Positions 1 through 64,000 of a stretch of 64,000 bases of DNA are shown in pieces. Made by a program: the position numbers and the translations under genes. The notes under the pieces were generated by a model. It saw only the letters and a program-made list of their open reading frames with translations, did no database searches and was not told the origin of the DNA. Source of the DNA: Prolixibacteraceae bacterium (GTDB lineage Bacteria; Bacteroidota; Bacteroidia; Bacteroidales; Prolixibacteraceae); the NCBI GenBank assembly GCA_028683385.1, contig JAQUIJ010000016.1:62001-126000 (forward strand), in the 5' to 3' direction. Positions within the stretch are counted from its first letter, which is position 1. Each line of letters begins with the position of its first letter.

Positions 1-252
1 TTAAACGCAAATAAAAAAGTCCGGATGATCTATCAGCTTGGAAGTGATTTTACCGGTTTTGAGATGAGTGCCATGCTCGATGATGCAAAAGTGGGCTTGA
101 AATATATCTCTGTCTGGGACCGCATTGCGTTGGTATCCGATCATGAAACGATCAACTCGTTTGCCAAATTCTTTGGGCATTTGATGACCTGTGAGCTACG
201 GATTTTTAGAAACAATGAATTGGAAGAAGCAAAAAGCTGGGTTACAGAATAA
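1..252 (+). CDS. SpoIIAA-like (STAS/SEC14-type) protein, 5' truncated
   Basis: The reading frame is open from the first base of the window, so the start lies upstream; a Met codon at 25 is probably internal. The visible 83 residues include LGSDFTGFEMSAMLDDAK, a WDRIALVSDHE stretch and a C-terminal ELEEAKSWV helix. These match the second half of the small SpoIIAA-like family of about 120 residues, which has a STAS-like alternating strand and helix fold. Members are cytosolic and their function is not established. The next gene, a P-type ATPase, starts about 230 bp downstream on the same strand. The family call rests on pattern recall, not a search. Confidence 0.7.
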   Translation, partial: LNANKKVRMIYQLGSDFTGFEMSAMLDDAKVGLKYISVWDRIALVSDHETINSFAKFFGHLMTCELRIFRNNELEEAKSWVTE

Positions 253-480
253 TGTAACTCGTCTTGAAAGGACTGAATTTTAATAACCGTGGGTTTCACT
301 CACGGCAGAATAAAGAGATGAATCCACAGCCCTGAATGGGCTGAATATTAATCTACTAGAAGTTCAACCCATATCTGGGTGGTGGCTATAAGTACATTTC
401 TTTTCCATCAGGTTCACTGGTGGTTATTCAAATTTTATTGCTTCGGGATAATTAATCGACTTTTCGAAGTGAACTGAAAA
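253..480 (+). other. Intergenic region with small hairpins, no gene seen
   Basis: This 228-bp gap holds no convincing reading frame. It contains two short inverted repeats: CCGTGGG-TTTCA-CTCACGG at about 287-305, and AGCCC-TGAAT-GGGCT at about 329-343. These look like the small dispersed hairpins common between Bacteroidota genes. A lone GAATAATGTAAC at 247-258 overlaps the preceding stop codon and lacks a second half-site and a -7 box. Confidence 0.4.
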
Positions 481-3063
481 GTGAAAAGTATTATGGAAAA
501 CAATTCTGCAAAAAAAAATGCGAAGGACGACCTGAAATCCCTTCCCATGCCCGAACTTCAGAAAAAATTAGGTTCGTCACCTGATGGCCTTTCCCAGACA
601 GAAGCAAAGAAACGTTTAACTCAATATGGCCCCAACGAGATAGAGGAAAAGAAAACTAATATGTTTTTGAAGTTCCTCACTTATTTCTGGGGACCGATTC
701 CCTGGATGATTGAAGCGGCTGTTATCCTATCGGCTGTTGCCCGCCATTGGCCCGACTTTTTTATCATTCTCGTTTTACTTTTGGCCAATGCCACGATTGG
801 TTTTTGGGAAGAACGCGAAGCCGGAAATGCCATTGAAGCACTAAAAGCCAAACTGGCCGTCAAAGCACGTGTCAAACGCGATGGAAAATGGATTACCCCT
901 GAAGCTCGCGATTTGGTTCCAGGCGATATCATCCGCCTTCGGCTCGGCGATATTCTGCCAGCCGATGCACGTTTGCTTGAAGGCGATCCGGTTGAAGTGG
1001 ATCAGTCGGCATTAACAGGCGAATCACTGCCTGCTGAGCGTAAGTCAGGCGAGGCGGTGTTTTCAGGCTCGATTGTTCGGCGGGGAGAAATTGAAGCGCT
1101 GGTTTATGCCACAGGTGCAAACACGTATTTTGGGAAAACGGCACAACTGGTTCAGGAAGCTGCCAGCATCAGCCATTTTCAAAAAGCCGTGCTGAAAATC
1201 GGGAACTACCTTATTATTCTGGCTGTTGCCTTGGTGGCAATAATCATCACGGTCGCCTTAATCCGTGGTGACCAAATTCTAACCACATTACAATTCGCAT
1301 TAGTACTCACCGTGGCAGCAATTCCAGTGGCCATGCCAACCGTGTTGTCGGTGACGATGGCTGTTGGAGCGCGATTGTTGGCAAAGAAAAAGGCGATCGT
1401 CAGTAAGTTGGTGGCCATCGAGGAATTGGCCGGTGTGGACGTACTTTGTGCTGACAAAACCGGCACCCTGACTCAAAACAAACTCACCCTGGGTGATCCG
1501 TTCACTGTAAACAATGTTCCGGCTGATCAGCTTATTCTTTTTGGAGCGTTGGCCTCGCGAGCCGAAAATAACGACACCATCGATCTGGCTGTGCTGGCAG
1601 GTATAAAAGATAAGGACGCCCTGAAAAAATATTCTGTCGAACACTTTCTGCCATTCGATCCGGTACACAAACGCACCGAAGCTACCGTAAAAGATCCGGA
1701 CGGAAAAGAGTTCAAGGTAACCAAAGGCGCGCCTCAGGTAATTCTGGAATTGTCGGCCAATTCAGGAAAAATGAAAGCGGCCGTTGATCAGGCGGTGAAC
1801 GAATTCGCCTCACGTGGTTTTCGTTCGCTGGGCGTTGCGAAAGACGACGGCGACGGCAAATGGCAGTTTATAGGCGTCCTACCTTTGTTTGATCCCCCCC
1901 GCGAAGATGCCAAAGCAACCATCGCAACAGCACTCGCCATGGGCGTAAAGATCAAAATGGTTACCGGTGATGCGCTGGCCATCGCGCAGGAAACAGCCAA
2001 GAAATTAGACATGGGTTCAAACATCGTCGATGCCTCCGGCCTTGGAGATGTGAAAAAGAAAGAATCCGACGAAAAGGCCAAAGCCATTGAGGAGGCCGAT
2101 GGTTTCGCACAGGTATTTCCTGAACACAAATTTCACATTGTGGACGTTTTGCAAAAGCGTGGCCACATTGTTGGCATGACCGGCGACGGAGTGAATGATG
2201 CCCCGGCACTGAAAAAAGCAGATTGTGGCATTGCCGTTTCGGGTGCAACAGATGCGGCCAGGGCGGCGGCAGCAATCGTACTGACCACTCCGGGATTATC
2301 GGTGATTATTGATGCCATCAAGGAAAGCCGCCGCATTTTCCAGCGGATGAACAGCTACGCCATTTACCGCATTGCCGAGACGCTGCGTGTGTTGTTGTTC
2401 ATGACGCTTTCGATCCTGATATTTAATTTTTATCCGGTAACGGCAGTCATGATCGTGATGCTGGCACTGCTGAACGATGGTGCTATCCTGTCGATTGCTT
2501 ACGACAATGTACAATACAAGAACAAGCCTGAAGCCTGGAACATGCACATGGTGCTGGGAATATCTACGGTTTTGGGCGTAATCGGGGTCATTTCTGCCTT
2601 TGGATTATTTTATCTGGGCGAGAAGGTTTTTCATATCGATCGCGACCATATCCAGACGCTGATGTACCTGAAATTATCGGTTGCAGGTCACTTGACGATT
2701 TTTCTGACGCGAACCCGAGGCCCGTTTTGGTCGATCCGTCCGGCAAAAATTTTATGGATAGCCGTGCTCGGAACTCAAATCATAGCAACTCTGATTGCTG
2801 TATACGGAATATTTATGACTCCGCTTGGCTGGGGTTGGGCCGGCTTTGTTTGGGGATACGCCTTGATATGGTTCCTGGTAAATGACCGTATCAAACTGCT
2901 CGCCTACAAGATTTTCGATCCGGTAAAAAAAATACACGCTAATCTCAAACAGGATATTGCTGATCGTGCTTACGAAATTTATGAACAGCAAAGTCATCGC
3001 GAAGGAAATGCCGATCAGGATTGGAACCAGGCTGAACAGGAAATAAAGAAAGAGGAATCATAA
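481..3063 (+). CDS. Plasma-membrane proton-efflux P-type ATPase (P3A)
   Basis: Predicted ATP-driven proton pump of the inner membrane, 860 residues, a full-length member of the plasma-membrane H+-ATPase subfamily. All P-type signatures are present: the actuator loop TGES near residue 179, the phosphorylation motif DKTGTLTQ with Asp near residue 325, and the hinge TGDGVNDAP near residue 567. An N-terminal cation-ATPase domain precedes paired hydrophobic segments (about 55-105 and 240-300), and four or more segments lie in the C-terminal third. The GTG start at 481 gives the longest form; ATG at 493 (MENNSAKK) is an equally plausible start. It stands alone. In bacteria such pumps are often linked to acid or energy stress, which is inference here. 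Homology is very clear; the transported ion is inferred from subfamily. Confidence 0.93.
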   Translation: MKSIMENNSAKKNAKDDLKSLPMPELQKKLGSSPDGLSQTEAKKRLTQYGPNEIEEKKTNMFLKFLTYFWGPIPWMIEAAVILSAVARHWPDFFIILVLLLANATIGFWEEREAGNAIEALKAKLAVKARVKRDGKWITPEARDLVPGDIIRLRLGDILPADARLLEGDPVEVDQSALTGESLPAERKSGEAVFSGSIVRRGEIEALVYATGANTYFGKTAQLVQEAASISHFQKAVLKIGNYLIILAVALVAIIITVALIRGDQILTTLQFALVLTVAAIPVAMPTVLSVTMAVGARLLAKKKAIVSKLVAIEELAGVDVLCADKTGTLTQNKLTLGDPFTVNNVPADQLILFGALASRAENNDTIDLAVLAGIKDKDALKKYSVEHFLPFDPVHKRTEATVKDPDGKEFKVTKGAPQVILELSANSGKMKAAVDQAVNEFASRGFRSLGVAKDDGDGKWQFIGVLPLFDPPREDAKATIATALAMGVKIKMVTGDALAIAQETAKKLDMGSNIVDASGLGDVKKKESDEKAKAIEEADGFAQVFPEHKFHIVDVLQKRGHIVGMTGDGVNDAPALKKADCGIAVSGATDAARAAAAIVLTTPGLSVIIDAIKESRRIFQRMNSYAIYRIAETLRVLLFMTLSILIFNFYPVTAVMIVMLALLNDGAILSIAYDNVQYKNKPEAWNMHMVLGISTVLGVIGVISAFGLFYLGEKVFHIDRDHIQTLMYLKLSVAGHLTIFLTRTRGPFWSIRPAKILWIAVLGTQIIATLIAVYGIFMTPLGWGWAGFVWGYALIWFLVNDRIKLLAYKIFDPVKKIHANLKQDIADRAYEIYEQQSHREGNADQDWNQAEQEIKKEES

Positions 3064-3070
3064 ATGAAAT

Positions 3071-3136
3071 GTGTGAATGATGTAAATATTTTTCAGAATT
3101 GTATAACATTTCAGTTTTCGTCCCTATTTATCTTTC
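3071..3136 (+). promoter_or_regulatory. Regulon element site 1 (no gene close by)
   Basis: Half-sites GAATGATGTAAA (3075-3086) and GAATTGTATAAC (3096-3107) are 21 bp apart, and a -7-like box TATCTTTC lies at 3129-3136. Spacing is the same as at the other sites. No start codon of a convincing gene lies within 50 bp; the next gene begins 327 bp downstream, beyond a repeat element. Confidence 0.75.
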
Positions 3137-3195
3137 AGCAATAAAAAATCTGTTGATGGCATTACAGTTGTGTAAGCCTGGCATTGTCAAGCACC

Positions 3196-3291
3196 GGTCA
3201 CCCTGAACTTGTTTCAGGGTCTCATGCAAGCTGCAGATGCCGAAACCCCGCCTGCTAAGCGAGCGGGCAGGAAGTTCGGCATGACGGTCGG
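3196..3291. repeat. Dispersed hairpin repeat, copy 1
   Basis: A structured non-coding block begins GTCACCCTGAACTT and contains the hairpin CCCTGAA-CTTGT-TTCAGGG. It then has GATGCCGAAAC, a GC-rich CGCC/GGGCG stem and TTCGGCATGACG. Related blocks lie at 17070-17170 and 41150-41201. It resembles a REP- or MITE-like element and has no coding potential I trust. It separates regulon site 1 from the radical SAM gene. Confidence 0.6.
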
Positions 3292-3463
3292 GTAAAAACT
3301 GATTAACACAGCACAAATATGGTTTGATTCATTTGATTTGCCATCTGACAGATTATCATCTGATTGTTTTAAGATTAACCTTCCTCCGAAAAGCCATCCG
3401 TTAAAGGTTACTCCTGAATATTTCCGGCTAAAGCCAATTCTTAAAATTTAAATAAATCGAACG

Positions 3464-4992
3464 ATGAATGTACTATTAGTCTATCCGCAGTACCCGGACT
3501 CATTTTGGAGTTTTAAGAATGTGATGCGTTTTATAGCAAAAAAAGCAACCGTTCCTCCTCTTGGATTGATCACTGTTTCATCCATGTTACCCAAAGACTG
3601 GCATAAAAAACTGGTGGATATGAATGTTTCAACACTTCAGAGCAGTGATCTTGTTTGGGCCGATTATGTTTTCATCAGCGCCATGTACATACAAAAGGAA
3701 TCGGTCGATAAAATCATTGAACTTTGCCTGAAATATGAAGTTAAAATGATTGCTGGCGGCCCTTTGTTTACCCAGGAATACGAAAATTATTCACAAATCG
3801 ACCATTTCATTTTAAATGAAGCCGAGATTACAATGCCACTGTTTTTGAAAGATTTAGCCTCCGGAAAACTGCCGGATAAAATTTACAGGACCGATGAATA
3901 TGCCGATATGAAAACATCGCCGGTCCCAGATTTTGAATTGCTATCCAGAAAAGATTATGTGACCATGAATATCCAGGTTTCGCGTGGATGCCCATTCTCG
4001 TGCGACTTTTGCGAAATAACTTCACTTTTGGGACACAAAGTCAGGATAAAAGCACAAGTCAGATCATAGCCGAACTTGATGCCCTATACCGGTTGAATTG
4101 GCGAGGCCCGATTCTTATTGTTGACGATAACTTTATCGGGAACAAAAACCAGGTCAAGAAAAATTTACTTCCGGCGATGCATGAATGGATGCAAAATCAT
4201 AATAACCCTTTTACATTTAACATTCAATCTTCCATTAACCTGGCCGACGACCCGGAATTGATGTCGCTCATGGCTGAAACGGGCTTTACTTCAACCTTTG
4301 TGGGAATAGAAACACCCGATGAATTATCGCTTTCGGACTGCAACAAAAGTCAGAATGAAAACAGGGATTTACTCGAGAGTGTAAAAAAAATACAGGCAGC
4401 CGGATTACAGGTTACCGCCGGATTTATTGTGGGATTCGACACGGATACCCAAAGCGTTTTTCAAAAACAGATCGATTTTATTCAGAAGAGCGGAATTGTA
4501 TCGGCAATGGTAGGATTATTAAATGCCCCAAAAAATACTGTATTGTACAACCGTCTCAAATCAGAGAATCGTTTAACTAACCAGTCTTCAGGCAACAACA
4601 CCGATTCATCCATGAATTTTATTCCCAAAATGAATCGTGATGAATTATTGGAAGGCTATAAAAAAATCATTCACAATATCTACTCGGCAAAACCCTATTA
4701 CAAACGAATACGTCAGTTTTTACTGAACTACAAAAAAGTTCAGTCCGGACGAAAATCAAGAGGTTTCTCTCTTTTGATCGGATTTCTCAAATCGGTTTTT
4801 GTTATAGGCGTTGTAAATAAGGGCAGAAGCGAATATTGGAAACTAATACTCTGGACACTTTTCAGACGACCAGCACTTATGACTGAGGCGCTGACTTTTA
4901 CGGTTTATGGTTATCATTTTAGAACGGTATACGGTCTTAGAAACAAGATTAAGATAGAGGAATATAACGATAGCTTCGAATACGGAATTTAA
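3464..4992 (+). pseudogene. B12-binding radical SAM protein, interrupted by a frameshift
   Basis: Frame A (3464-4069) encodes a cobalamin-binding-like Rossmann domain (residues 1-150) and the radical SAM cluster motif RGCPFSCDFCEI, which supplies the three Cys for the 4Fe-4S cluster. It then loses register after GHKVRIK. The missing part continues in the next frame from about 4051 as STSQIIAELDAL through VDDNFIGNKN and a DUF4070-like C-terminus to 4992. Joining them needs a -1 shift at the A-run 4048-4051 (ATA AAA GCA read as ATA AAA AGC). The simplest explanation is loss of one A, either a real mutation or a sequencing error. Programmed slippage on A-AAA-G cannot be excluded. The joined product is about 509 residues, near family length. 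Its substrate is unknown. Confidence 0.8.
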
Positions 4993-5105
4993 CGCGGGCA
5001 AGTCCTATTCCAGAAATTTCTGATCCAGATTAACAAACTTCATATTGGATGTAAGATTCATATATTCAAGCATATAAATTTTAATTAATTAAAAATATTT
5101 ACGAA

Positions 5106-5489
5106 ATGAAATCGAAAAAACAATTAGGCATTTGGATGGATCATTCAACTGCCATTTTATTTGAATCAAACGTTAATTCAACAGAAAATAAAATCATTGT
5201 GGCGCAAGTTGGCGAGCAAGATGAAGCTCTTAATACACGTGATGAAACCTTGATACAAAACAAAGAACAAAACGAACTCTCAGGTTTTTTCAATAGACTC
5301 AGCGAAGTAATCATTAATTACGATGAAGTACTTCTGTTTGGGCCTACCAACGCCAAACCCGAATTAGTAAACATACTTAAGTCTGATCACCATTTTGACG
5401 AGATCAAGATTGAAGTAAAACCGGCTGATAAAATGACCGAAAATCAACAGCATGCTTTTGTCAATGAACATTTTAATACTACTGGATAA
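5106..5489 (+). CDS. Conserved hypothetical protein (possible eRF1/VLRF1-like fold)
   Basis: 127 residues, soluble, no signal peptide. It starts KKQLGIWMDHSTAILFE, a strand followed by a polar turn. A long acidic stretch follows, then DEVLLFGPTNAKPELVNIL and a C-terminal IKIEVKPADKMTENQQHAFV. I recognise this as a protein family widespread in Bacteroidota without a defined function. The DEVLLFGPxxAKxEL segment recalls host-attachment or eRF1-domain-like folds, but that is inference. Its stop is followed at once by the start of the PIG-L gene (TAA-ATG, no gap), so the two are surely co-transcribed with the glycosyltransferase that follows. Confidence 0.65.
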   Translation: MKSKKQLGIWMDHSTAILFESNVNSTENKIIVAQVGEQDEALNTRDETLIQNKEQNELSGFFNRLSEVIINYDEVLLFGPTNAKPELVNILKSDHHFDEIKIEVKPADKMTENQQHAFVNEHFNTTG

Positions 5490-6155
5490 ATGCCCGACAG
5501 AGCAAAAAATCCGGAAGTAGAAAAATCAAAAACGGTAGCACTGATTGTTGCCCATCCCGACGATGAAACCTTATGGGCCGGAGGAACTGTATTGAGCCAT
5601 CCGGAATGGGATTGCTTTGTGGTCTGCCTCTGCCGTGGGAGCGATACCAACCGGGCTCCGAAGTTTTATAAAGCTTTGAAAATGCTGAATGCCGAAGGAA
5701 CAATGGGTGACCTCGACGATGGACCGGAACAAATGCCGCTGGAGGAAAAAATACTTGAAGGTGCTATCCTGAAACTATTACCTCCGCAACATTTCGATCT
5801 GGTAATTACACATGATCCGAAAGGGGAATATACAAGGCATCTCCGGCATGAAGAAACAGGTCGTTCCGTGAAAAATCTTTGGGGGGCTGGCAAAATATCT
5901 GCAACAGAACTTTGGACTTTTGCATACGAAGATGGTAATCGGGAATATTATCCAATACCAGTTAAAAGTGCTGATGTATCCCAGAAACTCACAAAAGATA
6001 TCTGGCAAAAAAAATACGAGGTAATCACCGAAATATATGGTTTTGCGACAGAATGCTGGGAAGCCAGAACGACACCAGCAGCAGAAGCATTCCGCAAATT
6101 CACTGATCCATCTGAAATAGTAAAAAGAATTAATGTTAAAGGAGCTGTATTATGA
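5490..6155 (+). CDS. PIG-L family deacetylase
   Basis: 221 residues with the zinc-binding signature AHPDDE at residues 21-26 and the second metal-ligand region HDPKGEYTRHLRH (His108, His117, His120). This is diagnostic of the PIG-L/LmbE family, zinc-dependent hydrolases that remove N-acetyl groups from sugar derivatives such as GlcNAc conjugates. The protein has no signal peptide and should be cytosolic. It begins directly after the stop of the preceding gene and overlaps the next by the 4-bp ATGA, so it forms a tight three-gene unit with the glycosyltransferase. That pairing suggests a small glycoconjugate or thiol-like metabolite, comparable in logic to bacillithiol synthesis, though the substrate cannot be read from sequence. 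Confidence 0.88.
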   Translation: MPDRAKNPEVEKSKTVALIVAHPDDETLWAGGTVLSHPEWDCFVVCLCRGSDTNRAPKFYKALKMLNAEGTMGDLDDGPEQMPLEEKILEGAILKLLPPQHFDLVITHDPKGEYTRHLRHEETGRSVKNLWGAGKISATELWTFAYEDGNREYYPIPVKSADVSQKLTKDIWQKKYEVITEIYGFATECWEARTTPAAEAFRKFTDPSEIVKRINVKGAVL

Positions 6156-7294
6156 AAGTATTGGTAATGTATGATTATCCGCCGGCACCCGGTGGACTTG
6201 CAACACAAGGAGACCTCCTATACAGAGGGCTTCAGGAAATGGGAGTTGATGTACATGCAGTACATTTCGAATCGGCACAGGAAAAAGAATGGTATTACCG
6301 CTGGTTTAAACCTGATGTAGCAGTTGGAGTTGGCTATTGGGGGTACACACCTAATTTGATTCTTCATCCGCAGCGATATGGAGTTCAACCAGTCCCATGG
6401 TTAGTTGCCGACGGTTACATTGCCAATTATCAGGAAGTGCTAAATGCTCTGCCTCTGATACTGGTAACCTCGAATTGGGTAAAGGAAATGTATGTCAGAG
6501 ACGGAATTGATGGTACTAAAATTGAAGTTTTGCCCGTTGGCTGCGATACCGACTCGTTTAAACCTTACGATAAAAATGATCCCAAAATACAGGCCGTTCG
6601 CGAAGCTTTAGGTGTTACTCCTGATCAACTAATGATTCTGACTGTTGGTGGCGATGCTGCATCGAAAGGTGCACAGGAAGTGATGCAGGCTCTGGCCATT
6701 ATTGATAAGAAAGCGCCCGACTGGAAGTATGTTTGCAAGGTATGGCCACAGCCGCGAACCAAAGCACAAAACCTGCTCGATCTGGAAATGGCAACACAAC
6801 TGGGCATTGAAAAGAATGTTGTTTATACGACAAATAAGATTTCCAGAACATTTATGCCTTACCTATTTGGTGCGTGCGATATCTACGCAGCGCCTTCACG
6901 CCTCGAAGGATTCGGAATGCCACAAGTTGAAGCAGGTGCTTGCGGAAAACCTGTAATCAGCATTAAAGCTATGGGAATGTTAGATACGCTTGTTCAGGGA
7001 AAGACAGCTTTTCTGGCCGAAGTTGCCAAGAAAATTGTAGTAAACGAAGTCATACTCGGAGGCGAATCAGGCTTTGAAGAGAAACACAAAGTGATTTTTG
7101 ATGTACCGAGAACGGTTGATTACCGGGCAAATGTTCAGGAGATTGCCAAATACCTGCTAACACTTATGAACGATGCGACCTTACGCGAACAGATGGGTAA
7201 AGCAGGTCGTGAACGTGTGGTAGAGAATTTTGACTACCGCGTTATTGCTAATAAATTTTTACAGATTATCAGCGATAAATTGGGAATAAAGTAA
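6152..7294 (+). CDS. Glycosyltransferase family 4 protein
   Basis: 380 residues, GT-B fold. The N-terminus MYDYPPAPGGLATQGDLLYRGL is a glycine-rich acceptor-side loop typical of GT4 enzymes. The C-terminal nucleotide-sugar site EGFGMPQVEAGACGKPVIS begins near residue 252, with the conserved EGFGMP/E pair. It has no membrane segment. It overlaps the PIG-L deacetylase gene by 4 bp, so the products probably act in series on one glycoconjugate. Downstream, 74 bp away across a hairpin repeat, lies a GH100-like glycosidase that may belong to the same pathway. Donor and acceptor are unknown. Confidence 0.87.
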   Translation: MKVLVMYDYPPAPGGLATQGDLLYRGLQEMGVDVHAVHFESAQEKEWYYRWFKPDVAVGVGYWGYTPNLILHPQRYGVQPVPWLVADGYIANYQEVLNALPLILVTSNWVKEMYVRDGIDGTKIEVLPVGCDTDSFKPYDKNDPKIQAVREALGVTPDQLMILTVGGDAASKGAQEVMQALAIIDKKAPDWKYVCKVWPQPRTKAQNLLDLEMATQLGIEKNVVYTTNKISRTFMPYLFGACDIYAAPSRLEGFGMPQVEAGACGKPVISIKAMGMLDTLVQGKTAFLAEVAKKIVVNEVILGGESGFEEKHKVIFDVPRTVDYRANVQEIAKYLLTLMNDATLREQMGKAGRERVVENFDYRVIANKFLQIISDKLGIK

Positions 7295-7297
7295 AGA

Positions 7298-7356
7298 AGA
7301 CGGAAGTCAGAAGTCGGAAGCTTTTTCTCCCGGCTTCCGTCTTCGGTCTTCTAACT
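7298..7356. repeat. Inverted-repeat hairpin between sugar genes
   Basis: AAGACGGAAG near 7297-7306 pairs with CTTCCGTCTT near 7334-7343, around a spacer rich in GAAG/CTTC. A related block in inverted orientation occupies 8772-8826, so the two copies bracket the glycosidase gene. It may act as a terminator or processing site, but no clear T-tract follows. Confidence 0.5.
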
Positions 7357-7368
7357 TAAACATACACA

Positions 7369-8553
7369 ATGAAAACAGAAAACGAACAGCAAATAGAACT
7401 GGCAGGCAAAGCCGCTCTTGAAGTCTTACTTCACAATGCCCACGGACCGTTTCACGGACTGCCGCGAACGGCAGGCTGGGGTTATCCGGAGCCCTATACC
7501 CGTGATTTGATGTTTTCCATTCTGGGTATTGCCGTTTCCGGAAATCAAAAATTAATGGAAAGTATTCGGAAAGTGTTGGAAACACTGGCAAAAAATCAGA
7601 CAGAGCATGGGCATATTCCTTCGCTGGTTCACGATAAAGACGATCGTGGTGCGAGTGACACTACCCCACTCTTTTTACTGGGTGTTGGCATCTTCAGAAA
7701 AGTAACTGGAGAATCTGATTTCCTGCACGAAGCCGTTGAAAAATCATTAATCTGGATGGAATATCAAAGCCCGTCGGACCGTTACCTGGTGGCACAGCAA
7801 CCCACCAGCGACTGGCGCGACGAACAATGGGTTACCGGATACGGATTGTTTGTGAACACGCTTGTTTATAGCTATCTCCGAATGCTAGGCAAACACGAAA
7901 GAGCTGACAAAGTTCGTCTGGAAATGAGTCGGTTTACCATTGCAGCCGGGCCGAACCGTCATCATATACCTGAAGGATTGGTTGTAAAGCACAAACCCTA
8001 TTTTGCATTTTGGGCCTATAAAATATACAGCAACGAAAGTTTTGACCTGCTCGGAAACAGCCTTGCTATTCTATCCGGAATGGCTTCGCAATCAAGAGCC
8101 GAAGAAATGATTTCATGGATAGAAACAGAATGTTCCGCGATGAAGGAAAGAGGTGAACTCGCCGTTAATTTGCCACCCAATTTCTTCCCATTTATAAAAC
8201 CTGAAGATACCGATTGGTTGCCTCGTTATCAGCTATTTAATAATCCAGGAGAGTACCATAACGGCGGAATATGGCCTTTTATCTGCGGATTTTATGTAGC
8301 TGCACTGGTGGCTGCAAAAAGATATAAACTAGCAGAAGAAAAGCTTGTGGCGCTCACTCAACTTGTGAAGATTTCAGCCACTGGAACCGTTGAATTTGGT
8401 TTTAATGAATGGATAAAAGCACAGGATGGAAAGCCAAAAGGTCAGGATTGGCAAACCTGGAGCGCAGCACTTTACCTCTACGCAGCAAAATGTGTAGAGC
8501 TTAAAAGCACACCATTCTTTGATGAAATGCGAATTACTAAAACAGAGGAATAG
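7369..8553 (+). CDS. GH100-like (alkaline/neutral invertase-type) glycoside hydrolase
   Basis: 394 residues with an all-helical six-hairpin glycosidase pattern. Motifs in order: YTRDLMFS near residue 44, SDTTPLFLLG near 97, SDWRDEQWVTGYGLFVN near 145, GEYHNGGIWPFICGFYVAAL near 290, and EFGFNEWIKAQDGKPKGQDWQTWSAA near 345. The HNGGIWP block and the DTTPLFLL block correspond to conserved GH100 invertase regions that carry the catalytic acids. No signal peptide is seen, so it acts in the cytosol. Sucrose cleavage is the family expectation, but automated annotation often calls such proteins amylo-alpha-1,6-glucosidase. It may process the product of the upstream glycosyltransferase. Confidence 0.78.
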   Translation: MKTENEQQIELAGKAALEVLLHNAHGPFHGLPRTAGWGYPEPYTRDLMFSILGIAVSGNQKLMESIRKVLETLAKNQTEHGHIPSLVHDKDDRGASDTTPLFLLGVGIFRKVTGESDFLHEAVEKSLIWMEYQSPSDRYLVAQQPTSDWRDEQWVTGYGLFVNTLVYSYLRMLGKHERADKVRLEMSRFTIAAGPNRHHIPEGLVVKHKPYFAFWAYKIYSNESFDLLGNSLAILSGMASQSRAEEMISWIETECSAMKERGELAVNLPPNFFPFIKPEDTDWLPRYQLFNNPGEYHNGGIWPFICGFYVAALVAAKRYKLAEEKLVALTQLVKISATGTVEFGFNEWIKAQDGKPKGQDWQTWSAALYLYAAKCVELKSTPFFDEMRITKTEE

Positions 8554-8833
8554 TATAATCATACCCAAAAAGTAAGTACCGTATTTAAGATACAAAAGCC
8601 CATAACGAAAAGTCTGAAGCCCTTAATCCCCTTAAAAGGTCTTTTATAACTCAGTAAGTTCAACATTCTTTCCTTGAGTCGCAAAAAAATCCCGTTGAAA
8701 AATTACTGAATTCAAACTTTTCGGGATGGGCTTAATTGTCTTTTCACTAGTTGCCAATAAAAAACCTCCGAACTTCCGACTTCGTTCTCCCTTCTTTTGA
8801 CTCCCAACTCCGGTCTTCCGTCTTCTTCAAAAT
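8554..8833 (+). other. Gene-free gap with hairpin repeat
   Basis: No credible gene. The block 8772-8826 is rich in CTTCCG/TCTTC and is the inverted relative of the repeat at 7298-7356. A short CCCTTAATCCCC-AAAAGG segment near 8620-8640 resembles the arm of the hairpin at 20463-20508. The regulon element starts directly after the repeat. Confidence 0.4.
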
Positions 8834-8899
8834 ATGTGAATGATACAACTTTTTTCGATAATCATGTAATACTTATCGTTATGAATAGATTCAACTTTA
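8834..8899 (+). promoter_or_regulatory. Regulon element site 2
   Basis: Half-sites GAATGATACAAC (8838-8849) and TAATCATGTAAT (8859-8870) are 21 bp apart, with the -7 box CAACTTTA at 8892-8899. The start codon of the proline-rich gene lies 27 bp further on. The half-sites are weaker than consensus, but the spacing is exact. Confidence 0.8.
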
Positions 8900-8926
8900 T
8901 CTCCATATCTTCAAACTCAACTTCAA

Positions 8927-9172
8927 ATGGTAACAAATCAAAAACAACTATTCAGACCGTATTCTAGTTATGAAACAAATCAGTTTTTTGCAGAAAAACA
9001 ACATGAAAATCCGCAAGAAGAACCGAACACCCCTGCTCCGGACGAACCAACCGTTCCGGAACAGCCAGATGAAAATCCTAATCCAACAAGTCCCGAACCA
9101 GGCATAGACGAACCAGAAAAGGATGATCCAACCCGTATTGATGAAGAACCTCCAATTTTTAATAAATACTAG
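8927..9172 (+). CDS. Acidic proline-rich small protein
   Basis: 81 residues, not recognised. After a short polar N-terminus the chain is low complexity, built from Pro, Glu, Asp and Asn (for example EEPNTPAPDEPTVPEQPDEN), so it is probably disordered. There is no signal peptide or membrane segment. It lies 27 bp behind a copy of the regulon element and 2 bp before the DUF6496 gene, which makes the two a stress-type operon. The coding status is supported by promoter position and tight coupling rather than by homology. Confidence 0.6.
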   Translation: MVTNQKQLFRPYSSYETNQFFAEKQHENPQEEPNTPAPDEPTVPEQPDENPNPTSPEPGIDEPEKDDPTRIDEEPPIFNKY

Positions 9173-9174
9173 TT

Positions 9175-9360
9175 ATGGCAAAATATTCAAAAAAAGCACA
9201 GGAAAAAATTGAAGAAGTTATGCACGAATTTAAGCATGGAGAATTAAAATCCGGGAAAGGTGGCAAGGGCAGAGTTGTAAAAAGCCGCGAGCAGGCAATA
9301 GCCATCGGTATAAGCGAAGCCCGGGAAGCCGGATTAAAAGTTCCCAAGGAAGAGGTTTAA
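9175..9360 (+). CDS. DUF6496-type small basic protein
   Basis: 61 residues: KYSKKAQEKIEEVMHEFKHG, then a glycine-lysine linker GKGGKGR, then VKSREQAIAIGISEAREAGLKVP. This helix, GKGG linker and SREQAIAIGISEAR pattern is a recognisable small family (DUF6496), often found with CsbD and Dps-like stress genes in bacteria. Function is unknown; the basic linker suggests nucleic-acid or anionic partner contact, which is speculation. It is the second gene of the unit driven by regulon site 2. Confidence 0.8.
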   Translation: MAKYSKKAQEKIEEVMHEFKHGELKSGKGGKGRVVKSREQAIAIGISEAREAGLKVPKEEV

Positions 9361-9372
9361 GAAATTCGAAAT

Positions 9373-9438
9373 GTGAGAATCATGTAAATTTATTTCAGAA
9401 TTATATAATGATTTTTAAGGTTATATCCTTTATTTTTC
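9373..9438 (+). promoter_or_regulatory. Regulon element site 3
   Basis: Half-sites GAATCATGTAAA (9377-9388) and GAATTATATAAT (9398-9409), 21 bp apart, with -7-like box TATTTTTC at 9431-9438. The CsbD start codon follows 38 bp after the box. Confidence 0.8.
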
Positions 9439-9476
9439 TAAAAACTAATTGATTGTAAAAACTTTAAAATATCACA

Positions 9477-9659
9477 ATGGAAACTCTGATTGTTGGCTAC
9501 TGGAACAGCAAAAAAGAAAAAATAAAACAAAGATTTTCTGGAATAACCGATGATGATTTAAATTTTCAGCAAGGCAAAGAAAAAGAAATGATGGAAATGC
9601 TGGAATACAAGCTTGGTATACCAAAGCTGGATCTGGTAAAGATAATTGAAGCCCTTTAA
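9477..9659 (+). CDS. CsbD-like stress protein (first copy)
   Basis: 60 residues. The pattern YWNSKKEKIKQRFSGITDDDLNFQQGKEKEMMEMLEYKLG-IPKLDLVKII matches the CsbD fold: a W-x3-K-x3-K helix, then LTDDDL, then G-x-EML-x-x-LQ-x-K. CsbD proteins are small helical proteins induced in general stress (a sigma-B regulon member in Bacillus); their molecular role is unresolved. It sits 38 bp behind regulon site 3. A second, more canonical CsbD gene is found at 61676-61861 behind another copy of the same element. Confidence 0.82.
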   Translation: METLIVGYWNSKKEKIKQRFSGITDDDLNFQQGKEKEMMEMLEYKLGIPKLDLVKIIEAL

Positions 9660-9681
9660 ATGCATTAATTCACTCAATGAT

Positions 9682-11001
9682 ATGAACAATTCACCCTCAA
9701 AAGCGAATAAAAAAATACCGAATGAAAAAGAGATTAAAGGATCATTCATTAAAAACGAAAATGTTAAACTGAATGAAAATCTAAAAGAATCAGAGATACG
9801 TTACCGTCGGTTGTTTGAAACGGCAAAAGATGGCATCCTGATCCTTGATTTCGAAACCGGAAGTATTCTCGATGCAAATCCGTTTATAGTTAAAACAATT
9901 GATTTGCCTTTAGAGGAAATACTCGGGAAAAAACTTTGGGAAATTGGTCTTTTTAGCAATAAGGAAGAATCGGAACGTGCTTTCATCGAATTAAAAACAA
10001 TGGGATATATTCGTTTTGAAGACATGCCGATACAACGAAGAGATGGAAAAATAATTGAAGTGGAATTTATCAGCAACGTTTATCTCGAAAGTAAAACAAA
10101 GGTCATTCAATGTAATGTAAGGGATATAACCGAACGGATCAAGACAGAAACTGCTCTAAAAATAAGTGAACAGAATTTAAAAAATCAAAATACAGAATAC
10201 GCCAATCTAAACAAGGAATATTCGAGGCTGAACGAAGAGTTATCCAAAAATATTAGCCGAATTCAGCACATCAACAATGATTTGATTATCTCAAAAGAAA
10301 AGGCCGTAGAATCAGACAAACTAAAATCGGCATTCCTTGCCAATATGAGCCATGAAATCCGGACTCCAATGAATGCAATTAGTGGATTTTCTGAACTTTT
10401 ATTACAAACAGGACTGACGGATGGTGATATATCACGCTATGTTCATATAATTAATGCAAGCAGTCAACATCTGTTGTCGATAATAAGCGACATTATGGAC
10501 ATTTCAAAAATAGAAGCAGGTCAGTTTTCTGTTGAATCAGAATCAGTTGACATCAACAAGTTAATGGGCGAATTATTTGATACGTATGAAAAAATTGTTG
10601 ATTTAAAGAAACTGAGATTGATTTATTCGCCTGAAAAACCAAATAATCTGATTCAGTTAACGACCGATGGTAACCGGATAAAGCAGATTATTTGTAACTT
10701 ATTAAACAATGCCATCAAGTTTACCAATAAAGGTGAAATAAATTTTGGATATAGACTAAAAGAAAATTCCATGGAGTTCTTTGTTAAGGATAATGGCATA
10801 GGCATTGCACTTGAAGATCAATCGCTCATTTTTACACGTTTCAGCCAAATAGCATCAAGCAAAAAACAACTAAATAGTGGCAATGGACTCGGATTATCCA
10901 TTTCAAAAGCTTTGGTCGAAAAACTAGGTGGAACTATTGCTGTTCATTCAAAACCAGGAACAGGCTCAAGTTTTATTTTTACAATCCCCTTCTTAAATTA
11001 A
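9682..11001 (+). CDS. Cytosolic PAS-domain sensor histidine kinase
   Basis: 439 residues from the ATG at 9682; a longer TTG start at 9646 would overlap CsbD and is less likely. Order: PAS domain (about residues 39-155, RYRRLFETAKDGILILD), coiled coil (about 160-215), HisKA with FLANMSHEIRTPMNAISGFSELL and phospho-accepting His near 224, then HATPase with NLLNNAIKFT, DNGIGI and NGLGLSISKALVEKLGG. No transmembrane segment, so it senses an intracellular signal. There is no receiver domain and no response regulator beside it. It starts 22 bp after CsbD, so both should be transcribed from regulon site 3. That would place a signalling kinase inside the regulon it may help control. Confidence 0.9.
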   Translation: MNNSPSKANKKIPNEKEIKGSFIKNENVKLNENLKESEIRYRRLFETAKDGILILDFETGSILDANPFIVKTIDLPLEEILGKKLWEIGLFSNKEESERAFIELKTMGYIRFEDMPIQRRDGKIIEVEFISNVYLESKTKVIQCNVRDITERIKTETALKISEQNLKNQNTEYANLNKEYSRLNEELSKNISRIQHINNDLIISKEKAVESDKLKSAFLANMSHEIRTPMNAISGFSELLLQTGLTDGDISRYVHIINASSQHLLSIISDIMDISKIEAGQFSVESESVDINKLMGELFDTYEKIVDLKKLRLIYSPEKPNNLIQLTTDGNRIKQIICNLLNNAIKFTNKGEINFGYRLKENSMEFFVKDNGIGIALEDQSLIFTRFSQIASSKKQLNSGNGLGLSISKALVEKLGGTIAVHSKPGTGSSFIFTIPFLN

Positions 11002-11096
11002 CGTTTAACAACGGATCAGCAATCGAATAGTTAATCAAGCAACACCTTTCAAAAACTCCCTCGAAATTTTCAATCTGTCCTCTTTTCCCCGCTAAT

Positions 11097-11162
11097 GTGT
11101 GAATGATGTAATTCTTAGCTGCAATTGTGTAACACTTTAAGTGGTGAAAGAAAGCAACTTTG
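11097..11162 (+). promoter_or_regulatory. Regulon element site 4
   Basis: Half-sites GAATGATGTAAT (11101-11112) and CAATTGTGTAAC (11122-11133), 21 bp apart, with -7 box CAACTTTG at 11155-11162. This shows that the open frame beginning at 11125 cannot be translated from that codon; the ATG at 11203 is 40 bp downstream of the box. Confidence 0.88.
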
Positions 11163-11202
11163 TAATCATGTGATCATTTATTCACAAACAAAATTTAATG
11201 TT

Positions 11203-11640
11203 ATGAAAAAGGAAAACGTATCATCAAAAGATTTCGAGGAGGTGATTAAATATACTCCGCTTTCATGCCCAACAAAGACTGGTTTTATGTCAAAAATCGG
11301 CAAACACATGAAAAAAGTTATTTTCATAGGTAGCTTAGCTGGAATAGGATTATTTCTGAATAGTTGTATGGCAGGCTATGTAGCTACCGAACCAACTTAT
11401 ACCGAATATTCCAGACCTCAGCGTCCAAGTGAACTCCATGTCTGGATTGATGGTGACTGGGTATATAATCAGACGAGCCATGTGTATGTTCAGCGAAATG
11501 GCTACTGGACCAGACCCCAACAGAACCGTGTCTATGTTAAAGGATACTGGAATTCAACTCCAAAAGGAAAACATTGGTCAAAGGGTTACTGGCATAAAAA
11601 AAATCATGAAGGAAACCGTCGGAACCGTTATTCTCGTTAA
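11203..11640 (+). CDS. WXXGXW-repeat envelope lipoprotein
   Basis: 145 residues from ATG 11203; an alternative ATG at 11308 gives MKKVIFIGSLAGIGLFLNSC, a classical lipoprotein signal with lipobox LNSC, so mature protein begins at that Cys in either case. The mature part has aromatic repeats HVWIDGDWVY, QRNGYWTRP and VKGYWNSTPKGKHWSKGYW, typical of the WXXGXW/YXWGXW repeat group of unknown function, and ends in a basic tail. The frame is open upstream to 11125, but that lies inside regulon element 4, so the shorter starts are preferred. It is followed 22 bp later by a DUF6600-type gene with similar Trp-rich composition, probably co-transcribed. Confidence 0.82.
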   Translation: MKKENVSSKDFEEVIKYTPLSCPTKTGFMSKIGKHMKKVIFIGSLAGIGLFLNSCMAGYVATEPTYTEYSRPQRPSELHVWIDGDWVYNQTSHVYVQRNGYWTRPQQNRVYVKGYWNSTPKGKHWSKGYWHKKNHEGNRRNRYSR

Positions 11641-11662
11641 AAGTTTTTAATATAAAAATACC

Positions 11663-12946
11663 ATGAAAACAAATATAAAAATACTGGGATTTCTGTTTGC
11701 CTTATTTGCTGCATCCGTAGTCACTCCCAAACAGGCATCAGCACAACAGGACTATGTGAGTTTGCAGACTTTTTATGACGATCTAAGTCCATACGGACAG
11801 TGGATTGATTATCCGCAATACGGCTATGTCTGGATTCCGGATGTAGATTCAGATTTTATGCCCTATTCAACAGCAGGCCAATGGGTTTTTACTGAATATG
11901 GTTGGACCTGGTTATCAAATTACGAATGGGGTTGGGCGCCTTTCCATTATGGTCGATGGGATTACGACAATTATTACGGTTGGCTTTGGGTACCCGATTA
12001 CGAATGGGGTCCTTCGTGGGTAACCTGGAGAAGAGCGAGTGGCTATTATGGCTGGCAACCAATGCGACCCGGAATTAGTATCAGCTTAAGTTTTGGCAAC
12101 GACTACTACAACAATTACAACGATTACTGGATGTTTGTTAGCGACCGTAATTTCCAAAGGTCGGATGTTAGCCGTTACTATGTGAACCAAACAAATCGCG
12201 ACAGAATTATCAGGAATTCGACAGTGATTAACAACACTTACATTGACAATAGCCGGAACAGCACCTATATTTCTGGCCCTGAAAGAGATGATGTACAACG
12301 AACTACAGGCAGAAGAGTTAGTTCTGTTGCGATTCGTGAAAGCAGTAAACCTGGACAATCTTTGAAAAATGGACAACTACAAATTTATCGCCCAAATGTG
12401 AGAAAAAGCAATGATACGGGGCATAAATCTGCACCAAACAGGATTACCAGCAGAGAGGATGTTAAACGCCACCCTGATCGGAATGCGATAAATCAACAGA
12501 GGAATGCAAGTCCAACGAATAACAGAGAGTTACAACAGCAGCGCCAAAATACCAACAAACAACAGAATGTTGATAAAGGGAATATAGAGCGCGATAGACA
12601 ACAAAAAGTAAATCAATCTGAAAATAAGAGACAGCAACAGCAGCAACAACAAGAACTGCAACAGCAGCAGAGGCAAAACAGTATCAATCAGCAAAATATT
12701 GATAAAGGTAATGCACAGCGCAAGCAACAACAAAAACAACAGAATATTGATAAGGGAAATGCACAGCGTGAGCAGCCACAAAAGCGTCAAAATATTGAGA
12801 AAAACAATGCACAGCCTGCTCAGCAACAAAAAATTAACACGCCTCAAAATAACGCAAGAGAACAGAGACAAATTAACCGGCAAGAAAAAAGTGTAAGAAA
12901 TAAGCAAGCCAAAGAAAATAAATCTCAGAAAAATAAAAATAGGTAA
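11663..12946 (+). CDS. DUF6600-type Trp-rich exported protein with Gln-rich tail
   Basis: 427 residues with a cleavable signal peptide ending near ASAQQ. Residues 30-150 carry repeated W/Y-rich units (YDDLSPYGQWIDYPQYGYVW, YEWGWAPFHYGRW, YEWGPSWVTWR) that match the DUF6600 group of periplasmic or surface proteins. From about residue 260 to the end the chain is Gln/Asn-rich and disordered. It contains a repeated unit of the form NIDKGNAQR-QQQK at least three times, plus a poly-Gln run. It is the second gene behind regulon site 4. A hairpin at 13044-13078 follows. Envelope location is inferred from the signal peptide; function is unknown. Confidence 0.82.
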   Translation: MKTNIKILGFLFALFAASVVTPKQASAQQDYVSLQTFYDDLSPYGQWIDYPQYGYVWIPDVDSDFMPYSTAGQWVFTEYGWTWLSNYEWGWAPFHYGRWDYDNYYGWLWVPDYEWGPSWVTWRRASGYYGWQPMRPGISISLSFGNDYYNNYNDYWMFVSDRNFQRSDVSRYYVNQTNRDRIIRNSTVINNTYIDNSRNSTYISGPERDDVQRTTGRRVSSVAIRESSKPGQSLKNGQLQIYRPNVRKSNDTGHKSAPNRITSREDVKRHPDRNAINQQRNASPTNNRELQQQRQNTNKQQNVDKGNIERDRQQKVNQSENKRQQQQQQQELQQQQRQNSINQQNIDKGNAQRKQQQKQQNIDKGNAQREQPQKRQNIEKNNAQPAQQQKINTPQNNAREQRQINRQEKSVRNKQAKENKSQKNKNR

Positions 12947-13043
12947 TAAGTATCCCGATTTATGACCTTGTCATCCCTTATCCATTGGCTTCATTTTATA
13001 AGCAATGAATAACTGATATAAAAATAGAAAAGACTTTACAGCT

Positions 13044-13080
13044 AAAACTCTCTTCCTTTTATTGGGTAAGGGAGTTTTAC
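13044..13080 (+). terminator. Possible terminator after the Trp-rich operon
   Basis: AAAACTC at 13044-13050 pairs with GAGTTTT at 13072-13078, with an inner TCTTCC/GGTAAG partial stem. The downstream T-tract is weak, so this is moderately supported. Confidence 0.5.
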
Positions 13081-13177
13081 TTGTTAGGTAAACTAAAAAA
13101 TACTATTGAACAGAATCGGAGTAATTATTCAAAGTTATTTAACGTTTAATCAGCCCCACCAAATACTAACTGAAAAT

Positions 13178-13243
13178 GTGCGAATTATGTAATTTTTTAC
13201 AAAAATTATATAACAATCTAATCCACACAAGATTGTATTTTTA
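13178..13243 (+). promoter_or_regulatory. Regulon element site 5
   Basis: Half-sites GAATTATGTAAT (13182-13193) and AAATTATATAAC (13203-13214), 21 bp apart, with -7-like box TATTTTTA at 13236-13243. The dps start codon follows after 42 bp. Confidence 0.82.
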
Positions 13244-13285
13244 GATTGATCATACGATACTTTAACAATAGGCAATTCTGAAATC

Positions 13286-13825
13286 ATGAAGACACTAACA
13301 TCAATTCCTGACCAAAACAATGAAGTCATTGTAACCTTTCTTAATCTTTTGTTGGCTGAAGAATACGTGCTTTACACCAAAACCAGGACTGCACACTGGA
13401 ACGTTGATGGATTAAATGACTTCGAGCTCCATATATTTCTGGAAAACCAGTATAGCAGGTTGGATGATATAATTGATGACATTGCTATTCGGATCCGCTC
13501 GCTTGGTCATTTTGCTTTAGGTTCACTGAAAGATTTTCTGAGTATTTCACAGATGTGCGATGACAATGACAATTTGAGTAATTCGGGTCAAACTATTGAA
13601 ATACTTCTACACGATCACGAAGAGATTATCCGTATTATTAATCAGGAAACAAATCCTATCTCACATCAATTAAATGACGCAGAAACTGCCGGATTTTTAT
13701 CAGAAATATTGGGAGAACATCAAAAAATGGTGGAAATGTTAAAGTCATTCTTATCCCTAACTTATTTAAATTTATCGGCACAAACACGCACAAAATCATC
13801 ACGATTTATTGATTTTCAGGATTAA
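13286..13825 (+). CDS. dps: Dps-family DNA-protecting ferritin
   Basis: 179 residues, four-helix ferritin-like. The family core YTKTRTAHWNVDG ... FELHIFLENQYSRLDDIIDDIAIRIRSLGHFALGSL is present. By alignment from memory with canonical Dps ferroxidase sites (H31, H43, D58, E62), His37, His49 and Asp64 are conserved. The position of the last acidic ligand holds Ile68 (DDIAIRI instead of D-x-x-AERI). If that is right, the ferroxidase centre is incomplete or arranged differently. Dps proteins form cytosolic dodecamers that store iron, remove peroxide and may bind DNA under stress. It has its own copy of the regulon element 42 bp upstream and stands alone. Confidence 0.9.
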   Translation: MKTLTSIPDQNNEVIVTFLNLLLAEEYVLYTKTRTAHWNVDGLNDFELHIFLENQYSRLDDIIDDIAIRIRSLGHFALGSLKDFLSISQMCDDNDNLSNSGQTIEILLHDHEEIIRIINQETNPISHQLNDAETAGFLSEILGEHQKMVEMLKSFLSLTYLNLSAQTRTKSSRFIDFQD

Positions 13826-14118
13826 CGATTTCTCAAACCCTTTGATGATTTATTCGCTATTTGATTCTTTCAGTTCGTTCCACGTACGTTGTTCAAACTT
13901 AACTCATTCGTGAGTTTAAACACATTTGAGAACCAACTGTATCTGTTACATAGACATCTAATATTACATATTAAGGCATTTTTCGAAGACAGAACCGATA
14001 ATATTCCGATATTTACTGATAATCAAATACCACTTATAACCTATCCGTAATATCTCGATTCACAATAGATATCATAGATATTTTACGAGGTCGGCCTACG
14101 AATTAAATTTACGCAAAA
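13826..14118 (+). other. Gap with one UUCG-type hairpin
   Basis: No gene seen. AACTCA-TTCG-TGAGTT at 13901-13916 is a perfect 6-bp stem with a TTCG loop, perhaps ending the dps transcript, though no T-tract follows. No copy of the regulon element precedes the CheB/CheR gene. Confidence 0.4.
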
Positions 14119-17040
14119 GTGAAACCCGAAAAAATAAAATCCTCATTTCCTTCAAATGGAAAAGCTTTAGTTTCGGATACCAAACCGTTTCCCATCGTTG
14201 GTATTGGTGCATCGGCCGGAGGACTTGATGCGTTTGAACAATTTCTTATGAATGTACCAGAAAACTCTGGTATGGCTTATATCATCATACAGCACTTGGA
14301 TCCGACACAAAAAGGAATGTTACCCGAATTACTTCAACGAATTACCAAAATGAAGGTTTTTCAGGTAAAAGACCGAATGGCGGTAAAACCTGACAGTGTG
14401 TATGTGATTCCGCCCAATGCAAGCATGTCAATATTAAGTGGAGTTCTCCACCTTTTTGAACCCCTGGAATCGAGAGGACTACGTTTGCCTATTGATTTTT
14501 TCTTTCGTTCATTGGCTATCGACCAGAAAGAACTTGCGGTTGGTATCATTCTTTCGGGTATGGGCTCAGATGGTAGTATAGGTATCCGGGCCATCAAAGA
14601 AAACAATGGAATTGTAATGGTTCAGGAACCGACCACAGCAACATACAATAGTATGCCGCTAAGTGGCATTGATTCCGTACTGGTTGATGTTGTAGCATCG
14701 CCCCGTGATATGCCACCAAGGCTATCTGAATTTATGAAACAAATTCCTTTCATCAAACAAGATATTGAAATTGAAACTAAAGATCAGAGTTCACTCGAGA
14801 AAATCATAATTCTGCTGCGCGATAATACCGGGAACGACTTTACATTTTATAAGAAAAACACGTTGTATCGGCGAATTGAACGGCGAATGGGCATTCACAA
14901 AATCGACAAAATAGCTTCTTACGTTCACTTTTTAATGTTAAATCCCAAAGAACTGGATATTCTCTTTAAAGAACTTTTGATTGGGGTAACTAACTTTTTT
15001 CGCGATAGCGCTGTTTGGGAAAAGATAAAAGAAAGTGTATTTCCAGATATTTTTACCAATCAAAAAACAGGAACAACATTGCGGGCCTGGATACCCGGTT
15101 GTTCAACCGGCGAAGAAGCATATTCGTTGGCTATTGTGTTTAAAGAAGCACTCGAAAAATTCAGTCCCGATGGAGGCATTTCCTTACAAATATTTGCAAC
15201 TGATTTGGATAACGAGGCTATCGAAACTGCTCGGAAAGGGCTGTTTCCGACAAGCATTGCAGGCGATGTTTCACCCAATCGGCTGAGTCGCTTTTTCATT
15301 TCAACCGACGAAGGCTACCGTGTTAATGCTGAAATAAGAGAGATGGTCGTTTTTGCACAACAAAACATTGTGATGCATCCACCCTTTACCAAAATTGACA
15401 TACTAACTTGCCGCAATTTACTGATATACCTGGAACCAGAATTGCAAAAAAAAATACTTGGACTTTTTTATTATTGTATTAATCCTGATGGAATAATGGT
15501 TTTGGGTAGTTCCGAATCGCTTGGCAAACAGAGCAATTTGTTTATTCCAATAGACCCTAAGCTTAGAATCTTCAGGCGCTCCAACAATGCCCTGAGTCCC
15601 GAATTATTCGATTTTCCATCTTCCTTTTCCCGTTCAAAAATGACAAATATTGAAAAACAAATTCCGGTCAGAGTGACACCAAACATTCAAATGCTTGCCG
15701 ATCAGTTGCTGTTGCAGCACTTTTCGCCTCCCGGTGTTCTGGTGAACCCCGATGGCGATATTATTTACATCAGCGGACGTACCGGAAAATATCTGGAACC
15801 GGCAGTCGGCAAAGCGAATCTGAATATTTTTGCCATGCTGCGCGAAGGTTTGGTTCACGAATTTAACATTGCTTTCCGCAAAACCATTTTAACAAAAGGA
15901 ACTGAAATTTTGCACAACATCAAAATTGGTTCAAACGATTCGTTACTAACCGTTAATGTTAAAATTCAATGGATAGAAAAACCTGAGGCCCTGAAAAACA
16001 AGGTTATGATCATTTTTACTGATGTGCCTACAATTAACCAGCCAATAAAAAGATCAAAAAAAGGGGAAATAGCCATCGATAGCGTTAGACATTCGAAATT
16101 GGAAGAAGAGTTGCAGCGTACCCGTGAAGAGATGCAGAGCACTCTCGAAGAAATGCAAACTTCGCAGGAAGAACTAAAGTCAACAAACGAAGAATTGCAA
16201 TCAACCAATGAAGAGCTGCAATCGACCAACGAAGAATTGACCACTTCAAAAGAAGAAATGCAAAGCCTGAATGAAGAACTTCAAACTGTAAATGTAGAAT
16301 TGCAGTCGAAAGTTGACGAATTTTCAAGAGTGAACAACGACATGAAAAACCTGCTCAACAGCACCGATATTGCAACTTTATTTCTGGATAAAGAATTAAA
16401 TATTCGACGCTATACCAACCAGACTACCAAAATTTTTAAACTTATCAAAAGCGACATCGGACGACCCTTTACCGATCAGGCATCAGACCTTGATTACCCC
16501 GAATTGGTTGATGATGCCCTTGAAGTATTAAGAACACTCGTTTTTATACAAAAGCAAATATCAACCAAAGACGGGCGCTGGTTTTCTATTCGCATTATGC
16601 CATACCGCACATTCGACGACCGAATTGACGGCCTGGTCATTACGTTCTTCAACATGTCGAGCCAGAAGCAAGTTGAAGAGCAATTAAATGAATCAAAACA
16701 GTTGAATCGTCTGCTATTTAATTCATCATCAGATAAGATCATTAAATTGTCGGGCGAACTAAAGGTTGTTGAATTTAATACTGAGGCTGAGAAATTTTTC
16801 GATAAAAAACGAGAAGATATACTAGACAGGAACTTCATTCAATCCTTTGTTCCTGAACCGGAGCATAAAAGAATTGAAAAGGAGTTAAAGAAATTGTTTT
16901 CCGAATCATTGGATAGCAAATTCAAGTTAAAAGTTATAGCTGCAGCAGATCAAATCCAGGAGATTGAATGGTCTGTAAATGTTATTTGCACCGATCAGAA
17001 AATGCCAGTTGGATTACTATTAATTTCAAAAAATCACTAA
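14119..17040 (+). CDS. CheB-CheR-PAS hybrid signalling protein
   Basis: 973 residues, GTG start. Order: CheB methylesterase domain (about 24-205) with GIGASAGG, IIQHLDP and SGMGSDGS around the Ser-His-Asp triad; CheR methyltransferase (about 220-480) with TNFFRDS, IPGCSTGEEAYSLA for SAM binding, FATDLD and CRNLLIYL. A linker follows, then a long heptad coiled coil (about 659-739) built from repeated EELQSTNEELQ units, a PAS_10-type domain (about 745-855) and a final PAS-like domain (about 860-970). No kinase domain follows, unlike many relatives. It is cytosolic. Such hybrids usually feed a stress or biofilm response rather than classical chemotaxis. A PAS protein and an AraC regulator follow on the same strand. 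Confidence 0.92.
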   Translation: MKPEKIKSSFPSNGKALVSDTKPFPIVGIGASAGGLDAFEQFLMNVPENSGMAYIIIQHLDPTQKGMLPELLQRITKMKVFQVKDRMAVKPDSVYVIPPNASMSILSGVLHLFEPLESRGLRLPIDFFFRSLAIDQKELAVGIILSGMGSDGSIGIRAIKENNGIVMVQEPTTATYNSMPLSGIDSVLVDVVASPRDMPPRLSEFMKQIPFIKQDIEIETKDQSSLEKIIILLRDNTGNDFTFYKKNTLYRRIERRMGIHKIDKIASYVHFLMLNPKELDILFKELLIGVTNFFRDSAVWEKIKESVFPDIFTNQKTGTTLRAWIPGCSTGEEAYSLAIVFKEALEKFSPDGGISLQIFATDLDNEAIETARKGLFPTSIAGDVSPNRLSRFFISTDEGYRVNAEIREMVVFAQQNIVMHPPFTKIDILTCRNLLIYLEPELQKKILGLFYYCINPDGIMVLGSSESLGKQSNLFIPIDPKLRIFRRSNNALSPELFDFPSSFSRSKMTNIEKQIPVRVTPNIQMLADQLLLQHFSPPGVLVNPDGDIIYISGRTGKYLEPAVGKANLNIFAMLREGLVHEFNIAFRKTILTKGTEILHNIKIGSNDSLLTVNVKIQWIEKPEALKNKVMIIFTDVPTINQPIKRSKKGEIAIDSVRHSKLEEELQRTREEMQSTLEEMQTSQEELKSTNEELQSTNEELQSTNEELTTSKEEMQSLNEELQTVNVELQSKVDEFSRVNNDMKNLLNSTDIATLFLDKELNIRRYTNQTTKIFKLIKSDIGRPFTDQASDLDYPELVDDALEVLRTLVFIQKQISTKDGRWFSIRIMPYRTFDDRIDGLVITFFNMSSQKQVEEQLNESKQLNRLLFNSSSDKIIKLSGELKVVEFNTEAEKFFDKKREDILDRNFIQSFVPEPEHKRIEKELKKLFSESLDSKFKLKVIAAADQIQEIEWSVNVICTDQKMPVGLLLISKNH

Positions 17041-17341
17041 TGGCAAGCCAACTTATAATTGTCTGGCAAGTCACCCTGAACTTCCCGCCCGCTCGCTTGT
17101 CAGGCTGGGTTTTAGGGTCACTTCAGCAAAGAAATGCCGAAACAAGCCTTCGAGTTCAGAATGTCATTACGTCAGGTTCGTTGACCCGACAATAAGTTGT
17201 AAAACCAATAAGAGATGTTGAATACATAACTTCTCTTGAAGAAACTGTTTGAATTTCATGAATTTGACCTTTTGCTTTCTGTTTTAATTTTAAACAGTTA
17301 TTGAAGTAACACTGATTACCAAAACATTAAATACCAAAGTG
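17041..17341. repeat. Gap holding dispersed hairpin repeat, copy 2
   Basis: Between 17070 and 17170 the sequence repeats the pattern of 3196-3291: GTCACCCTGAACTT, a CCCGCC/GCTCGC segment, ATGCCGAAAC and a closing GTCATTACG. The sequence after 17180 is AT-rich with no recognised element. Short frames here are not credible. Confidence 0.55.
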
Positions 17342-17893
17342 ATGCATAACGAAGAAATGGATTACACTGACGCCAAACAGTTACGTTCAAAAGCCGAAGA
17401 GCAACTGAAAAAGAAAGACAAAAGAGTAGAAGATGTGGTAGCCGAAATTGATTCGAAGAAATTACTACACGAACTTCAGGTACACCAGATTGAACTGGAA
17501 ATGCAAAACGAAGAGTTGCGACTAGCCTATGTTACGGCCGAAACAGCCCTTAAAAAATACACCATGCTCTACGATCTTGCTCCTATAGGCTATTTTACTC
17601 TTGATAACAACGCCAACATCAATGAGCTGAACTTCACTGGCGCCGACATGCTTGGAGAGAAACGTTTCAGCCTAATAAACAGCAATTTAAAATTGTTTAT
17701 TAACAACGACTTTCTGCCTGTTTTCAACGATTTTATCAGGAAGGTTTATTCACGCCATGGAAAAGAATCGTGTATAGTGATGTTAGAATCCGATAAAGGT
17801 TCTACATGCAAAATCTATATGGAAGGTATTGTTAGCGGTGAAGATCAAAAATGTCTTTTGTCGGTAATTGATATTTCGAAACTCAAAAGCTAA
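17342..17893 (+). CDS. PAS-domain signalling protein, stand-alone
   Basis: 183 residues from ATG 17342 (a GTG one codon earlier is possible). Residues 10-75 are helical, with the motif LLHELQVHQIELEMQNEELR that commonly leads into a PAS domain in CheB/CheR-linked kinases. Residues 78-180 are the PAS domain, YDLAPIGYFTLDNNANINELNFTGADMLG, ending LLSVIDISKLKS. There is no kinase, receiver or output domain, so it is either a signalling adaptor or the N-terminal remnant of a kinase. The stop is clean and the downstream DNA shows no kinase relics. It lies 300 bp after the CheB/CheR gene and about 100 bp before the AraC gene. Confidence 0.82.
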   Translation: MHNEEMDYTDAKQLRSKAEEQLKKKDKRVEDVVAEIDSKKLLHELQVHQIELEMQNEELRLAYVTAETALKKYTMLYDLAPIGYFTLDNNANINELNFTGADMLGEKRFSLINSNLKLFINNDFLPVFNDFIRKVYSRHGKESCIVMLESDKGSTCKIYMEGIVSGEDQKCLLSVIDISKLKS

Positions 17894-17989
17894 ACTATTA
17901 AAAACTCCACTTCGTAGAGTTATAAATAACAGGGTTATGGAAAGACTAAAAGATGAATTATCTGCACATTAATCGTAATTAAACGAAAT

Positions 17990-18556
17990 TTGAAGCTTTA
18001 TATCAAAAATATGGTCAGCAAACGCTGTAAGATAATCGTAAAGTCAGAACTTGAGACTTTGGGATTGCATTGCTCTGCCATTGATTTGTGTGAAGTTGAA
18101 ATCGTGGATGACATTTCTGAAGATAAAAGGCTTAAACTTGATAAAAAGCTCCGTGAATCAGGGTTCGAATTAATTTCAGAGAGAAACATAATATTAACCG
18201 AAAAAATTAAAACAATTATCATCGAATTAGTTCATTACAACGAAAATCAATTGGTCATAAATCTATCAGACTATTTAAGTATCAAACTAAAATACAGTTA
18301 CACCTATTTAGCAAACATCTATTCAAAAAATCAGGGCGAAACCATTGAGCATTTTTTCATCACGAACAAAATTGAAAAGGTAAAAGAATTACTTATTTAC
18401 GAAGATCTTAATATTACTGAGATCGCTGATAAATTGCACTTCAGCAGTGTAGCCCATCTGTCAAATCTATTTAAAAAAATCACAGGAATAACTCCTTCGC
18501 AATACAAGCAACTTTGTTTTTTTGACCAAAAACCTCCGAAAAAAAAAAACCAATAA
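17990..18556 (+). CDS. AraC-family regulator with degenerate HMA-like N-terminus
   Basis: 188 residues, TTG start chosen because KLYIKNMVSKRCK is the conserved opening of this family; ATG 18011 would remove its first strand. Residues 1-62 follow the ferredoxin-like pattern of a heavy-metal-associated domain (LYIKNMVxxxC, LGLHCSAIDLCEVEIVDD, LRESGFEL). The first Cys of the CxxC metal site is Ser, so only one Cys remains. Residues about 85-185 are an AraC-type double helix-turn-helix with KVKELLIYEDLNITEIADKLHFSSVAHLSNLFKKITGITPSQYKQ. It is the only recognisable DNA-binding transcription factor in the window apart from the cold-shock protein. AraC proteins bind direct repeats about 21 bp apart, which is the geometry of the regulon element; the link is inference. 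Confidence 0.88.
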   Translation: MKLYIKNMVSKRCKIIVKSELETLGLHCSAIDLCEVEIVDDISEDKRLKLDKKLRESGFELISERNIILTEKIKTIIIELVHYNENQLVINLSDYLSIKLKYSYTYLANIYSKNQGETIEHFFITNKIEKVKELLIYEDLNITEIADKLHFSSVAHLSNLFKKITGITPSQYKQLCFFDQKPPKKKNQ

Positions 18557-18609
18557 CAACCTGATACATAGCTATAAATTGCATAAAGCCACTTGTTCCC
18601 GAATCTCAG

Positions 18610-18906
18610 CTATTGTGAATATTTTTTAAAAATCCGGTCAATTTTACCGGCCAAATCAAAATCGAGTTGAGTTACACCTTTTGCTTCATGATTGGTTAAC
18701 GCTACGCTTACCTTATTATACGAGTTGCTCCAATCCGGATGGTGATTCATTTTTTCGGCCTCAAAAGCAACCGCTGTCATGAATGAAAAAGCTTCAACGA
18801 AGGTTTTGAATTTAAAATCCCTGATAATGGTATTCTCGTCAAAGGTCCAGTCACTTAAATTTTCGGTCAGGAACTGCTCAACTTCTTGATTTGTTAATGC
18901 TTTCAT
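18610..18906 (-). CDS. phhB: 4a-hydroxytetrahydrobiopterin dehydratase (pterin carbinolamine dehydratase)
   Basis: 98 residues, normal length for the family. The signature EKMNHHPDWSNSYNKVSVAL is present with the catalytic His pair, followed by TNHEAKGVTQLDFDLA. The enzyme dehydrates 4a-hydroxytetrahydropterin to quinonoid dihydropterin, recycling the cofactor of aromatic amino-acid hydroxylases; it is cytosolic. It is a single gene on the minus strand between the AraC gene and fumarase, convergent with AraC (54 bp between stops). No hydroxylase gene is in the window, and no regulon element precedes it. Confidence 0.93.
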   Translation of the reverse strand: MKALTNQEVEQFLTENLSDWTFDENTIIRDFKFKTFVEAFSFMTAVAFEAEKMNHHPDWSNSYNKVSVALTNHEAKGVTQLDFDLAGKIDRIFKKYSQ

Positions 18907-19033
18907 AGCTGTAGTTTTTAATGAAATTTCCGGATAAATAGCTGCCTGTTTATAGTCACAGACATATCTGCTAAATGAACAACAATCCTCATTAATTTGT
19001 TCATAATAAATATATTACAATCACAACCGAATC

Positions 19034-20431
19034 ATGAAATACAGGATAGAAACAGATACGATGGGCGAAATTCAAGTACCTGCCGACAAATATTGGGGGG
19101 CTCAAACCCAGCGTTCATTGATGAATTTTCAGATTGGTTCACCAGCCTCAATGCCCGTGGAAATTATTCATGCGTTTGGTTACCTGAAAAAGGCGGCTGC
19201 CATTAGCAATCAAAAGTTTGAGTTATTAGCCAACGAAAAAATGGAGATCATCTCGCAAGTATGCGATGAAATCATTGCAGGAAAACTTGACGATCAGTTT
19301 CCGTTGGTGATCTGGCAAACTGGTTCAGGAACGCATACCAATATGAATTGCAATGAAGTTATTGCCAACCGAGCTCATGTTTTGCTGGGCAATCATTTAG
19401 GTAAAGGAAAACTGTTAATCCATCCGAACGATGATGTGAACAAGTCACAGTCGTCGAACGATACTTTCCCTACAGCTATGAACATTGCAGCTTACCGAAT
19501 GATTGTTGAATATACTATTCCGCGAATTGAAATACTGGTGAATAGTCTTAGCGAAAGATCGGTCTCGATGGCCGAAATTATCAAAATAGGGCGCACTCAT
19601 TTTATGGATGCTACTCCTATTACGCTTGGACAGGAATTTTCGGGTTATGTGTCGCAGCTAAAACATGGGATTAAAGCTTTGAAAAATACGTTGCCACATC
19701 TTGCTGAGTTAGCAATGGGCGGAAGCGCTGTCGGAACAGGATTGAATACTCCGCAAGGTTATGACCGCGAGGTTGCCGCTGTCATTGCACAATTAACCAA
19801 ACTACCTTTTGTAACTGCTGAAAACAAGTTCGAGTCATTGGCAGCTAACGATGCTTTGGTTGAAACACATGGGGCGATCAAACAGTTGGCTGTCAGCTTG
19901 ATGAAAATTGCCAACGATATCCGAATGCTGGCTTCTGGTCCGCGATCAGGAATTGGTGAAATAACTATTCCGGCAAACGAACCAGGTTCGTCTATCATGC
20001 CAGGCAAAGTTAACCCAACTCAAACAGAAGCATTGACCATGGTTTGCGCACAGATAATGGGTAACGACACAACTATTTCGGTTGCAGGCTCGAATGGACA
20101 CTTCGAATTGAATGTTTTCAAACCAGTCATGATCAATGCCTTGCTCCAATCGGCCAGATTGATAGCTGATGCCTGCAAATCATTTAGCGATCATTGTGTT
20201 TCAGGAATTGAACCCAACATGGAACGTATTGATGAAAATCTCCAAAATTCATTAATGTTGGTAACAGCATTGAACCCACATATCGGCTACGAAAACGCAG
20301 CCAAAATTGCTAAAAAAGCTTTTGCTGATCACTTGAGTTTGAAAGAAGCTGCAATAGCGTTATGCCTGATAACCGAAGAGCAATATGACGAATGGGTAGT
20401 TCCAAAAGACATGACAGGTCCGTTAAAGTAG
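19034..20431 (+). CDS. fumC: Class II fumarate hydratase
   Basis: 465 residues, full length. It begins [25 protein letters not shown] and carries the family signature [13 protein letters not shown] with the catalytic Ser loop, plus the [14 protein letters not shown] and [10 protein letters not shown] substrate blocks. It catalyses reversible hydration of fumarate to malate in the TCA cycle, as an oxygen-stable iron-free homotetramer in the cytosol. It is monocistronic, followed by strong hairpins at 20463-20546. Class II fumarase is the form favoured during oxidative stress in several bacteria, which fits the neighbourhood, but no regulon element precedes it. Confidence 0.96.
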
Positions 20432-20462
20432 ATCAGCCTGATTTTACTTTAACGCTTTTGAG

Positions 20463-20546
20463 AAATCAACCTTTTTCACCCTTAATCCCTGAAGGGGAAG
20501 GTTGATTTTTCAGCTTTCTCCCTTTAGGGACGGGGTAAGAAAGCTG
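20463..20546 (+). terminator. Two tandem hairpins after fumC
   Basis: First hairpin: AAATCAACCTT (20463-20473) pairs perfectly with AAGGTTGATTT (20498-20508), followed by a short T-run. Second hairpin: CAGCTTTCT (20511-20519) pairs with AGAAAGCTG (20538-20546). The loops carry CCCTTAATCCCTGAAGGGG-type sequence seen elsewhere as a dispersed repeat. They probably act as a terminator derived from a repeat element. Confidence 0.6.
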
Positions 20547-20604
20547 TAAAATCATTCCAGGAATTGAATCTGTTAAGGTAGAACTGAATATGTGTGAGTA
20601 AAAA

Positions 20605-20670
20605 GTGTGAATGATGTAATTTTTATTCAAAATTCTGTAACCCATTTGCGACTAAAGGTTCTCAACTTAG
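20605..20670 (+). promoter_or_regulatory. Regulon element site 6
   Basis: Half-sites GAATGATGTAAT (20609-20620) and AAATTCTGTAAC (20630-20641), 21 bp apart, with -7-like box CAACTTAG at 20663-20670. The bacterioferritin start codon follows after 34 bp. Confidence 0.83.
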
Positions 20671-20704
20671 TTCTTTCAAAAATTCATTCATTAAAACTCA
20701 CAAA

Positions 20705-21184
20705 ATGAAAGGGAACAAAGAATTAATTACAGTTTTGAATTCGCTTTTGGCAGATGAATTAACTGCAATAAACCAATATATGGTACATTCCGAAATGTGC
20801 GAAAACTGGGGTTATGGGAAACTACACATGGCTATCCGGAAACAAGCAATGGACGAGATGCATCATGCAGAATGGCTCATTGAGCGCATCCTGTTTTTCG
20901 AGGGTGCTCCTACCGTATCAAAGCTTAATCCGATAAAAATTGGCAAAACTGTTCTGGAAATAATCAGTAATGATGATAAAGATGAACTTGATGCTGTGCT
21001 GGCATATAACAATGCAATCAAACTTGCCCGCGAAGTTGGCGATCAGGGAACAGTTGACTTGCTTACCAAAATCCTGAAAATGGAAGAAGGTCATGTCGAT
21101 TGGGCTGAAATACAACGTGCACAAATCGACCAGATTGGAATCAGTAATTATCTGGTTAGCCAAATTGAAAATCCTGCCAGCTAA
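20705..21184 (+). CDS. bfr: Bacterioferritin
   Basis: 159 residues, normal length. Every ferroxidase ligand known from E. coli Bfr falls at the same residue number: Glu18, Tyr25, Glu51, His54, Glu94, Glu127 and His130. Met52, the axial haem ligand, is also present (DEMHHAEW). It should form a haem-bridged 24-mer that oxidises and stores iron in the cytosol. It has its own regulon element 34 bp upstream, so two distinct iron-storage ferritins of this window (Dps and Bfr) share one candidate regulatory signal. No bacterioferritin-associated ferredoxin gene is adjacent. Confidence 0.95.
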   Translation: MKGNKELITVLNSLLADELTAINQYMVHSEMCENWGYGKLHMAIRKQAMDEMHHAEWLIERILFFEGAPTVSKLNPIKIGKTVLEIISNDDKDELDAVLAYNNAIKLAREVGDQGTVDLLTKILKMEEGHVDWAEIQRAQIDQIGISNYLVSQIENPAS

Positions 21185-21283
21185 AAGATAACACAGAATC
21201 GGATTTTGATCCAGAGACTGAGTTTTCAAGAGCAAATGAAGGCATTCATTAAAATCAATGTAAACACATCTAATTCTTAAATC

Positions 21284-21424
21284 ATGCCTTCATTAGCAGC
21301 AATATCAAAAATTGATTTTCCCTATAAAGTTGAACAGCAAATGGTGAAAGAAGGTGCAAGGAATTTGTTTGCGCCTTCTTTTCAACAAGCAGCAAAACAA
21401 CAAATAAGAAGAAATTACAGTTGA
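21284..21424 (+). CDS. Possible small ORF, 46 residues
   Basis: ATG at 21284 to TGA at 21422 encodes 46 residues beginning MPSLAAISKIDFPYKVE and ending QQIRRNYS. It is basic and soluble, and I do not recognise it. It lies in the 290-bp gap between bacterioferritin and the alpha/beta hydrolase, on the same strand, 49 bp before the latter. Base composition is like the neighbouring genes. No regulon element precedes it. It may equally be chance. Confidence 0.35.
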   Translation: MPSLAAISKIDFPYKVEQQMVKEGARNLFAPSFQQAAKQQIRRNYS

Positions 21425-21473
21425 GAATCTAACAAAAGCAATTAGTACTGAAGAAATTTAATAAAACTGCACC

Positions 21474-22316
21474 ATGAGATACATAGGAACCGATATTGAA
21501 ATGACTGTAAATAATCACACAATTAATTACATGGATGAAGGACCAGACCATGCACCAGTAATTATTTTCATTCACGGCTTTCCTTTTAATAAATCGATGT
21601 GGAACAAGCAGGTGGAAATACTAATAGAGAACTACCGCATAATTGCATACGATGTGCGTGGTCATGGGAGTTCCTCAATCGGAACTGACAAATTTTCGAT
21701 TGAGATTTTCGTTGACGATTTACTTGGGTTAATGGATGCTCTAAAGATTGAAAAAGCAATGCTTTGTGGGTTGTCAATGGGAGGATACATTGCGTTAAAC
21801 GCTGTTGAAAATTTTCCGAAACGTTTTGGTGCTCTTATTTTATGCGACACCAATTGCATGGCCGATACACCCGAAGCGAAGGTTAAACGGATGATATCGA
21901 TTGAAAACATTGAAAATTTTGGTGTTGAATACTTTGCCACGGAGAGTATAAAAAATCTATTTGCACCCGAATCGTTTGTAACAAACAAAGAAAAAATTGC
22001 TGCAATTAAGGAAATGATCATCGGAACTTCGGTTGAATCACTTTCAAGTACTTTAACAGCATTATCAACTCGTAAAGATACATGTACTGGCTTAGCTAAC
22101 ATTCGGATTCCGGTACTTATCGTGGTTGGAAAAGAAGATAAAATTACGCCTCCTGATGCCTCGCGAATGATGCAAAGAAACATCAGAGGTTCAATACTTA
22201 GCATCATTGAACATGCCGGCCATCTAAGCAACATTGAGAATAGCTATGAATTTAATAGTCATCTCAAGAAGTTTATTTCCTCTGTTTACAAAAAAAGACA
22301 GATCATCCAAAGATGA
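21474..22316 (+). CDS. Alpha/beta-fold hydrolase
   Basis: 280 residues with the standard order: oxyanion-hole strand FIHGFPFN near residue 37, nucleophile elbow GLSMGG with Ser near 99, acid in VVGKEDKITPP near 225 and catalytic His in EHAGHLSN near 248. No signal peptide. The fold covers esterases, haloperoxidases and C-C hydrolases, and the substrate cannot be read from sequence. Its end overlaps the next gene by the 4-bp ATGA. A lipoprotein and a second alpha/beta hydrolase follow, so the four genes may form one loose operon. Confidence 0.88.
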   Translation: MRYIGTDIEMTVNNHTINYMDEGPDHAPVIIFIHGFPFNKSMWNKQVEILIENYRIIAYDVRGHGSSSIGTDKFSIEIFVDDLLGLMDALKIEKAMLCGLSMGGYIALNAVENFPKRFGALILCDTNCMADTPEAKVKRMISIENIENFGVEYFATESIKNLFAPESFVTNKEKIAAIKEMIIGTSVESLSSTLTALSTRKDTCTGLANIRIPVLIVVGKEDKITPPDASRMMQRNIRGSILSIIEHAGHLSNIENSYEFNSHLKKFISSVYKKRQIIQR

Positions 22317-22675
22317 AATTAGAATCAATACGATACACAATGGAAATCCATATAAAAGCAAAAAAAGCAAGAGTTCAGATACCGGGTAAGCTTCAACAAT
22401 TAATTCAATCGGGTACTGATTCAAAAAGCAAGACTAAAAGTGCATCAAACAAGGACATCGAGAAGGAATTGAATGCAAGAATATTGGAGGTTACCATGAA
22501 GATAAGGTACCATTATCCGGAGTTGTCGAAATATTTAGACGAAGTTCCGGTAACCATACCTGCGGGAAAGGATCGGGGAATAACATTGAATCATCTAAGA
22601 GAATATTATGAATCGCTGAGTTCAATTATGAATCAATACAAATTGGAAATTCCAAAAGTCGCAGGCAGGGATTAA
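22313..22675 (+). CDS. Conserved hypothetical protein
   Basis: 120 residues, not recognised by name. A basic Lys/Ser-rich segment (about 15-55) is followed by a helical C-terminal half with MKIRYHYPELSKYLDEVPVTIPAGKDRGITLNHLREYYESLSSIM. An alternative ATG at 22340 gives MEIHIKAKKARVQIPG. It overlaps the hydrolase stop by 4 bp, which implies translational coupling. There is no membrane segment or signal, so it is presumably cytosolic. Confidence 0.65.
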   Translation: MKLESIRYTMEIHIKAKKARVQIPGKLQQLIQSGTDSKSKTKSASNKDIEKELNARILEVTMKIRYHYPELSKYLDEVPVTIPAGKDRGITLNHLREYYESLSSIMNQYKLEIPKVAGRD

Positions 22676-22729
22676 CTGCCCGGCTAAACTATATTCAATA
22701 AAAATACAATCATCATTTAAATAAAGATC

Positions 22730-23251
22730 ATGAAATTAAAATTAAACACATTTTTACTGTTCACATTATTTTCAACACTGGTATTTACAGGATGTAATAA
22801 TGAAGGATTACAGGGACCTGCAGGAACCGATGGACTGGATGCAACAGTATATTATTCCCAATGGATTACGCCATCGGCTTGGTTGGGCACTTCGGGTGAT
22901 TGGTATTTCGATGTTAATGCCCCCGATTTAACGGCTGATGTTGTAGAAAATGGAGTGATTCTAGGCTACGTATCGTTGGCTGGCGATTTGTACGATTCGT
23001 CTACAGTGAGACCATTACCCGCTTATGCAGTTGGTACAAACTGGAGTTTTTTGATTCCTGAGTATGGAAAAATCGAATTTACTTCTGATATGATTTCAAA
23101 ACCATTTACAACTGGCAATAACTTTCGGTTCATTGCCATTCCGGGCAACATCGAAACGTTAAAATCAGGATCAATAAAAAACAAAAGTGTGCAAGAGTTG
23201 AGAAGTATGTCGTACAAAGACGTTTGCAAACTATATAACATTCCTGAATAA
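22730..23251 (+). CDS. Lipoprotein with short collagen-like segment
   Basis: 173 residues. The N-terminus has a lipoprotein signal with lipobox VFTGC, then NNEGLQGPAGTDGLDATVYYSQW, a short G-x-y collagen-like run found at the start of many Bacteroidota lipoproteins. The rest is a beta-rich domain ending YKDVCKLYNIPE. It is likely anchored in the outer or inner membrane facing the periplasm. It lies 54 bp after the preceding gene and 107 bp before a second alpha/beta hydrolase. Function is unknown. Confidence 0.75.
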   Translation: MKLKLNTFLLFTLFSTLVFTGCNNEGLQGPAGTDGLDATVYYSQWITPSAWLGTSGDWYFDVNAPDLTADVVENGVILGYVSLAGDLYDSSTVRPLPAYAVGTNWSFLIPEYGKIEFTSDMISKPFTTGNNFRFIAIPGNIETLKSGSIKNKSVQELRSMSYKDVCKLYNIPE

Positions 23252-23358
23252 CATCAAATACATAAACACATGAAACGAGCCATGAGAGATAATCTCGCAC
23301 AGACACATGATTATCGATGGCGAGTTCCATCTGGCAATAAAAAACAAATTATAAACAG

Positions 23359-24210
23359 ATGAAAAAGCATAAAGAAAAAACAAAAGCAGTGACGGCCAGA
23401 GCCGAATACATTAAAGTTGAAAACAACGTACATCTTCATGTTACAGATGCAGGCGAAGGCCGACCTATTGTTTTAATTCCAGGCTGGCCATTAAGCGACG
23501 AAATGTATGAATATCAATACAACGACCTGATAAATAAAAATTTCAGGGCAATTGGAATTACGCTTAGGGGCTTTGGTAAATCGGACAAACCATACGAAGC
23601 ATACAATTACGATGTACATGCAGCTGACATAAAGGTAGTTTTAAAGAAACTGGATATTAAAGATGCCGTTTTAGTTGGCTTTTCAATGGGAGGTGCAATA
23701 GCAATCCGATATGTATCTCAGTATAAAAGTGCCCGTGTTTCGAAGTTGGTTTTGGCTGGTGCCGCCGCTCCTATTTGGACTCAGCGTGAAGATTTCCCAT
23801 ACAACCTTCCCAAAACGGCAGTTGATGATTTGATCAAGCAAAACTTTGCAGATCGTCCAAAGTTGTTATCCGATTTCGCAAAAATATTCTCGGCTACCGA
23901 AACTTCATTAAACGAAGGAATTGGTACCTGGTTAAACGGCATTGGTCTCAGCGCATCTTCGTATGCAACAGCACAGTGTCTGGTGGCATTGCGCGATACC
24001 GACCTCAGACCCGATCTGGCCAATATTGCCATCCCGACATTAATTCTACATGGTAAACACGACAAAATCTGTTCTTTCGATCTGGCAGGCCAAATGAAAG
24101 CCGCGATTCCCGGTTCACTGCTTGTTCCTTTTCAGAAAAGCGGGCACAGTTTGTTCCTGGAAGAAACTCATAAGTTTAATACGGAGCTGATCAAATTCGC
24201 CGAAAAATAA
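23359..24210 (+). CDS. Alpha/beta hydrolase, haloperoxidase-like
   Basis: 283 residues with LIPGWPLSDEMYEYQ (oxyanion region, near 42), GFSMGGAIAIRYV (nucleophile Ser near 114), LHGKHDKICSFD (acid near 235) and KSGHSLFLEE (His near 263). This arrangement resembles cofactor-free haloperoxidases and related esterases. There is no signal peptide. It is the last of the cluster that starts at 21474. Regulon site 7 begins 21 bp after its stop and serves the next gene. Confidence 0.87.
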   Translation: MKKHKEKTKAVTARAEYIKVENNVHLHVTDAGEGRPIVLIPGWPLSDEMYEYQYNDLINKNFRAIGITLRGFGKSDKPYEAYNYDVHAADIKVVLKKLDIKDAVLVGFSMGGAIAIRYVSQYKSARVSKLVLAGAAAPIWTQREDFPYNLPKTAVDDLIKQNFADRPKLLSDFAKIFSATETSLNEGIGTWLNGIGLSASSYATAQCLVALRDTDLRPDLANIAIPTLILHGKHDKICSFDLAGQMKAAIPGSLLVPFQKSGHSLFLEETHKFNTELIKFAEK

Positions 24211-24231
24211 GTCGGTCAAACAGAGTTCAAT

Positions 24232-24296
24232 GTGTGAATGATGTAACTTATTTCCAGAATAGTATAACAAGTTGAAAGGCGATACGAGTACTTTTA
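24232..24296 (+). promoter_or_regulatory. Regulon element site 7 (1 bp shorter)
   Basis: Half-sites GAATGATGTAAC (24236-24247) and GAATAGTATAAC (24257-24268), 21 bp apart, with -7-like box TACTTTTA at 24289-24296. This is the only copy whose box is shifted by one base. The start codon of the small membrane protein follows after 30 bp. Confidence 0.82.
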
Positions 24297-24326
24297 ACTA
24301 TATCCAATAATTAAAAAAATCACAAA

Positions 24327-24644
24327 ATGAAAAAGACAATTTTTATTGCAATCATGATGATTTTCACATTGAGCGCAACAACAACATTTGCTGCAAAAAA
24401 TGATTTAAAATCAACAACTCCGGTCGCTACTGAGAATAAATTATCGACAGAAGAGTTAAGCCAGATGAAAAATCGTGTTGAAGAAATTCGTACCATGGAC
24501 AAATCAGAAATGACATCTTCTGAAAAACGTGAACTCCGTAAAGAAAGCAAGGGAATTAAAGAAAACGTTCGTAAAAGCGGTGAAGTTATTTACATCAGTG
24601 GTGGTACACTGTTGCTGATTATCCTTATCATCGTTTTGATTTAA
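24327..24644 (+). CDS. Small exported protein with C-terminal membrane anchor
   Basis: 105 residues. A signal peptide (MKKTIFIAIMMIFTLSATTTFA) is followed by a charged helical segment with TEELSQMKNRVEEIRTMDKSEMTSSEKRELRKE. A short YISGGTLLLIILIIVLI membrane segment ends the chain. The arrangement suggests a periplasmic helix tethered to the inner membrane. I know similar small proteins from Bacteroidota but no assigned function. Regulon site 7 lies 30 bp upstream, so it is a candidate small envelope-stress protein. Confidence 0.78.
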   Translation: MKKTIFIAIMMIFTLSATTTFAAKNDLKSTTPVATENKLSTEELSQMKNRVEEIRTMDKSEMTSSEKRELRKESKGIKENVRKSGEVIYISGGTLLLIILIIVLI

Positions 24645-24826
24645 TTAATATTCTATTTTATCCCAGAAATGATCGGCTTTGCAGCTTTCCCTGTAAGATT
24701 AATGCCCGGGATAAATGTTCGGTATTAGTACTCTTTTAAAATATGCAATACCATTGGTGTTGCATATTTATTTTTGTGCAATCCGGAATTTATTGCTTCA
24801 TCCGTTCCACTTTTCGACGTTCACTA

Positions 24827-27800
24827 ATGAAAAATAAATCCTCAACCTCACTTCATTTGAAACCAGTCCCCCACTCCACAATAATCCCAAAGTTACTCTT
24901 CGTTTGCCTTCTGATTTTTGTGACCTTTTCAAGAACAATAGCACAGGAATATTTTCAACAGGAAGTCAATTTCAAAATCAACGTCACACTCAACGACAAA
25001 CTACATGAATTAAGTGCGTTCGAAACAATTGAATACATCAACAACTCTCCCAACACACTTCAATTGCTCTACTTTCATCTTTGGCCCAATGGCTATTCCA
25101 GCAATCAAACCGAATTGGCCAAACAGCTATTCACCATTAAAGGAAAGCAAAAGCTATTTGACGATCCGGAATTGAGAGGATATATCGATTCAATTGACTT
25201 TGAGATCGATGGACTGCCGGTTCAATGGAATTTATTACCCGGGCAACCCGATATTTGTCAAATTACCCTGAATAAGCCTCTCCTACCCGGTAATTCGATA
25301 AAGATTACCACACCTTTTCGTGTAAAAATCCCCAAAGGAGTGACTTCCCGATTGGGACACATCGGCGAATCATACCAGGTTTCGCAATGGTTCCCAAAGC
25401 CGGCTGTTTACGACCAATCGGGCTGGCACCCGATGTCGAATCAGGATCAGGGTGAATTCTATTCCGAATTTGGAAGTTTCGATGTAAGCATCACACTACC
25501 TGAAAATTACATTGTGGGAGCAACCGGAAACCTACAAAATGCCGCAGAGATCAAAATGCTTGATCGGCTTGCTGCCGACACCACCTGGACAGCAAACATC
25601 AACGCTAAAAATGATAGTTTTCCACCTTCATCTGTTGTGTTAAAAACACTCCGGTACACTGAAAATCAAATCCACGATTTTGCGTGGTTTGCCGACAAAC
25701 GTTTCCATGTGCTGAAAGGAAATGTAAAACTTCCGGAATCAGGCCGGGAAGTAACTACCTGGGTGATGTTCACCAATCAACAGGCCGAACTCTGGACAAA
25801 GACCATACCCTATGTGAATCATGCGATCTGGTATTTTTCGAAATGGAATGGCGATTATCCATATCAAAATTTTACTGCTGTTCAAAGCGCATTAAGTGCC
25901 GGAGATGGAATGGAATATCCCGGTATTACGGTGATTGGGCTGGCAAAAGATGACTACGGACTGGACGAAGTAATTGCTCACGAAATTGGACACAGTTGGT
26001 TTTACAGTGCATTGGGAACCAATGAGCGTCGGTACCCGTATCTCGACGAAGGCATTACCAGCGCTAACGAAGTTCGGTATATGCGCGAAAAATATCCGGA
26101 GAAAAAGCTTTGGGAAACCAATGTCAGAAACCTGAAATTGGCTAAATTCTTTCACATCGACCAAATGCCGGTTAAGCTGATGAGAGAACTCGAATGGCTT
26201 TCACAGGCTCGCGATAACCTTGAACAATCCATCAATCTGCCTGCCGATGATTACAGCACCTTGAATTATAGCCTGATGATTTACAACAAGGCGGGAATGG
26301 GCTTCAACTACCTGAGGGCTTATTTAAGTGACTCTATTTACGATTCAGCGATGCACGAATATTATCGCAAATGGAAATTCAAACATCCGCAACCCAATGA
26401 TCTTCAACAGGTATTCGAATCGAATACAGGGAAAAACTTAAACTGGTTCTTTGGCGATTTCATCGGCAACACCAAACGGATGGACTATAAAGTGGTTCGT
26501 CTGGAGAATCAAAAGCTTCTTCTCGTAAATAAAGGGGAACTGGTATCGCCTATGGTGATTTCAGGAATGAAAGGCGACTCCATCTGTTTCGAAAAATGGG
26601 TCGATGGTTTCGAAGGACAGCAATGGATCGATATTCCTTCAGGCCGGTATTCTGAACTAAAAATCGATCCTCGACATGTTACGCCTGAAATCTTCAGGCT
26701 GAATAATAACATCCGGACAACAGGTATTTTTCCCAAAGCTGATCCCATCAAAACTCAACTCTACTTTTCGTTGGAAGATCCGGAGAAAAGACACCTGATG
26801 TATATTCCAACGGTTAACTGGACACGGGAAAACGGTTTTATGATTGGTGCGGCCATCCACAACGGATTCCTCACGCCTAAACCATTGGAATATTTTGTGA
26901 TGCCCTTTTATCCATTCCACCATTCCGATCTCGCCGGATTCGGTAGAATTGCATACAACATTACACCTTACGATAAACTAATCAGGAAGGCAAAAATATC
27001 ACTGGAAGGAACGCAATTCGGAGCGCCTGGCAATCAAAACTATCACAAAATAAAAGCGGGTGTGGATTTGTATTTCAGGTCAAGCCAGCGGAATAACTCC
27101 ATCACACAGAAAGCTTACGGGAACTTGATAACCACATCGAACCTCTTTCGGATTGTCAATCAGGAGAAAGCAACAATAAGTAATTACATGCAGCTGGGAT
27201 ACCAACTTGAAAAAACAGGTAACATCAACCCGTTTAACCTGTTGGTTTCATCCGAATCGGGTCAATCATTCCTGAAAACATCGGTCGAATTCAATTACCG
27301 GTTAAGTTACTACGGAAAGAAAAATGGGCTGGATATCCGGTTGTTTGCCGGAACCATGCTCAAAACTGATCCAACGATTCCTTTTTATTCGCTTTCTCCA
27401 AGTGGCCGAAGCGGGCGCGAACAATACCTGTACGAGGGCACCTTTCCCGATCGTTTTGTCATTTTCCCAAATTCGTTCTGGTCCCGGCAAATGAGTTTTT
27501 CAGAAGGTGGTTTGATATCGCCCGTTAACACTCAGCTTGGATATAGCCGATGGCTTGTCTCTTTGTCGCTGACCAGTAATCTACCCGGAAAAACCCAGCG
27601 GATACCCATCAAACCCTTTGTCAACCTGCTGTTGAACGATCATGGTATCGGAACCGGCCACAGCTCGCCATTCTTCTACGAAGCCGGATTAAAAGGTGGT
27701 TTGTGGAACTTTTTCGAGATTTACATTCCTTTGGTTGTCTCCGGAAACATTGAAGCAATCAATGGGTCGTTTAAAGACCGGATTCGTCTGATTTTCAACC

Positions 27801-27856
27801 TCGACACATTTAGTCAGGTCAAGCTAAATTCAGGAATAGGATTTGAAATTAAGTAA
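24827..27856 (+). CDS. M1-family metallopeptidase with long C-terminal barrel-like region
   Basis: 1009 residues from ATG 24827; an upstream ATG at 24743 would add a Cys-rich non-secretory leader and is less likely. A signal anchor (LLFVCLLIFVTFSRTIAQ) leads to an aminopeptidase N-type domain. The zinc site HEIGH is at residues 385-389, with Glu408 spaced as in HEXXH-x18-E, and GDGMEYPG replaces the usual GAMEN exopeptidase loop. The last 350 residues are beta-rich with alternating aromatic residues (GTQFGAPGNQNYHKIKAGVDLYF, up to VKLNSGIGFEIK) and look like an outer-membrane barrel or extended beta domain. Predicted periplasmic or surface peptidase. It is monocistronic. Confidence 0.87.
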   Translation: MKNKSSTSLHLKPVPHSTIIPKLLFVCLLIFVTFSRTIAQEYFQQEVNFKINVTLNDKLHELSAFETIEYINNSPNTLQLLYFHLWPNGYSSNQTELAKQLFTIKGKQKLFDDPELRGYIDSIDFEIDGLPVQWNLLPGQPDICQITLNKPLLPGNSIKITTPFRVKIPKGVTSRLGHIGESYQVSQWFPKPAVYDQSGWHPMSNQDQGEFYSEFGSFDVSITLPENYIVGATGNLQNAAEIKMLDRLAADTTWTANINAKNDSFPPSSVVLKTLRYTENQIHDFAWFADKRFHVLKGNVKLPESGREVTTWVMFTNQQAELWTKTIPYVNHAIWYFSKWNGDYPYQNFTAVQSALSAGDGMEYPGITVIGLAKDDYGLDEVIAHEIGHSWFYSALGTNERRYPYLDEGITSANEVRYMREKYPEKKLWETNVRNLKLAKFFHIDQMPVKLMRELEWLSQARDNLEQSINLPADDYSTLNYSLMIYNKAGMGFNYLRAYLSDSIYDSAMHEYYRKWKFKHPQPNDLQQVFESNTGKNLNWFFGDFIGNTKRMDYKVVRLENQKLLLVNKGELVSPMVISGMKGDSICFEKWVDGFEGQQWIDIPSGRYSELKIDPRHVTPEIFRLNNNIRTTGIFPKADPIKTQLYFSLEDPEKRHLMYIPTVNWTRENGFMIGAAIHNGFLTPKPLEYFVMPFYPFHHSDLAGFGRIAYNITPYDKLIRKAKISLEGTQFGAPGNQNYHKIKAGVDLYFRSSQRNNSITQKAYGNLITTSNLFRIVNQEKATISNYMQLGYQLEKTGNINPFNLLVSSESGQSFLKTSVEFNYRLSYYGKKNGLDIRLFAGTMLKTDPTIPFYSLSPSGRSGREQYLYEGTFPDRFVIFPNSFWSRQMSFSEGGLISPVNTQLGYSRWLVSLSLTSNLPGKTQRIPIKPFVNLLLNDHGIGTGHSSPFFYEAGLKGGLWNFFEIYIPLVVSGNIEAINGSFKDRIRLIFNLDTFSQVKLNSGIGFEIK

Positions 27857-27898
27857 CCGTTATGAATCCCGGATCAAAATTTCAGGCAGATCTGAAAT

Positions 27899-27964
27899 GT
27901 GTGAATGATGTAACTCTTTTCGAAAGTTGTATAACACATTCTGGATGGATTTAAGTCTTCTTTA
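27899..27964 (+). promoter_or_regulatory. Regulon element site 8
   Basis: Half-sites GAATGATGTAAC (27903-27914) and AAGTTGTATAAC (27924-27935), 21 bp apart, with -7-like box CTTCTTTA at 27957-27964. The DUF3108 start codon follows after 33 bp. Confidence 0.82.
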
Positions 27965-27997
27965 CTTATCGTAATTCATTTAACAGGAACTAAAGCT

Positions 27998-28792
27998 ATG
28001 AGAATTTGCTTACCTCTACTAATTATACTTTTACTTCATGCGTTGTGTGTTGATGCGCAGGAACTATTTACCCCGCCCGTAAAAACCAATCATGCATTTG
28101 TTGGGACTGAGAAACTAATCTATCAAATTAAGTATGGTTTTGTAGTGGGCGGAAACACTACGCTTTCGTTAACCGACACCGTTTACAACGGGAAACAGGT
28201 TTTTCATGCTCTGGCCATTGGGCAAACAACCGGATTGGCAAATACCATTTATGGTGTAGAAGATATTTACGAAAGCTGGTTCGACAAAAAAACAAATTTG
28301 CCCTTAAAATCGGTACGCGATATCAAGGAAGGCAAATACAAGCATTACAACGAGGTCACGTACAATCGGAATAACAACACGATAACATCAAGCATATCAG
28401 GAGTCCATCAGGTTCCTGAAAAAATTCTCGATTTGTCGTCAACCTTTTATTACCTGAGAAGAGTTGATTTCTCGAAAGTAAAAGAAGGCGATGTTGTATT
28501 TGTCAACATGTATTTTTCCGACGCGGTATTTCCATTTCACCTGAAGTATATGGGAAAAGAAACCATCCGAACCAAATTCGGCAAAATCAATTGTCTTAAA
28601 CTCAGCCCTGTTGTTGAGGTAGGGCGCATGTTTAAAGCGCCCAACGATCTGACGATTTGGTTTTCAGACGATGATAACTGCATTCCTGTTTTGGTCAGGA
28701 TGGACATCCGCATTGTTGGTGCTGTTTATTTAAAGCTCATTGAATACGAGCATACTGCAAACCCATTCGTGTCATCAGAAACAAAGAAATAG
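27998..28792 (+). CDS. DUF3108 domain periplasmic protein
   Basis: 264 residues with a cleavable signal peptide (IILLLHALCVDAQ). The mature chain begins with a strand-rich repeat GTEKLIYQIKYGFVVGGNTTLSL and contains GLANTIYGVEDIYESWFDKKTNLPLKSVRDIKEGKYKH. This is the DUF3108 pattern, a LolA/LolB-like half-barrel expected to bind lipid or polymer in the periplasm. Its role is not established. It is behind its own regulon element (33 bp), stands alone, and marks the right edge of the stress-gene-rich region before the AT-rich accessory stretch. Confidence 0.85.
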   Translation: MRICLPLLIILLLHALCVDAQELFTPPVKTNHAFVGTEKLIYQIKYGFVVGGNTTLSLTDTVYNGKQVFHALAIGQTTGLANTIYGVEDIYESWFDKKTNLPLKSVRDIKEGKYKHYNEVTYNRNNNTITSSISGVHQVPEKILDLSSTFYYLRRVDFSKVKEGDVVFVNMYFSDAVFPFHLKYMGKETIRTKFGKINCLKLSPVVEVGRMFKAPNDLTIWFSDDDNCIPVLVRMDIRIVGAVYLKLIEYEHTANPFVSSETKK

Positions 28793-29256
28793 AACTTTGC
28801 TTCACGAAATGATTCCCCACTATACCCATTTGTAATCCTTGCCAACGAGAAAAACAATGCTCTACTCCGGAACAAAACTCCAATCTTCCCAAAATCCTTT
28901 ATTTCCAGTTGAGTCCTTGTTAAACAACATAAATAAAGTTTAAGCTACATAACAATAATTCATTTGAATAGCCTTAATTTTAGCAGAACTGAAACAAGAG
29001 AGAAATGGACAAACGCATGTTTCAGCGCTGAGTTTATGGCCCCTCTTGATTTCGATGCTCTTTTCAACTAAGGCTTATTCCGGGAAAAGTACTATAAACT
29101 GGGATATATATACAAGTTGTAGGGCAGTTTAATCGCTGCGGGAAACGGTATCAGTTCTTGGAATATTTTTTAAACTTTCATAAGATAATACAGAAATATA
29201 CAAAGGTAATTTTATACAATCGTTAGGCGACAGTAGAAACCAAACATTATAGCAAC
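28793..29256 (+). other. AT-rich non-coding gap at the edge of an accessory stretch
   Basis: No gene is seen in 464 bp. Two short signals matter: GTTGTAGGGC at 29116-29125, whose exact inverse GCCCTACAAC lies at 30107-30116 on the other side of the next gene, and GTTAGGC at 29222-29228, which pairs with GCCTAAC at 30055-30061. Confidence 0.45.
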
Positions 29257-30060
29257 ATGGAAGAGCTATTAAATAGTATTGATAATTGGACAATAATAAA
29301 ATTGGTTGGAGGATTAACTTTAGTAATTAGTTCTTTAATCTCTTTTATTGCCTATTTTATTAAAGACTCAGTAATTAATAAATGGAAATCCAACTATCAA
29401 AAGGAACTAGAATTGTTAAAAGCTGATTCTGCTAAGAATACCTCTATATTAAACAATTTGACTAATTCCATTTCTCACATTTATTTATCTTCCAACACTA
29501 AGCGTATAGATGCTTTAGAATTGGTTTGGACTAATATGATGAGAATAAAAGAGAATCAACCAAATTTAACCATGATGTCATATTCAATTCTGATAAAAAG
29601 TGAATTCTTAAAGATACCATATACTGACAATAAATATACACGAGCTAGTGTTGATGAATTTCGACCTGAAGAATACTTTGAAAAGCATCATAAATTAGTT
29701 GCAGAGATTTCTATAAAACGCCCTTTTATTGGAGAAAAACTTTGGTCTATTTTTTTTACATATCAAGCTTTTCTGGGAAGGCTAAACTTCTTATTACAAG
29801 ACGGATTAAAGAAGGGGGAATTGACATATTGGCACGATGATTTGAATTTTATAAAACAAGTTCTCAGAATGGTTATTAAACAAGAGGAAATGGATAAATT
29901 GCTTATTGACAACCCAACTTCTTTTCATAATATTTTAAATTTTTTGGAGTTCAAAGCGATTAATGACATAAATGAGCAAATAACAGGAAAACGTATGACG
30001 GAAGAATCAGTTAATTATGCAATTGAACTAAGTAAAATAACTAAAAATACTATTGCCTAA
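29257..30060 (+). CDS. Hypothetical membrane-anchored helical protein, cassette-like
   Basis: 267 residues, not recognised. One N-terminal membrane segment (KLVGGLTLVISSLISFIAYFI, residues 15-35) is followed by a long helical cytosolic part with coiled-coil character. Codons are AT-rich compared with the housekeeping genes (many AAT, ATT, TTA), consistent with recent acquisition. The gene is bounded by GTTAGGC 28 bp before its start and GCCTAAC overlapping its stop, the arrangement of an integron gene cassette. Such orphan single-membrane proteins can be defence or toxin-related, but nothing in the sequence shows this. Confidence 0.7.
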   Translation: MEELLNSIDNWTIIKLVGGLTLVISSLISFIAYFIKDSVINKWKSNYQKELELLKADSAKNTSILNNLTNSISHIYLSSNTKRIDALELVWTNMMRIKENQPNLTMMSYSILIKSEFLKIPYTDNKYTRASVDEFRPEEYFEKHHKLVAEISIKRPFIGEKLWSIFFTYQAFLGRLNFLLQDGLKKGELTYWHDDLNFIKQVLRMVIKQEEMDKLLIDNPTSFHNILNFLEFKAINDINEQITGKRMTEESVNYAIELSKITKNTIA

Positions 30061-30106
30061 CAGTTTTACTTAAAAGTTGGATAGCCTTTTTGACAAACAG
30101 AAAACC

Positions 30107-30151
30107 GCCCTACAACAGCAAGCTACCCGCCAAGTCGGGTTTCAATGCTTG
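30107..30151 (+). repeat. Cassette-like hairpin repeat, copy a
   Basis: GCCCTACAACAGCAAGCTACCCG begins a folded block: CAAGC (30119-30123) pairs with GCTTG (30147-30151) and ACCCG (30125-30129) with CGGGT (30136-30140). A related block starts at 31005 after the next gene. A further TCGGGTAAAATCCCGCC segment follows near 30200. Confidence 0.5.
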
Positions 30152-30296
30152 GTTGACAGTAAATTAGTATTTTGAAAAGCAGTTCTTCGTAGGAAGTTTA
30201 TCGGGTAAAATCCCGCCCTGCGTGAAGCTGCGGAACATTGTGGCCAATTATAACAAGAGTTTCTCGTATGATAATGTTTAACTTAATTCAATAGAA

Positions 30297-30992
30297 ATGA
30301 AGAAAAAATGTTTATTTTTTGCAGGCTTGATTTATTTAAGTTTAGTTTCTTTAGAATCATATTCTCAGGATGACACTTCTGACACTAGTAAACCAAGACA
30401 TGAATTTAATATCATTGTTGATGATATTTTTGCAAAGCCACTTGTTATTGATCCTTCAGAATATAACGATTACTTTTCCAAAATTCAGAATATACCTAAA
30501 GTAGGATTAGGTTATAAAGTGAACTATAACCATTCAGCATTTCGTACAAAAGTTTCCTTTGGCAGTAGTCAAAACTCTACACATAGCCCAGTTAATGATA
30601 CAAAAAGTGACTATTCTACTGTTTCAACTCAGCTCACCCTTGGATATGAATGGCAAAAAGATATAAATGAATTACAAATATTTTACGGGTTGGATTTATT
30701 TATTGACTATAATACGCTTACGATGAAAAATTCAAGCTTATATAATTCAATATCTTATCATTCAAAAAATAGTTCCAATACCACAGGTTTTGGAACTAGT
30801 CCATTTTTGGGTGTGGAATACTTTGTGAATCCTTATTTGTCGTTTTCCACAGAGATCAATTTCACCATTGAATCATATAAGGGTAAAGATAAAGTTAGCA
30901 ATCAAAGCAACAATAACACTTCAACTGATTTAAAAGGTTTTAATACACGCATTGGTCCTATCGGAAACATTGGGATTAATCTACATTTTTAA
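30297..30992 (+). CDS. Outer-membrane beta-barrel-like protein
   Basis: 231 residues with a signal peptide (CLFFAGLIYLSLVSLESYSQ) and about eight amphipathic strands (VGLGYKVNYNHSAFRTKVSFG, VSTQLTLGYEWQK, FGTSPFLGVEYFVNPYLSFSTEINFTIES). The chain ends in ...GNIGINLHF, a terminal Phe preceded by alternating residues as expected for a barrel targeted to the BAM complex. The base composition is AT-rich like the gene before it. It is flanked by cassette-like repeat blocks. Function is unknown. Confidence 0.72.
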   Translation: MKKKCLFFAGLIYLSLVSLESYSQDDTSDTSKPRHEFNIIVDDIFAKPLVIDPSEYNDYFSKIQNIPKVGLGYKVNYNHSAFRTKVSFGSSQNSTHSPVNDTKSDYSTVSTQLTLGYEWQKDINELQIFYGLDLFIDYNTLTMKNSSLYNSISYHSKNSSNTTGFGTSPFLGVEYFVNPYLSFSTEINFTIESYKGKDKVSNQSNNNTSTDLKGFNTRIGPIGNIGINLHF

Positions 30993-31004
30993 AATGATAA
31001 CTGG

Positions 31005-31060
31005 CTACAACATCAGCTACCCGACCCCTGCGTTTAGCTTCCTGGGTTGTGCATAAGCTT
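31005..31060 (+). repeat. Cassette-like hairpin repeat, copy b
   Basis: CTACAACATCAGCTACCCG at 31005-31023 matches CTACAACAGCAAGCTACCCG at 30110-30129 with small changes. It is followed by GCGTTTAGCTTCCTGGGTTG. It starts 13 bp after the stop of the barrel gene. Confidence 0.45.
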
Positions 31061-31232
31061 AAAAAGGAAAGATCATCATCGTATTAAATTTTAAACCATA
31101 AAGGACAAAAACGAAATAGCCGAAGCACTTTCCCGGGGAATAACAAAGAATACGACCAATAGATAACGACAACTTGAAGTAAAAGAGGAAGCAATTAGAA
31201 AACGATATGTTAACTTTTAAAACCTAAACAAA

Positions 31233-31436
31233 ATGGAACAAGCATTAATCTTTTTTCATGTAATCATCTCTGCTCTTGTTGCTCTACTAGGAAGAAATCG
31301 TAAAATTGGCTATGCCTGGAGCTTTGTTCTTTGTATCGTTTTATCACCAGTTATTGGTGTTATCATCATTCTATTTTCGAAAAAGAACGATGCCGTTGAC
31401 TCTGTTGAGATACCAATAGATAATCAACAGAATTAG
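31233..31436 (+). CDS. Small membrane protein
   Basis: 67 residues with two hydrophobic segments (ALIFFHVIISALVALLG and YAWSFVLCIVLSPVIGVIIILF) separated by a positively charged GRNRKIG loop, and an acidic tail. It resembles the short two-helix membrane proteins common in Bacteroidota. The role is unknown. It stands in the AT-rich stretch, and the DNA after it contains broken relics of a similar hydrophobic frame, which may be a decayed duplicate. Confidence 0.6.
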   Translation: MEQALIFFHVIISALVALLGRNRKIGYAWSFVLCIVLSPVIGVIIILFSKKNDAVDSVEIPIDNQQN

Positions 31437-31586
31437 AAACCCATTAAAATAACAGGTATTATTATTTAGGGAATCGGAATTTTATCATCTCTGGGTGGTA
31501 TTATCAAACAATAAATGGTCGTCCTAATTTTGCAATTGTAATATGGGTTGTCGTAGCTACTCTTTAATACCGACAACTTAAATAAA

Positions 31587-31763
31587 GTGGTTGATATTCT
31601 AGAACGAATTCATGATATTCAATACTCCGGGAAGCGTTGCAGTACTCCATTGTCTTTAACCCGTGGATATCTTCAGGGTGCTGAAAGGCTTGGAATTCCT
31701 TGCACTACAGATTTAAGGGAGTTCTTAAAAGAAGTAAAATCTGAGCAGAAAAGAATAACGTAA
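31587..31763 (+). pseudogene. Gene remnant, 58 codons, no recognised family
   Basis: A GTG-started frame encodes VDILERIHDIQYSGKRCS, then TPLSLTRGYLQGAERLG and a helical end LREFLKEVKSEQKRIT. Composition looks coding, but the frame has no ATG and a TAG lies just upstream. Its last 29 bp (31737-31765) recur with two changes at 35075-35103, so a piece of the same sequence was duplicated elsewhere. It is either a small gene or the end of a lost one. Confidence 0.4.
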
Positions 31764-31789
31764 TCGCAGCTAGTGCCAATTTGTACTTG

Positions 31790-31887
31790 GCACTCTTTAA
31801 CAAGGGATTTGCAATCTCGTTAACTTGAAAATAAGTATTTTGTATTGCTGGCAGGAATTTAGGTCCCGATATTCATCGGGATGACGA
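31790..31887. repeat. Dispersed repeat pair, copy 1
   Basis: The order GCAC-TCTTTAACAAGGGATT, GCAATCTCGTTAAC, AAATAAGTATTTT, GTATTGCTGGC, CCCGATATTCATCGGGATGACGA recurs at 33477-33576 with scattered changes. It ends in the hairpin CCCGAT-ATTC-ATCGGG. Each copy lies 100-180 bp before a lipoprotein gene. Confidence 0.7.
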
Positions 31888-32067
31888 TTACTTCATTTCA
31901 ATTACTTATATCGAAAGGGGATAAAAAACATAAAACATTGTTCGAAATACTTATCTTCTGGCACGAGAGTTGCGCGGTAACGCACAGAAAATAATTCTCA
32001 ACGACATGTAAGTTCCATGCCTTGATCGCGGCAAACATTAAACCAATAAAAACCAAATCAACAACAT

Positions 32068-33408
32068 ATGAAAAACCTGATTCTCATCCTTGCAATCTTA
32101 TCTGTTGTTTTTTATTCATGTGAAACTGACGAAATTCAAACCGATCACACGCTTGAAAAAAAAGACACCATAAAAACAGCAATCAGCGATTTAAAATTTA
32201 AAATCGATCCAACGACTACCGACCAATTTAAATTTTCGATCCTTAATCCGAAAAACAAAACGGTTAAACTATACTTGAAAAAGGGTAATACCGATGTGGC
32301 CAATTTTTTGCTTACTACTGAAAATAACCTCCCTGATATTTTAAGCGCGGAAGTCAAATACAATTTTTCTCCAAATGATGTTTATCAAATTTTAATTCGG
32401 GAAACCAGAGAAACCATGGATACTGTTTTTCAGGAGGAATTTACCCTTAATGGTTATACACATAAATATTCTAACCAATTCAATTACGAGAAACTAGCCT
32501 CAATCAATCAACGGCTCGATTTTGACATATCTCCATCAGGAAATGTAATCTTTTACCTTGATTACATTAATAACAAACCCGTTTTGAAGCGACTTTCTCT
32601 TGTCGACAAAAAACTAGATGTTATCGATGAAGATTTCTTTTCACTTCTAATTCGTTCGAGGAGCGATAATCAGCTAATAACGAGTTCAAAAAAATACAAC
32701 AATCGCTTTTTAAAAGTAGATTCATGTGCATTGCTTAACTACAATGTGAATACACGCGAAACCTCATTTATTGATTGGGGATCGGGTGATTATGGCAGGT
32801 TTTCGAGAGTTGTTAATAATTCAATCATGGTATCAAACCCTGTTTCAACCAATTCTATTTCGTTGGTTAACTTTTCTGATAATTCGAAGAAAGTGTACCC
32901 GGCCGACATTCGATATTTAAGCGAATACAGTTTTAATCAGATTTATTTGGGCAGGGAAATCTTTAATTTCTCAAATTTTAGCTTTGAGGATCGATTACCA
33001 TTTTTAAACTCTAATACATCAATTGCCTACTTTGATGACAATTCACAATATTTTATTACAATCGAATATTTGCGCGAATCACAATCATTAACATCAACAT
33101 ACACTCGAATGATCATTTACAATGACAACAAAATTGTATATGAACAACCGTTCGAGAAAGGAAGGTATTTTATGTTTCCGAGTAGGATTAATTTAACTGA
33201 TAACAAACTTATCTTTTACCAGTACTACGATTATGATTCAACCGTCAGATTAGACGGATATTATCTTTTGGATCTTAAAACGAAAGAAACAACTCTTCTT
33301 CAGAACGACAGCAATAATTACGTGAAATTTGATTTTTTCAGGGATAGTAATAAGGACTCCTTTATTTCTGTTCGTCCATATGAGATCTATAAAATAACAA
33401 TGAATTAA
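32068..33408 (+). CDS. Lipoprotein of unknown function
   Basis: 446 residues, with lipoprotein signal MKNLILILAILSVVFYSC and lipobox FYSC. The mature part is beta-rich throughout with repeated aromatic turns (DFDISPSGNVIFYLDYINNKP, FSRVVNNSIMVSNPVS, KLIFYQYYDYDSTVRLDGYYLLDLKTKETTLL). This suggests a beta-propeller-like or repeated sheet fold; no catalytic motif is seen. It is probably a surface or periplasmic lipoprotein. It is alone between two copies of a dispersed repeat. Confidence 0.7.
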   Translation: MKNLILILAILSVVFYSCETDEIQTDHTLEKKDTIKTAISDLKFKIDPTTTDQFKFSILNPKNKTVKLYLKKGNTDVANFLLTTENNLPDILSAEVKYNFSPNDVYQILIRETRETMDTVFQEEFTLNGYTHKYSNQFNYEKLASINQRLDFDISPSGNVIFYLDYINNKPVLKRLSLVDKKLDVIDEDFFSLLIRSRSDNQLITSSKKYNNRFLKVDSCALLNYNVNTRETSFIDWGSGDYGRFSRVVNNSIMVSNPVSTNSISLVNFSDNSKKVYPADIRYLSEYSFNQIYLGREIFNFSNFSFEDRLPFLNSNTSIAYFDDNSQYFITIEYLRESQSLTSTYTRMIIYNDNKIVYEQPFEKGRYFMFPSRINLTDNKLIFYQYYDYDSTVRLDGYYLLDLKTKETTLLQNDSNNYVKFDFFRDSNKDSFISVRPYEIYKITMN

Positions 33409-33476
33409 GCGATGTAATGAGGTATAGGATTAATGAAAGAGAATAAAAAAAACCCGCTAGAGCTAATTTGCGATCA

Positions 33477-33576
33477 GCACTTTTTAACAAGGGATTAGTA
33501 ATCTCGTTAACTGGCAAATAAGTATTTTAGTATTGTTGGCTGGAATTCAGATCCTGATATTCATCGGGATGACGAA
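33477..33576. repeat. Dispersed repeat pair, copy 2
   Basis: Second copy of the element at 31790-31887. The shared blocks are TTTAACAAGGGATT, AATCTCGTTAACT, AAATAAGTATTTT, TTGTTGGCTGGAATT and GATATTCATCGGGATGACGA. Confidence 0.7.
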
Positions 33577-33677
33577 ATCAATTCTTTGCACGAAGCTTAT
33601 CCCGGTAATCAAGATCTCAAAATAACAGGAAAGAAAAGAAAAAGCTAAGCAAGCAAGAACTAACTAAAACCCAAAAT

Positions 33678-35003
33678 ATGAAATATAAAATTTGTTTATT
33701 ATTAGTGGGATTGTTGGGAACAGTGTTATTTATTACAACCGCCTGTGAAAAGGAATCTGCACAGCCAATAATAGAAGATGCATTTAACAATGGCACTTCC
33801 GAAAGGAATATGATCGTGGTGATGAGCGATCTTCATCTGGGTGCCGATTTAACCTATGCGGAATGCAGCAAGAACCTGGGGTCGCTGGAGAAAATACTGA
33901 AACAGATCAAAGCAGCAACTAACGTAAAAGAATTGGTTATTGCCGGCGACATGTTGGATGAATGGTTTGTACCGGCCAATGTGAATACATATCAGGGTAA
34001 GGATCAGATCGATTTTGTAAAACGTATTGCAGCAACCAATAAAGGAGTATTCGATGTGATTAACAGTATCATCAAAGAAAAAAAGATACGGGTTACTTAT
34101 GTGCCCGGGAATCATGACTTGACCATTACAGCAAACAATGTAGAGAGTGTCCTTCCCGGAATAAACCAAGCCCGGGATAAGGAACTGGGATTGGGAACTT
34201 ATTCTCCGGCGAATGCGACTAAGATAGCCATTGAGCACGGACATCGATATAATTTTTTCTGTGCCCCCGACCCTATCTCCAACCAGGATACTGCTCCGGG
34301 CACTATTTTGCCTCCGGGTTATTTCTACACCAGAATAGCAGTGCTGCATGTCATGCAAGAACCTGAAACACCTGCAGACACGCCTCCTGTGGTTACAAAA
34401 GATGCTTCGGGGACTGCCAGCCAAAGTTTGCTATACACGTATTGGTATGTGTGGAGCAAAGCATTAGCAACCTACCCAATTGCCAATAAGTTTGACGAGA
34501 AGATCATCGTCACCAACGTGAATGGCTTCACCGGAAATTACACGGTAAACGATATACTACCTTATCAAACTACCCTGGGCGGAATGATCGATGTAAAGCT
34601 CTACAGAGGTATTCAGGATAGCTGGAATGAACGGCAAACGCTCAATCATGTGGATATCCCTATTCCTGTCAGTCAGGCAATAGCAGGTTCAGGCAAATCG
34701 AGTGAATCGGAGTTACAAGCACAGAATCAGTATTTCCTGAACCAGAATTCGGATAAAAGAATTGTTATCTTCGGGCATACCCACGATCCGAAGATTATTG
34801 CGTCGAAAAACTTAAACGATGAGAAATGCATCTATGCCAATTCCGGGACATGGATTGACCACAATGGCGTAGCTCCTACCACCATGAGTTTTGTAGTTAT
34901 TACTCCTCAAAATGCAACAGCTTCATCGCAAACGTACGTGAAACTATACAATTTTGAAAACGAAATAATCACAACAATGGCTCAGGATTCATTACGCTAT
35001 TGA
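33678..35003 (+). CDS. Calcineurin-like metallophosphoesterase lipoprotein
   Basis: 441 residues with a lipoprotein signal ending FITTAC. The metallophosphoesterase motifs appear in order: SDLHLG near residue 56, GDMLDEW near 97, GNHD near 150, HGHRY near 194 and GHTHD near 368. These give the two-metal site of the calcineurin-like family. The enzyme should hydrolyse phosphoesters in the periplasm or at the cell surface. There is an insertion of about 120 residues between HGHRY and GHTHD with no recognised domain. It is monocistronic, preceded by the repeat at 33477-33576. Confidence 0.88.
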   Translation: MKYKICLLLVGLLGTVLFITTACEKESAQPIIEDAFNNGTSERNMIVVMSDLHLGADLTYAECSKNLGSLEKILKQIKAATNVKELVIAGDMLDEWFVPANVNTYQGKDQIDFVKRIAATNKGVFDVINSIIKEKKIRVTYVPGNHDLTITANNVESVLPGINQARDKELGLGTYSPANATKIAIEHGHRYNFFCAPDPISNQDTAPGTILPPGYFYTRIAVLHVMQEPETPADTPPVVTKDASGTASQSLLYTYWYVWSKALATYPIANKFDEKIIVTNVNGFTGNYTVNDILPYQTTLGGMIDVKLYRGIQDSWNERQTLNHVDIPIPVSQAIAGSGKSSESELQAQNQYFLNQNSDKRIVIFGHTHDPKIIASKNLNDEKCIYANSGTWIDHNGVAPTTMSFVVITPQNATASSQTYVKLYNFENEIITTMAQDSLRY

Positions 35004-35350
35004 GGCGCTGTAACACCCTAACCTAATCCTCCAGATATGTATAAACTTGTAACCACTAGTGTGTATTTTCAATCAAATCTGAACAGAAAAGAATAACGCA
35101 ATCTCCAAAATTCCAAGTACTAAAGCCGCTAAAAAATTTAACCAACAACAAGTTAATTAGGGAAATATCAATAGGTACATAGGCAGAACGATTTCTGTAA
35201 TTGGTTTGGCTTGAAGTCAGTATGTGTGACATAAAATCTAAAAATAATTTCCTTTACACAACATAAGATTAAATGGCTCGTTAGTTTAAGAGTTAAGTCC
35301 AGGAAAAACATTGATAAACAACCAGAAACAAATTAAAAAAAACCAACCAC
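35004..35350 (+). other. Gap with duplicated gene fragment
   Basis: No gene is seen. AAATCTGAACAGAAAAGAATAACG at 35075-35098 repeats the end of the remnant at 31587-31763 (29 bp, two differences in all). The rest is AT-rich with no structure that I can name. Confidence 0.45.
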
Positions 35351-35869
35351 ATGAGAAACTTTGCGATCATTATCTGTCTCCTAATTGCCATAACATCATA
35401 TGGGCAAATCAAGGATGAAAACTATTCAATTTTTAATCCAACCCACATGAAGAAAGAATTCTTTATATCATCCAATTCAGGAGTTTTAAATACTCCTTTT
35501 GGTATAAAAGTGGGCTACCTGTGTAATCCAGGTTTATATGTTGGCTTGAGGTATGGAAAAGGCGAAATTTATAATTCAGATAGTGATATGAAGACGATAA
35601 AGTCTGATTTATTCTCACTAACCGGTGGAATCAATAAGCCTCTTATCATTCGTAATGATTTTAAACTAGTTGCGCAACTGGGAGTGGGCTATGGTCAATG
35701 GTGGGATTTTAGATGGGAACGCTGGACGAAATCAGGATATGAAATTGAATGCGGATTGATGATTCAAAAAAAGAGGTTGCTCTTAAACATGACCGGGAAT
35801 GTTTTGAATGGAAGTAAAACATACGCAACCGGTGATTTTTGTATAGGAATTGGATATGTTTTTAGGTGA
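35351..35869 (+). CDS. Small outer-membrane-type beta protein
   Basis: 172 residues with a signal peptide (FAIIICLLIAITSYGQ). The mature chain alternates polar and aromatic residues in strands such as FGIKVGYLCNPGLYVGLRYGKGE, LVAQLGVGYGQWWDF and YATGDFCIGIGYVFR. It ends with a C-terminal YVFR, which fits an eight-strand barrel or a similar secreted beta protein. No catalytic motif is visible. It is alone, with base composition like its neighbours in the accessory stretch. Confidence 0.65.
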   Translation: MRNFAIIICLLIAITSYGQIKDENYSIFNPTHMKKEFFISSNSGVLNTPFGIKVGYLCNPGLYVGLRYGKGEIYNSDSDMKTIKSDLFSLTGGINKPLIIRNDFKLVAQLGVGYGQWWDFRWERWTKSGYEIECGLMIQKKRLLLNMTGNVLNGSKTYATGDFCIGIGYVFR

Positions 35870-35994
35870 CACTAAAAAGCGTAGCCAAAAGAATAATCCA
35901 AACCTTCAAAACTTACTTTTAGACTTCGTGCAGTCGTATTAGAAGAGCTCCTGCAAATAATAATTACTTTTGAAGTTGAACTAAAATACGAGGT

Positions 35995-36360
35995 ATGAAA
36001 AACACAAATACAGCTGATGAACGATTTGCAAAAATGAGTTTTGCCATGGTTTATCCATTGTATCTGGCAAAAGTGGAGAAAAAAGGCCGAACAAAAGAAG
36101 AATTGCATCAAGTTATTGGGTGGCTTACAGGTTTCGATGACGAGAAACTTCAAGAACTGATTGAAAAAAACATAAGTTTTGAAGTATTCTTTCAAAATGC
36201 AACATTAAACCCAAACGCGCACCTCATCACAGGCGTGATCTGTGGCTATCGTGTTGAGGAAATCGAAAATCCGTTGACACAAAAGGTTAGGTATCTCGAT
36301 AAATTGATTGATGAGTTGGCGAAAGGTAAAAAGATGGAGAAAATATTTCGCGGCTTGTAA
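35995..36360 (+). CDS. DUF2200 family protein
   Basis: 121 residues, full length for DUF2200. Conserved blocks are MSFAMVYPLYLAKVEKKGRT, ELHQVIGWLTGFDDEKL, NPNAHLITGVICGYRVEEIENPL and VRYLDKLIDELAKGKKMEKI. It is a small cytosolic protein; its function is unknown. It is a single gene with no obvious operon partner. The family is spread across distant phyla in accessory DNA, consistent with transfer into this region. Confidence 0.88.
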   Translation: MKNTNTADERFAKMSFAMVYPLYLAKVEKKGRTKEELHQVIGWLTGFDDEKLQELIEKNISFEVFFQNATLNPNAHLITGVICGYRVEEIENPLTQKVRYLDKLIDELAKGKKMEKIFRGL

Positions 36361-36501
36361 ATTTAACACCACTGACAACACTTTTTTAGGATGGAATGTT
36401 GCCTCCGATAAAAACGAATCGGTACGCAACCATAGTGGGTTCAATTACATCTAGTTACAACAAAGCATTCGCGAAGGCAATAACAGATAAAATACCACTC
36501 T

Positions 36502-37317
36502 ATGAAAAATACAACTAAATTATTCAGTTTGTTATTGGTAGTTACTGCATTCATTACTTCTTGCTCCAAAGATCCTGATATTGGCAATTTCAGGAGTAAC
36601 AATTATTCAATTAAAAGCATTATCACTAAAGGAAAAACCAGCGCCAAATACAATTACAACGCTAATGGAAAGTTAAATGAGTTTCAGAGCATTTATTCGT
36701 GCGACAAATACGATTACGATGAAACTGGCCGCTTGGTCAAACTCGAATATGCTATTGATCCCGGGATTTTTTCTTCATCAATGCCGACAAAGACCACATT
36801 GATGACTTCGCAAAACTCAACTTTTACGGGGAGATATATCTTTGAATACAACAGTGCTGGTCAATTGGTGACTAAGAAAAGTTACGCTAAAAAGAATGGC
36901 CAATTTGAGTACACTTCAATGACCAGCCTTGAATACGAAGGCAATCAGATTGTTAAAAGCAGTTTACACAATGCCCAGAACATCATTACTCAATACTACA
37001 CCTACGAATATGACAGTAGGGGGAATGTAGCCAACGAAAAATATTTCAGCTTTCTTCCTTTAACAGGTAGCGAATCTAAATTAATTAGTGAAGTATCGTT
37101 TAAATACGACGACAAAAACAATCCATTTATAATTCAACGAGCTTTAGGGCAGCCCGGTATCTATACAAACACCAACAATCCCATCGAAACCAATACTATT
37201 TTGTACGAAGATGTTCCAGGTATTGACAAATTCTCAAGCACCACAACTACCTATGAATATAACGACAAGGGATTTCCGATCAAGGTTAATGGAACTGACG
37301 AATATAAATATGAGTAA
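36502..37317 (+). CDS. Lipoprotein with YD/RHS-like repeats
   Basis: 271 residues with a lipoprotein signal ending FITSC. The mature part repeats short units such as YNYNANGKLNEFQ, YDYDETGRLVKLEY, FEYNSAGQLVTKKSY, YEYDSRGNVANEKYF and YEYNDKGFPIKVNG, the YD-type repeat that builds beta-wrapped RHS-like or DUF4595-like proteins. It is too short to enclose a toxin, and no toxin domain follows. It is followed 21 bp later by another lipoprotein gene and is probably co-transcribed with it. Confidence 0.75.
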   Translation: MKNTTKLFSLLLVVTAFITSCSKDPDIGNFRSNNYSIKSIITKGKTSAKYNYNANGKLNEFQSIYSCDKYDYDETGRLVKLEYAIDPGIFSSSMPTKTTLMTSQNSTFTGRYIFEYNSAGQLVTKKSYAKKNGQFEYTSMTSLEYEGNQIVKSSLHNAQNIITQYYTYEYDSRGNVANEKYFSFLPLTGSESKLISEVSFKYDDKNNPFIIQRALGQPGIYTNTNNPIETNTILYEDVPGIDKFSSTTTTYEYNDKGFPIKVNGTDEYKYE

Positions 37318-37338
37318 GATGTCCTTAAACAAAACGAT

Positions 37339-37929
37339 ATGATCCGGATGCAGCATATCAAGCTCATGGCATTAATAATACTTTTTGGTTTGCAGGGATG
37401 CAAGAAATCGGAAGACTCCAGCGCAAAACAGTATCCATTTTATCAATGTCTGGCAACAGAACCATTATCCAGAAGTATTAATACAGACTGCAACATTCAG
37501 TTTTGGGACAGCAGGTTCAAATATACCTATGTGAAAATCGAATCTCTGTTTTTCACCTTGGCCTCACCTTGTAATGAGAGCGTTTTCCGAATCAAATACA
37601 CCAATTCACTGCATGACCACTGTGAACCAGACTATACTTTTATCTTTAAAATGAATGCCATGACCAGGGATGAATTTTTTAAACCGGGATCCATCCAAAT
37701 TAACAAACTTGATATTTATGAAGAGAGTTTATGTGGAGGTATTGGCGGACCTGCTTCAAACGTTGATATTACTCTAATTTGGGATGAGGTTTCGCTCAGT
37801 GGCAACGTTTATTGGGGAAAAGGGAAAATTGTCTTTAACAAAGAAATTCCAACGTCAGTACCGGAATACAAATATCCGACTCAGGAAATACCATTTGAAT
37901 TTCACGAAAGAGATAGGGAAAGACTTTGA
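37339..37929 (+). CDS. Lipoprotein of unknown function
   Basis: 196 residues, signal with lipobox LQGC (an internal Met at the fourth codon could also start). The mature chain is beta-rich with several Cys (QCLA, CNIQF, SPCNESVF, HDHCEPDY, LCGGIGG), which may form disulfides outside the cytosol. No family is recognised. It is second in a pair with the YD-repeat lipoprotein, which makes it a candidate partner on the cell surface. Confidence 0.65.
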   Translation: MIRMQHIKLMALIILFGLQGCKKSEDSSAKQYPFYQCLATEPLSRSINTDCNIQFWDSRFKYTYVKIESLFFTLASPCNESVFRIKYTNSLHDHCEPDYTFIFKMNAMTRDEFFKPGSIQINKLDIYEESLCGGIGGPASNVDITLIWDEVSLSGNVYWGKGKIVFNKEIPTSVPEYKYPTQEIPFEFHERDRERL

Positions 37930-38366
37930 ATAAGCATGAATAGTTTAGTTGTAAATTTTCTATTGCCTTCAAATCAACACGTCAAATTGAAAGTGCTTCG
38001 GGTCAATAAAGTTAAAAACCCCATTAGCGGTTGTGAACATTAGTATATCTTTTGATGAACTGTTTTTAAATCCAGCAACATAATTTGCAGCCCTAGTTCC
38101 TGACTTCGTAATGCGGCAAGAAAAGGTTATTGGTATCAGTCATAACAAATAATTGCAGTACATACATAATAATAAACAAGAGATAGTAGAGTTTTATTTC
38201 TTGGATTAATTAATTTTGCAATTTTGAAACGAAACACGTTCATTGCTTTGAAACATCACAGCTAATTCACTTATTATTAGCATATTAACAAAACAAGATC
38301 GATTCATTTTCATCCTCAGTAATTATTACATTTGAAAAACATCAGCTATTAACCTTAGCCCTAATT
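37930..38366 (-). other. Gap with a broken minus-strand coding remnant
   Basis: On the minus strand, from about 38117 to the stop at 37969-37971, a frame reads RITKSGTRAANYVAGFKNSS then SKDILMFTTANGVFNFIDPK, which looks like the end of a protein. Its likely beginning, MTDTNNLFL, lies in another frame just upstream, so a frameshift separates them. No other gene is seen; the remainder is AT-rich. Confidence 0.4.
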
Positions 38367-40277
38367 ATGAAAAACATTAAAAATTTCATTGTGATTTTTT
38401 GTGCATCACTTTTATCCATTGTCACAACTGCACAAACAACAGGAGTAAAACCATTAACCTTTGTTGCAGTTGAAAAACGTGATGTGAATCAGTTAAAAGC
38501 TTTAATCGATGCCGGAGCCAATGTCAATGAGGTTTACGAAGGAGTTTCCTTATTGAATGCTGCATGTAGTGGTCACAATCTGAAAGTGGATAACAACATT
38601 GTAAAAGTATTACTCGATTCGCCCAAAATAAACGTAAAGACAATCACGATAACCGAACCGGGTATAGACAAAACCTGGGCTACCACTCCATTGGTTGCCC
38701 TGCTCAGTTCGGCCAGTTCCAACTCAAAACTCGACAATGTAGTCAGGCTCATCAAAATGGGGGTTGACATCAATTATCACAGCGAGTTCAATAATCAGTT
38801 TACAGCCTTAATAGTATCTACTTTTGGGAAGCAGGACGAGGAGTCGAAAGCAGTCACCATGGCCATATTAAACAACGCCGGGCCCAAATTAAACATCAAC
38901 TATATGGGTAAATATGATGCTACTGCTCTAAACTGTGCTGTTAACTCGCAGCATGCCGAAGCGGTTGAAGCAATTTTAAAACGAGGTGCAAACGTAGAAG
39001 ATGTAAAACATGGTGAAAGTTTTACAGGCTTGATTTCTGCAACAATGGATCATGACACCCATGAAATATTGGATATCCTCATGAAATACAAAGCCAATAA
39101 ATATGGCCCCACTCCACTAAGTCCGGCACCTTTAAATGGGGCAATGATCCAGGCAAAACATGCCAATTGGGCCGATTACTTTATTACAACATACAAGGTG
39201 GATGTAAATCACCTGGGAAAAGCGGGGTCTGTTGGCGATGAACCTGCGGTTAATGTAGCTTCGTTTTTCAATAATGTAGAGGGATTAAAAACCTTAGTTA
39301 AACATGGAGCAAATCTTAACTTGTCAACTTCGCAGGGAATTACAGCGATACAAAAGGCAGCTCAGCGCAATAGTTTAGATGCCGCAAAGTATTTGATTGA
39401 ACAGAAGGTTAAACTGAACGGATATAATTCAACGTTTTTTAATGCGGTTACTTATGCTGCTGTGGGATATCATTTGGAAATGTTGGATCTGTTGGTGAAG
39501 GGTGGTGCCGACGTAAATGAAGTATCGAAAAACTCGCCATGGACAGGACCATTGGCCAGACTAGCTATGGAATTTAATCCGTTGGATAAAAAATCGAGAC
39601 TTAAAACCATCAGTAAGTTAATCGAATTGGGTGCAAATCCGAATGTGTTGCATGCTCAGGATATGACTGCGCTTATGTGTGCGGCCAAACTGGGTTCGAA
39701 CGTTGGACGAAAAGCAGCAGCAGATAATTCTGAACTTTTAATTAAGAGCGGTGCCAATGTGAATTTGGCCAATACCGCCGGAGAAACGGCTCTTATGTTG
39801 GCTTCGGAAGGCGGCAATGCAAAATTGGTAAGCTTGCTTCTTTCCAGTGGTGCCGATGTAAATGCGGTAAACAAAGTTGGTGAATCGGCAATGAATTATG
39901 CCAACAGAGCGCAGGAGAATAAAAGCGATGTTGTAAAGGCTCTGGAGGGTGCAGGCGCCAAACCTGTAGCAGCTAACACTAAACCTGTTTCGAAATCGGT
40001 TCCAGTTGGTTTAGTGGGTACCTGGAAAGGTTACCAAACCAACGATAAAATGATCATGGCAACTTTTGTGGTGAATAAAAACAATACCTATTCCTACTCT
40101 GCAGTGGGGAAGGTGGCTGGTAAAGATGTGGCATATAGTCACAAAGGCGAAATTGTTGCCTCTGAAGATACGTACACCTTAAAACCTGTAGGACAAGCCT
40201 CTGCAACCTACAGCTATAAGATAGTCAATGGTAAATTGTCGGTTAATAACGGCAGACCTTTAGATAAAGTTAAGTAA
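38367..40277 (+). CDS. Exported ankyrin-repeat protein
   Basis: 636 residues with a signal peptide (FIVIFCASLLSIVTTAQ). From about residue 28 to 535 there are ankyrin repeats with the consensus DAGANVNE, KRGANVED, KHGANLNL, KGGADVNE, KSGANVNLANTAGETALMLASE and SSGADVNAVNKVGESAMNYA. A separate C-terminal domain of about 80 residues follows, LVGTWKGYQTNDKMIMATFVVNKNNTYSYSAVG, a lipocalin-like or DUF4488-like sheet. Ankyrin repeats mediate protein contact; here the export signal places them in the periplasm or outside. No regulon element lies upstream. Partner unknown. Confidence 0.85.
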   Translation: MKNIKNFIVIFCASLLSIVTTAQTTGVKPLTFVAVEKRDVNQLKALIDAGANVNEVYEGVSLLNAACSGHNLKVDNNIVKVLLDSPKINVKTITITEPGIDKTWATTPLVALLSSASSNSKLDNVVRLIKMGVDINYHSEFNNQFTALIVSTFGKQDEESKAVTMAILNNAGPKLNINYMGKYDATALNCAVNSQHAEAVEAILKRGANVEDVKHGESFTGLISATMDHDTHEILDILMKYKANKYGPTPLSPAPLNGAMIQAKHANWADYFITTYKVDVNHLGKAGSVGDEPAVNVASFFNNVEGLKTLVKHGANLNLSTSQGITAIQKAAQRNSLDAAKYLIEQKVKLNGYNSTFFNAVTYAAVGYHLEMLDLLVKGGADVNEVSKNSPWTGPLARLAMEFNPLDKKSRLKTISKLIELGANPNVLHAQDMTALMCAAKLGSNVGRKAAADNSELLIKSGANVNLANTAGETALMLASEGGNAKLVSLLLSSGADVNAVNKVGESAMNYANRAQENKSDVVKALEGAGAKPVAANTKPVSKSVPVGLVGTWKGYQTNDKMIMATFVVNKNNTYSYSAVGKVAGKDVAYSHKGEIVASEDTYTLKPVGQASATYSYKIVNGKLSVNNGRPLDKVK

Positions 40278-40455
40278 CAGGTTGAATGCAACTTATGTCT
40301 CATCATGCAAAGTGCTGAGGGAGCTTAAAAGTGTACATAACAGTGCGCATGAAAATTCAGAAGGAAAAACGATATTAGTTGATGTTGTTTCTTTTAGAGT
40401 AGAGCTGTTATACTTACCAGACAGATTTTCGAAACTGGTCTGGCCTATTCAAAAA

Positions 40456-40521
40456 GTGTGAATTATATAACTTTTTCTAAAAATTGTATAATACAAATCG
40501 GGTTCTTTTATCGCACATTTA
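40456..40521 (+). promoter_or_regulatory. Regulon element site 9
   Basis: Half-sites GAATTATATAAC (40460-40471) and AAATTGTATAAT (40481-40492), 21 bp apart, with -7-like box CACATTTA at 40514-40521. This overlaps the open frame from 40458, showing that its true start is the ATG at 40551, 29 bp after the box. Confidence 0.82.
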
Positions 40522-40550
40522 CAAAACATTACAGATACAAAGCAGAACCC

Positions 40551-41075
40551 ATGTACGAACAAAAACAATCAGGAATAAGCACTCAATCGTTAGTTAATCT
40601 TTTGGGAAGCGACGATGAAAAGGTGCGTACAAAAGCGCGAAAATCATTGGTAAACATAGGGAAACAAGCTGTTCCATCCTTGTCGGTGGTGCTTGAAAAC
40701 TCCGAAATATATAAGGCTCGTTGGGAAGCAGCCAAAGCGCTTAGCGAAATAGGCGATATCAAATCTATTCCTACCTTAGTCAAAGCCTTGGAGGACCCGG
40801 AGACTGATGTAGCCTGGCTGGCCGCAAAAGCTTTGGAGAAATTCAAAAAAGCTGCATGGCCAGTATTGTTGCGGACATTGGTTGAACATGGATCAAAATC
40901 GGTATCATTGCAACATGGCGCCCACCATATTCTCCGGAAACAAAAAGTGGAAGGATACAACGATTTGTTAGACATACTGCGAACTTCGCTCGAAAAAGGA
41001 TCAGCAACTGAAAGTATTTCGCCTGCTGCATACAACATTTTGGAGCGAATGAAGAAAAATACGAAACTTAATTAA
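40551..41075 (+). CDS. HEAT-repeat protein
   Basis: 174 residues from ATG 40551 (MYEQKQSG). Helical repeats of the HEAT/PBS-lyase type follow one another: SDDEKVRTKARKSLVNIGKQ, YKARWEAAKALSEIGDIKSI, DVAWLAAKALEKFKKAAWP and SVSLQHGAHHILRKQ. It is a soluble scaffold with no signal peptide. The frame is open further upstream, but that part lies inside regulon element 9 and so is untranslated. HEAT proteins of this size act as adaptors in several bacterial pathways; the partner is not shown. Confidence 0.83.
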   Translation: MYEQKQSGISTQSLVNLLGSDDEKVRTKARKSLVNIGKQAVPSLSVVLENSEIYKARWEAAKALSEIGDIKSIPTLVKALEDPETDVAWLAAKALEKFKKAAWPVLLRTLVEHGSKSVSLQHGAHHILRKQKVEGYNDLLDILRTSLEKGSATESISPAAYNILERMKKNTKLN

Positions 41076-41149
41076 TTGCGAAATTGGAAAACTCTATCTG
41101 CAATTGAATGTTCTTTATGGCATGAAGCGTGGTTTATTATTAGCATTGG

Positions 41150-41201
41150 GATGCCAAAACAAGACTTCGAAGTGAACTCAGTCGAACATTCGGCATGACG
41201 C
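41150..41201. repeat. Dispersed hairpin repeat, copy 3 (partial)
   Basis: The block runs from GATGCCAAAAC through CTTCGAAG to ATTCGGCATGACG. It shares the ATGCC...GGCAT arms and the GCATGACG end with the copies at 3196-3291 and 17070-17170. Confidence 0.5.
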
Positions 41202-41241
41202 TCTTTAATAAGGTCGTTAACTCAAAAAAAACAGTCGTTGA

Positions 41242-44200
41242 ATGATGAAAGTGGCCATTTCTTATAAAAGAGTTTTAAAGACTTTCATATGGGTGGTCGG
41301 CATTGTCGTGTTTTTATTCCTCATCATTGCAGGAATCATTCAAATTCCAACCATCCAAAATAAAATTGTGCAATATGCCACTTCGTTTGTCGGTAATAAA
41401 ACCCACACCAAAGTTGAAATCAGTAATGTAAGTATCTCATTCCCAAAATCCGTAGTCATCGAGGGGCTTTACATGGAAGACCTCAACAAGGACACCTTAC
41501 TCTATGCGGGTAAAGCAAAATTGAATATTGCACTTTACGGTTTATTATCCAGCAAAATCAACATCAGTTCAATTGCTCTGGAAGATGCAACAGTAAAGCT
41601 TCACAGCACAAAAACCGATCCGCTGTTCAATTACAATTTTCTGTTGACTGCATTCAGCGATACAACCAATCAGGTCGTTGCAGATTCTACAGCACAATCA
41701 AAATGGACCTTCAGTTTAGGTGATGTAAGCCTGAAAAACATCCGTTTTCGTTACAACGACGAATATACAGGGATGTATGTGTCCGCAGCGCTTCAAAATT
41801 CAGAATTTAATGTCGATGGAATAGATTTGCAAAAATCGGTTTACCGAATTGATGGAATGTCGGTAGAAGGACTCATCGCCAATGTTTTGGTCATCGCATC
41901 TCAAAATGTTCAGAAGAATCAAACCGAAAGCGCTTCGCCAAAGATTTCAGCAAAAAATCTGAAACTCTCCAGTTCAACCATCAGTTATACCGATTCAGTT
42001 GGCTATCTGTCAGTTAATGCGGTTATCGATCACAGCGAACTGGAAGACGCTTACCTCGATTTGCAAATGCAGTTGTTGTCGTCCAACGATTTAAATCTAT
42101 CGAAAAGCAAGATATCTTACCACATTTTTCCACCTGAAAACTCATTAAACACCACGAGTGCATCTTCCGGAAGCAATTGGAAAGTCACAGTGAATAACAT
42201 TGAAATGGCCGACAATAACTTGACTTTTCAATCAGGGAATAAACCTGAATTAAAAAACATTTTTAATCCTGATTATTGGGAATACAGTCGCATAATGCTT
42301 GAAGCAACCGATTTTCAGTATTCATCCGATCTGACAAAAGCTTCAGTTGAAAAGTTCAGTGCTACCGATCAAAATAACTTCGAAATCACTAATCTTGAAG
42401 CCGATTTCAAAATGGATCAAAACTCCATCACTGCGAATAAACTGAAAGTCAGCACCCCCCACTCCACTCTTGATGCTGATTTCAACATCCATTATCCTTC
42501 GCTGACCACTTTGCTTGATTCGATGCAATTCAACAAACTAAGTTTAGACCTGCGGAATCTAAACTTCAGAAACTCCGATGTACTTTATTTCAGACCTGAA
42601 CTCGTGGCACAACCTTTCTTCCGGAATAGCCTGAATATGACTACTGCTTCAGGAATCGTAAATGGAGCGTTGAATAATCTAACCGGTAAAAATCTGGTCA
42701 TAAAAACTGGGAACAATACAAAGATAGAAACCGATTTCTCAATCAAAGGATTGCCCAACTATGAAACTGCGTTTTACGATTTTCCGAATCTGAAAATGAC
42801 TTCAGGAAAAAAAGATTTGGTGATACTGGCCGGTTCGTATCTTCCTGACAGCATAGACATTCCGGGAAATATCAGTATGCAGCTTGCTTTTAAAGGGAAA
42901 CTGAAGTCATTTGAATCGACTGCGAACATAACCAGCAGTTTTGGAACAGCTCATTTGGTTGCATCAATCGATCCGGCTGAAAACTTCAGCAGCAAACTTA
43001 CACTAAGCAAGATGGATATTGGCCGTTTTCTGAAAGATACAGTGCTCTTTGGGCCAATATCTTTAACTGCTGAAGTTAATGGCAAAGGCTTGGACATGAA
43101 TACGATTCAGGCAAAAATAAAAGCTGAAGCCTCGGAACTACGGTTGAATCGATACACGTATCACGATCTGAAACTCGATGGAACAATTTCAGGCAAACAA
43201 TTCGAGGGTAAACTTATTGGGAACGACGAAAATGCAAAATTCGATCTGGATGGGTTAGTCAGCTTAAAACCCAATCAGGAACAGTATAAAATAAAATTGA
43301 ATGTATTGGGAGCCGACCTTCGAAAGCTTCGTCTCACCGATAAAGATGTGCGGATCGCTTTTGTTGTTGCAGCCGATTTAAAAGGCGGATCAGCCGACAA
43401 AATGAATGGTACGGCCGGAATCACCAACATTACACTTGTTCAACAGGGGAAAAAATATCAGCTCGATTCCTTCTTAACAGCATCAGTAAATCAGCCCAAT
43501 AAAAGTGAGATTAGTGTCAACAGCGCCATTGTCGACATCAAGTACGCCGGAACGGCTTCGCCGGCTGCATTGCCAGCGTTGCTCAATAAATTCATCAACA
43601 ACTACTTTCCGGTTTCAAATTCGACTCTGCCAGTCGGTAAAAGCGCAGCTTCCAATTTCAATTTCGAAATACAGTTGCACAACCATCCCATTCTTTCTGA
43701 GGTGCTATTGCCTCAACTCACCGAATTCGATCCGGGAATTATTACCGGAAGTTTCGACAGCGAAAAAAACGATTTGAAACTGGATGCTACCGTTAATAAA
43801 ATCGTTTACGGATCGACTGAAATTAAAGACTTTAAGATTGTCCTAAATTCAGACAAATCGACGCTTAATTACTCATTATCAAGTAAGAGAATTTCAAACT
43901 CGCAGGTTAATCTCGATAATTTCTTACTGGAAGGGAAACTGGCTGACCATAAAATGTTGGCAAATATCTCGTCGACGAATGGTAAAAATAAGAAGCTGCT
44001 CATCCAGTCGCAGATTACCAAAGCGAATGGAAACTATAAACTTGTATTCGATCCGAAAGAATTCTACCTGATGAATAACGCATGGAGCATTGCTACCGAT
44101 AACTTCATTGAGTTTGGAAAGTCCGGTTTTAAAATTCACCATCTGTTCATGGATCATGCCGAAAGCCAGATCAACATCGCCTCGGTGAACGACAAATTCA

Positions 44201-46233
44201 ATGACGACCTGAACATTGCCATCAAAAACTTCAGGCTCGACGACATTTCACGAATTATTGAAAAAGACACCAGCCTGGTAAAAGGTACTCTTGATGGAAA
44301 CCTGCTGTTAAAACGGGTCAACAAATCGTATGGCTTAGTTGCTGACGCTAAAATCAGCAACCTTTTTGTTCACGAAGTTCAAATCGGTAATTTAACCTTG
44401 AAGGCCGCAAACACTTCAGCAGAGAAATTTAATGTAGATCTGAATTTATCGGGTACGGATAACAACCTTACAGCGAATGGATATTACATTCCGAATGGTG
44501 GCGAAAATTCGATCAGCATAAAAACAGTGATTCAGTCGCTTTCGATGAAAACCGTCGAAGCTTTTTCGATGGGGCAAATCAGCGAATCGGCGGGAGTACT
44601 TAACGGAAACATTTTAGTTGAAGGAAATACCACAGCGCCTTCCATTTCCGGAGAACTTGTTTTCAATAACGCTTTCCTGAAACCTGCTTTTTTGAATAAT
44701 CGCCTTGAATTAAAGCACGAAACCATTCAATTTAAAAACGATGAGATCATTTTTAATTCGTTTACGGCTTTAGATCCGAAGCAAAATGCAGCAACCCTGG
44801 ATGGTTCGATCAGAATGAAACAATTCTCTGATTTAAGTTTTGATTTACAGGCTACTACAAAAGACTTTTTGCTTTTCAACACCACAGCGAAAAACAACAA
44901 AGAATTTTTTGGACGAATGATCATCGACAGCAAACTTAATGTATCAGGGCCCTTAAATCTTCCGGTGGTGAATGGAAAGGTGAAAATAAAAAAAGGCTCA
45001 AACTTTACTGTTTCAGTTCCCGAAGACCGGCTAACCACCGACAAAGGTGAAGATGTTGTCGAATTTGAAGACCGTTCATCACTCAATCCGATTTTGACGA
45101 ATGCGACCCAAAAAGGTAATCAGAATTCAGGAATTAAGGGTTTCGAATTGACTTCAATTATTGAAATTGACAAAGAGGCCACACTTCGTTTATTAATCGA
45201 TCCTGCTTCAACCGACTCTTTGGTCGTTCGGGGTGAAGCTGCATTAAGCTTTACCATGGACCGAAGTGGAAAAATGAGCCTTACCGGAGCATACAACCTG
45301 AACGAAGGGAGTTACATGGTATCGCTCGAATCCATTATCAAGAAGAAATTTGAGATTGATGAAGGAAGTACAATTATATGGAACGGAGATCCAATAGATG
45401 CCGAGATATCCATCAATGCCAAATATTCGGTTCGTGCTTCACCTTACGATTTGGTGGCCGACCAGATGACGGATAAAAGCGATTTGGACAAGGGTGGGTA
45501 TAAGCAGCGATACCCATTTCTGGTTATGCTAAAATTGCGTGGTAAAATTCTAAATCCTGAAATTAGTTTCGAAATACAATTGGCTCCTGAAGACAAAGGA
45601 ATTTTGGGCGGAGCAGTGAATCAGAAACTAAGCCTGTTAAACGAAGATCCATCAGCCCTGAATAAACAGGTTTTTGCCCTGTTGGTTTTAAACCGGTTTA
45701 TCCAGGAAAATCCATTTCAAACCGAAACGGGCGGAACTGAAACGATCATTCGGTCAACGGTAAGCAAGTTTTTATCCTCTCAAATCAACCGGCTTAGCAA
45801 CAAAGTATTACCCGGAATTGATTTGAATTTTGATATTCAATCGTATGACGACTACCAGACAGGGCAAGCCAAAGGAAGAACACAGGTAGAAATTGGGATA
45901 AAGAAGCAACTCTTTAATGAGCGGCTGTCGGTTCAGGTGGGAGGCTCAGTTGATGTTGAAGGAGACCGGGCAAGACAAAACTCGGCAAGCGACATTACGG
46001 GCGATGTTATCGTGGAGTATAAACTAACAGAAGATGGCCGTTTCAGGATGAAAGGATTCAGACATAACCAGTACGAAGGTGCAATTGAAGGACAATTGGT
46101 TGAAACTGGCGCCGGTATTGTATTTGTGCGCGATTTTAATCGGTGGAAGAGATTGTTTAAACCGTACAAAAGAAAAGAAAAACAAGTGAAATTACCGGAA
46201 TCGGGACAACTAAAGGGCACGATCAAGAAATAA
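41242..46233 (+). CDS. tamB: TamB-type translocation and assembly module protein
   Basis: 1663 residues. One N-terminal signal anchor (FIWVVGIVVFLFLIIAGIIQI, about residues 13-33) precedes AsmA-like repeats with IQNKIVQYATSFVGNKTHTKVEI. A very long beta-rich body follows. The C-terminal DUF490/TamB domain (about 1380-1640) has GSYMVSLESIIKKKFEIDEGSTIIWNGDPIDAEISINAKYSV and RTQVEIGIKKQLFNERLSVQVGGSVDVEGD. TamB spans the periplasm as a hydrophobic groove and works with an Omp85 partner; current views favour lipid transport to the outer membrane. The next gene encodes that partner. It reads as a complete gene with no break. Confidence 0.93.
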   Translation: MMKVAISYKRVLKTFIWVVGIVVFLFLIIAGIIQIPTIQNKIVQYATSFVGNKTHTKVEISNVSISFPKSVVIEGLYMEDLNKDTLLYAGKAKLNIALYGLLSSKINISSIALEDATVKLHSTKTDPLFNYNFLLTAFSDTTNQVVADSTAQSKWTFSLGDVSLKNIRFRYNDEYTGMYVSAALQNSEFNVDGIDLQKSVYRIDGMSVEGLIANVLVIASQNVQKNQTESASPKISAKNLKLSSSTISYTDSVGYLSVNAVIDHSELEDAYLDLQMQLLSSNDLNLSKSKISYHIFPPENSLNTTSASSGSNWKVTVNNIEMADNNLTFQSGNKPELKNIFNPDYWEYSRIMLEATDFQYSSDLTKASVEKFSATDQNNFEITNLEADFKMDQNSITANKLKVSTPHSTLDADFNIHYPSLTTLLDSMQFNKLSLDLRNLNFRNSDVLYFRPELVAQPFFRNSLNMTTASGIVNGALNNLTGKNLVIKTGNNTKIETDFSIKGLPNYETAFYDFPNLKMTSGKKDLVILAGSYLPDSIDIPGNISMQLAFKGKLKSFESTANITSSFGTAHLVASIDPAENFSSKLTLSKMDIGRFLKDTVLFGPISLTAEVNGKGLDMNTIQAKIKAEASELRLNRYTYHDLKLDGTISGKQFEGKLIGNDENAKFDLDGLVSLKPNQEQYKIKLNVLGADLRKLRLTDKDVRIAFVVAADLKGGSADKMNGTAGITNITLVQQGKKYQLDSFLTASVNQPNKSEISVNSAIVDIKYAGTASPAALPALLNKFINNYFPVSNSTLPVGKSAASNFNFEIQLHNHPILSEVLLPQLTEFDPGIITGSFDSEKNDLKLDATVNKIVYGSTEIKDFKIVLNSDKSTLNYSLSSKRISNSQVNLDNFLLEGKLADHKMLANISSTNGKNKKLLIQSQITKANGNYKLVFDPKEFYLMNNAWSIATDNFIEFGKSGFKIHHLFMDHAESQINIASVNDKFNDDLNIAIKNFRLDDISRIIEKDTSLVKGTLDGNLLLKRVNKSYGLVADAKISNLFVHEVQIGNLTLKAANTSAEKFNVDLNLSGTDNNLTANGYYIPNGGENSISIKTVIQSLSMKTVEAFSMGQISESAGVLNGNILVEGNTTAPSISGELVFNNAFLKPAFLNNRLELKHETIQFKNDEIIFNSFTALDPKQNAATLDGSIRMKQFSDLSFDLQATTKDFLLFNTTAKNNKEFFGRMIIDSKLNVSGPLNLPVVNGKVKIKKGSNFTVSVPEDRLTTDKGEDVVEFEDRSSLNPILTNATQKGNQNSGIKGFELTSIIEIDKEATLRLLIDPASTDSLVVRGEAALSFTMDRSGKMSLTGAYNLNEGSYMVSLESIIKKKFEIDEGSTIIWNGDPIDAEISINAKYSVRASPYDLVADQMTDKSDLDKGGYKQRYPFLVMLKLRGKILNPEISFEIQLAPEDKGILGGAVNQKLSLLNEDPSALNKQVFALLVLNRFIQENPFQTETGGTETIIRSTVSKFLSSQINRLSNKVLPGIDLNFDIQSYDDYQTGQAKGRTQVEIGIKKQLFNERLSVQVGGSVDVEGDRARQNSASDITGDVIVEYKLTEDGRFRMKGFRHNQYEGAIEGQLVETGAGIVFVRDFNRWKRLFKPYKRKEKQVKLPESGQLKGTIKK

Positions 46234-46239
46234 TATTCC

Positions 46240-46384
46240 GGTGCTCAGCACCTAAAATCGAGTTCATTGACTGTATTTCTACAAATATTTCGCAGCTCTG
46301 CTGCATTACAATGATGCAAAGGGTGCAGCGCACCAAGATATTTATAGAAAAATGATGTATTGAAGGTCAAAGGTGCAGCGCACC
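46240..46384. repeat. Cluster of GGTGC palindromes between tamB and tamL
   Basis: Three palindromes: GGTGCTCAGCACC at 46240-46252, then GGTGCAGCGCACC at 46322-46334 and again at 46372-46384, with a GCAG-CTCTG-CTGC hairpin between. These are typical small dispersed palindromes and could attenuate or stabilise the tamB-tamL message. Confidence 0.65.
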
Positions 46385-46425
46385 ACAATAGTTGATCTTC
46401 CTTCCAAAAATAAATAGATTGATTT

Positions 46426-48720
46426 ATGAAAAATATTTTATTCCTGATCCTGATTTCCCTGCTTTTTGCAGCATGTACCGGTACCAGGCATTTGCCTGAA
46501 GGTGAAAAGCTTTACACTGGCGCTGAAATCAAATTGGAATCAACAGAGGCTATAAATCGGTCATTTGTCAAATCTGTTGTTCAGGCAGCGGTGCGTCCAT
46601 TGCCCAATAAGAGCTATTTGGGCTTGCGCCCTAAACTGTGGAAGTATAATACGGCCGGAGAAAATCCCCAATCGAAATTCAAAAAGTGGTTACAAAGGAC
46701 AGGCGAACCTCCAGTATTACTTAGTAGTGTAAAAACAGGCGCAACTTCGGCAATAATCGACGCCAAACTCTTTAATATTGGCATATTTAATAGTTTTACC
46801 GAATCAAAAATCGTTGAAAAGAAGCACACAGCCAAGGTCATTTATACCAGTCACATTCATAAGCCATACCTTGTTAAAGATATGGTTTATGCTATTTTAA
46901 ATGACAGCATCAGTCGTTTAATCCTGACCGAGAAAGACAAATCGCTGATTAAACCTGGCGAAGAATATAATTTGGATCAGCTAAAAAATGAGCGAATCCG
47001 GATCGATGGATTCCTAAAAAATAACGGGTACTTCTATTTCAATCCCGATTATTTGCTTTTTAAAGCCGACACGTCAACGATCAATCACAATGTCACTTTT
47101 AAATTGACTTTAAAAGACAGCATCCCGAAAAATGCCTTAACCGTTTTCCGAATTAACAACGTGTATGTCAACCAAAATTATTCATTGAATGAAAGGCGAG
47201 TTGACTTTAAAAAAGACACTTTAATTTATGAGAATGTGGTATTTCTGGGAAAAGAAGCACGAATGGCCATCCGACCAAAAGTACTTTCAAAATCAATTTA
47301 TTTGCGCAAAAACGAAATTTTCTCGCGGCAGAATCATTCCATTACCCTAAACCGTTTGATGTCGATGGGTAATTTCAAACTGGTACAAATCAACTTTTCT
47401 GAAAATACCAACGCCGGGCCGGGATTATTGGACGTCAATATTTTGATGACACCCATGCCCAAGCACACCTTCAGGGCTGAAATTGACATGGTTTCCAAAT
47501 CGAATAATTACACTGGTCCCCGAATGAACTTAAGCATTTTGAACAGAAACGCTTTCGGCGGGGCTGAATTACTCAATCTGACTCTGGCCGGTGCGTTTGA
47601 AACACAGTTAAGCGGAAACAACAAAAACCAGTTTTCCTATTCTTATAATCCGCAGCTTGAACTGACATTCCCCCGCTTCCTGGTTCCATTTAATATCAAG
47701 CGAACAAGCAGTATCTATATCCCAAAAACACGACTCTTGCTTTCGTACAATTATATGAAACGCGTTGATTATTTCGACCTGCGAACCTTCCAGTTTATAT
47801 ATGGATTTAAGTGGAAGGAGAATATCCGGAAAGAACACGAACTGAATCCAATAGACGTCAGTTTTACTAAAGTTGCGAACCAGTCTGCTGCATTCACAGC
47901 ATTGCTCAATGCAAATCCTTTTCTGGGGAAAAGCTATCAGGAACAATTTATTGCCGGAGGAAGTTATTCTTTTAGTTACAACGAGCAGGTCATCCCCGGA
48001 AAGAAGATGCAGTACTACGCCCGTTTTACGTCAGAGCTTGCCGGAAACGTTTTTTCATTGGCTAAAGCCATTGGAGGTGAAAAAGTATCAGCCGCAAATT
48101 CGTCGAAAGTAGCTGGTTCAATCTACTCACAATTTGGGAAAATGAGCATCGATGCCCGTGGATTTTACAATTTCAAGGATAAGAATAAATTGGCTTTGAG
48201 GTTTTATGCCGGAATAGCAAAACCATTCGGGAATTCGTCAATTCTGCCATACAGCAAACAATTTTTTAGTGGCGGACCGAATAGCCTTCGAGCATTTCAA
48301 ATAAATTCCGTCGGTCCCGGAACTTATGATCAGAAGCACGATACCCTCGGAATATTGCAATTAGGTGGTGACATCAAACTGGAAACGAATGCAGAGTATC
48401 GCTTTGGAATTTACCGCTATTTTAAAGGAGCTTTGTTTGTCGATGCCGGAAATGTTTGGTTGCTTCAGTCAAATCCGTCAAAGACCGGGACTCCGTTTGT
48501 AGCTTCTAAATTCCTGAATGAAGTTGCCGTGGGAGCAGGTGTGGGATTAAGAGTGGATGTTTCATTCTTCATTTTACGTTTCGATCTGGCCTTTCCGTTG
48601 CGAAAAGTGCCAGAGTTTGAAGATAATTTCAGGTGGGTTGCTAACCGCATTGATTTTACAAGTTCAACATGGAGAAAAGACAATCTGGTTCTGAACGTGG
48701 CAATCGGGTATCCATTCTAG
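46426..48720 (+). CDS. tamL: TamL: lipoprotein Omp85/TamA-type barrel
   Basis: 764 residues with a lipoprotein signal MKNILFLILISLLFAAC, lipobox LFAAC. POTRA-like segments (KAEVIYTSH-like strand near 140, YNLDQLKNERIRIDGFLKNNGYFYFNPDY near 185, RQNHSITLNRLMSMGNFKLVQI near 305) are followed by a 16-strand Omp85 barrel from about 345. The barrel includes the conserved FSGGPNSLRAF loop and ends RKDNLVLNVAIGYPF with C-terminal Phe. A lipidated TamA relative next to tamB is the Bacteroidota arrangement called TamL. It should sit in the outer membrane as TamB partner. It starts 192 bp after tamB with a palindrome cluster between. Confidence 0.9.
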   Translation: MKNILFLILISLLFAACTGTRHLPEGEKLYTGAEIKLESTEAINRSFVKSVVQAAVRPLPNKSYLGLRPKLWKYNTAGENPQSKFKKWLQRTGEPPVLLSSVKTGATSAIIDAKLFNIGIFNSFTESKIVEKKHTAKVIYTSHIHKPYLVKDMVYAILNDSISRLILTEKDKSLIKPGEEYNLDQLKNERIRIDGFLKNNGYFYFNPDYLLFKADTSTINHNVTFKLTLKDSIPKNALTVFRINNVYVNQNYSLNERRVDFKKDTLIYENVVFLGKEARMAIRPKVLSKSIYLRKNEIFSRQNHSITLNRLMSMGNFKLVQINFSENTNAGPGLLDVNILMTPMPKHTFRAEIDMVSKSNNYTGPRMNLSILNRNAFGGAELLNLTLAGAFETQLSGNNKNQFSYSYNPQLELTFPRFLVPFNIKRTSSIYIPKTRLLLSYNYMKRVDYFDLRTFQFIYGFKWKENIRKEHELNPIDVSFTKVANQSAAFTALLNANPFLGKSYQEQFIAGGSYSFSYNEQVIPGKKMQYYARFTSELAGNVFSLAKAIGGEKVSAANSSKVAGSIYSQFGKMSIDARGFYNFKDKNKLALRFYAGIAKPFGNSSILPYSKQFFSGGPNSLRAFQINSVGPGTYDQKHDTLGILQLGGDIKLETNAEYRFGIYRYFKGALFVDAGNVWLLQSNPSKTGTPFVASKFLNEVAVGAGVGLRVDVSFFILRFDLAFPLRKVPEFEDNFRWVANRIDFTSSTWRKDNLVLNVAIGYPF

Positions 48721-48727
48721 TCTAAAC

Positions 48728-48793
48728 CTGTGAATCATGTAACTCTTTCCTGAAATTGTGTAAGACATTTGGGTGGCAGAAAGCTCATTTTTG
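48728..48793 (+). promoter_or_regulatory. Regulon element site 10
   Basis: Half-sites GAATCATGTAAC (48732-48743) and AAATTGTGTAAG (48753-48764), 21 bp apart, with -7 box CATTTTTG at 48786-48793. It begins 7 bp after the tamL stop. The marC-family start at 48823 is 29 bp beyond the box, which rules out the upstream start at 48769. Confidence 0.87.
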
Positions 48794-48822
48794 GATTCAA
48801 TTCAGAAACCAGAAATCGCTCC

Positions 48823-49437
48823 ATGGAAAATATTTTAGGGTATTCATTATCCGTATTCATCGCATTTTTTGCGATCATGAATCCCATTGTCAATATCCCC
48901 ATTTTCGTTAAACTGACTGAAGGACTCGAGGAAAAGAAAAAAGAGGAGATTGCCAGAAAGGCCAGTCTTTTAGCCTTTATTATTGTTGCAGCCTCTATTT
49001 TAATCGGCAAATACATATTCCAGATATTTGGGCTAACCATACCGGCTTTCAAAATTTTTGGCGGCATCATTATTTTTTACATCGGATTCGAAATGCTTCA
49101 GACTAAGCGACCGCTAGTGCAATTACCTAAAAAAGCTGAATTTGACGATGGAATCACCATATCTCCTTTGGCTATCCCCGTTTTGGCAGGTCCTGAAACA
49201 ATGGTTACAGCAATGAATTTCGTTGTAAACGCCAACTTTCTCCATATTCTGATAAGCGTTGCCATACTTGGGCTATTGCTATTCTTAACCTATATAGGTT
49301 TTACACACAGCAGCAAAATAATCAGAGCCTTAGGAAAAAACAACTTTGTAATTGTTGGTAAAATCATGGGTATCATATTGGGCGTACTTGGCGCCAATAT
49401 GCTGATTGAAGGAATTAAACTGGCGTTCAATGTTTAA
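48823..49437 (+). CDS. MarC-family integral membrane protein
   Basis: 204 residues from ATG 48823 (MENILGYSLSVFIAFFAIMNPIVNIPIFV). About six membrane segments and the hallmark FAIMNPIVNIPIF near the N-terminus and ISPLAIPVLAGPETMVTAM near residue 110 identify the MarC/UPF0056 family. Its function remains uncertain: MarC proteins were once linked to multiple antibiotic resistance, and that link was later questioned. It is in the inner membrane. The regulon element 29 bp upstream makes it a candidate envelope-stress gene. Confidence 0.9.
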   Translation: MENILGYSLSVFIAFFAIMNPIVNIPIFVKLTEGLEEKKKEEIARKASLLAFIIVAASILIGKYIFQIFGLTIPAFKIFGGIIIFYIGFEMLQTKRPLVQLPKKAEFDDGITISPLAIPVLAGPETMVTAMNFVVNANFLHILISVAILGLLLFLTYIGFTHSSKIIRALGKNNFVIVGKIMGIILGVLGANMLIEGIKLAFNV

Positions 49438-49457
49438 TGCAAACTTCACAATTAAAT

Positions 49458-49523
49458 ATGCGATTCGAGCAACTTTTTACATAAATTGTGTAAACCATTC
49501 AAGGATAAACGAGGTCATCTTTG
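49458..49523 (+). promoter_or_regulatory. Regulon element site 11 (weak first half-site)
   Basis: The first half-site is degenerate, GATTCGAGCAAC (49462-49473). The second is good, AAATTGTGTAAA (49483-49494), 21 bp away, and the -7 box CATCTTTG is at 49516-49523. The L,D-transpeptidase start follows after 31 bp. The fixed geometry supports it despite the weak left half. Confidence 0.72.
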
Positions 49524-49554
49524 TTACAATATAATATTCTGAAATATACACTCA

Positions 49555-50832
49555 ATGAAGAATTCAAGAATATTTACTCTGTTTATAGTTAGTTGCTTTG
49601 TAGCTAGCAGCTTTGCACAAAAACCAGTTGTAAAGGAAGAAACCAAGCTGGAAACCGACTCAATTGTACAAACATTTTACAATATCAGTCAAGTCCCTCT
49701 GTATTGGCTTTCATCGCGTAAAGACACCAAAAGAGCATACGAATGGTTAACGGCAATTGAAACAGCAAAAGAATCAGATCTAGTTTCTAGGAACCTAATG
49801 ACAGGGCGAATTCGAACCGCAATGCTGGGTAAAAACATCAGGGACAAGACTTTAAAAGCAAATACTGACAAACAGATTACTGGTCTGATTTTAAATTTCC
49901 TCAAAGAATTACAAACTGTCGATGTTCATTTTGATTACGATGAAGTTAGTGTAGCCACACCTGATTCGGTTTACATTTATCAATTGATAAATTCAAAAAA
50001 TAAAGGTCCGGTTTCTCAAATCATTTCTAAACTTGAGTGCCATGATCACGAGTATCAGGTTTTGAAAAAATTCCTGAAGGATTCGATTCCAGACAAAAAC
50101 TCATTGAAATACAAATCAGTAGTTCAATCGATGAATGTTTTGAAGTTCATCTCAAAAAATCGTCAACCAGAATACATTGTTGCTAACATTCCTGAAACCG
50201 AAGTCCGCTACTTTCAGGATAACCAGCTAAAATTAAAGATGAAATCAGTGGTTGGTAAGAAGAAAAATCAGACTCCTACAATCGCCTCGTACATCACCAA
50301 CATTGTGACTTTCCCGGCATGGAATGTTCCATTTTCAATTGCGTCGAAAGAGCTTTTGCCCAAAGTGCAAAAAGACGAAAGCTACCTCGAACGGAATAAC
50401 TTTGAGGTAGTTGATGCCAAAGGAAATGCTGTTGACGATTCGGACCTGAACTGGGATGCCTATACCGAAAAGAACTTTCCCTATTTCTTTCGCGAATCAA
50501 CTGGGCCAAATAATTCATTAGGCGTATTAAAATTTAACCTTGGAAATCCATTCAGCATCTATTTACACGACACCAACTCGAAAGGGGCTTTTGCAAAAGA
50601 ATCACGGTTTTTAAGTCACGGTTGTGTTCGTCTGGAAAAACCCATTGAACTCGCCGACTTACTCACAAGGAGAAAAGTAAATGTGTGGGAATTAAAGACC
50701 GGACAAAAAGACACAAAATCAGAAATCATCAAATTGGAGCAAAAAGTACCGGTTTTTATTGTGTATATGCCGGTAACAGTCAATGGCGAACAAGTGACTT
50801 TTCTGAAAGATACTTACGGACTAATTAAGTAA
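49555..50832 (+). CDS. L,D-transpeptidase, YcbB-like
   Basis: 425 residues with a signal peptide (LFIVSCFVASSFAQ). Residues about 30-200 form the scaffold region seen in YcbB/LdtD-type enzymes. The YkuD catalytic domain follows (about 210-420) with YIVANIPETEVRYFQDNQLKL, NPFSIYLHDT and the active-site motif SHGCVRLEKP with Cys357. These periplasmic enzymes make 3-3 cross-links in peptidoglycan, reinforcing the wall when the outer membrane is stressed. No peptidoglycan-binding domain is obvious. Its 3' end overlaps that of the next, convergent L,D-transpeptidase gene by 12 bp. The regulon element upstream fits a stress role. Confidence 0.88.
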   Translation: MKNSRIFTLFIVSCFVASSFAQKPVVKEETKLETDSIVQTFYNISQVPLYWLSSRKDTKRAYEWLTAIETAKESDLVSRNLMTGRIRTAMLGKNIRDKTLKANTDKQITGLILNFLKELQTVDVHFDYDEVSVATPDSVYIYQLINSKNKGPVSQIISKLECHDHEYQVLKKFLKDSIPDKNSLKYKSVVQSMNVLKFISKNRQPEYIVANIPETEVRYFQDNQLKLKMKSVVGKKKNQTPTIASYITNIVTFPAWNVPFSIASKELLPKVQKDESYLERNNFEVVDAKGNAVDDSDLNWDAYTEKNFPYFFRESTGPNNSLGVLKFNLGNPFSIYLHDTNSKGAFAKESRFLSHGCVRLEKPIELADLLTRRKVNVWELKTGQKDTKSEIIKLEQKVPVFIVYMPVTVNGEQVTFLKDTYGLIK

Positions 50833-51501
50833 AGCCGATTTGCTGATGTACTCCTTATTCGGATTATAAAGAAACAAACAGGTTCCACCTTTAATAGCTT
50901 CAATTATTGGTTTATTCATTTCAGGTGGAACTGAAGGACAACCATAACTCCGCCCCAGTCTTCCGAATTTTTTAATGAAGTTTTCGGTAGCATATTCGGC
51001 GGCATGGATTATAATCGCACGTTGAATGGCATGGTCATTAAATCCCTTTTCAACACCATCGATCAAAAGTGCAAAACCGGTATGTGATCCTACAATTGGA
51101 TGTTCAGTGACGTAAAAACCCAGACTACTTTTATATGAACCTTCCACATTCGAAAACGACTTTGCATACTCGTCTCCGGTATTCCGTCCGTGAGCCACAT
51201 AGGTATTAAACAAAAGTTTCTTGTTTTTCAGATCAATAACATACAGGCGTTTATTATTGCTCGATTGGGAGTAGTCGGCAATGGTAACTATGGAGGCATT
51301 ATTCAACTTCTTTTCGGTATCGAGTTTCTTTAGACCCTTAATTGCCAGATCAAATACATCTCTGGTCAAGCCAGTATCGGCCAGGTTCACCGCTGCATAA
51401 ATATCTTCATTAACGGCCCCGGCTGAAATATTCTCATTGACACCGGCATTATTTACAGCAGGTATCAGGAGTAAAAACAGATAGAATATTAATTTCTTCA
51501 T
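50821..51501 (-). CDS. L,D-transpeptidase-like murein protein (YkuD_2 type)
   Basis: 226 residues with a signal peptide (LIFYLFLLLIPAVNNAG). The catalytic domain has YVIDLKNKKLLFNTYVAHG, HPIVGSHTGFALLIDG, AIIIHAAEYA and the motif GRSYGCPSVPP with the presumed active Cys. This matches the short murein L,D-transpeptidase catalytic family (PF13645). Expected location is periplasm, substrate peptidoglycan. It is convergent with the preceding L,D-transpeptidase gene; their coding ends overlap by 12 bp, so simultaneous transcription would make complementary 3' ends. No regulon element is seen upstream of this one. Confidence 0.85.
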   Translation of the reverse strand: MKKLIFYLFLLLIPAVNNAGVNENISAGAVNEDIYAAVNLADTGLTRDVFDLAIKGLKKLDTEKKLNNASIVTIADYSQSSNNKRLYVIDLKNKKLLFNTYVAHGRNTGDEYAKSFSNVEGSYKSSLGFYVTEHPIVGSHTGFALLIDGVEKGFNDHAIQRAIIIHAAEYATENFIKKFGRLGRSYGCPSVPPEMNKPIIEAIKGGTCLFLYNPNKEYISKSALLN

Positions 51502-51582
51502 TCGGGTAAAGGTACTTTAATATTCATGAAGCGCAAACCGAATGATTTTCAGAATACCCAAAAGAAAAGTATTTTAATTAAA

Positions 51583-51626
51583 ATATTGGAAATAAATGAA
51601 TTATCCAATATATAAGTGTATCTTGC
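51583..51626 (+). promoter_or_regulatory. Candidate operator and promoter of the cold-shock gene
   Basis: An inverted repeat ATATTGGA (51583-51590) and TCCAATAT (51604-51611) has arms 21 bp apart, followed by TATCTTGC at 51619-51626, close to the TAnnTTTG type. The start codon is 28 bp further on. The dyad would suit a dimeric repressor or activator; it differs from the 15-site regulon element. Confidence 0.45.
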
Positions 51627-51654
51627 ACGAATATTTATTTTTATTAAAATTATC

Positions 51655-51846
51655 ATGAGTAAAGGAACAGTAAAATTTTTCAACGAATCTAAAGGATTCG
51701 GATTTATTAAAGACAGTGGATCAGATAAAGAGTACTTTGTACACGTATCTGGTTTAAACGACCAAGTCAGAGAAAATGACGAAGTAACTTTTGACCTTCA
51801 AGAAGGAAATAAAGGATTAAATGCCGTAAACGTTAAACTAGCTTAG
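51655..51846 (+). CDS. Cold-shock domain protein, CspA family
   Basis: 63 residues from ATG 51655 (MSKGTVKFFNESKGFGFIKD). The RNP1-like KGFGFI and RNP2-like YFVHVS motifs are intact, so it should bind single-stranded RNA and DNA as a chaperone in the cytosol. The frame is open upstream to 51616, but the resulting leader is hydrophobic and unlike the family, so the shorter form is chosen. A strong bidirectional terminator follows at 51876-51914. A dyad element lies upstream at 51583-51611. Confidence 0.95.
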   Translation: MSKGTVKFFNESKGFGFIKDSGSDKEYFVHVSGLNDQVRENDEVTFDLQEGNKGLNAVNVKLA

Positions 51847-51875
51847 TTTATCCCTATACAAGACATTTATTATTT

Positions 51876-51914
51876 AAAAAGCCGTTCCAATTCAATTTGG
51901 AACGGCTTTTTTTA
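51876..51914. terminator. Bidirectional rho-independent terminator
   Basis: AAAAAGCCGTTCCAA (51876-51890) pairs with TTGGAACGGCTTTTT (51897-51911), continuing into more T. T-tracts on both strands serve both the cold-shock gene and the convergent yihY-like gene, whose stop codon starts right at the edge. Confidence 0.92.
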
Positions 51915-52856
51915 TTAACTGATTTCAAGATTCTTGCTTTTCGCTTCTGCGTCCTGGCTTTCCTTATGGATATGAACAGAATATCTGTTGGGAATTATTT
52001 TTTGCCCATGGGTGTATGCGTATACCTTTGTAAATTCAGCACCAAAGTAAAGTATAATGGCCGAATAGTAGACCCAGACTAGGATAATGATGATTGATCC
52101 GGCAGCGCCATAAATGGAGGCCATGTTATAACTCCCCAGGTAATAACCGATGGCGAATTTACCAATCATGAATAGAATTGAGGTAAAAGATGCCCCGACA
52201 ACACAGTCGCGGAACGCAACTTTTCCATCAGGAAGTGTTTTAAAGATGATTGTAAATAAAGTGGTTATGATGCCAAAGACTAATAAAATATTAATAGCAT
52301 AAAATAGATATACTAAATTTTTTGGAAAAATTTCAGACAAACGGGTACTAAGAATATCAACCAGTGAATTAACGATTAAACCTACCAGCAATAAAAATCC
52401 TACCGATCCAATCATTGAAAATGACATGAGTCGGTTGTAGATGTATTTGATCAGACCACGTTTGGGTTTCGCCTTTATTCCCCAAATATAATTGATGGAG
52501 TCCTGAATCTCGGCAAACACTCCGGAAGCTCCTAGCAGCAAAATAACCAATCCGAATACCGCTGCATATGTATTGCTGTTTGACAGCTTTACATTCTTGA
52601 TGATTTCCTGAATTTGCAAGGCAGCCTCACTTCCAACAAGGCCGCTAATTTGCCCAAAAATGCGACCACTAACCGCCTCATCGCCGAAAAATATGCCGCT
52701 TAGCGAAATGATAATGATCAACAGAGGAGCGAGCGAGAAGATCGTATAATACGATAAGGCAGCACTAAGCTTAATCGCATTGTCGTTTATAAATCCACTG
52801 AAAGTCCCTTTCAGAAGATATCCTATTTTTTTTGCTGTTGAGTTAAATTGAATCAT
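51915..52856 (-). CDS. YihY/BrkB family inner-membrane protein
   Basis: 313 residues from the ATG at 52856 (MIQFNSTAKKIGYLLKG). The frame is open to 52931, but that part overlaps the end of the upstream gene and does not look like family sequence. Six membrane segments and the family motif LSAALSYYTIFSLAPLLIIIISLSG are present, with GASGVFAEIQDSINYIW and VGASFTSILFMIGKFAIGYYLGSY further on. The family was once called ribonuclease BN by error; the true function is unknown. It follows the Omp85-type gene by 22 bp and is likely co-transcribed with it. Confidence 0.88.
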   Translation of the reverse strand: MIQFNSTAKKIGYLLKGTFSGFINDNAIKLSAALSYYTIFSLAPLLIIIISLSGIFFGDEAVSGRIFGQISGLVGSEAALQIQEIIKNVKLSNSNTYAAVFGLVILLLGASGVFAEIQDSINYIWGIKAKPKRGLIKYIYNRLMSFSMIGSVGFLLLVGLIVNSLVDILSTRLSEIFPKNLVYLFYAINILLVFGIITTLFTIIFKTLPDGKVAFRDCVVGASFTSILFMIGKFAIGYYLGSYNMASIYGAAGSIIIILVWVYYSAIILYFGAEFTKVYAYTHGQKIIPNRYSVHIHKESQDAEAKSKNLEIS

Positions 52857-52878
52857 AGTTATGGGATATTTACTATTA

Positions 52879-54720
52879 CTATCGAAATACAACCGGAGCT
52901 GGTTTACCGATTTCAAAATCCCTAAACCCAAAATCGGTCGTGCTGAAAGAGTTTATTTTGAATATGTTATTTCCACTCCCCGGAATAATCGGATAAAAAG
53001 AAAGAGTAATCTGGAACATATTGAAAACTAAATTTTCGTTTTTTATTTGTACGCCCAGGCCAATTTTCGAATATACTTTACTGTTTTTAAATCCAGTTGC
53101 TTCATCGCCCAGCAAACCAAGCGAATAGGAAATAAAAGGCCCAAACCGAAACCCTATAAAATTCCAAGGAGCATATGCCTGAGTTTGCAAAGTCAACAAC
53201 AGACGACTTGTACCTTGCAGCTCGGTTGAGCGAAAACCATCCAGTCCATAACCATCGTTGAGTGTTAAACTGTCAGAAGGAAAGCGGTTGAAGCCCAAAG
53301 TGAGTTGCGGTTTTACGAATTGTCTGAATTTCCATTTGCCAATTTCGATTAATCCGGTAAAATAATTCAGGCCTGCATTAAATACTCCTTCCTCAACATG
53401 CGAAGCACGAATGAAGGTTCCGTATTCGAAATTGGAACTCAGGTATCCCCAAGGATAATAGCTTCCCATTGAAATGCGTGCGCCCAAATAAATCCGGTCG
53501 GTCTGACTTTTCTCCTGAAAACCGGCAGTAAGACTGAAAACCTTACCAACAGGCACATCTTCAGTAATTCCAAACTTAAAAATATATTTATCCTGAACGT
53601 ACCTTCGGGTTGAAACGCCTAAACTACCGAGGTAAAAATTCTCGTCGGTAAACATGTGTTGTGTGTCAAAAAGTACGCTTGGCTTTTCCAGGTAGCGAAC
53701 GCGCAAAAAACGTATGGTTGAAATGAAATTTGTTGTACGTATATATTCCGTTTGGCCTTTCCACAATTGCATGGCATTACCCACCCAAAAATCCTGAGAA
53801 TTAAACTTATACCGCAACATCTCCAGGTGAAGATTGTCGAAATTTGCCGAATCGTTAAAAAATTGTTGCGTAAAACTTACACCTGCAGCCCATTTGGCAA
53901 AGGGCGAAAAGAACGGGCGGTCAATTGCAAAGCTTCGGCTAAATTTCCGATCCCCTTCTTTTCCAAAGTGTACAGTTCCCCTAACATAGCTATTCTTGAT
54001 GTTTGGAATCGAATAATTAGCATGGTAAGCATTGAATCCTTCAGTATAATTTCGTGTAAAATCACCCTGCAATTCATGTCCCAATCCCAGAAAATTTTTG
54101 TCGGCTAAATTGATAGTACTGCTTGATGAGGAGGCTGATCCTTTTGGAATTATGCTCCAAATATCAAGTTCGCGAATGAAAATATCAACAGAATCGGATC
54201 CTTTTGCAGCAGCTTTAACGAAAAATGAAACATCGCGGATATATTTCTGGCTGCGAACCAAACGCTCAGATTCCTTTACCAGAAGCGGGTCAAAAGGTTG
54301 ATTTTTATGGATAAGCAACAGATTACGAATAGTTATCCGCTGCGATTTCACATGTAGTCCGTTCCCCGTTTTTGACAGAAAATTGGGTTCTCTAAAAATG
54401 GTATCTCCAATTGAATACCCAAACGGATCAAGTGTTTCAATGTTAATTTGCCTGATAATTTTTCCTTCAAAAGTGCTGTACGGCTTTTGAATCAACTTTT
54501 TATAGGCGTGTCTTCTGTCATTTCTGGAGCGCGAAGCTGAAGCAACCGGCCTGAATATGAGGCCGTACATAAATTTCGTAAACTTTCCGCGTTTTGAAAA
54601 AGATTCAATTTCTGTATAGATCTGGGTTGAATCTTTTTTGACAGGCTTTTGCTGTGCCCATGCAAAATCATGCGTCAAAATTGAAACAAGAAACAGTATG
54701 AAAATAGTTTTGAATCGCAT
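52879..54720 (-). CDS. Omp85-like protein with POTRA domain
   Basis: 613 residues with a signal peptide (TIFILFLVSILTHDFAWAQ). A single POTRA-like region (IIRQINIETLDPFG ... PFDPLLVKESERLVRSQKYIRDVSFFVK, about 85-185) precedes a long barrel of aromatic strands (from about 215) that ends GKPAPVVFR. This matches Omp85/BamA-like outer-membrane proteins with short periplasmic parts; it is shorter than BamA and lacks the multiple POTRAs. Its substrate is unknown. It lies 141 bp downstream of the Mla operon across a hairpin repeat. It could be read through from there, which would join outer-membrane assembly and lipid transport. Confidence 0.8.
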   Translation of the reverse strand: MRFKTIFILFLVSILTHDFAWAQQKPVKKDSTQIYTEIESFSKRGKFTKFMYGLIFRPVASASRSRNDRRHAYKKLIQKPYSTFEGKIIRQINIETLDPFGYSIGDTIFREPNFLSKTGNGLHVKSQRITIRNLLLIHKNQPFDPLLVKESERLVRSQKYIRDVSFFVKAAAKGSDSVDIFIRELDIWSIIPKGSASSSSSTINLADKNFLGLGHELQGDFTRNYTEGFNAYHANYSIPNIKNSYVRGTVHFGKEGDRKFSRSFAIDRPFFSPFAKWAAGVSFTQQFFNDSANFDNLHLEMLRYKFNSQDFWVGNAMQLWKGQTEYIRTTNFISTIRFLRVRYLEKPSVLFDTQHMFTDENFYLGSLGVSTRRYVQDKYIFKFGITEDVPVGKVFSLTAGFQEKSQTDRIYLGARISMGSYYPWGYLSSNFEYGTFIRASHVEEGVFNAGLNYFTGLIEIGKWKFRQFVKPQLTLGFNRFPSDSLTLNDGYGLDGFRSTELQGTSRLLLTLQTQAYAPWNFIGFRFGPFISYSLGLLGDEATGFKNSKVYSKIGLGVQIKNENLVFNMFQITLSFYPIIPGSGNNIFKINSFSTTDFGFRDFEIGKPAPVVFR

Positions 54721-54777
54721 TTTTAGTGATTGTGAAGCTTTGCATAGGTTTAAAGAAAAATTTCATGTTTTTCTTTA

Positions 54778-54845
54778 ACTCACCCCGTCGAACCTCTCCA
54801 GGCATAGAGAAGGAGAAAGCCCGATGAATCGGGCTTGGGGTGAGT
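54778..54845. repeat. Nested hairpin between mlaD and the Omp85-like gene
   Basis: Outer arms ACTCACCCC (54778-54786) and GGGGTGAGT (54837-54845) enclose an inner hairpin AGCCCGAT-GA-ATCGGGCT. It may terminate or stabilise the end of the Mla message, or be a dispersed repeat of the type used in many Bacteroidota. Confidence 0.6.
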
Positions 54846-54861
54846 CAATTTATTTTGAATT

Positions 54862-55566
54862 TTATTTTTTCTCTTCTTCGGCTTTCTTTTCAGCAGCCCT
54901 GGCCTTTTTATTGAAAAATCCCTTCAATAAAAAATTATGCTTGGCTGCTTCCATATTCTCATCCAATCCCTTCGAACTTTTCTTCAGGTTGATGATGGTC
55001 TGATTGATATTTCGGGCAATGGTGGTATCCTGAATCAAACGGCCAAGTGTCCCGTCTCCGCTGTTAATCTTGGTCATGATTTCAGCTAGTTCCTGGGTAA
55101 TCACCTCGGCATTTTCTGCCGTTACCTTCAGGCTCGACATGATGGCATCTGTTTCGACCGGTTCAACCGATTCGAGCTGTTCGCCTTCTCTGGCTAATGG
55201 GGCATCAAAACTTCCCTGCGAAATTATTACAAGCCTGTCGCCAATCAAGCCTTCAGAGCCAATAGCAACTTCACTGTCAGATTTAATAAATCGCCTGACT
55301 TCCTGTTTGATCAGCATATCAACTCTGACGGTTGAATCGTTTATGATGGCAATGTTATCAACTGTTCCGATAACAATTCCGGAGAAGCGAATATTATTTC
55401 CAACCTGCAATCCGCTCACATTGTAAAAGCTTGTAGTCAATTTATAAACCGGATTAAACAGATTCTTTTGTTTCCCGATGATAAATATGGCAAGTACGAA
55501 CAAGGCCAAACCGCCAGCAACAAACATTCCTAAGCGTACTTTAAATTGTGGTGTATGTGTATCCAT
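54862..55566 (-). CDS. mlaD: MlaD-like MCE substrate-binding protein (second set)
   Basis: 234 residues. An N-terminal membrane anchor (VAGGLALFVLAIFIIG) is followed by the MCE domain, YKLTTSFYNVSGLQVGNNIRFSGIVIGTVDNIAI, with the family loop LIGDRLVIIS. A helical C-terminal region ends KHNFLLKGFFNKKARAAEKK. MlaD homohexamers hold lipid in a periplasmic ring above the MlaFE transporter. It is the last gene of a six-gene operon that carries two MlaE-F-D sets. The C-terminal HNFLL-G-F-x-KKA block is shared with the first-set MlaD, which shows the sets are related by duplication. Confidence 0.9.
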   Translation of the reverse strand: MDTHTPQFKVRLGMFVAGGLALFVLAIFIIGKQKNLFNPVYKLTTSFYNVSGLQVGNNIRFSGIVIGTVDNIAIINDSTVRVDMLIKQEVRRFIKSDSEVAIGSEGLIGDRLVIISQGSFDAPLAREGEQLESVEPVETDAIMSSLKVTAENAEVITQELAEIMTKINSGDGTLGRLIQDTTIARNINQTIINLKKSSKGLDENMEAAKHNFLLKGFFNKKARAAEKKAEEEKK

Positions 55567-55584
55567 GATACTATGTTTTTATAT

Positions 55585-56346
55585 TTATTTAAAAAATGAT
55601 TGGATGATTGGATCGGAAGATTTCTCGAATTCTTCGAGACTCCCTACCTGATAGACTTCTCCGTCTTTTAGCATGACAATCCGATTGGCCGTGTTACGGG
55701 CACATTCAATATCGTGTGTAATAATGATGGATGATGTTTTGTATCTTTTCTGAACATCGTTGATGAGCCCACTTATTTCGTCTGAAGTCACCGGATCGAG
55801 CCCTGTGGTGGGTTCGTCGTAAAGCATGATCATCGGATCGACCACAATGGTTCGTGCCAGGCTAATCCGTTTTCGCATTCCCCCTGAAAGTTGCGATGGC
55901 ATTTTATTCAATGCATCAGCCAAACCAACGTTTTCCAGAACATCAATTATTTTTTCTGATATCTCTTTTTCGGTAAGGTTCTTCCTTATCCGACGCAAAG
56001 GAAATTCAAGATTTTCCTTTACTGTCATAGAATCGTACAAAGCTCCACTCTGAAAAAGAAAACCTATTTTCTGCCTCAATTCGCCCAGCCGATCACTATT
56101 TAGCGTGCTAATATTTTCGCCAAGGACTTGAATAGTTCCGCCATCAGGATTTAACAACCGCACGATGCACTTGATCAGGACTGATTTTCCGGTGCCTGAT
56201 TTACCAAGAACGACCAAATTTTCGCCGTTGAGGAGTTTTAAGGAAACGTCTTTCAGTACCAGTTGAGTACCAAATGATTTCTTCAGGTTATTAATTTCAA
56301 TAACATGTTTTACTGTAACTTCAATATCAGTTTGGATTGTGTTCAT
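55585..56346 (-). CDS. mlaF: MlaF-like ABC ATPase (second set)
   Basis: 253 residues. Walker A GKSGTGKSVLIK, the ABC signature LSGGMRKRISLAR and Walker B IMLYDEPTTGLDP are intact, followed by the H-loop IITHDIE. The insertion typical of MCE-system ATPases is present (QKIGFLFQSGALYDSMTVKENLEFPL). It should power lipid movement through MlaE in the inner membrane. It overlaps the upstream MlaE stop by 4 bp and lies 18 bp before MlaD. A second homologous ATPase is encoded earlier in the same operon. Confidence 0.94.
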   Translation of the reverse strand: MNTIQTDIEVTVKHVIEINNLKKSFGTQLVLKDVSLKLLNGENLVVLGKSGTGKSVLIKCIVRLLNPDGGTIQVLGENISTLNSDRLGELRQKIGFLFQSGALYDSMTVKENLEFPLRRIRKNLTEKEISEKIIDVLENVGLADALNKMPSQLSGGMRKRISLARTIVVDPMIMLYDEPTTGLDPVTSDEISGLINDVQKRYKTSSIIITHDIECARNTANRIVMLKDGEVYQVGSLEEFEKSSDPIIQSFFK

Positions 56347-57209
56347 TTTACAAGCATATCAGTAATTTGCACTGCGATCATATCTGTTATTATTACCAGG
56401 AGCGAAGCCAAAACCACCGCAGAATTTGCGGCCACACCAACACTTTCGGTTCCTCGCCCGGCATTATACCCTTTATAGCTTCCAACCAATCCGATAACTG
56501 CACCGAAAAAAATGGATTTGACAACTGCAGGTAAAAAATCGATAAAATCGATATGCGCAAAGGCTTGTGAAAAGAAAAGCGTAAACGAAACGTCTCCTTT
56601 AATATTGGCGCCACCCCAACTCCCAAGAATACCCAGTAAATCGGAATAAAGAATCAGCAGCGGAATCATTAATGTAGCTGCCAGCACACGGGTGACAACC
56701 AGAAAACGCATCGGATTAGTTGACGAAACTTCCATCGCTTCAATCTGTTCGGTTACCTTCATCGACCCTAACTCAGCACCAATTCCTGAACCAATTTTCC
56801 CGGCGCAAATTAAGGCAGTGATAACAGGTCCCATTTCTCTGATCAGCGAAACCGCCACCATCCCCGGAAGCATAGTTACGGCCCCAAAATCGACCAATAC
56901 CGGGCGCGACTGAATGGTTAACACCAATCCAATAATTGCTCCGATGATTGAAATAAGTGGTAAGGTTTTAGCTCCAATTTGATAACACTGGCGGAAGAAT
57001 TCTTTCCACTCGAAGTGTCCCGAAAACATCTCCTTAGTGAGCTCTACCATAAATAAAGCGACATTCGCAACATCGGTAAAAAAACTACCGACATCATGTG
57101 TTTTAGCTATCGTTTTCTCGCTAAGCCTGGTCATCGAATGTTTTGTTGCATCCCGAACCTTCGGAATTGCTTTAACGGGATTAAATTTTCGCTGTTTAGT
57201 TTGTATCAT
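56343..57209 (-). CDS. mlaE: MlaE-like permease (second set)
   Basis: 288 residues, with an N-terminal extension of about 45 residues before the permease core. Five to six membrane segments carry MlaE motifs: IIGLVLTIQSRPVLVDFGA, REMGPVITALICAGKIGSGIGAELGSMKVTEQIEAMEVSSTNPMRFLVVTR. The protein is the inner-membrane half of the MCE transporter. It begins 14 bp before the end of the first-set MlaD gene, so translation is coupled between the two sets and they are not independent operons. Confidence 0.93.
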   Translation of the reverse strand: MIQTKQRKFNPVKAIPKVRDATKHSMTRLSEKTIAKTHDVGSFFTDVANVALFMVELTKEMFSGHFEWKEFFRQCYQIGAKTLPLISIIGAIIGLVLTIQSRPVLVDFGAVTMLPGMVAVSLIREMGPVITALICAGKIGSGIGAELGSMKVTEQIEAMEVSSTNPMRFLVVTRVLAATLMIPLLILYSDLLGILGSWGGANIKGDVSFTLFFSQAFAHIDFIDFLPAVVKSIFFGAVIGLVGSYKGYNAGRGTESVGVAANSAVVLASLLVIITDMIAVQITDMLVK

Positions 57210-58200
57210 TCGTTATCTGTTTTTTATTTTCAGGCAAACTGCTTTCTTCTGTTTTTGCCTTCTTTTTGAAATATCCTCTCAGTAAAAAATTGTGCTGTGC
57301 GGCTTCCAAATCTTCATCAAGTTTTGCTGAACTGGTTTCCAGATTTTTAATCGTTTCTTTTAGTCGGGTGCCTGATTCATCATCGTGTAACAAAACACCA
57401 ATTGCTGAATTCGGATTGGCACTTGCCTTTTTGAGATTGGCGATGAACACCGTTGCAGTATCAGCCATTTGTTGCAATTGCAAAACCGAAGCTTTCACCG
57501 ATTTAAAAACCACAGTATCAGTTGTCAATTCGTTGGCAAGCGTGCCTTTTTTATTCAATCCTGAACTGAATTCGGACAACGAAGCCAGCATTTGTTCTGC
57601 TTTTGCAGATGCCTTATGTAGCGAAGCTATAGTTGCATTGATATTGGTATAGATTAAACTATCATTGAGCAATTTACCTAAAGTGCCTTCGCCCGCAGCT
57701 AATTTTTTAGTGATGATTTTTACATCGTTTGTTATGGCTAAAATGTTTTTATTGTTTTCCTGTGCAGTGTTAATCATATCCTCCGACGTGAAAGTTTTTT
57801 CCACCAACAAAGTATCACCATCCTCTACTTCAGCAAATCCATCTGTTCCGCCATAGATCACCAGAATTTTATTTCCGATCAGGCCATCACTGCTGATTTT
57901 GACTTTAGCATCTTTCCGAATGTACTTTTTCGCTTTTATGGCCACATTCATGTCCACTTCCACCTGCGATTTTCCATGAAAATTCAGACTGTTTACGGTT
58001 CCAATTTTAACGCCCGAGTACCAAATGTTATTTCCAGGCTGCAACCCGCTTATGTCATCAAAAAGTGAAACCAATTGCATTTTCCAGTTAAAGGTTTCGC
58101 GGAGATTTCCTACGATAAGAACTCCTGCCAGCAGAAATAACAGTCCTACTATTACAAAAACTCCTACAATTACTGCCCGTTTATTTGGTGATTCATTCAT
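57196..58200 (-). CDS. mlaD: MlaD-like MCE protein (first set)
   Basis: 334 residues, longer than the second-set MlaD because of an extended helical C-terminal part (about residues 120-330). An anchor (VIVGVFVIVGLLFLLAGVLIVG) precedes the MCE domain with LFDDISGLQPGNNIWYSGVKIGTVNSL and LIGNKILVIYGG. The C-terminus has AQHNFLLRGYFKKKAK like its paralogue. It should form a periplasmic ring or tube over MlaE. It starts 3 bp after the first-set MlaF and overlaps the next MlaE by 14 bp. Confidence 0.91.
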   Translation of the reverse strand: MNESPNKRAVIVGVFVIVGLLFLLAGVLIVGNLRETFNWKMQLVSLFDDISGLQPGNNIWYSGVKIGTVNSLNFHGKSQVEVDMNVAIKAKKYIRKDAKVKISSDGLIGNKILVIYGGTDGFAEVEDGDTLLVEKTFTSEDMINTAQENNKNILAITNDVKIITKKLAAGEGTLGKLLNDSLIYTNINATIASLHKASAKAEQMLASLSEFSSGLNKKGTLANELTTDTVVFKSVKASVLQLQQMADTATVFIANLKKASANPNSAIGVLLHDDESGTRLKETIKNLETSSAKLDEDLEAAQHNFLLRGYFKKKAKTEESSLPENKKQITNDTN

Positions 58201-58203
58201 GAT

Positions 58204-58980
58204 TTATTGTATAAAATTGTAATTAAAGAAACCCTTTACCTGTTCGTTATCGGTTGCGAAAACCTCCTCAAACGTTCCCACTTTTAAAAACTTACCTTTG
58301 TGCAGCATGGCAATCCGGTTTCCGGTACTTTTGGCACAGGTCAGGTCGTGTGTAATGATCACCGAACTGGTGTTGTATTTTTGCTGAACTTCATTGATCA
58401 ATTCTATAATTTCAGCGCTTGTAATCGGGTCTAATCCTGAAGTTGGCTCATCGTACAACATGATTTCAGGTTTAAGAATAAGCGTGCGCGCGATGCCTAT
58501 TCGTTTGCGTTGTCCGCCCGACAAATCGGAAGGCATTTGGTTGCTTTTATTAGCCAGGCCAACTGAATCCAGAACATCGTTAACGGCATAATCGACCTCA
58601 CTTTTAGACAGATTCTTCACATTCATGGTTAATGGGAAAGCAAGATTTTGATAGACGTTCATGCTGTCGTACAATGCACTGTTCTGAAACGAAAATCCAA
58701 TCCGGATACGCAATGCATCCAGTTCTTTCCCGGCTAACTTGTTCACATGCTCTCCCAACACTATTACTTCTCCACGATCTGGTTTAAGCAGTCCGACAAT
58801 AATTTTGATTAAAACAGATTTTCCCGTACCCGACTTTCCAAGCACAGCTATATTTTCGCCTTTAAAAAGATTAAAATCAATCCCTTTCAGAACCTGTAAA
58901 TCGTCGAACGACTTGTACAATCCTGAAATTGAAATGACTTGTTCTTCTTTGTTGATGATATGTTGTTTCAAGTTTTCCAT
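58204..58980 (-). CDS. mlaF: MlaF-like ABC ATPase (first set)
   Basis: 258 residues with Walker A GKSGTGKSVLIK, signature LSGGQRKRIGIAR and Walker B IMLYDEPTSGLDP, plus IITHDLT. The region SFQNSALYDSMNVYQNLAFPL aligns with the same insertion in the second-set ATPase. It differs from that paralogue over most of the chain, so the duplication is not recent. It drives the first MlaE permease. It starts 3 bp after MlaE in the operon. Confidence 0.94.
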   Translation of the reverse strand: MENLKQHIINKEEQVISISGLYKSFDDLQVLKGIDFNLFKGENIAVLGKSGTGKSVLIKIIVGLLKPDRGEVIVLGEHVNKLAGKELDALRIRIGFSFQNSALYDSMNVYQNLAFPLTMNVKNLSKSEVDYAVNDVLDSVGLANKSNQMPSDLSGGQRKRIGIARTLILKPEIMLYDEPTSGLDPITSAEIIELINEVQQKYNTSSVIITHDLTCAKSTGNRIAMLHKGKFLKVGTFEEVFATDNEQVKGFFNYNFIQ

Positions 58981-58983
58981 GAC

Positions 58984-59778
58984 TTAATAAAATCTGATCC
59001 AATTGGCAATTTGAACGATAATAACTTCCTCAATAAATATCAGGAACATGGCCAATACAACAGCCTGATTCGCAGCCTTACCAACACCACGTGTTCCCTG
59101 TGTGGCATTGTATCCTTTGTATGTACCAACAATACCGATTGTAAATCCGTAAACTAAAGTTTTGGTTACTGATGTGATTATATCCAGAAAGTTGATTGTT
59201 TTAAACGCACTTTGATAGAAGCTGATCATACTGCTGGTTTCTTCAGCATGAACATTTAAATAAGAACCATACAAGGCAACGAAACTGCAATACAAGGCGA
59301 GTATTGGAATGGTAATGGTGGTAGCCAAAACGCGTGTTACAACCAGATATTTAAACGGATTAATGGCAGAAACCTCCATGGCATCAATCTGTTCGGTTAC
59401 TTTCATCGAACCTAGTTCTGCACCAATCCCCGACCCTATTTTTCCGGCACAAATGAGTGCAGTGACCAATGGTCCTAAAGCCTTTATAATGGCAATGCCA
59501 ATTAACGATGGAAGCCACGACGTAGCTCCAAAATCTTCAAGCGAAGGACGTGACTGTTTGGTAAAAACAATGCCGACAATAAAACCGGTGAGGGTGATCA
59601 ATGCAAGGGATTTCAATCCCACCTCGAAACACTGATTAATCAGTTCGCGCAGATGAAAAGGAGGCTTAAATGCTTCTTTAAAAAAGAGAGTTGTAAACCG
59701 GTAAGCCTTGTGTACACCAATAAAATAGTCGTCAAGACCTTTTGAAAATACGTATTTTCTAACTTTTGAATTTAGCAT
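58984..59778 (-). CDS. mlaE: MlaE-like permease (first set)
   Basis: 264 residues, first gene of the operon. The family core ALGPLVTALICAGKIGSGIGAELGSMKVTEQIDAMEVSAINPFKYLVVTR is conserved, with about five membrane segments and the N-terminal FGATSWLPSL loop. It is an inner-membrane permease for phospholipid exchange between membranes; the direction is debated. The start codon is 26 bp after the -7 box of regulon site 12, so the whole six-gene operon is a candidate regulon member. Confidence 0.94.
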   Translation of the reverse strand: MLNSKVRKYVFSKGLDDYFIGVHKAYRFTTLFFKEAFKPPFHLRELINQCFEVGLKSLALITLTGFIVGIVFTKQSRPSLEDFGATSWLPSLIGIAIIKALGPLVTALICAGKIGSGIGAELGSMKVTEQIDAMEVSAINPFKYLVVTRVLATTITIPILALYCSFVALYGSYLNVHAEETSSMISFYQSAFKTINFLDIITSVTKTLVYGFTIGIVGTYKGYNATQGTRGVGKAANQAVVLAMFLIFIEEVIIVQIANWIRFY

Positions 59779-59804
59779 GTAAGGTTTGTGTTATAGCCAT
59801 TTGG

Positions 59805-59870
59805 TAAAGATGAATATTCCTCAATCTAATTGTGTTACATAACTTTTCAAATAAGTTACATGATTCACAC
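59805..59870 (-). promoter_or_regulatory. Regulon element site 12 (minus strand)
   Basis: Read on the minus strand: half-sites GAATCATGTAAC (59855-59866) and AAGTTATGTAAC (59834-59845), 21 bp apart, with -7-like box CATCTTTA at 59805-59812. The mlaE start at 59778 follows after 26 bp. Confidence 0.87.
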
Positions 59871-59881
59871 TTTTGCTTTAC

Positions 59882-59917
59882 AAAAAAAAAGAAGACCGTT
59901 CCGGTTGGGGAACGGCC
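59882..59917 (-). terminator. Rho-independent terminator of the OmpA-barrel operon
   Basis: On the minus strand a GGCCGTTCC / GGAACGGTC stem is followed by TTCTTTTTTTTT. It ends the two-gene unit that terminates at 59954, just before the Mla operon promoter. Confidence 0.88.
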
Positions 59918-59953
59918 ATTCTTAAACTAACCTCACTTAAAACCAAACCCAAA

Positions 59954-60625
59954 CTAAAACCTATATCCGAGCGACAGGCCAAAGCCTGTATTTTTTGTTG
60001 ATGACTTATCATCCGATAATATCTTGTATTCAGGATTGATATTAAGCATCCCAAATTCGGTATCGAGCTGTAAAAACAATCCACTTGCCATTTCGTACCC
60101 GACGAAAATATTGGCACCTGCATCAAAAGCTTTGTAATACGGAGTCAATATGTTATCACCAGTATCTACAACACTCTTGAATTTTACATCCCGATCAAGA
60201 GTTACAGAACCGCTTACTGTTTTTACATTTCCGCTAATTCCATAACTAACATAAGGTCCAAATCCCAGCATAAAAAATCCTTTACCCAACGAGGCTTTGT
60301 AAACCATGTTCAATGGCACTTCAATATAATTGAGTTTTGTTGTGCTTGTTATTGAACCTGAGGTGTTCTTTGCTCCTTTGGTTGAATACATGATTCCAGG
60401 TTGCAAATAAAACTCCGGAGCAATGGGAATCTGAACATTAATTCCACCATGAAAACCCAGTAGCATATCATTTTCAAGTTTATCACCACTCAAATCTTTT
60501 CCGTTCAGGTTCTGAAAATTTAAACCACCCAATATTCCTAATGATACTTTTGACTTTTCCTGTGCATTCGCAAATGATGCTGAGAGCAAAAGAATTAATG
60601 CGATTGATACTATTTTGTTTTTCAT
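59954..60625 (-). CDS. Outer-membrane beta-barrel protein (PorT/OMP_b-brl type)
   Basis: 223 residues, signal peptide (IVSIALILLLSASFANAQ). Eight amphipathic strands of the OMP_b-brl_2 type (SLGILGGLNFQNLNG, GFHGGINVQIPIAPEFYLQPGIMYSTKG, FFMLGFGPYVSYGISG, FGLSLGYRF) end in a C-terminal Phe. It is an outer-membrane protein of unknown cargo. It lies 46 bp after the OmpA-type lipoprotein gene, and a terminator follows, so the two form an operon behind regulon site 13. Confidence 0.83.
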   Translation of the reverse strand: MKNKIVSIALILLLSASFANAQEKSKVSLGILGGLNFQNLNGKDLSGDKLENDMLLGFHGGINVQIPIAPEFYLQPGIMYSTKGAKNTSGSITSTTKLNYIEVPLNMVYKASLGKGFFMLGFGPYVSYGISGNVKTVSGSVTLDRDVKFKSVVDTGDNILTPYYKAFDAGANIFVGYEMASGLFLQLDTEFGMLNINPEYKILSDDKSSTKNTGFGLSLGYRF

Positions 60626-60671
60626 TTTTCTAATTTAGAAGCTACATGTATAAATGTGAAATTGCATAGAA

Positions 60672-61343
60672 TTAATTTGCTGTTTCCTTTGCTGATTCAG
60701 TCTTCATCTTTTCATTTGCAGTGATTAGAAATTCAACCCTGCGATTTTGTGAACGGCCATTTTCTGTATTATTATCATACTTTGGCATATTTTCGCCAAA
60801 TCCTTTTGTCCGTATTCTGGTGTTCGAAATACCATTGTTGTACAAATATTCTGAAACGGCACCAGCCCGGGATTCAGACAAGCTTTGATTGTACGATTGG
60901 CTTCCTTTGCTATCAGTATGTCCCTGCACTTCAATATCAGTATCAGGATAAACGTTCAGAATTTTGACCAGTTTATCCAGATTTACTTTAGCATCAGCCG
61001 AAAGATTTGAGCTATCAAATCCGAACAAAACATTGCTGCTAAATTCTACAACGATACCCTCGCCTACCCGTTCAACTTTAGCATCAGGAACTGTCTTTGC
61101 AATTTCCGCAGCCTGCTTGTCCATTTTATGACCAATCACTGCACCAGTTGCTCCTCCAACAGCTGCTCCAATAATAGCGCCCAAACCGGTATTTCCGGCA
61201 ACCTTACCAATAATTGCGCCCATAGCACCCCCACCAACAGCTCCTATAGCTCCTCCTTTTTGAGTCTTGTTTAATGAAGCACAGCTCGTAAACAACATTG
61301 TAGCGCTTAGTACCACAACCATACTAATTCTTATTCTTTTCAT
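60672..61343 (-). CDS. OmpA-family lipoprotein with glycine-zipper domain
   Basis: 223 residues from ATG 61343 (MKRIRISMVVVLSATMLFTSC, lipobox LFTSC). The frame is open to 61430, but that adds 29 residues before the signal and is doubtful. A glycine-zipper region (GGAIGAVGGGAMGAIIGKVAG ... IIGAAVGGATGAVIGHKMD, about 35-85) is followed by an OmpA C-terminal domain. That domain has FGFDSSNLSADAKVNLDKLVKIL, VQGHTDSKGSQSYNQSLSESRAGAV and FGENMPKYDN, the peptidoglycan-binding fold. It probably ties the outer membrane to the wall. Regulon site 13 precedes it. Confidence 0.9.
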   Translation of the reverse strand: MKRIRISMVVVLSATMLFTSCASLNKTQKGGAIGAVGGGAMGAIIGKVAGNTGLGAIIGAAVGGATGAVIGHKMDKQAAEIAKTVPDAKVERVGEGIVVEFSSNVLFGFDSSNLSADAKVNLDKLVKILNVYPDTDIEVQGHTDSKGSQSYNQSLSESRAGAVSEYLYNNGISNTRIRTKGFGENMPKYDNNTENGRSQNRRVEFLITANEKMKTESAKETAN

Positions 61344-61449
61344 AAAAAATACATTAAAGGTTTCTGAATTGAAATTCGTTTGCCAGCAATTCTGTTTTGA
61401 TTTTTTAACCGTTGTCTGACTGGCATACAACCATTCAATTCTATCGGTG

Positions 61450-61515
61450 TAAAGATCGGCTCTTATATGTATTCAGGAGTTACATAACTTTTGCAAATAG
61501 TTACATGATTCACAC
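61450..61515 (-). promoter_or_regulatory. Regulon element site 13 (minus strand)
   Basis: On the minus strand: half-sites GAATCATGTAAC (61500-61511) and AAGTTATGTAAC (61479-61490), 21 bp apart, with -7-like box GATCTTTA at 61450-61457. The chosen start at 61343 is 106 bp away; the ATG at 61430 would be only 19 bp away, so either the leader is long or the start call needs revision. Confidence 0.85.
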
Positions 61516-61528
61516 ATCTCTGAGGAAA

Positions 61529-61563
61529 TAGTGAGCGGGTGACTTCGAGTCACCCGCTCACTA
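61529..61563. repeat. Perfect 16-bp palindrome between divergent regulon promoters
   Basis: TAGTGAGCGGGTGACT (61529-61544) and its exact inverse (61548-61563) are separated by TCG. It lies in the 58-bp space between site 13 (minus) and site 14 (plus). No T-tract flanks it, so it is not a standard terminator. Confidence 0.85.
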
Positions 61564-61573
61564 AATTAGGAAA

Positions 61574-61639
61574 GTGTGAATAATGTAACTCTTCTTTGGA
61601 ATTGTGTAACACTTTCGACAGTCGAACTCATCACCTTTG
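61574..61639 (+). promoter_or_regulatory. Regulon element site 14
   Basis: Half-sites GAATAATGTAAC (61578-61589) and GAATTGTGTAAC (61599-61610) are nearly identical, 21 bp apart, with -7 box CACCTTTG at 61632-61639. The csbD start at 61676 follows after 36 bp; the open frame from 61637 overlaps the box and is excluded. Confidence 0.9.
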
Positions 61640-61675
61640 TTAAGTGAAAATTCTTTCACCGCTAGAACTACGAAA

Positions 61676-61861
61676 ATGAATACAACAGAATTTAAAGGGA
61701 ATTGGGACGAGCAAAAAGGTAAGCTCAAACAAAAATTTGCCATGCTAACCGATAATGATGTATTGCTGCTTGATGGTAAAAAAGAGGAAATGCTTGGAAG
61801 ACTTCAGGTTAAACTCGGAAAAACAAAGGAAGAACTGCAAAAAATAATTGCGGCACTTTAA
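61676..61861 (+). CDS. CsbD-family stress protein (second copy)
   Basis: 61 residues from ATG 61676 (MNTTEFKGNWDEQKGKLKQKF). The family core NWDEQKGKLKQKFAMLTDNDVLLLDGKKEEMLGRLQVKLGKTKEEL is canonical, more so than the copy at 9477. CsbD proteins accumulate in general stress but lack an assigned molecular function. It leads an operon with the OmpA-TSP3 gene 30 bp downstream, behind regulon site 14 and divergent from the OmpA lipoprotein operon. Confidence 0.93.
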   Translation: MNTTEFKGNWDEQKGKLKQKFAMLTDNDVLLLDGKKEEMLGRLQVKLGKTKEELQKIIAAL

Positions 61862-61891
61862 CAACAACAATAAAAACCAAAAATTAAAAAT

Positions 61892-63226
61892 ATGAAAAAA
61901 CTACTTCTACTTTCATTGGCTATTGCTTTTACATTTAGTATAAACGCTCAAACAATTGACAAAAAATGGGGCATCGGACTTGGTATCGGAGGATATGGAA
62001 CTCTAAATAACGGAGGAATCGGCTTCATGCCCGAATTGTATTTAGGCAGATATTTAAGTCCCCGACTGGATATCATTTTAAAAGGAGACATGGGGCTTTT
62101 CAATTCCAATCTGAAAAACAACCTTGATTTGGTCAATCCATTCTTAAATTTAAGGTTCAAATTAAGCGACGAAAATAAGAATTTAAGACCTTACCTTTTT
62201 GCAGGGCCAGGTTATTTGGCTGACAATGGTGTCTCGGCTGTAAACTTTGATCTCGGTCTTGGTGCAAAATACTACATGAGCCAAAACACTGCATTTTACA
62301 TGGAAGCTGGGTACATACACGGATTAGAATCAACCACCTATAAAGGCATTACCGGAAGAGAAAGCTTTTGGAAAGCTACTGTTGGGGTAGAATTTGACTT
62401 CGGAAAAACCAAAGATTCCGATATGGATGGTGTTTCGGACAATAAAGACAAATGCCCTGATACTCCTGCCGGAGTCGCAGTTGACAAAAACGGTTGTCCG
62501 ATTGATACCGATGGCGATGGTGTAGCCGATTACCTGGACGATTGTCCAACAGTTGCCGGATTAACTTCGCTGAAAGGTTGTCCTGATGCTGACGGAGATG
62601 GTGTGGCCGACAAAAATGACAATTGTCCCGATACGCCCAAAGGATGGAAAGTTGATGTCAAAGGATGTCCGCTTGATCAGGATAATGACGGTGTGGCCGA
62701 TGCAATAGACAAATGCCCTGACACTCCCGAGGGAATTGATGTCGACAAAAGTGGTTGCGCTGTTGATACCGACGGTGATGGTGTTGCCGATTACCTGGAC
62801 GGATGTCCAACAGTTGCCGGTACTAAAGAAAATAAAGGTTGTCCTGAAATCGAAACTACCGAAGTAATTTTGTTAACTCCGGATATGCTCGTTGAACCAG
62901 TCTATTTTGGATACGACAAGGCCAACTATATTTCAGGAGAAAAAAAGAAAATTGACAAGTTGGTTAAAATCCTGAAATCCGATGATAACCTGAAAGTAAA
63001 TTTAACCGGAAATGCAGATAGCAAAGGTACAGCCGAATACAATATGGCACTGACAGAAAAACGAATCGATTCGGTTGTCAAAACGATCCAATCAAGTGGG
63101 ATACCTGAAAATCGCATTTCGAAAGAAAAGGCACTGGGTGAAACAAAACCTGCCGCCACAAACGATACTCCAGCGGGTCGTGCGTTAAACCGCAGAGTTA
63201 CATTTGAAGTAATTAAAACAAAATAA
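61892..63226 (+). CDS. OmpA-family protein with thrombospondin type 3 repeats
   Basis: 444 residues with signal peptide (LLLLSLAIAFTFSINAQ). A beta-barrel-like N-terminus (about 25-170, GIGLGIGGYGTLNNGGIGFMPELYLG) is followed by five Asp-rich calcium-binding repeats (DSDMDGVSDNKDKCPDTPAG, DTDGDGVADYLDDCPTVAG and similar, about 175-315). An OmpA domain ends the chain, with FGYDKANYISGEKKKIDKLVKIL and LTGNADSKGTAEYNMALTEKR. This is the common Bacteroidota outer-membrane OmpA form linking barrel to peptidoglycan. It lies 30 bp after csbD in one operon and is followed by a clear terminator. Confidence 0.92.
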   Translation: MKKLLLLSLAIAFTFSINAQTIDKKWGIGLGIGGYGTLNNGGIGFMPELYLGRYLSPRLDIILKGDMGLFNSNLKNNLDLVNPFLNLRFKLSDENKNLRPYLFAGPGYLADNGVSAVNFDLGLGAKYYMSQNTAFYMEAGYIHGLESTTYKGITGRESFWKATVGVEFDFGKTKDSDMDGVSDNKDKCPDTPAGVAVDKNGCPIDTDGDGVADYLDDCPTVAGLTSLKGCPDADGDGVADKNDNCPDTPKGWKVDVKGCPLDQDNDGVADAIDKCPDTPEGIDVDKSGCAVDTDGDGVADYLDGCPTVAGTKENKGCPEIETTEVILLTPDMLVEPVYFGYDKANYISGEKKKIDKLVKILKSDDNLKVNLTGNADSKGTAEYNMALTEKRIDSVVKTIQSSGIPENRISKEKALGETKPAATNDTPAGRALNRRVTFEVIKTK

Positions 63227-63247
63227 TAAGTCAATCAATTCAGTATT

Positions 63248-63288
63248 AGAGACTATGCCAATAATTAGGCATGGTCTCTTTTTTTTTC
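63248..63288 (+). terminator. Rho-independent terminator after the OmpA-TSP3 gene
   Basis: AGAGACTATGCC (63248-63259) pairs with GGCATGGTCTCT (63268-63279) with one mismatch, followed by TTTTTTTTTC. Confidence 0.93.
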
Positions 63289-63313
63289 TAATTTATTCTG
63301 GAAATTTCTAAAT

Positions 63314-63379
63314 GTGTGAATCATGTAAGTCTGCATCTGAATTGTGTAACACTTACAAATTAGAAAGGATACAACTTTG
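63314..63379 (+). promoter_or_regulatory. Regulon element site 15
   Basis: Half-sites GAATCATGTAAG (63318-63329) and GAATTGTGTAAC (63339-63350), 21 bp apart, with -7 box CAACTTTG at 63372-63379. The lipoprotein start at 63423 follows after 43 bp. Confidence 0.88.
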
Positions 63380-63422
63380 TAACATTAGTCACATCTACTA
63401 TTTACTAAAAAAAAAATTAAAA

Positions 63423-64000
63423 ATGAAAAAGCTAAGACTTTTGACAATCCTTGCCATAGTTACGGTTATCTTCTTTGCCGGATGCAAAAAAGATGAGTAC
63501 AAGGCAACGGTTGGAGTATGCCCATTGGTGGTATCGACAATCCCTTCAGATAAAGCGATTGATGTACCACTTAACCAGATCGTTTCTGCAACTTTTAATG
63601 AAAAAATGAACCCTGCAACGATCACTCAGGAATCGTTCACCTTAGAACAAGGCGTAACGAAAAGCGCATCATTAAAATCAGCCAGCGCAACGACAGTGGT
63701 ATTAGGAACAGTTTCCTACACTGCACTATCTGCAGCTTTTGCACCTGCAACTCCACTTGCACCATTCACTCTTTATACTGGAAGAATAAAGACCTTGGCT
63801 AAAGATTTAATGAACAATTCTTTGCAGACTGATTATGTGTGGACCTTCACTACTATACCTCAGGTCGTTTTATCATCATTGCCAGTTATTGGTGGAACAA
63901 CCACCGGAACAGGTACATTTGCTCAGGGATCAGCAGTTACAGTAACTGCTATACCGAGCGCAGGTTATGGATTTACGAACTGGACAGAAAATGGAGTAAT
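63423..64000 (+). CDS. Ig-like domain lipoprotein, 3' truncated by the window
   Basis: 192 residues are visible and the frame is open to the last base. Signal MKKLRLLTILAIVTVIFFAGC with lipobox FAGC leads to an Ig-like (Big_5-type) domain: VVSTIPSDKAIDVPLNQIVSATFNEKMNPATI ... FTLYTGRIKTLAKDLMNNSL ... YVWTFTT. A second repeat then starts (TGTFAQGSAVTVTAIPSAGYGFTNWTENG), which resembles the bacterial repeat found in surface proteins. It is probably a surface-exposed adhesin or matrix lipoprotein. Regulon site 15 is 43 bp upstream, so cell-surface change may be part of the response. Confidence 0.83.
   Translation, partial: MKKLRLLTILAIVTVIFFAGCKKDEYKATVGVCPLVVSTIPSDKAIDVPLNQIVSATFNEKMNPATITQESFTLEQGVTKSASLKSASATTVVLGTVSYTALSAAFAPATPLAPFTLYTGRIKTLAKDLMNNSLQTDYVWTFTTIPQVVLSSLPVIGGTTTGTGTFAQGSAVTVTAIPSAGYGFTNWTENGV

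Follow-up and report, generated by a model that had tools for sequence, protein, structure and literature searches.

Features of the locus

The window, by which is meant the whole 64-kb stretch of DNA that was analysed, contains fifteen copies of a 65-bp element, composed of two direct half-sites and, at a fixed distance beyond them, a Bacteroidota -7 box, as well as the gene for a small AraC-family protein and its neighbours (Table 1). All fifteen copies named in an earlier sequence-only reading were recovered by a matrix scan; the plus-strand positions given there proved to fall one base short of the initial T of TGTGAAT, and the minus-strand ones correspond to the low ends of the elements. 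Judged by their sequences, the genes behind the element, in this genome and in many relatives, look like a stress and envelope set, with CsbD-like, ferritin-like and envelope genes represented. The ferritin-like gene at 13286 is presumably of the Dps type, and the 60-aa gene at 9477 bears a weak likeness, below cut-off, to NCBIfam PRK10428. A universal stress protein gene lies within the same region. By eye, genes of mobile-element type adjoin the element-rich region, and a neighbour resembling the 184-aa protein stands beside the AraC gene in several relatives.

Table 1. Copies of the element and associated genes in the 64-kb window
Feature	Position	Strand	Score (bits)	Following gene, or basis of assignment
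Element 1	3072-3136	+	45.6	Next large ORF 3464, B12-binding/radical-SAM-type, 327 bp away
Element 2	8835-8899	+	42.0	Short gene 8927, without Pfam match
Element 3	9374-9438	+	39.4	60-aa gene at 9477, then PAS histidine kinase 9646
Element 4	11098-11162	+	47.9	Small gene 11203, without Pfam match
Element 5	13179-13243	+	42.9	Ferritin-like gene 13286
CheB-CheR-PAS signalling protein	14119-17040	+		Pfam; upstream of AraC gene
184-aa protein adjoining AraC gene	17339-17893	+		No Pfam match
Candidate regulator, 188 aa, HMA-like domain and AraC HTH	17990-18556	+		Pfam, AF2, Foldseek, family co-occurrence
Element 6	20606-20670	+	48.5	Ferritin-like gene 20705
Element 7	24233-24296	+	45.7	One base shorter to box; gene 24327
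Element 8	27900-27964	+	54.3	DUF3108 gene 27998
Element 9	40457-40521	+	43.3	HEAT-repeat gene, ATG 40551
Element 10	48729-48793	+	51.5	MarC gene 48823
Element 11	49459-49523	+	36.3	L,D-transpeptidase gene 49555
Element 12	59805-59869	-	47.5	MlaE permease gene 58984-59778 and genes after it
Element 13	61450-61514	-	44.4	OmpA/Gly-zipper gene 60672-61430
Element 14	61575-61639	+	50.6	CsbD-like gene 61676
Element 15	63315-63379	+	45.1	Ig-like-domain protein gene 63423

Geometry and core promoter

The scoring matrix covers the first 42 positions of the element and was built from the 15 window sites, which score 36.3-54.3 bits against it. The next-best score in the 64 kb scanned, 18.1 bits, comes from the opposite strand of site 40457, the best unrelated stretch reaches 9.9 bits, and the maximum over five order-3 Markov simulations was 11.7 bits. 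Because the matrix derives from these same 15 sites, the independent tests are the scans of the whole genome, of relatives, of the class and of AraC loci, to which we return below.

The better resolved consensus of the window sites begins with a first half, TGTGAATsATGTAACTnTTT..., and continues with a second half, AAAATTGTGTAACACttT, about 15 variable bases and then (t)AnCTTTG. As the sequence-only reading had claimed, the two half-site blocks are set exactly 21 bp apart in all 15 copies, and the distance from half-site to -7 box is identical in 14, with alignment placing one base fewer in the copy at 24233. A CRP/FNR-type palindrome is ruled out, the half-sites being direct and not inverted. 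The box had further been placed 26-43 bp from the start codon in 13 copies, which holds if the copy at 11098 is given ATG 11203 in place of the earlier GTG printed as its start; with printed starts the count is 12/15. The exceptions are the 3072 copy, at 327 bp, and the 61514 copy, whose printed TTG is 19 bp away and for which the ATG used by the orthologue in genome G012 is about 105 bp from the box.

Among the 141 sites of at least 25 bits at AraC loci, the AnnTTTG box occupies one fixed position in 75 and is one base off in 7, TTT is found at positions 61-63 in 114, and conservation of the half-site spans about 17-20 bp. TTTG appears in the -33 region of only 11 of these sites, and a -33 box is thus mostly missing. 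A passage of PMC2483708 describes the Bacteroidota primary-sigma promoter as a -7 box, TAnnTTTG, with a -33 TTTG, and states that the -33 motif is dispensable for expression. The YAnCTTTG box of the element is the ordinary Bacteroidota -7 box, and it is therefore the upstream half-site pair that is new. No description of the element was found among the open-access full-text papers listed, in agreement with the sequence-only reading, to which no published one was known.

Distribution of the element

A scan of the element's own 5.9-Mb genome, in which 150 of 4170 first-look candidates were scored and counts are accordingly lower bounds, gave at least 30 matches at E<=0.001, 26 of the 30 within one 93-kb stretch of contig 9. 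Among the matches scored, the sole one on contig 2 at this threshold sits upstream of an AraC paralogue. The box lies 26-43 bp from the start codon, as printed, in 20 of 29 own-genome sites. Two of 29 such sites (19 bits or more, in the regions fetched) fall inside crude ORFs of 100 aa or more, in keeping with the intergenic location first proposed; both were judged to be ORF-calling artefacts, the one at window position 63315 reflecting an alternative start upstream and the other, on contig 26, a longer ORF drawn over a CsbD-like gene.

Beyond this genome, the element was found in at least 115 of the 395 genomes sampled from the class, its own included; the counts for related genomes are lower bounds, at most 83, 12 and 8 candidates having been scored per genome in three scans. 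The same geometry is kept across many Bacteroidota, in loci of many genera. Recurrence before genes, the chance controls, clustering and shared geometry together make a regulon under one fixed-geometry element the best reading, as the sequence-only reading had suggested, albeit with a -7 box that is in itself ordinary.

A candidate regulator

The AraC-family protein encoded at 17990-18556, one of several paralogues in the genome, contig 9 among their locations, matches Pfam HTH_18 at 54.5 bits (cut-off 33.6) and HTH_AraC at 49.2 bits (cut-off 26.6). Its AF2 model (pLDDT 89.1) has a two-HTH C-terminal fold, matched by Foldseek to the DNA-binding domains of AraT, YesN and MarA, and an N-terminal domain whose strands and helices follow the ferredoxin-like beta-alpha-beta-beta-alpha-beta order. 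The Foldseek matches of this N-terminal domain, to GolB (4y2i; target TM 0.72, E 0.15) and Atx1 (2xmv; 0.70, E 0.22), have weak E-values. There was no Pfam HMA match to the window protein at E<=0.01; the distant homologue L111 gave a weak HMA match and two homologues weak matches to CopZ models, all below cut-offs. The second Cys of a CxxC motif is invariant in 41 proteins, whereas Ser takes the place of Cys at the first position in 26 of 80 AraC loci, the other 54 having Cys. In the window protein Ser replaces this first Cys, and metal binding, judged from the sequence, is therefore doubtful.

Linkage and co-occurrence

Eighty loci were fetched by means of the AraC protein alone, without use of the element. 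They hold 169 sites of at least 20 bits, distributed over 67 loci, whereas the reversed sequence of the same loci, five column-shuffled matrices and 38 LytTR loci each yielded none. Loci of Sunxiuqinia elliptica, Maribellus luteus and Flavobacterium suncheonense are among those with sites. A site of at least 20 bits lies between 15 bases before and 110 after the AraC stop in 39 of the 80 loci, the corresponding figure for other ORFs being 32 of 485. In 28 loci a site (above 10 bits) begins two bases before the AraC stop codon, which puts that codon (TGA in 21, TAA in 7) inside the first half-site; all 28 point at the next gene and not at AraC. Thirteen loci lack a site reaching 20 bits; in nine of them a weaker one, scoring 9.7-18.3 bits, lies close to the AraC stop codon. 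In a separate protein search, 7 of 30 AraC loci had no element (14 bits or more, up to 1.5 kb away). Of eight plasmid homologues three were examined: that of Runella rosea has a clear site of 34.1 bits and a weak one of 19.1, that of Runella slithyformis a weak site (13.1 bits) and that of Spirosoma linguale none.

Co-occurrence follows the same pattern. The element is present in 26/26 relatives with a close AraC protein (E<=1e-50) and in 7/35 others, a difference for which Fisher's p of 3.6e-11 overstates the independence of what are related genomes. In the class sample it is found in 54 of 66 genomes with a close AraC and in 18 of 191 without AraC; in the other 12 of the 66 there was no match among the 12 candidates scored per genome. 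Since the element usually stands alongside the AraC regulator gene, the AraC protein is the likely hand on the switch, and the small protein of the window, with its paralogues, is likely to be the activator of the element.

The linkage would also be expected if AraC were merely a target, which counts against this conclusion. An unlinked regulator, present in all element-bearing genomes, might bind the element, with AraC as an ancient conserved target. Near the AraC gene of the window itself, no element reaching 14 bits occurs up to 1.5 kb away. In 6 of the 80 loci a site scoring 20 bits or more precedes AraC, as befits a target, and the TAA codons among the overlapping stops also sit more easily with such a regulator. 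So do genomes that carry the element without AraC. When 22 element genomes lacking a close match were searched again, none had an AraC homologue at E<=1e-10, and a profile search of ten of these gave only partial matches, in six, confined to the AraC DNA-binding part. Assembly breaks explain two cases, G280 and G385, in which a contig end truncates the adjacent kinase gene on the flank expected to lead into AraC; 20 of the 22 have no such explanation. AraC-negative genomes with 4-12 sites include G332 (at least 12), G266 (9, in a 70% complete assembly), G193 and G228 (6 each), and G186 and G418 (4 each). No DNA-binding protein common to G280, G332, G193, G228, G266, G418, G156 and G065 was seen by eye. 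Against an unlinked regulator, the elements overlapping the AraC stop are aimed at the next gene. Furthermore, four of the five distant homologues L107-L111 have weaker element-like copies (14.2-28.5 bits) just after the AraC gene, which points to the AraC protein as a co-evolving partner; the fifth, L109, has no site, and its neighbour is of FGE-sulfatase type rather than a metal gene. On balance an unlinked regulator is unlikely.

Other explanations

Alternatively, a LytTR-type response regulator could bind the repeats, the AraC gene again being merely a target. LytTR proteins recognise direct repeats spaced by about 21 bp, with a half-site of 9 bp, and the period of 21 bp is thus common to both systems. 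The genome itself has 15 LytTR matches, and among the AraC-negative genomes a stand-alone LytTR gene directly follows an element in G266 and a LytTR-like gene lies about 2.6 kb from a site in G332. None of the 15 matches, however, is on contig 9, home of most sites, and no site reaching 20 bits occurs in the 38 LytTR loci, a set that omits those of G266 and G385. Matches to the G266 LytTR protein better than E 1e-30 occur in G266 and G385 only, of 45 genomes, weaker ones being found in 42 of the 45, with or without elements. The conserved half-sites are also longer than those of LytTR. LytTR was rejected as the general regulator on gene location, neighbourhood and the 45-genome search, and this account is improbable.

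A promoter that works without an activator, whether constitutive and extended or of the ECF-sigma type, is highly improbable. A good -7 box at a fixed distance would suit it, but two long half-sites, two turns apart and upstream of -35, are unexpected for a sigma factor, the -33 box is mostly missing, and the 30 matches at E<=0.001 among the candidates scored are few for a genome of this size; the ECF form was rejected from the geometry of the element. Spread of a dispersed repeat by duplication or transposition is barely credible, and was rejected from the geometry: clustering within 93 kb and adjoining mobile-element-type genes are in its favour, but likeness is limited to motif columns with varying spacer bases, the box keeps its distance from the start codon in most own-genome sites, and the geometry is identical across many genera.

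A proposed mechanism

An activator-dependent promoter, an HMA-AraC activator and a general-stress/envelope regulon, taken as one explanation, probably account for these observations. RNA polymerase with an ordinary Bacteroidota sigma factor would read the AnnTTTG -7 box, and the half-site pair would stand in for the missing -33 box. The half-sites, 21 bp or two DNA turns apart, would be centred near -39 and -60, counted from the -7 box, and two copies of the activator would bind them side by side and recruit polymerase. For an AraC monomer with two helix-turn-helix units the expected half-site is about 17-20 bp, which the observed conservation fits. The activator would belong to a subfamily whose AraC helix-turn-helix domain follows an HMA-like N-terminal fold (ferredoxin, resembling copper chaperones), and its regulon would consist of general-stress and envelope-type genes, mostly gathered in one region. 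Binding and activation would presumably fall to one of the paralogues, with stress or a metal/thiol signal as the putative input.

AraC-type activators bind tandem direct repeats, as at AraC I1-I2. The proposed system resembles them in its HTH_18/HTH_AraC domain, its MarA/AraT/YesN-type fold and its direct half-sites upstream of the core promoter, but would differ in having a copper-chaperone-like N-terminus in place of a cupin-type ligand domain, a stress/envelope regulon and a -33 box that is mostly absent. Weak matches link the N-terminal domain to the HMA metallochaperones CopZ, Atx1 and GolB, from which it differs in its fusion to a DNA-binding domain and, in the window protein, in the Ser noted above. 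SigB, RpoS and EcfG govern general stress regulons; CsbD-like, ferritin-like and envelope genes, with the universal stress protein of the region, recall these, whereas the -7 box found here is that of ordinary Bacteroidota promoters and there is no sign of an alternative sigma factor.

Implications

A wider scenario may be offered tentatively, with a chance of being right that falls somewhat short of even. The element would mark a widespread Bacteroidota stress/envelope regulon that dispenses with an alternative sigma factor, the HMA-AraC activator would have arisen from heavy-metal regulators, a copper switch would have become a stress switch through loss of the first Cys in one branch together with duplication, and the regulator and its tagged genes would travel as an island. 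We know of no established general-stress regulator in Bacteroidota. The proposed match between a single regulator subfamily and a single promoter element is concrete and testable. If confirmed, it would assign DUF5670, DUF3108, DUF6600, DUF4382 and CsbD-like genes to one response, name a master regulator for Bacteroidota stress and envelope genes, and reveal a metal-chaperone-like fold recruited to run a stress regulon.

The element and its distribution in the genome

The fifteen copies of the promoter-type element that the sequence-only reading had picked out in the window are real. A matrix made from positions 1-42 of the copies, run over the window, gives them 36.3-54.3 bits, far above background, the next-best scores being 18.1 bits (the reverse strand of one of the fifteen) and then 9.9, and the top score in five simulated windows being 11.7 bits. 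The matrix was built from the same 15 sites that it scores, so that independent evidence weighs more. A search of the whole genome with a sequence-only profile of the window elements gave 30 matches at E<=0.001 among the 150 that were scored of 4170 first-look candidates, of which 26 fall on contig 9 and one each on contigs 2, 26, 34 and 51. Because the window is only positions 62,001-126,000 of contig 9, the cluster extends beyond it on both sides, reaching to less than 1 kb from the contig end (132,257).

The elements lie mostly between genes, as had been claimed for the window copies: two of 29 own-genome sites fall in crude ORFs, both judged calling artefacts, and crude ORFs (>=80 aa) contain 15 of the 169 sites in 80 loci collected around AraC genes, the other 154 being outside. 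The box is 26-43 bp ahead of the first script-accepted start codon in 20 of the 29 own-genome sites.

The surrounding region has other features (see table). Part of the island shares 88-92% DNA identity with the relative G012, versus 66-82% for other aligned parts of the region, which suggests recent exchange of this part between species. To the left of the island lies what seems to be the remnant of a mobile element, and a radical-SAM-type gene, which is one ORF of >400 aa in some relatives, may be frameshifted.

Coordinates of features in the window, on contig 9 and in related genomes
Feature	Sequence	Position	Remark
Candidate regulator, AraC family	window	17990-18556 (+)	188 aa
AraC homologues	contig 9	37,938 and 39,210	elements adjoin both
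Cluster of 26 element matches	contig 9	38,492-131,535	E<=0.001
Putative mobile element remnant	contig 9 (L072)	22000-37000	relaxase-like ORF, type I restriction genes, ArdC-like protein (by eye)
Island part similar to G012	window	49471-63237	
Radical-SAM-type gene	window	3464-4992	two overlapping ORFs (201 and 334 aa)
Small protein	window	22313-22675	
Response regulator of G280	L252	17798-18457	
Stand-alone LytTR gene of G266	L261	7220-7737	directly 3' of element

Anatomy of the element and its core promoter

An alignment of the window elements and a set of 141 sites of >=25 bits from other organisms agree. The first half-site, AA-tg-TGTGAATsATGTAAC, is followed by T-rich sequence; the second, AAAATTGTGTAACACttT, lies 21 bp after the first and is separated by about 15 free bases from the box AnCTTTG, which ends 38 positions past the second GAAT-type block, the geometry originally read from the window. 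The first base of xAnnTTTG is at position 57 in 75 of the 141 sites, with five sites at 56 and two at 58, and TTT occupies positions 61-63 in 114. The published consensus for Bacteroidota promoters combines TAnnTTTG at -7 with TTTG at -33, the latter motif being described as dispensable yet required for full activity (PMC2483708). Since the -7 box matches this consensus and TTTG in the -33 region is mostly absent (11 of the 141 sites), the core promoter is an ordinary one minus its -33 half. The double half-site sits where a polymerase-contacting activator would be expected.

Linkage of the element to an AraC gene

The element is linked to genes for a subfamily of AraC proteins, of which the window encodes one member (Pfam HTH_18 and HTH_AraC). 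The partnership was evaluated by four tests: homologues in the own genome, the 80 loci, stop-codon position and phylogenetic profile. In the own genome, elements adjoin both contig 9 homologues, and the sole match on contig 2 (E<=0.001) lies upstream of another, with a 39-aa ORF in between. The 80 loci were collected by AraC protein search without use of the motif, and 67 of them contain the 169 sites of >=20 bits; the reversed sequences of these loci gave no site at that threshold, and neither five column-shuffled matrices nor 38 loci fetched around LytTR genes gave any.

In 39 of the 80 loci a site of >=20 bits falls in the interval from 15 bases before the AraC stop codon to 110 bases past it, compared with 32 of the 485 other plus-strand ORFs in the same loci. 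When sites >10 bits are considered, 28 of the 80 loci have an element that begins exactly two bases ahead of the stop codon, so that the codon, TGA (as TG-TGA-AT) in 21 and TAA in 7, falls inside the first half-site. This gene-promoter overlap is conserved across genera, being seen in Flavobacterium, Dysgonomonas, Marinifilum and Mariniphaga loci, and also at the first contig 9 paralogue. Thirteen loci lack a site of >=20 bits; nine of them, including five of the seven Chryseobacterium loci, show a weaker match (9.7-18.3 bits) near the AraC stop codon.

Element and protein also co-occur. Among 61 relatives (own genome included), the element is found in 26/26 genomes with an AraC match at E<=1e-50 and in 7/35 others. 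Across the class it occurs in 115 of 395 genomes (own included): in 54/66 with a match at E<=1e-50, in 22/61, 18/57 and 3/20 of the successively weaker bins, and in 18/191 with no match.

Element genomes without a close AraC match

Some results run against the AraC assignment. No element of >=14 bits lies within 1.5 kb of the AraC gene in the window, as is the case for seven of 30 AraC loci, this one included. When 22 element genomes lacking a close AraC were searched again, none had a homologue at E<=1e-10, and a profile search of ten of these gave, in six, matches confined to the DNA-binding part of AraC. G280 has both the response regulator and the kinase found after AraC in its sister genome G160, but its kinase gene is cut by the end of the contig on the side where AraC is expected; in G385 the same response regulator starts at contig base 804 and the preceding ORF is open to the contig end. 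Contig ends could account for these two of the 22; the other 20 include G332 with at least 12 sites, G266 with nine (70% complete), G193 and G228 with six each, and G186 and G418 with four each. The bins may be incomplete, a second regulator may act, or the assignment may be wrong. In G266 a stand-alone LytTR gene lies directly after an element, but no other locus of those scanned shows this, G266 and G385 are the only ones of 45 genomes with a match to that gene better than E 1e-30, and the 38 LytTR loci, drawn apart from those of G266 and G385, hold no site of >=20 bits.

The PAS kinase gene that follows AraC contains repeated ANKELAFQNxEKEKRA-type units in G280 (locus L301), with a similar stretch in G160 (L309); contig ends fall within this gene in G280 and, apparently, in G385 (L314).

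The candidate regulator protein

The AlphaFold2 model of the window AraC protein is confident (pLDDT 89.1), with a beta-alpha-beta-beta-alpha-beta N-terminal domain, the remainder being a helical AraC domain whose Foldseek matches are the DNA-binding domains of AraT, YesN and MarA. Foldseek also listed the gold chaperone GolB (E 0.15, target TM 0.72) and the copper chaperone Atx1 (E 0.22, target TM 0.70) over 66-68 columns, a stretch presumed to be the N-terminal domain. CopZ models match this domain in two homologues, below cut-offs, and the window protein has no Pfam HMA match. The second Cys of a CxxC pair is invariant in 41 proteins; the first position is Cys in 54/80 loci and Ser in 26/80, the window protein having Ser.

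Five more distant homologues have their own neighbours: heavy-metal P-type ATPases adjoin L107 and L108, an RND transporter is near L110, a heavy-metal-binding-domain protein is beside L111 and an FGE-sulfatase-type gene beside L109. Element-like copies occur just 3' of the AraC gene in L107 (28.5 bits), L108 (26.6), L110 (17.9) and L111 (14.2), with none in L109. A Runella slithyformis plasmid homologue adjoins multicopper oxidase and RND efflux genes, and an element-like copy of 13.1 bits lies upstream of the gene preceding AraC. Given such neighbours and copies, derivation of the HMA-AraC regulator from a metal regulator is plausible.

Content of the candidate regulon

Among the first genes in the own genome are those for CsbD-like proteins (one above and one below the Pfam cut-off, plus two recognised by weak match or by eye), DUF5670, two ferritin-like proteins, a heavy-metal-binding-domain protein, MarC, an L,D-transpeptidase, the MlaE permease and the genes downstream of it, two OmpA-type proteins, DUF3108, DUF4382, a HEAT-repeat protein and a patatin. 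The same region also holds genes for a universal stress protein, transaldolase, phosphoketolase, an AI-2E-type transporter, DUF1003 and a PAS kinase with its response regulator. In the 80 loci, 99 first genes (site >=25 bits, start within 160 bp) include, among the 25 of 68 families listed, cupin (9), AraC domain (7, six being the linked AraC genes themselves by coordinates), DUF5670 (6), radical SAM (5), CsbD (4), ice-binding-like (4), MlaE (3), YceI (3) and DUF6600 (3). The comparison set was a random draw of 99 ORFs of the same loci minus nine AraC ORFs, so that AraC counts are no fair contrast; these 90 include cupin (2), AraC domain (2), MlaE (2), universal stress protein (2) and ice-binding (1), with neither CsbD nor DUF5670 among the 25 of 113 families listed. 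We take the regulon gene types to be those associated with general and envelope stress.

Inspected by eye, the small window protein is similar to the C-terminal portion of the G280 response regulator, possibly an unnamed signalling domain.

A possible mechanism

AraC proteins bind paired half-sites as two monomers and activate polymerase. The sequence data establish the element, its geometry, its placement and its linkage to AraC genes. By analogy, two monomers of the HMA-AraC protein would sit on the same DNA face, one per half-site, and switch on polymerase at the -33-less promoter. More tentatively, the N-terminal domain might supply the signal through its thiol or metal state, or the signal might come from the CheB-CheR-PAS protein and PAS kinase nearby; some AraC paralogues might be controlled by their own element, and the sites might be divided among paralogues.

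Searches of an open-access library, judged from their listings, yielded no description of element or regulator, in keeping with the initial impression that the element was undescribed. AraC activators and tandem direct repeats are already known, and the system is thus a variant on a known theme rather than one of a new kind, set apart by its unusual sensor-domain fusion and by a regulon that is as yet unassigned.
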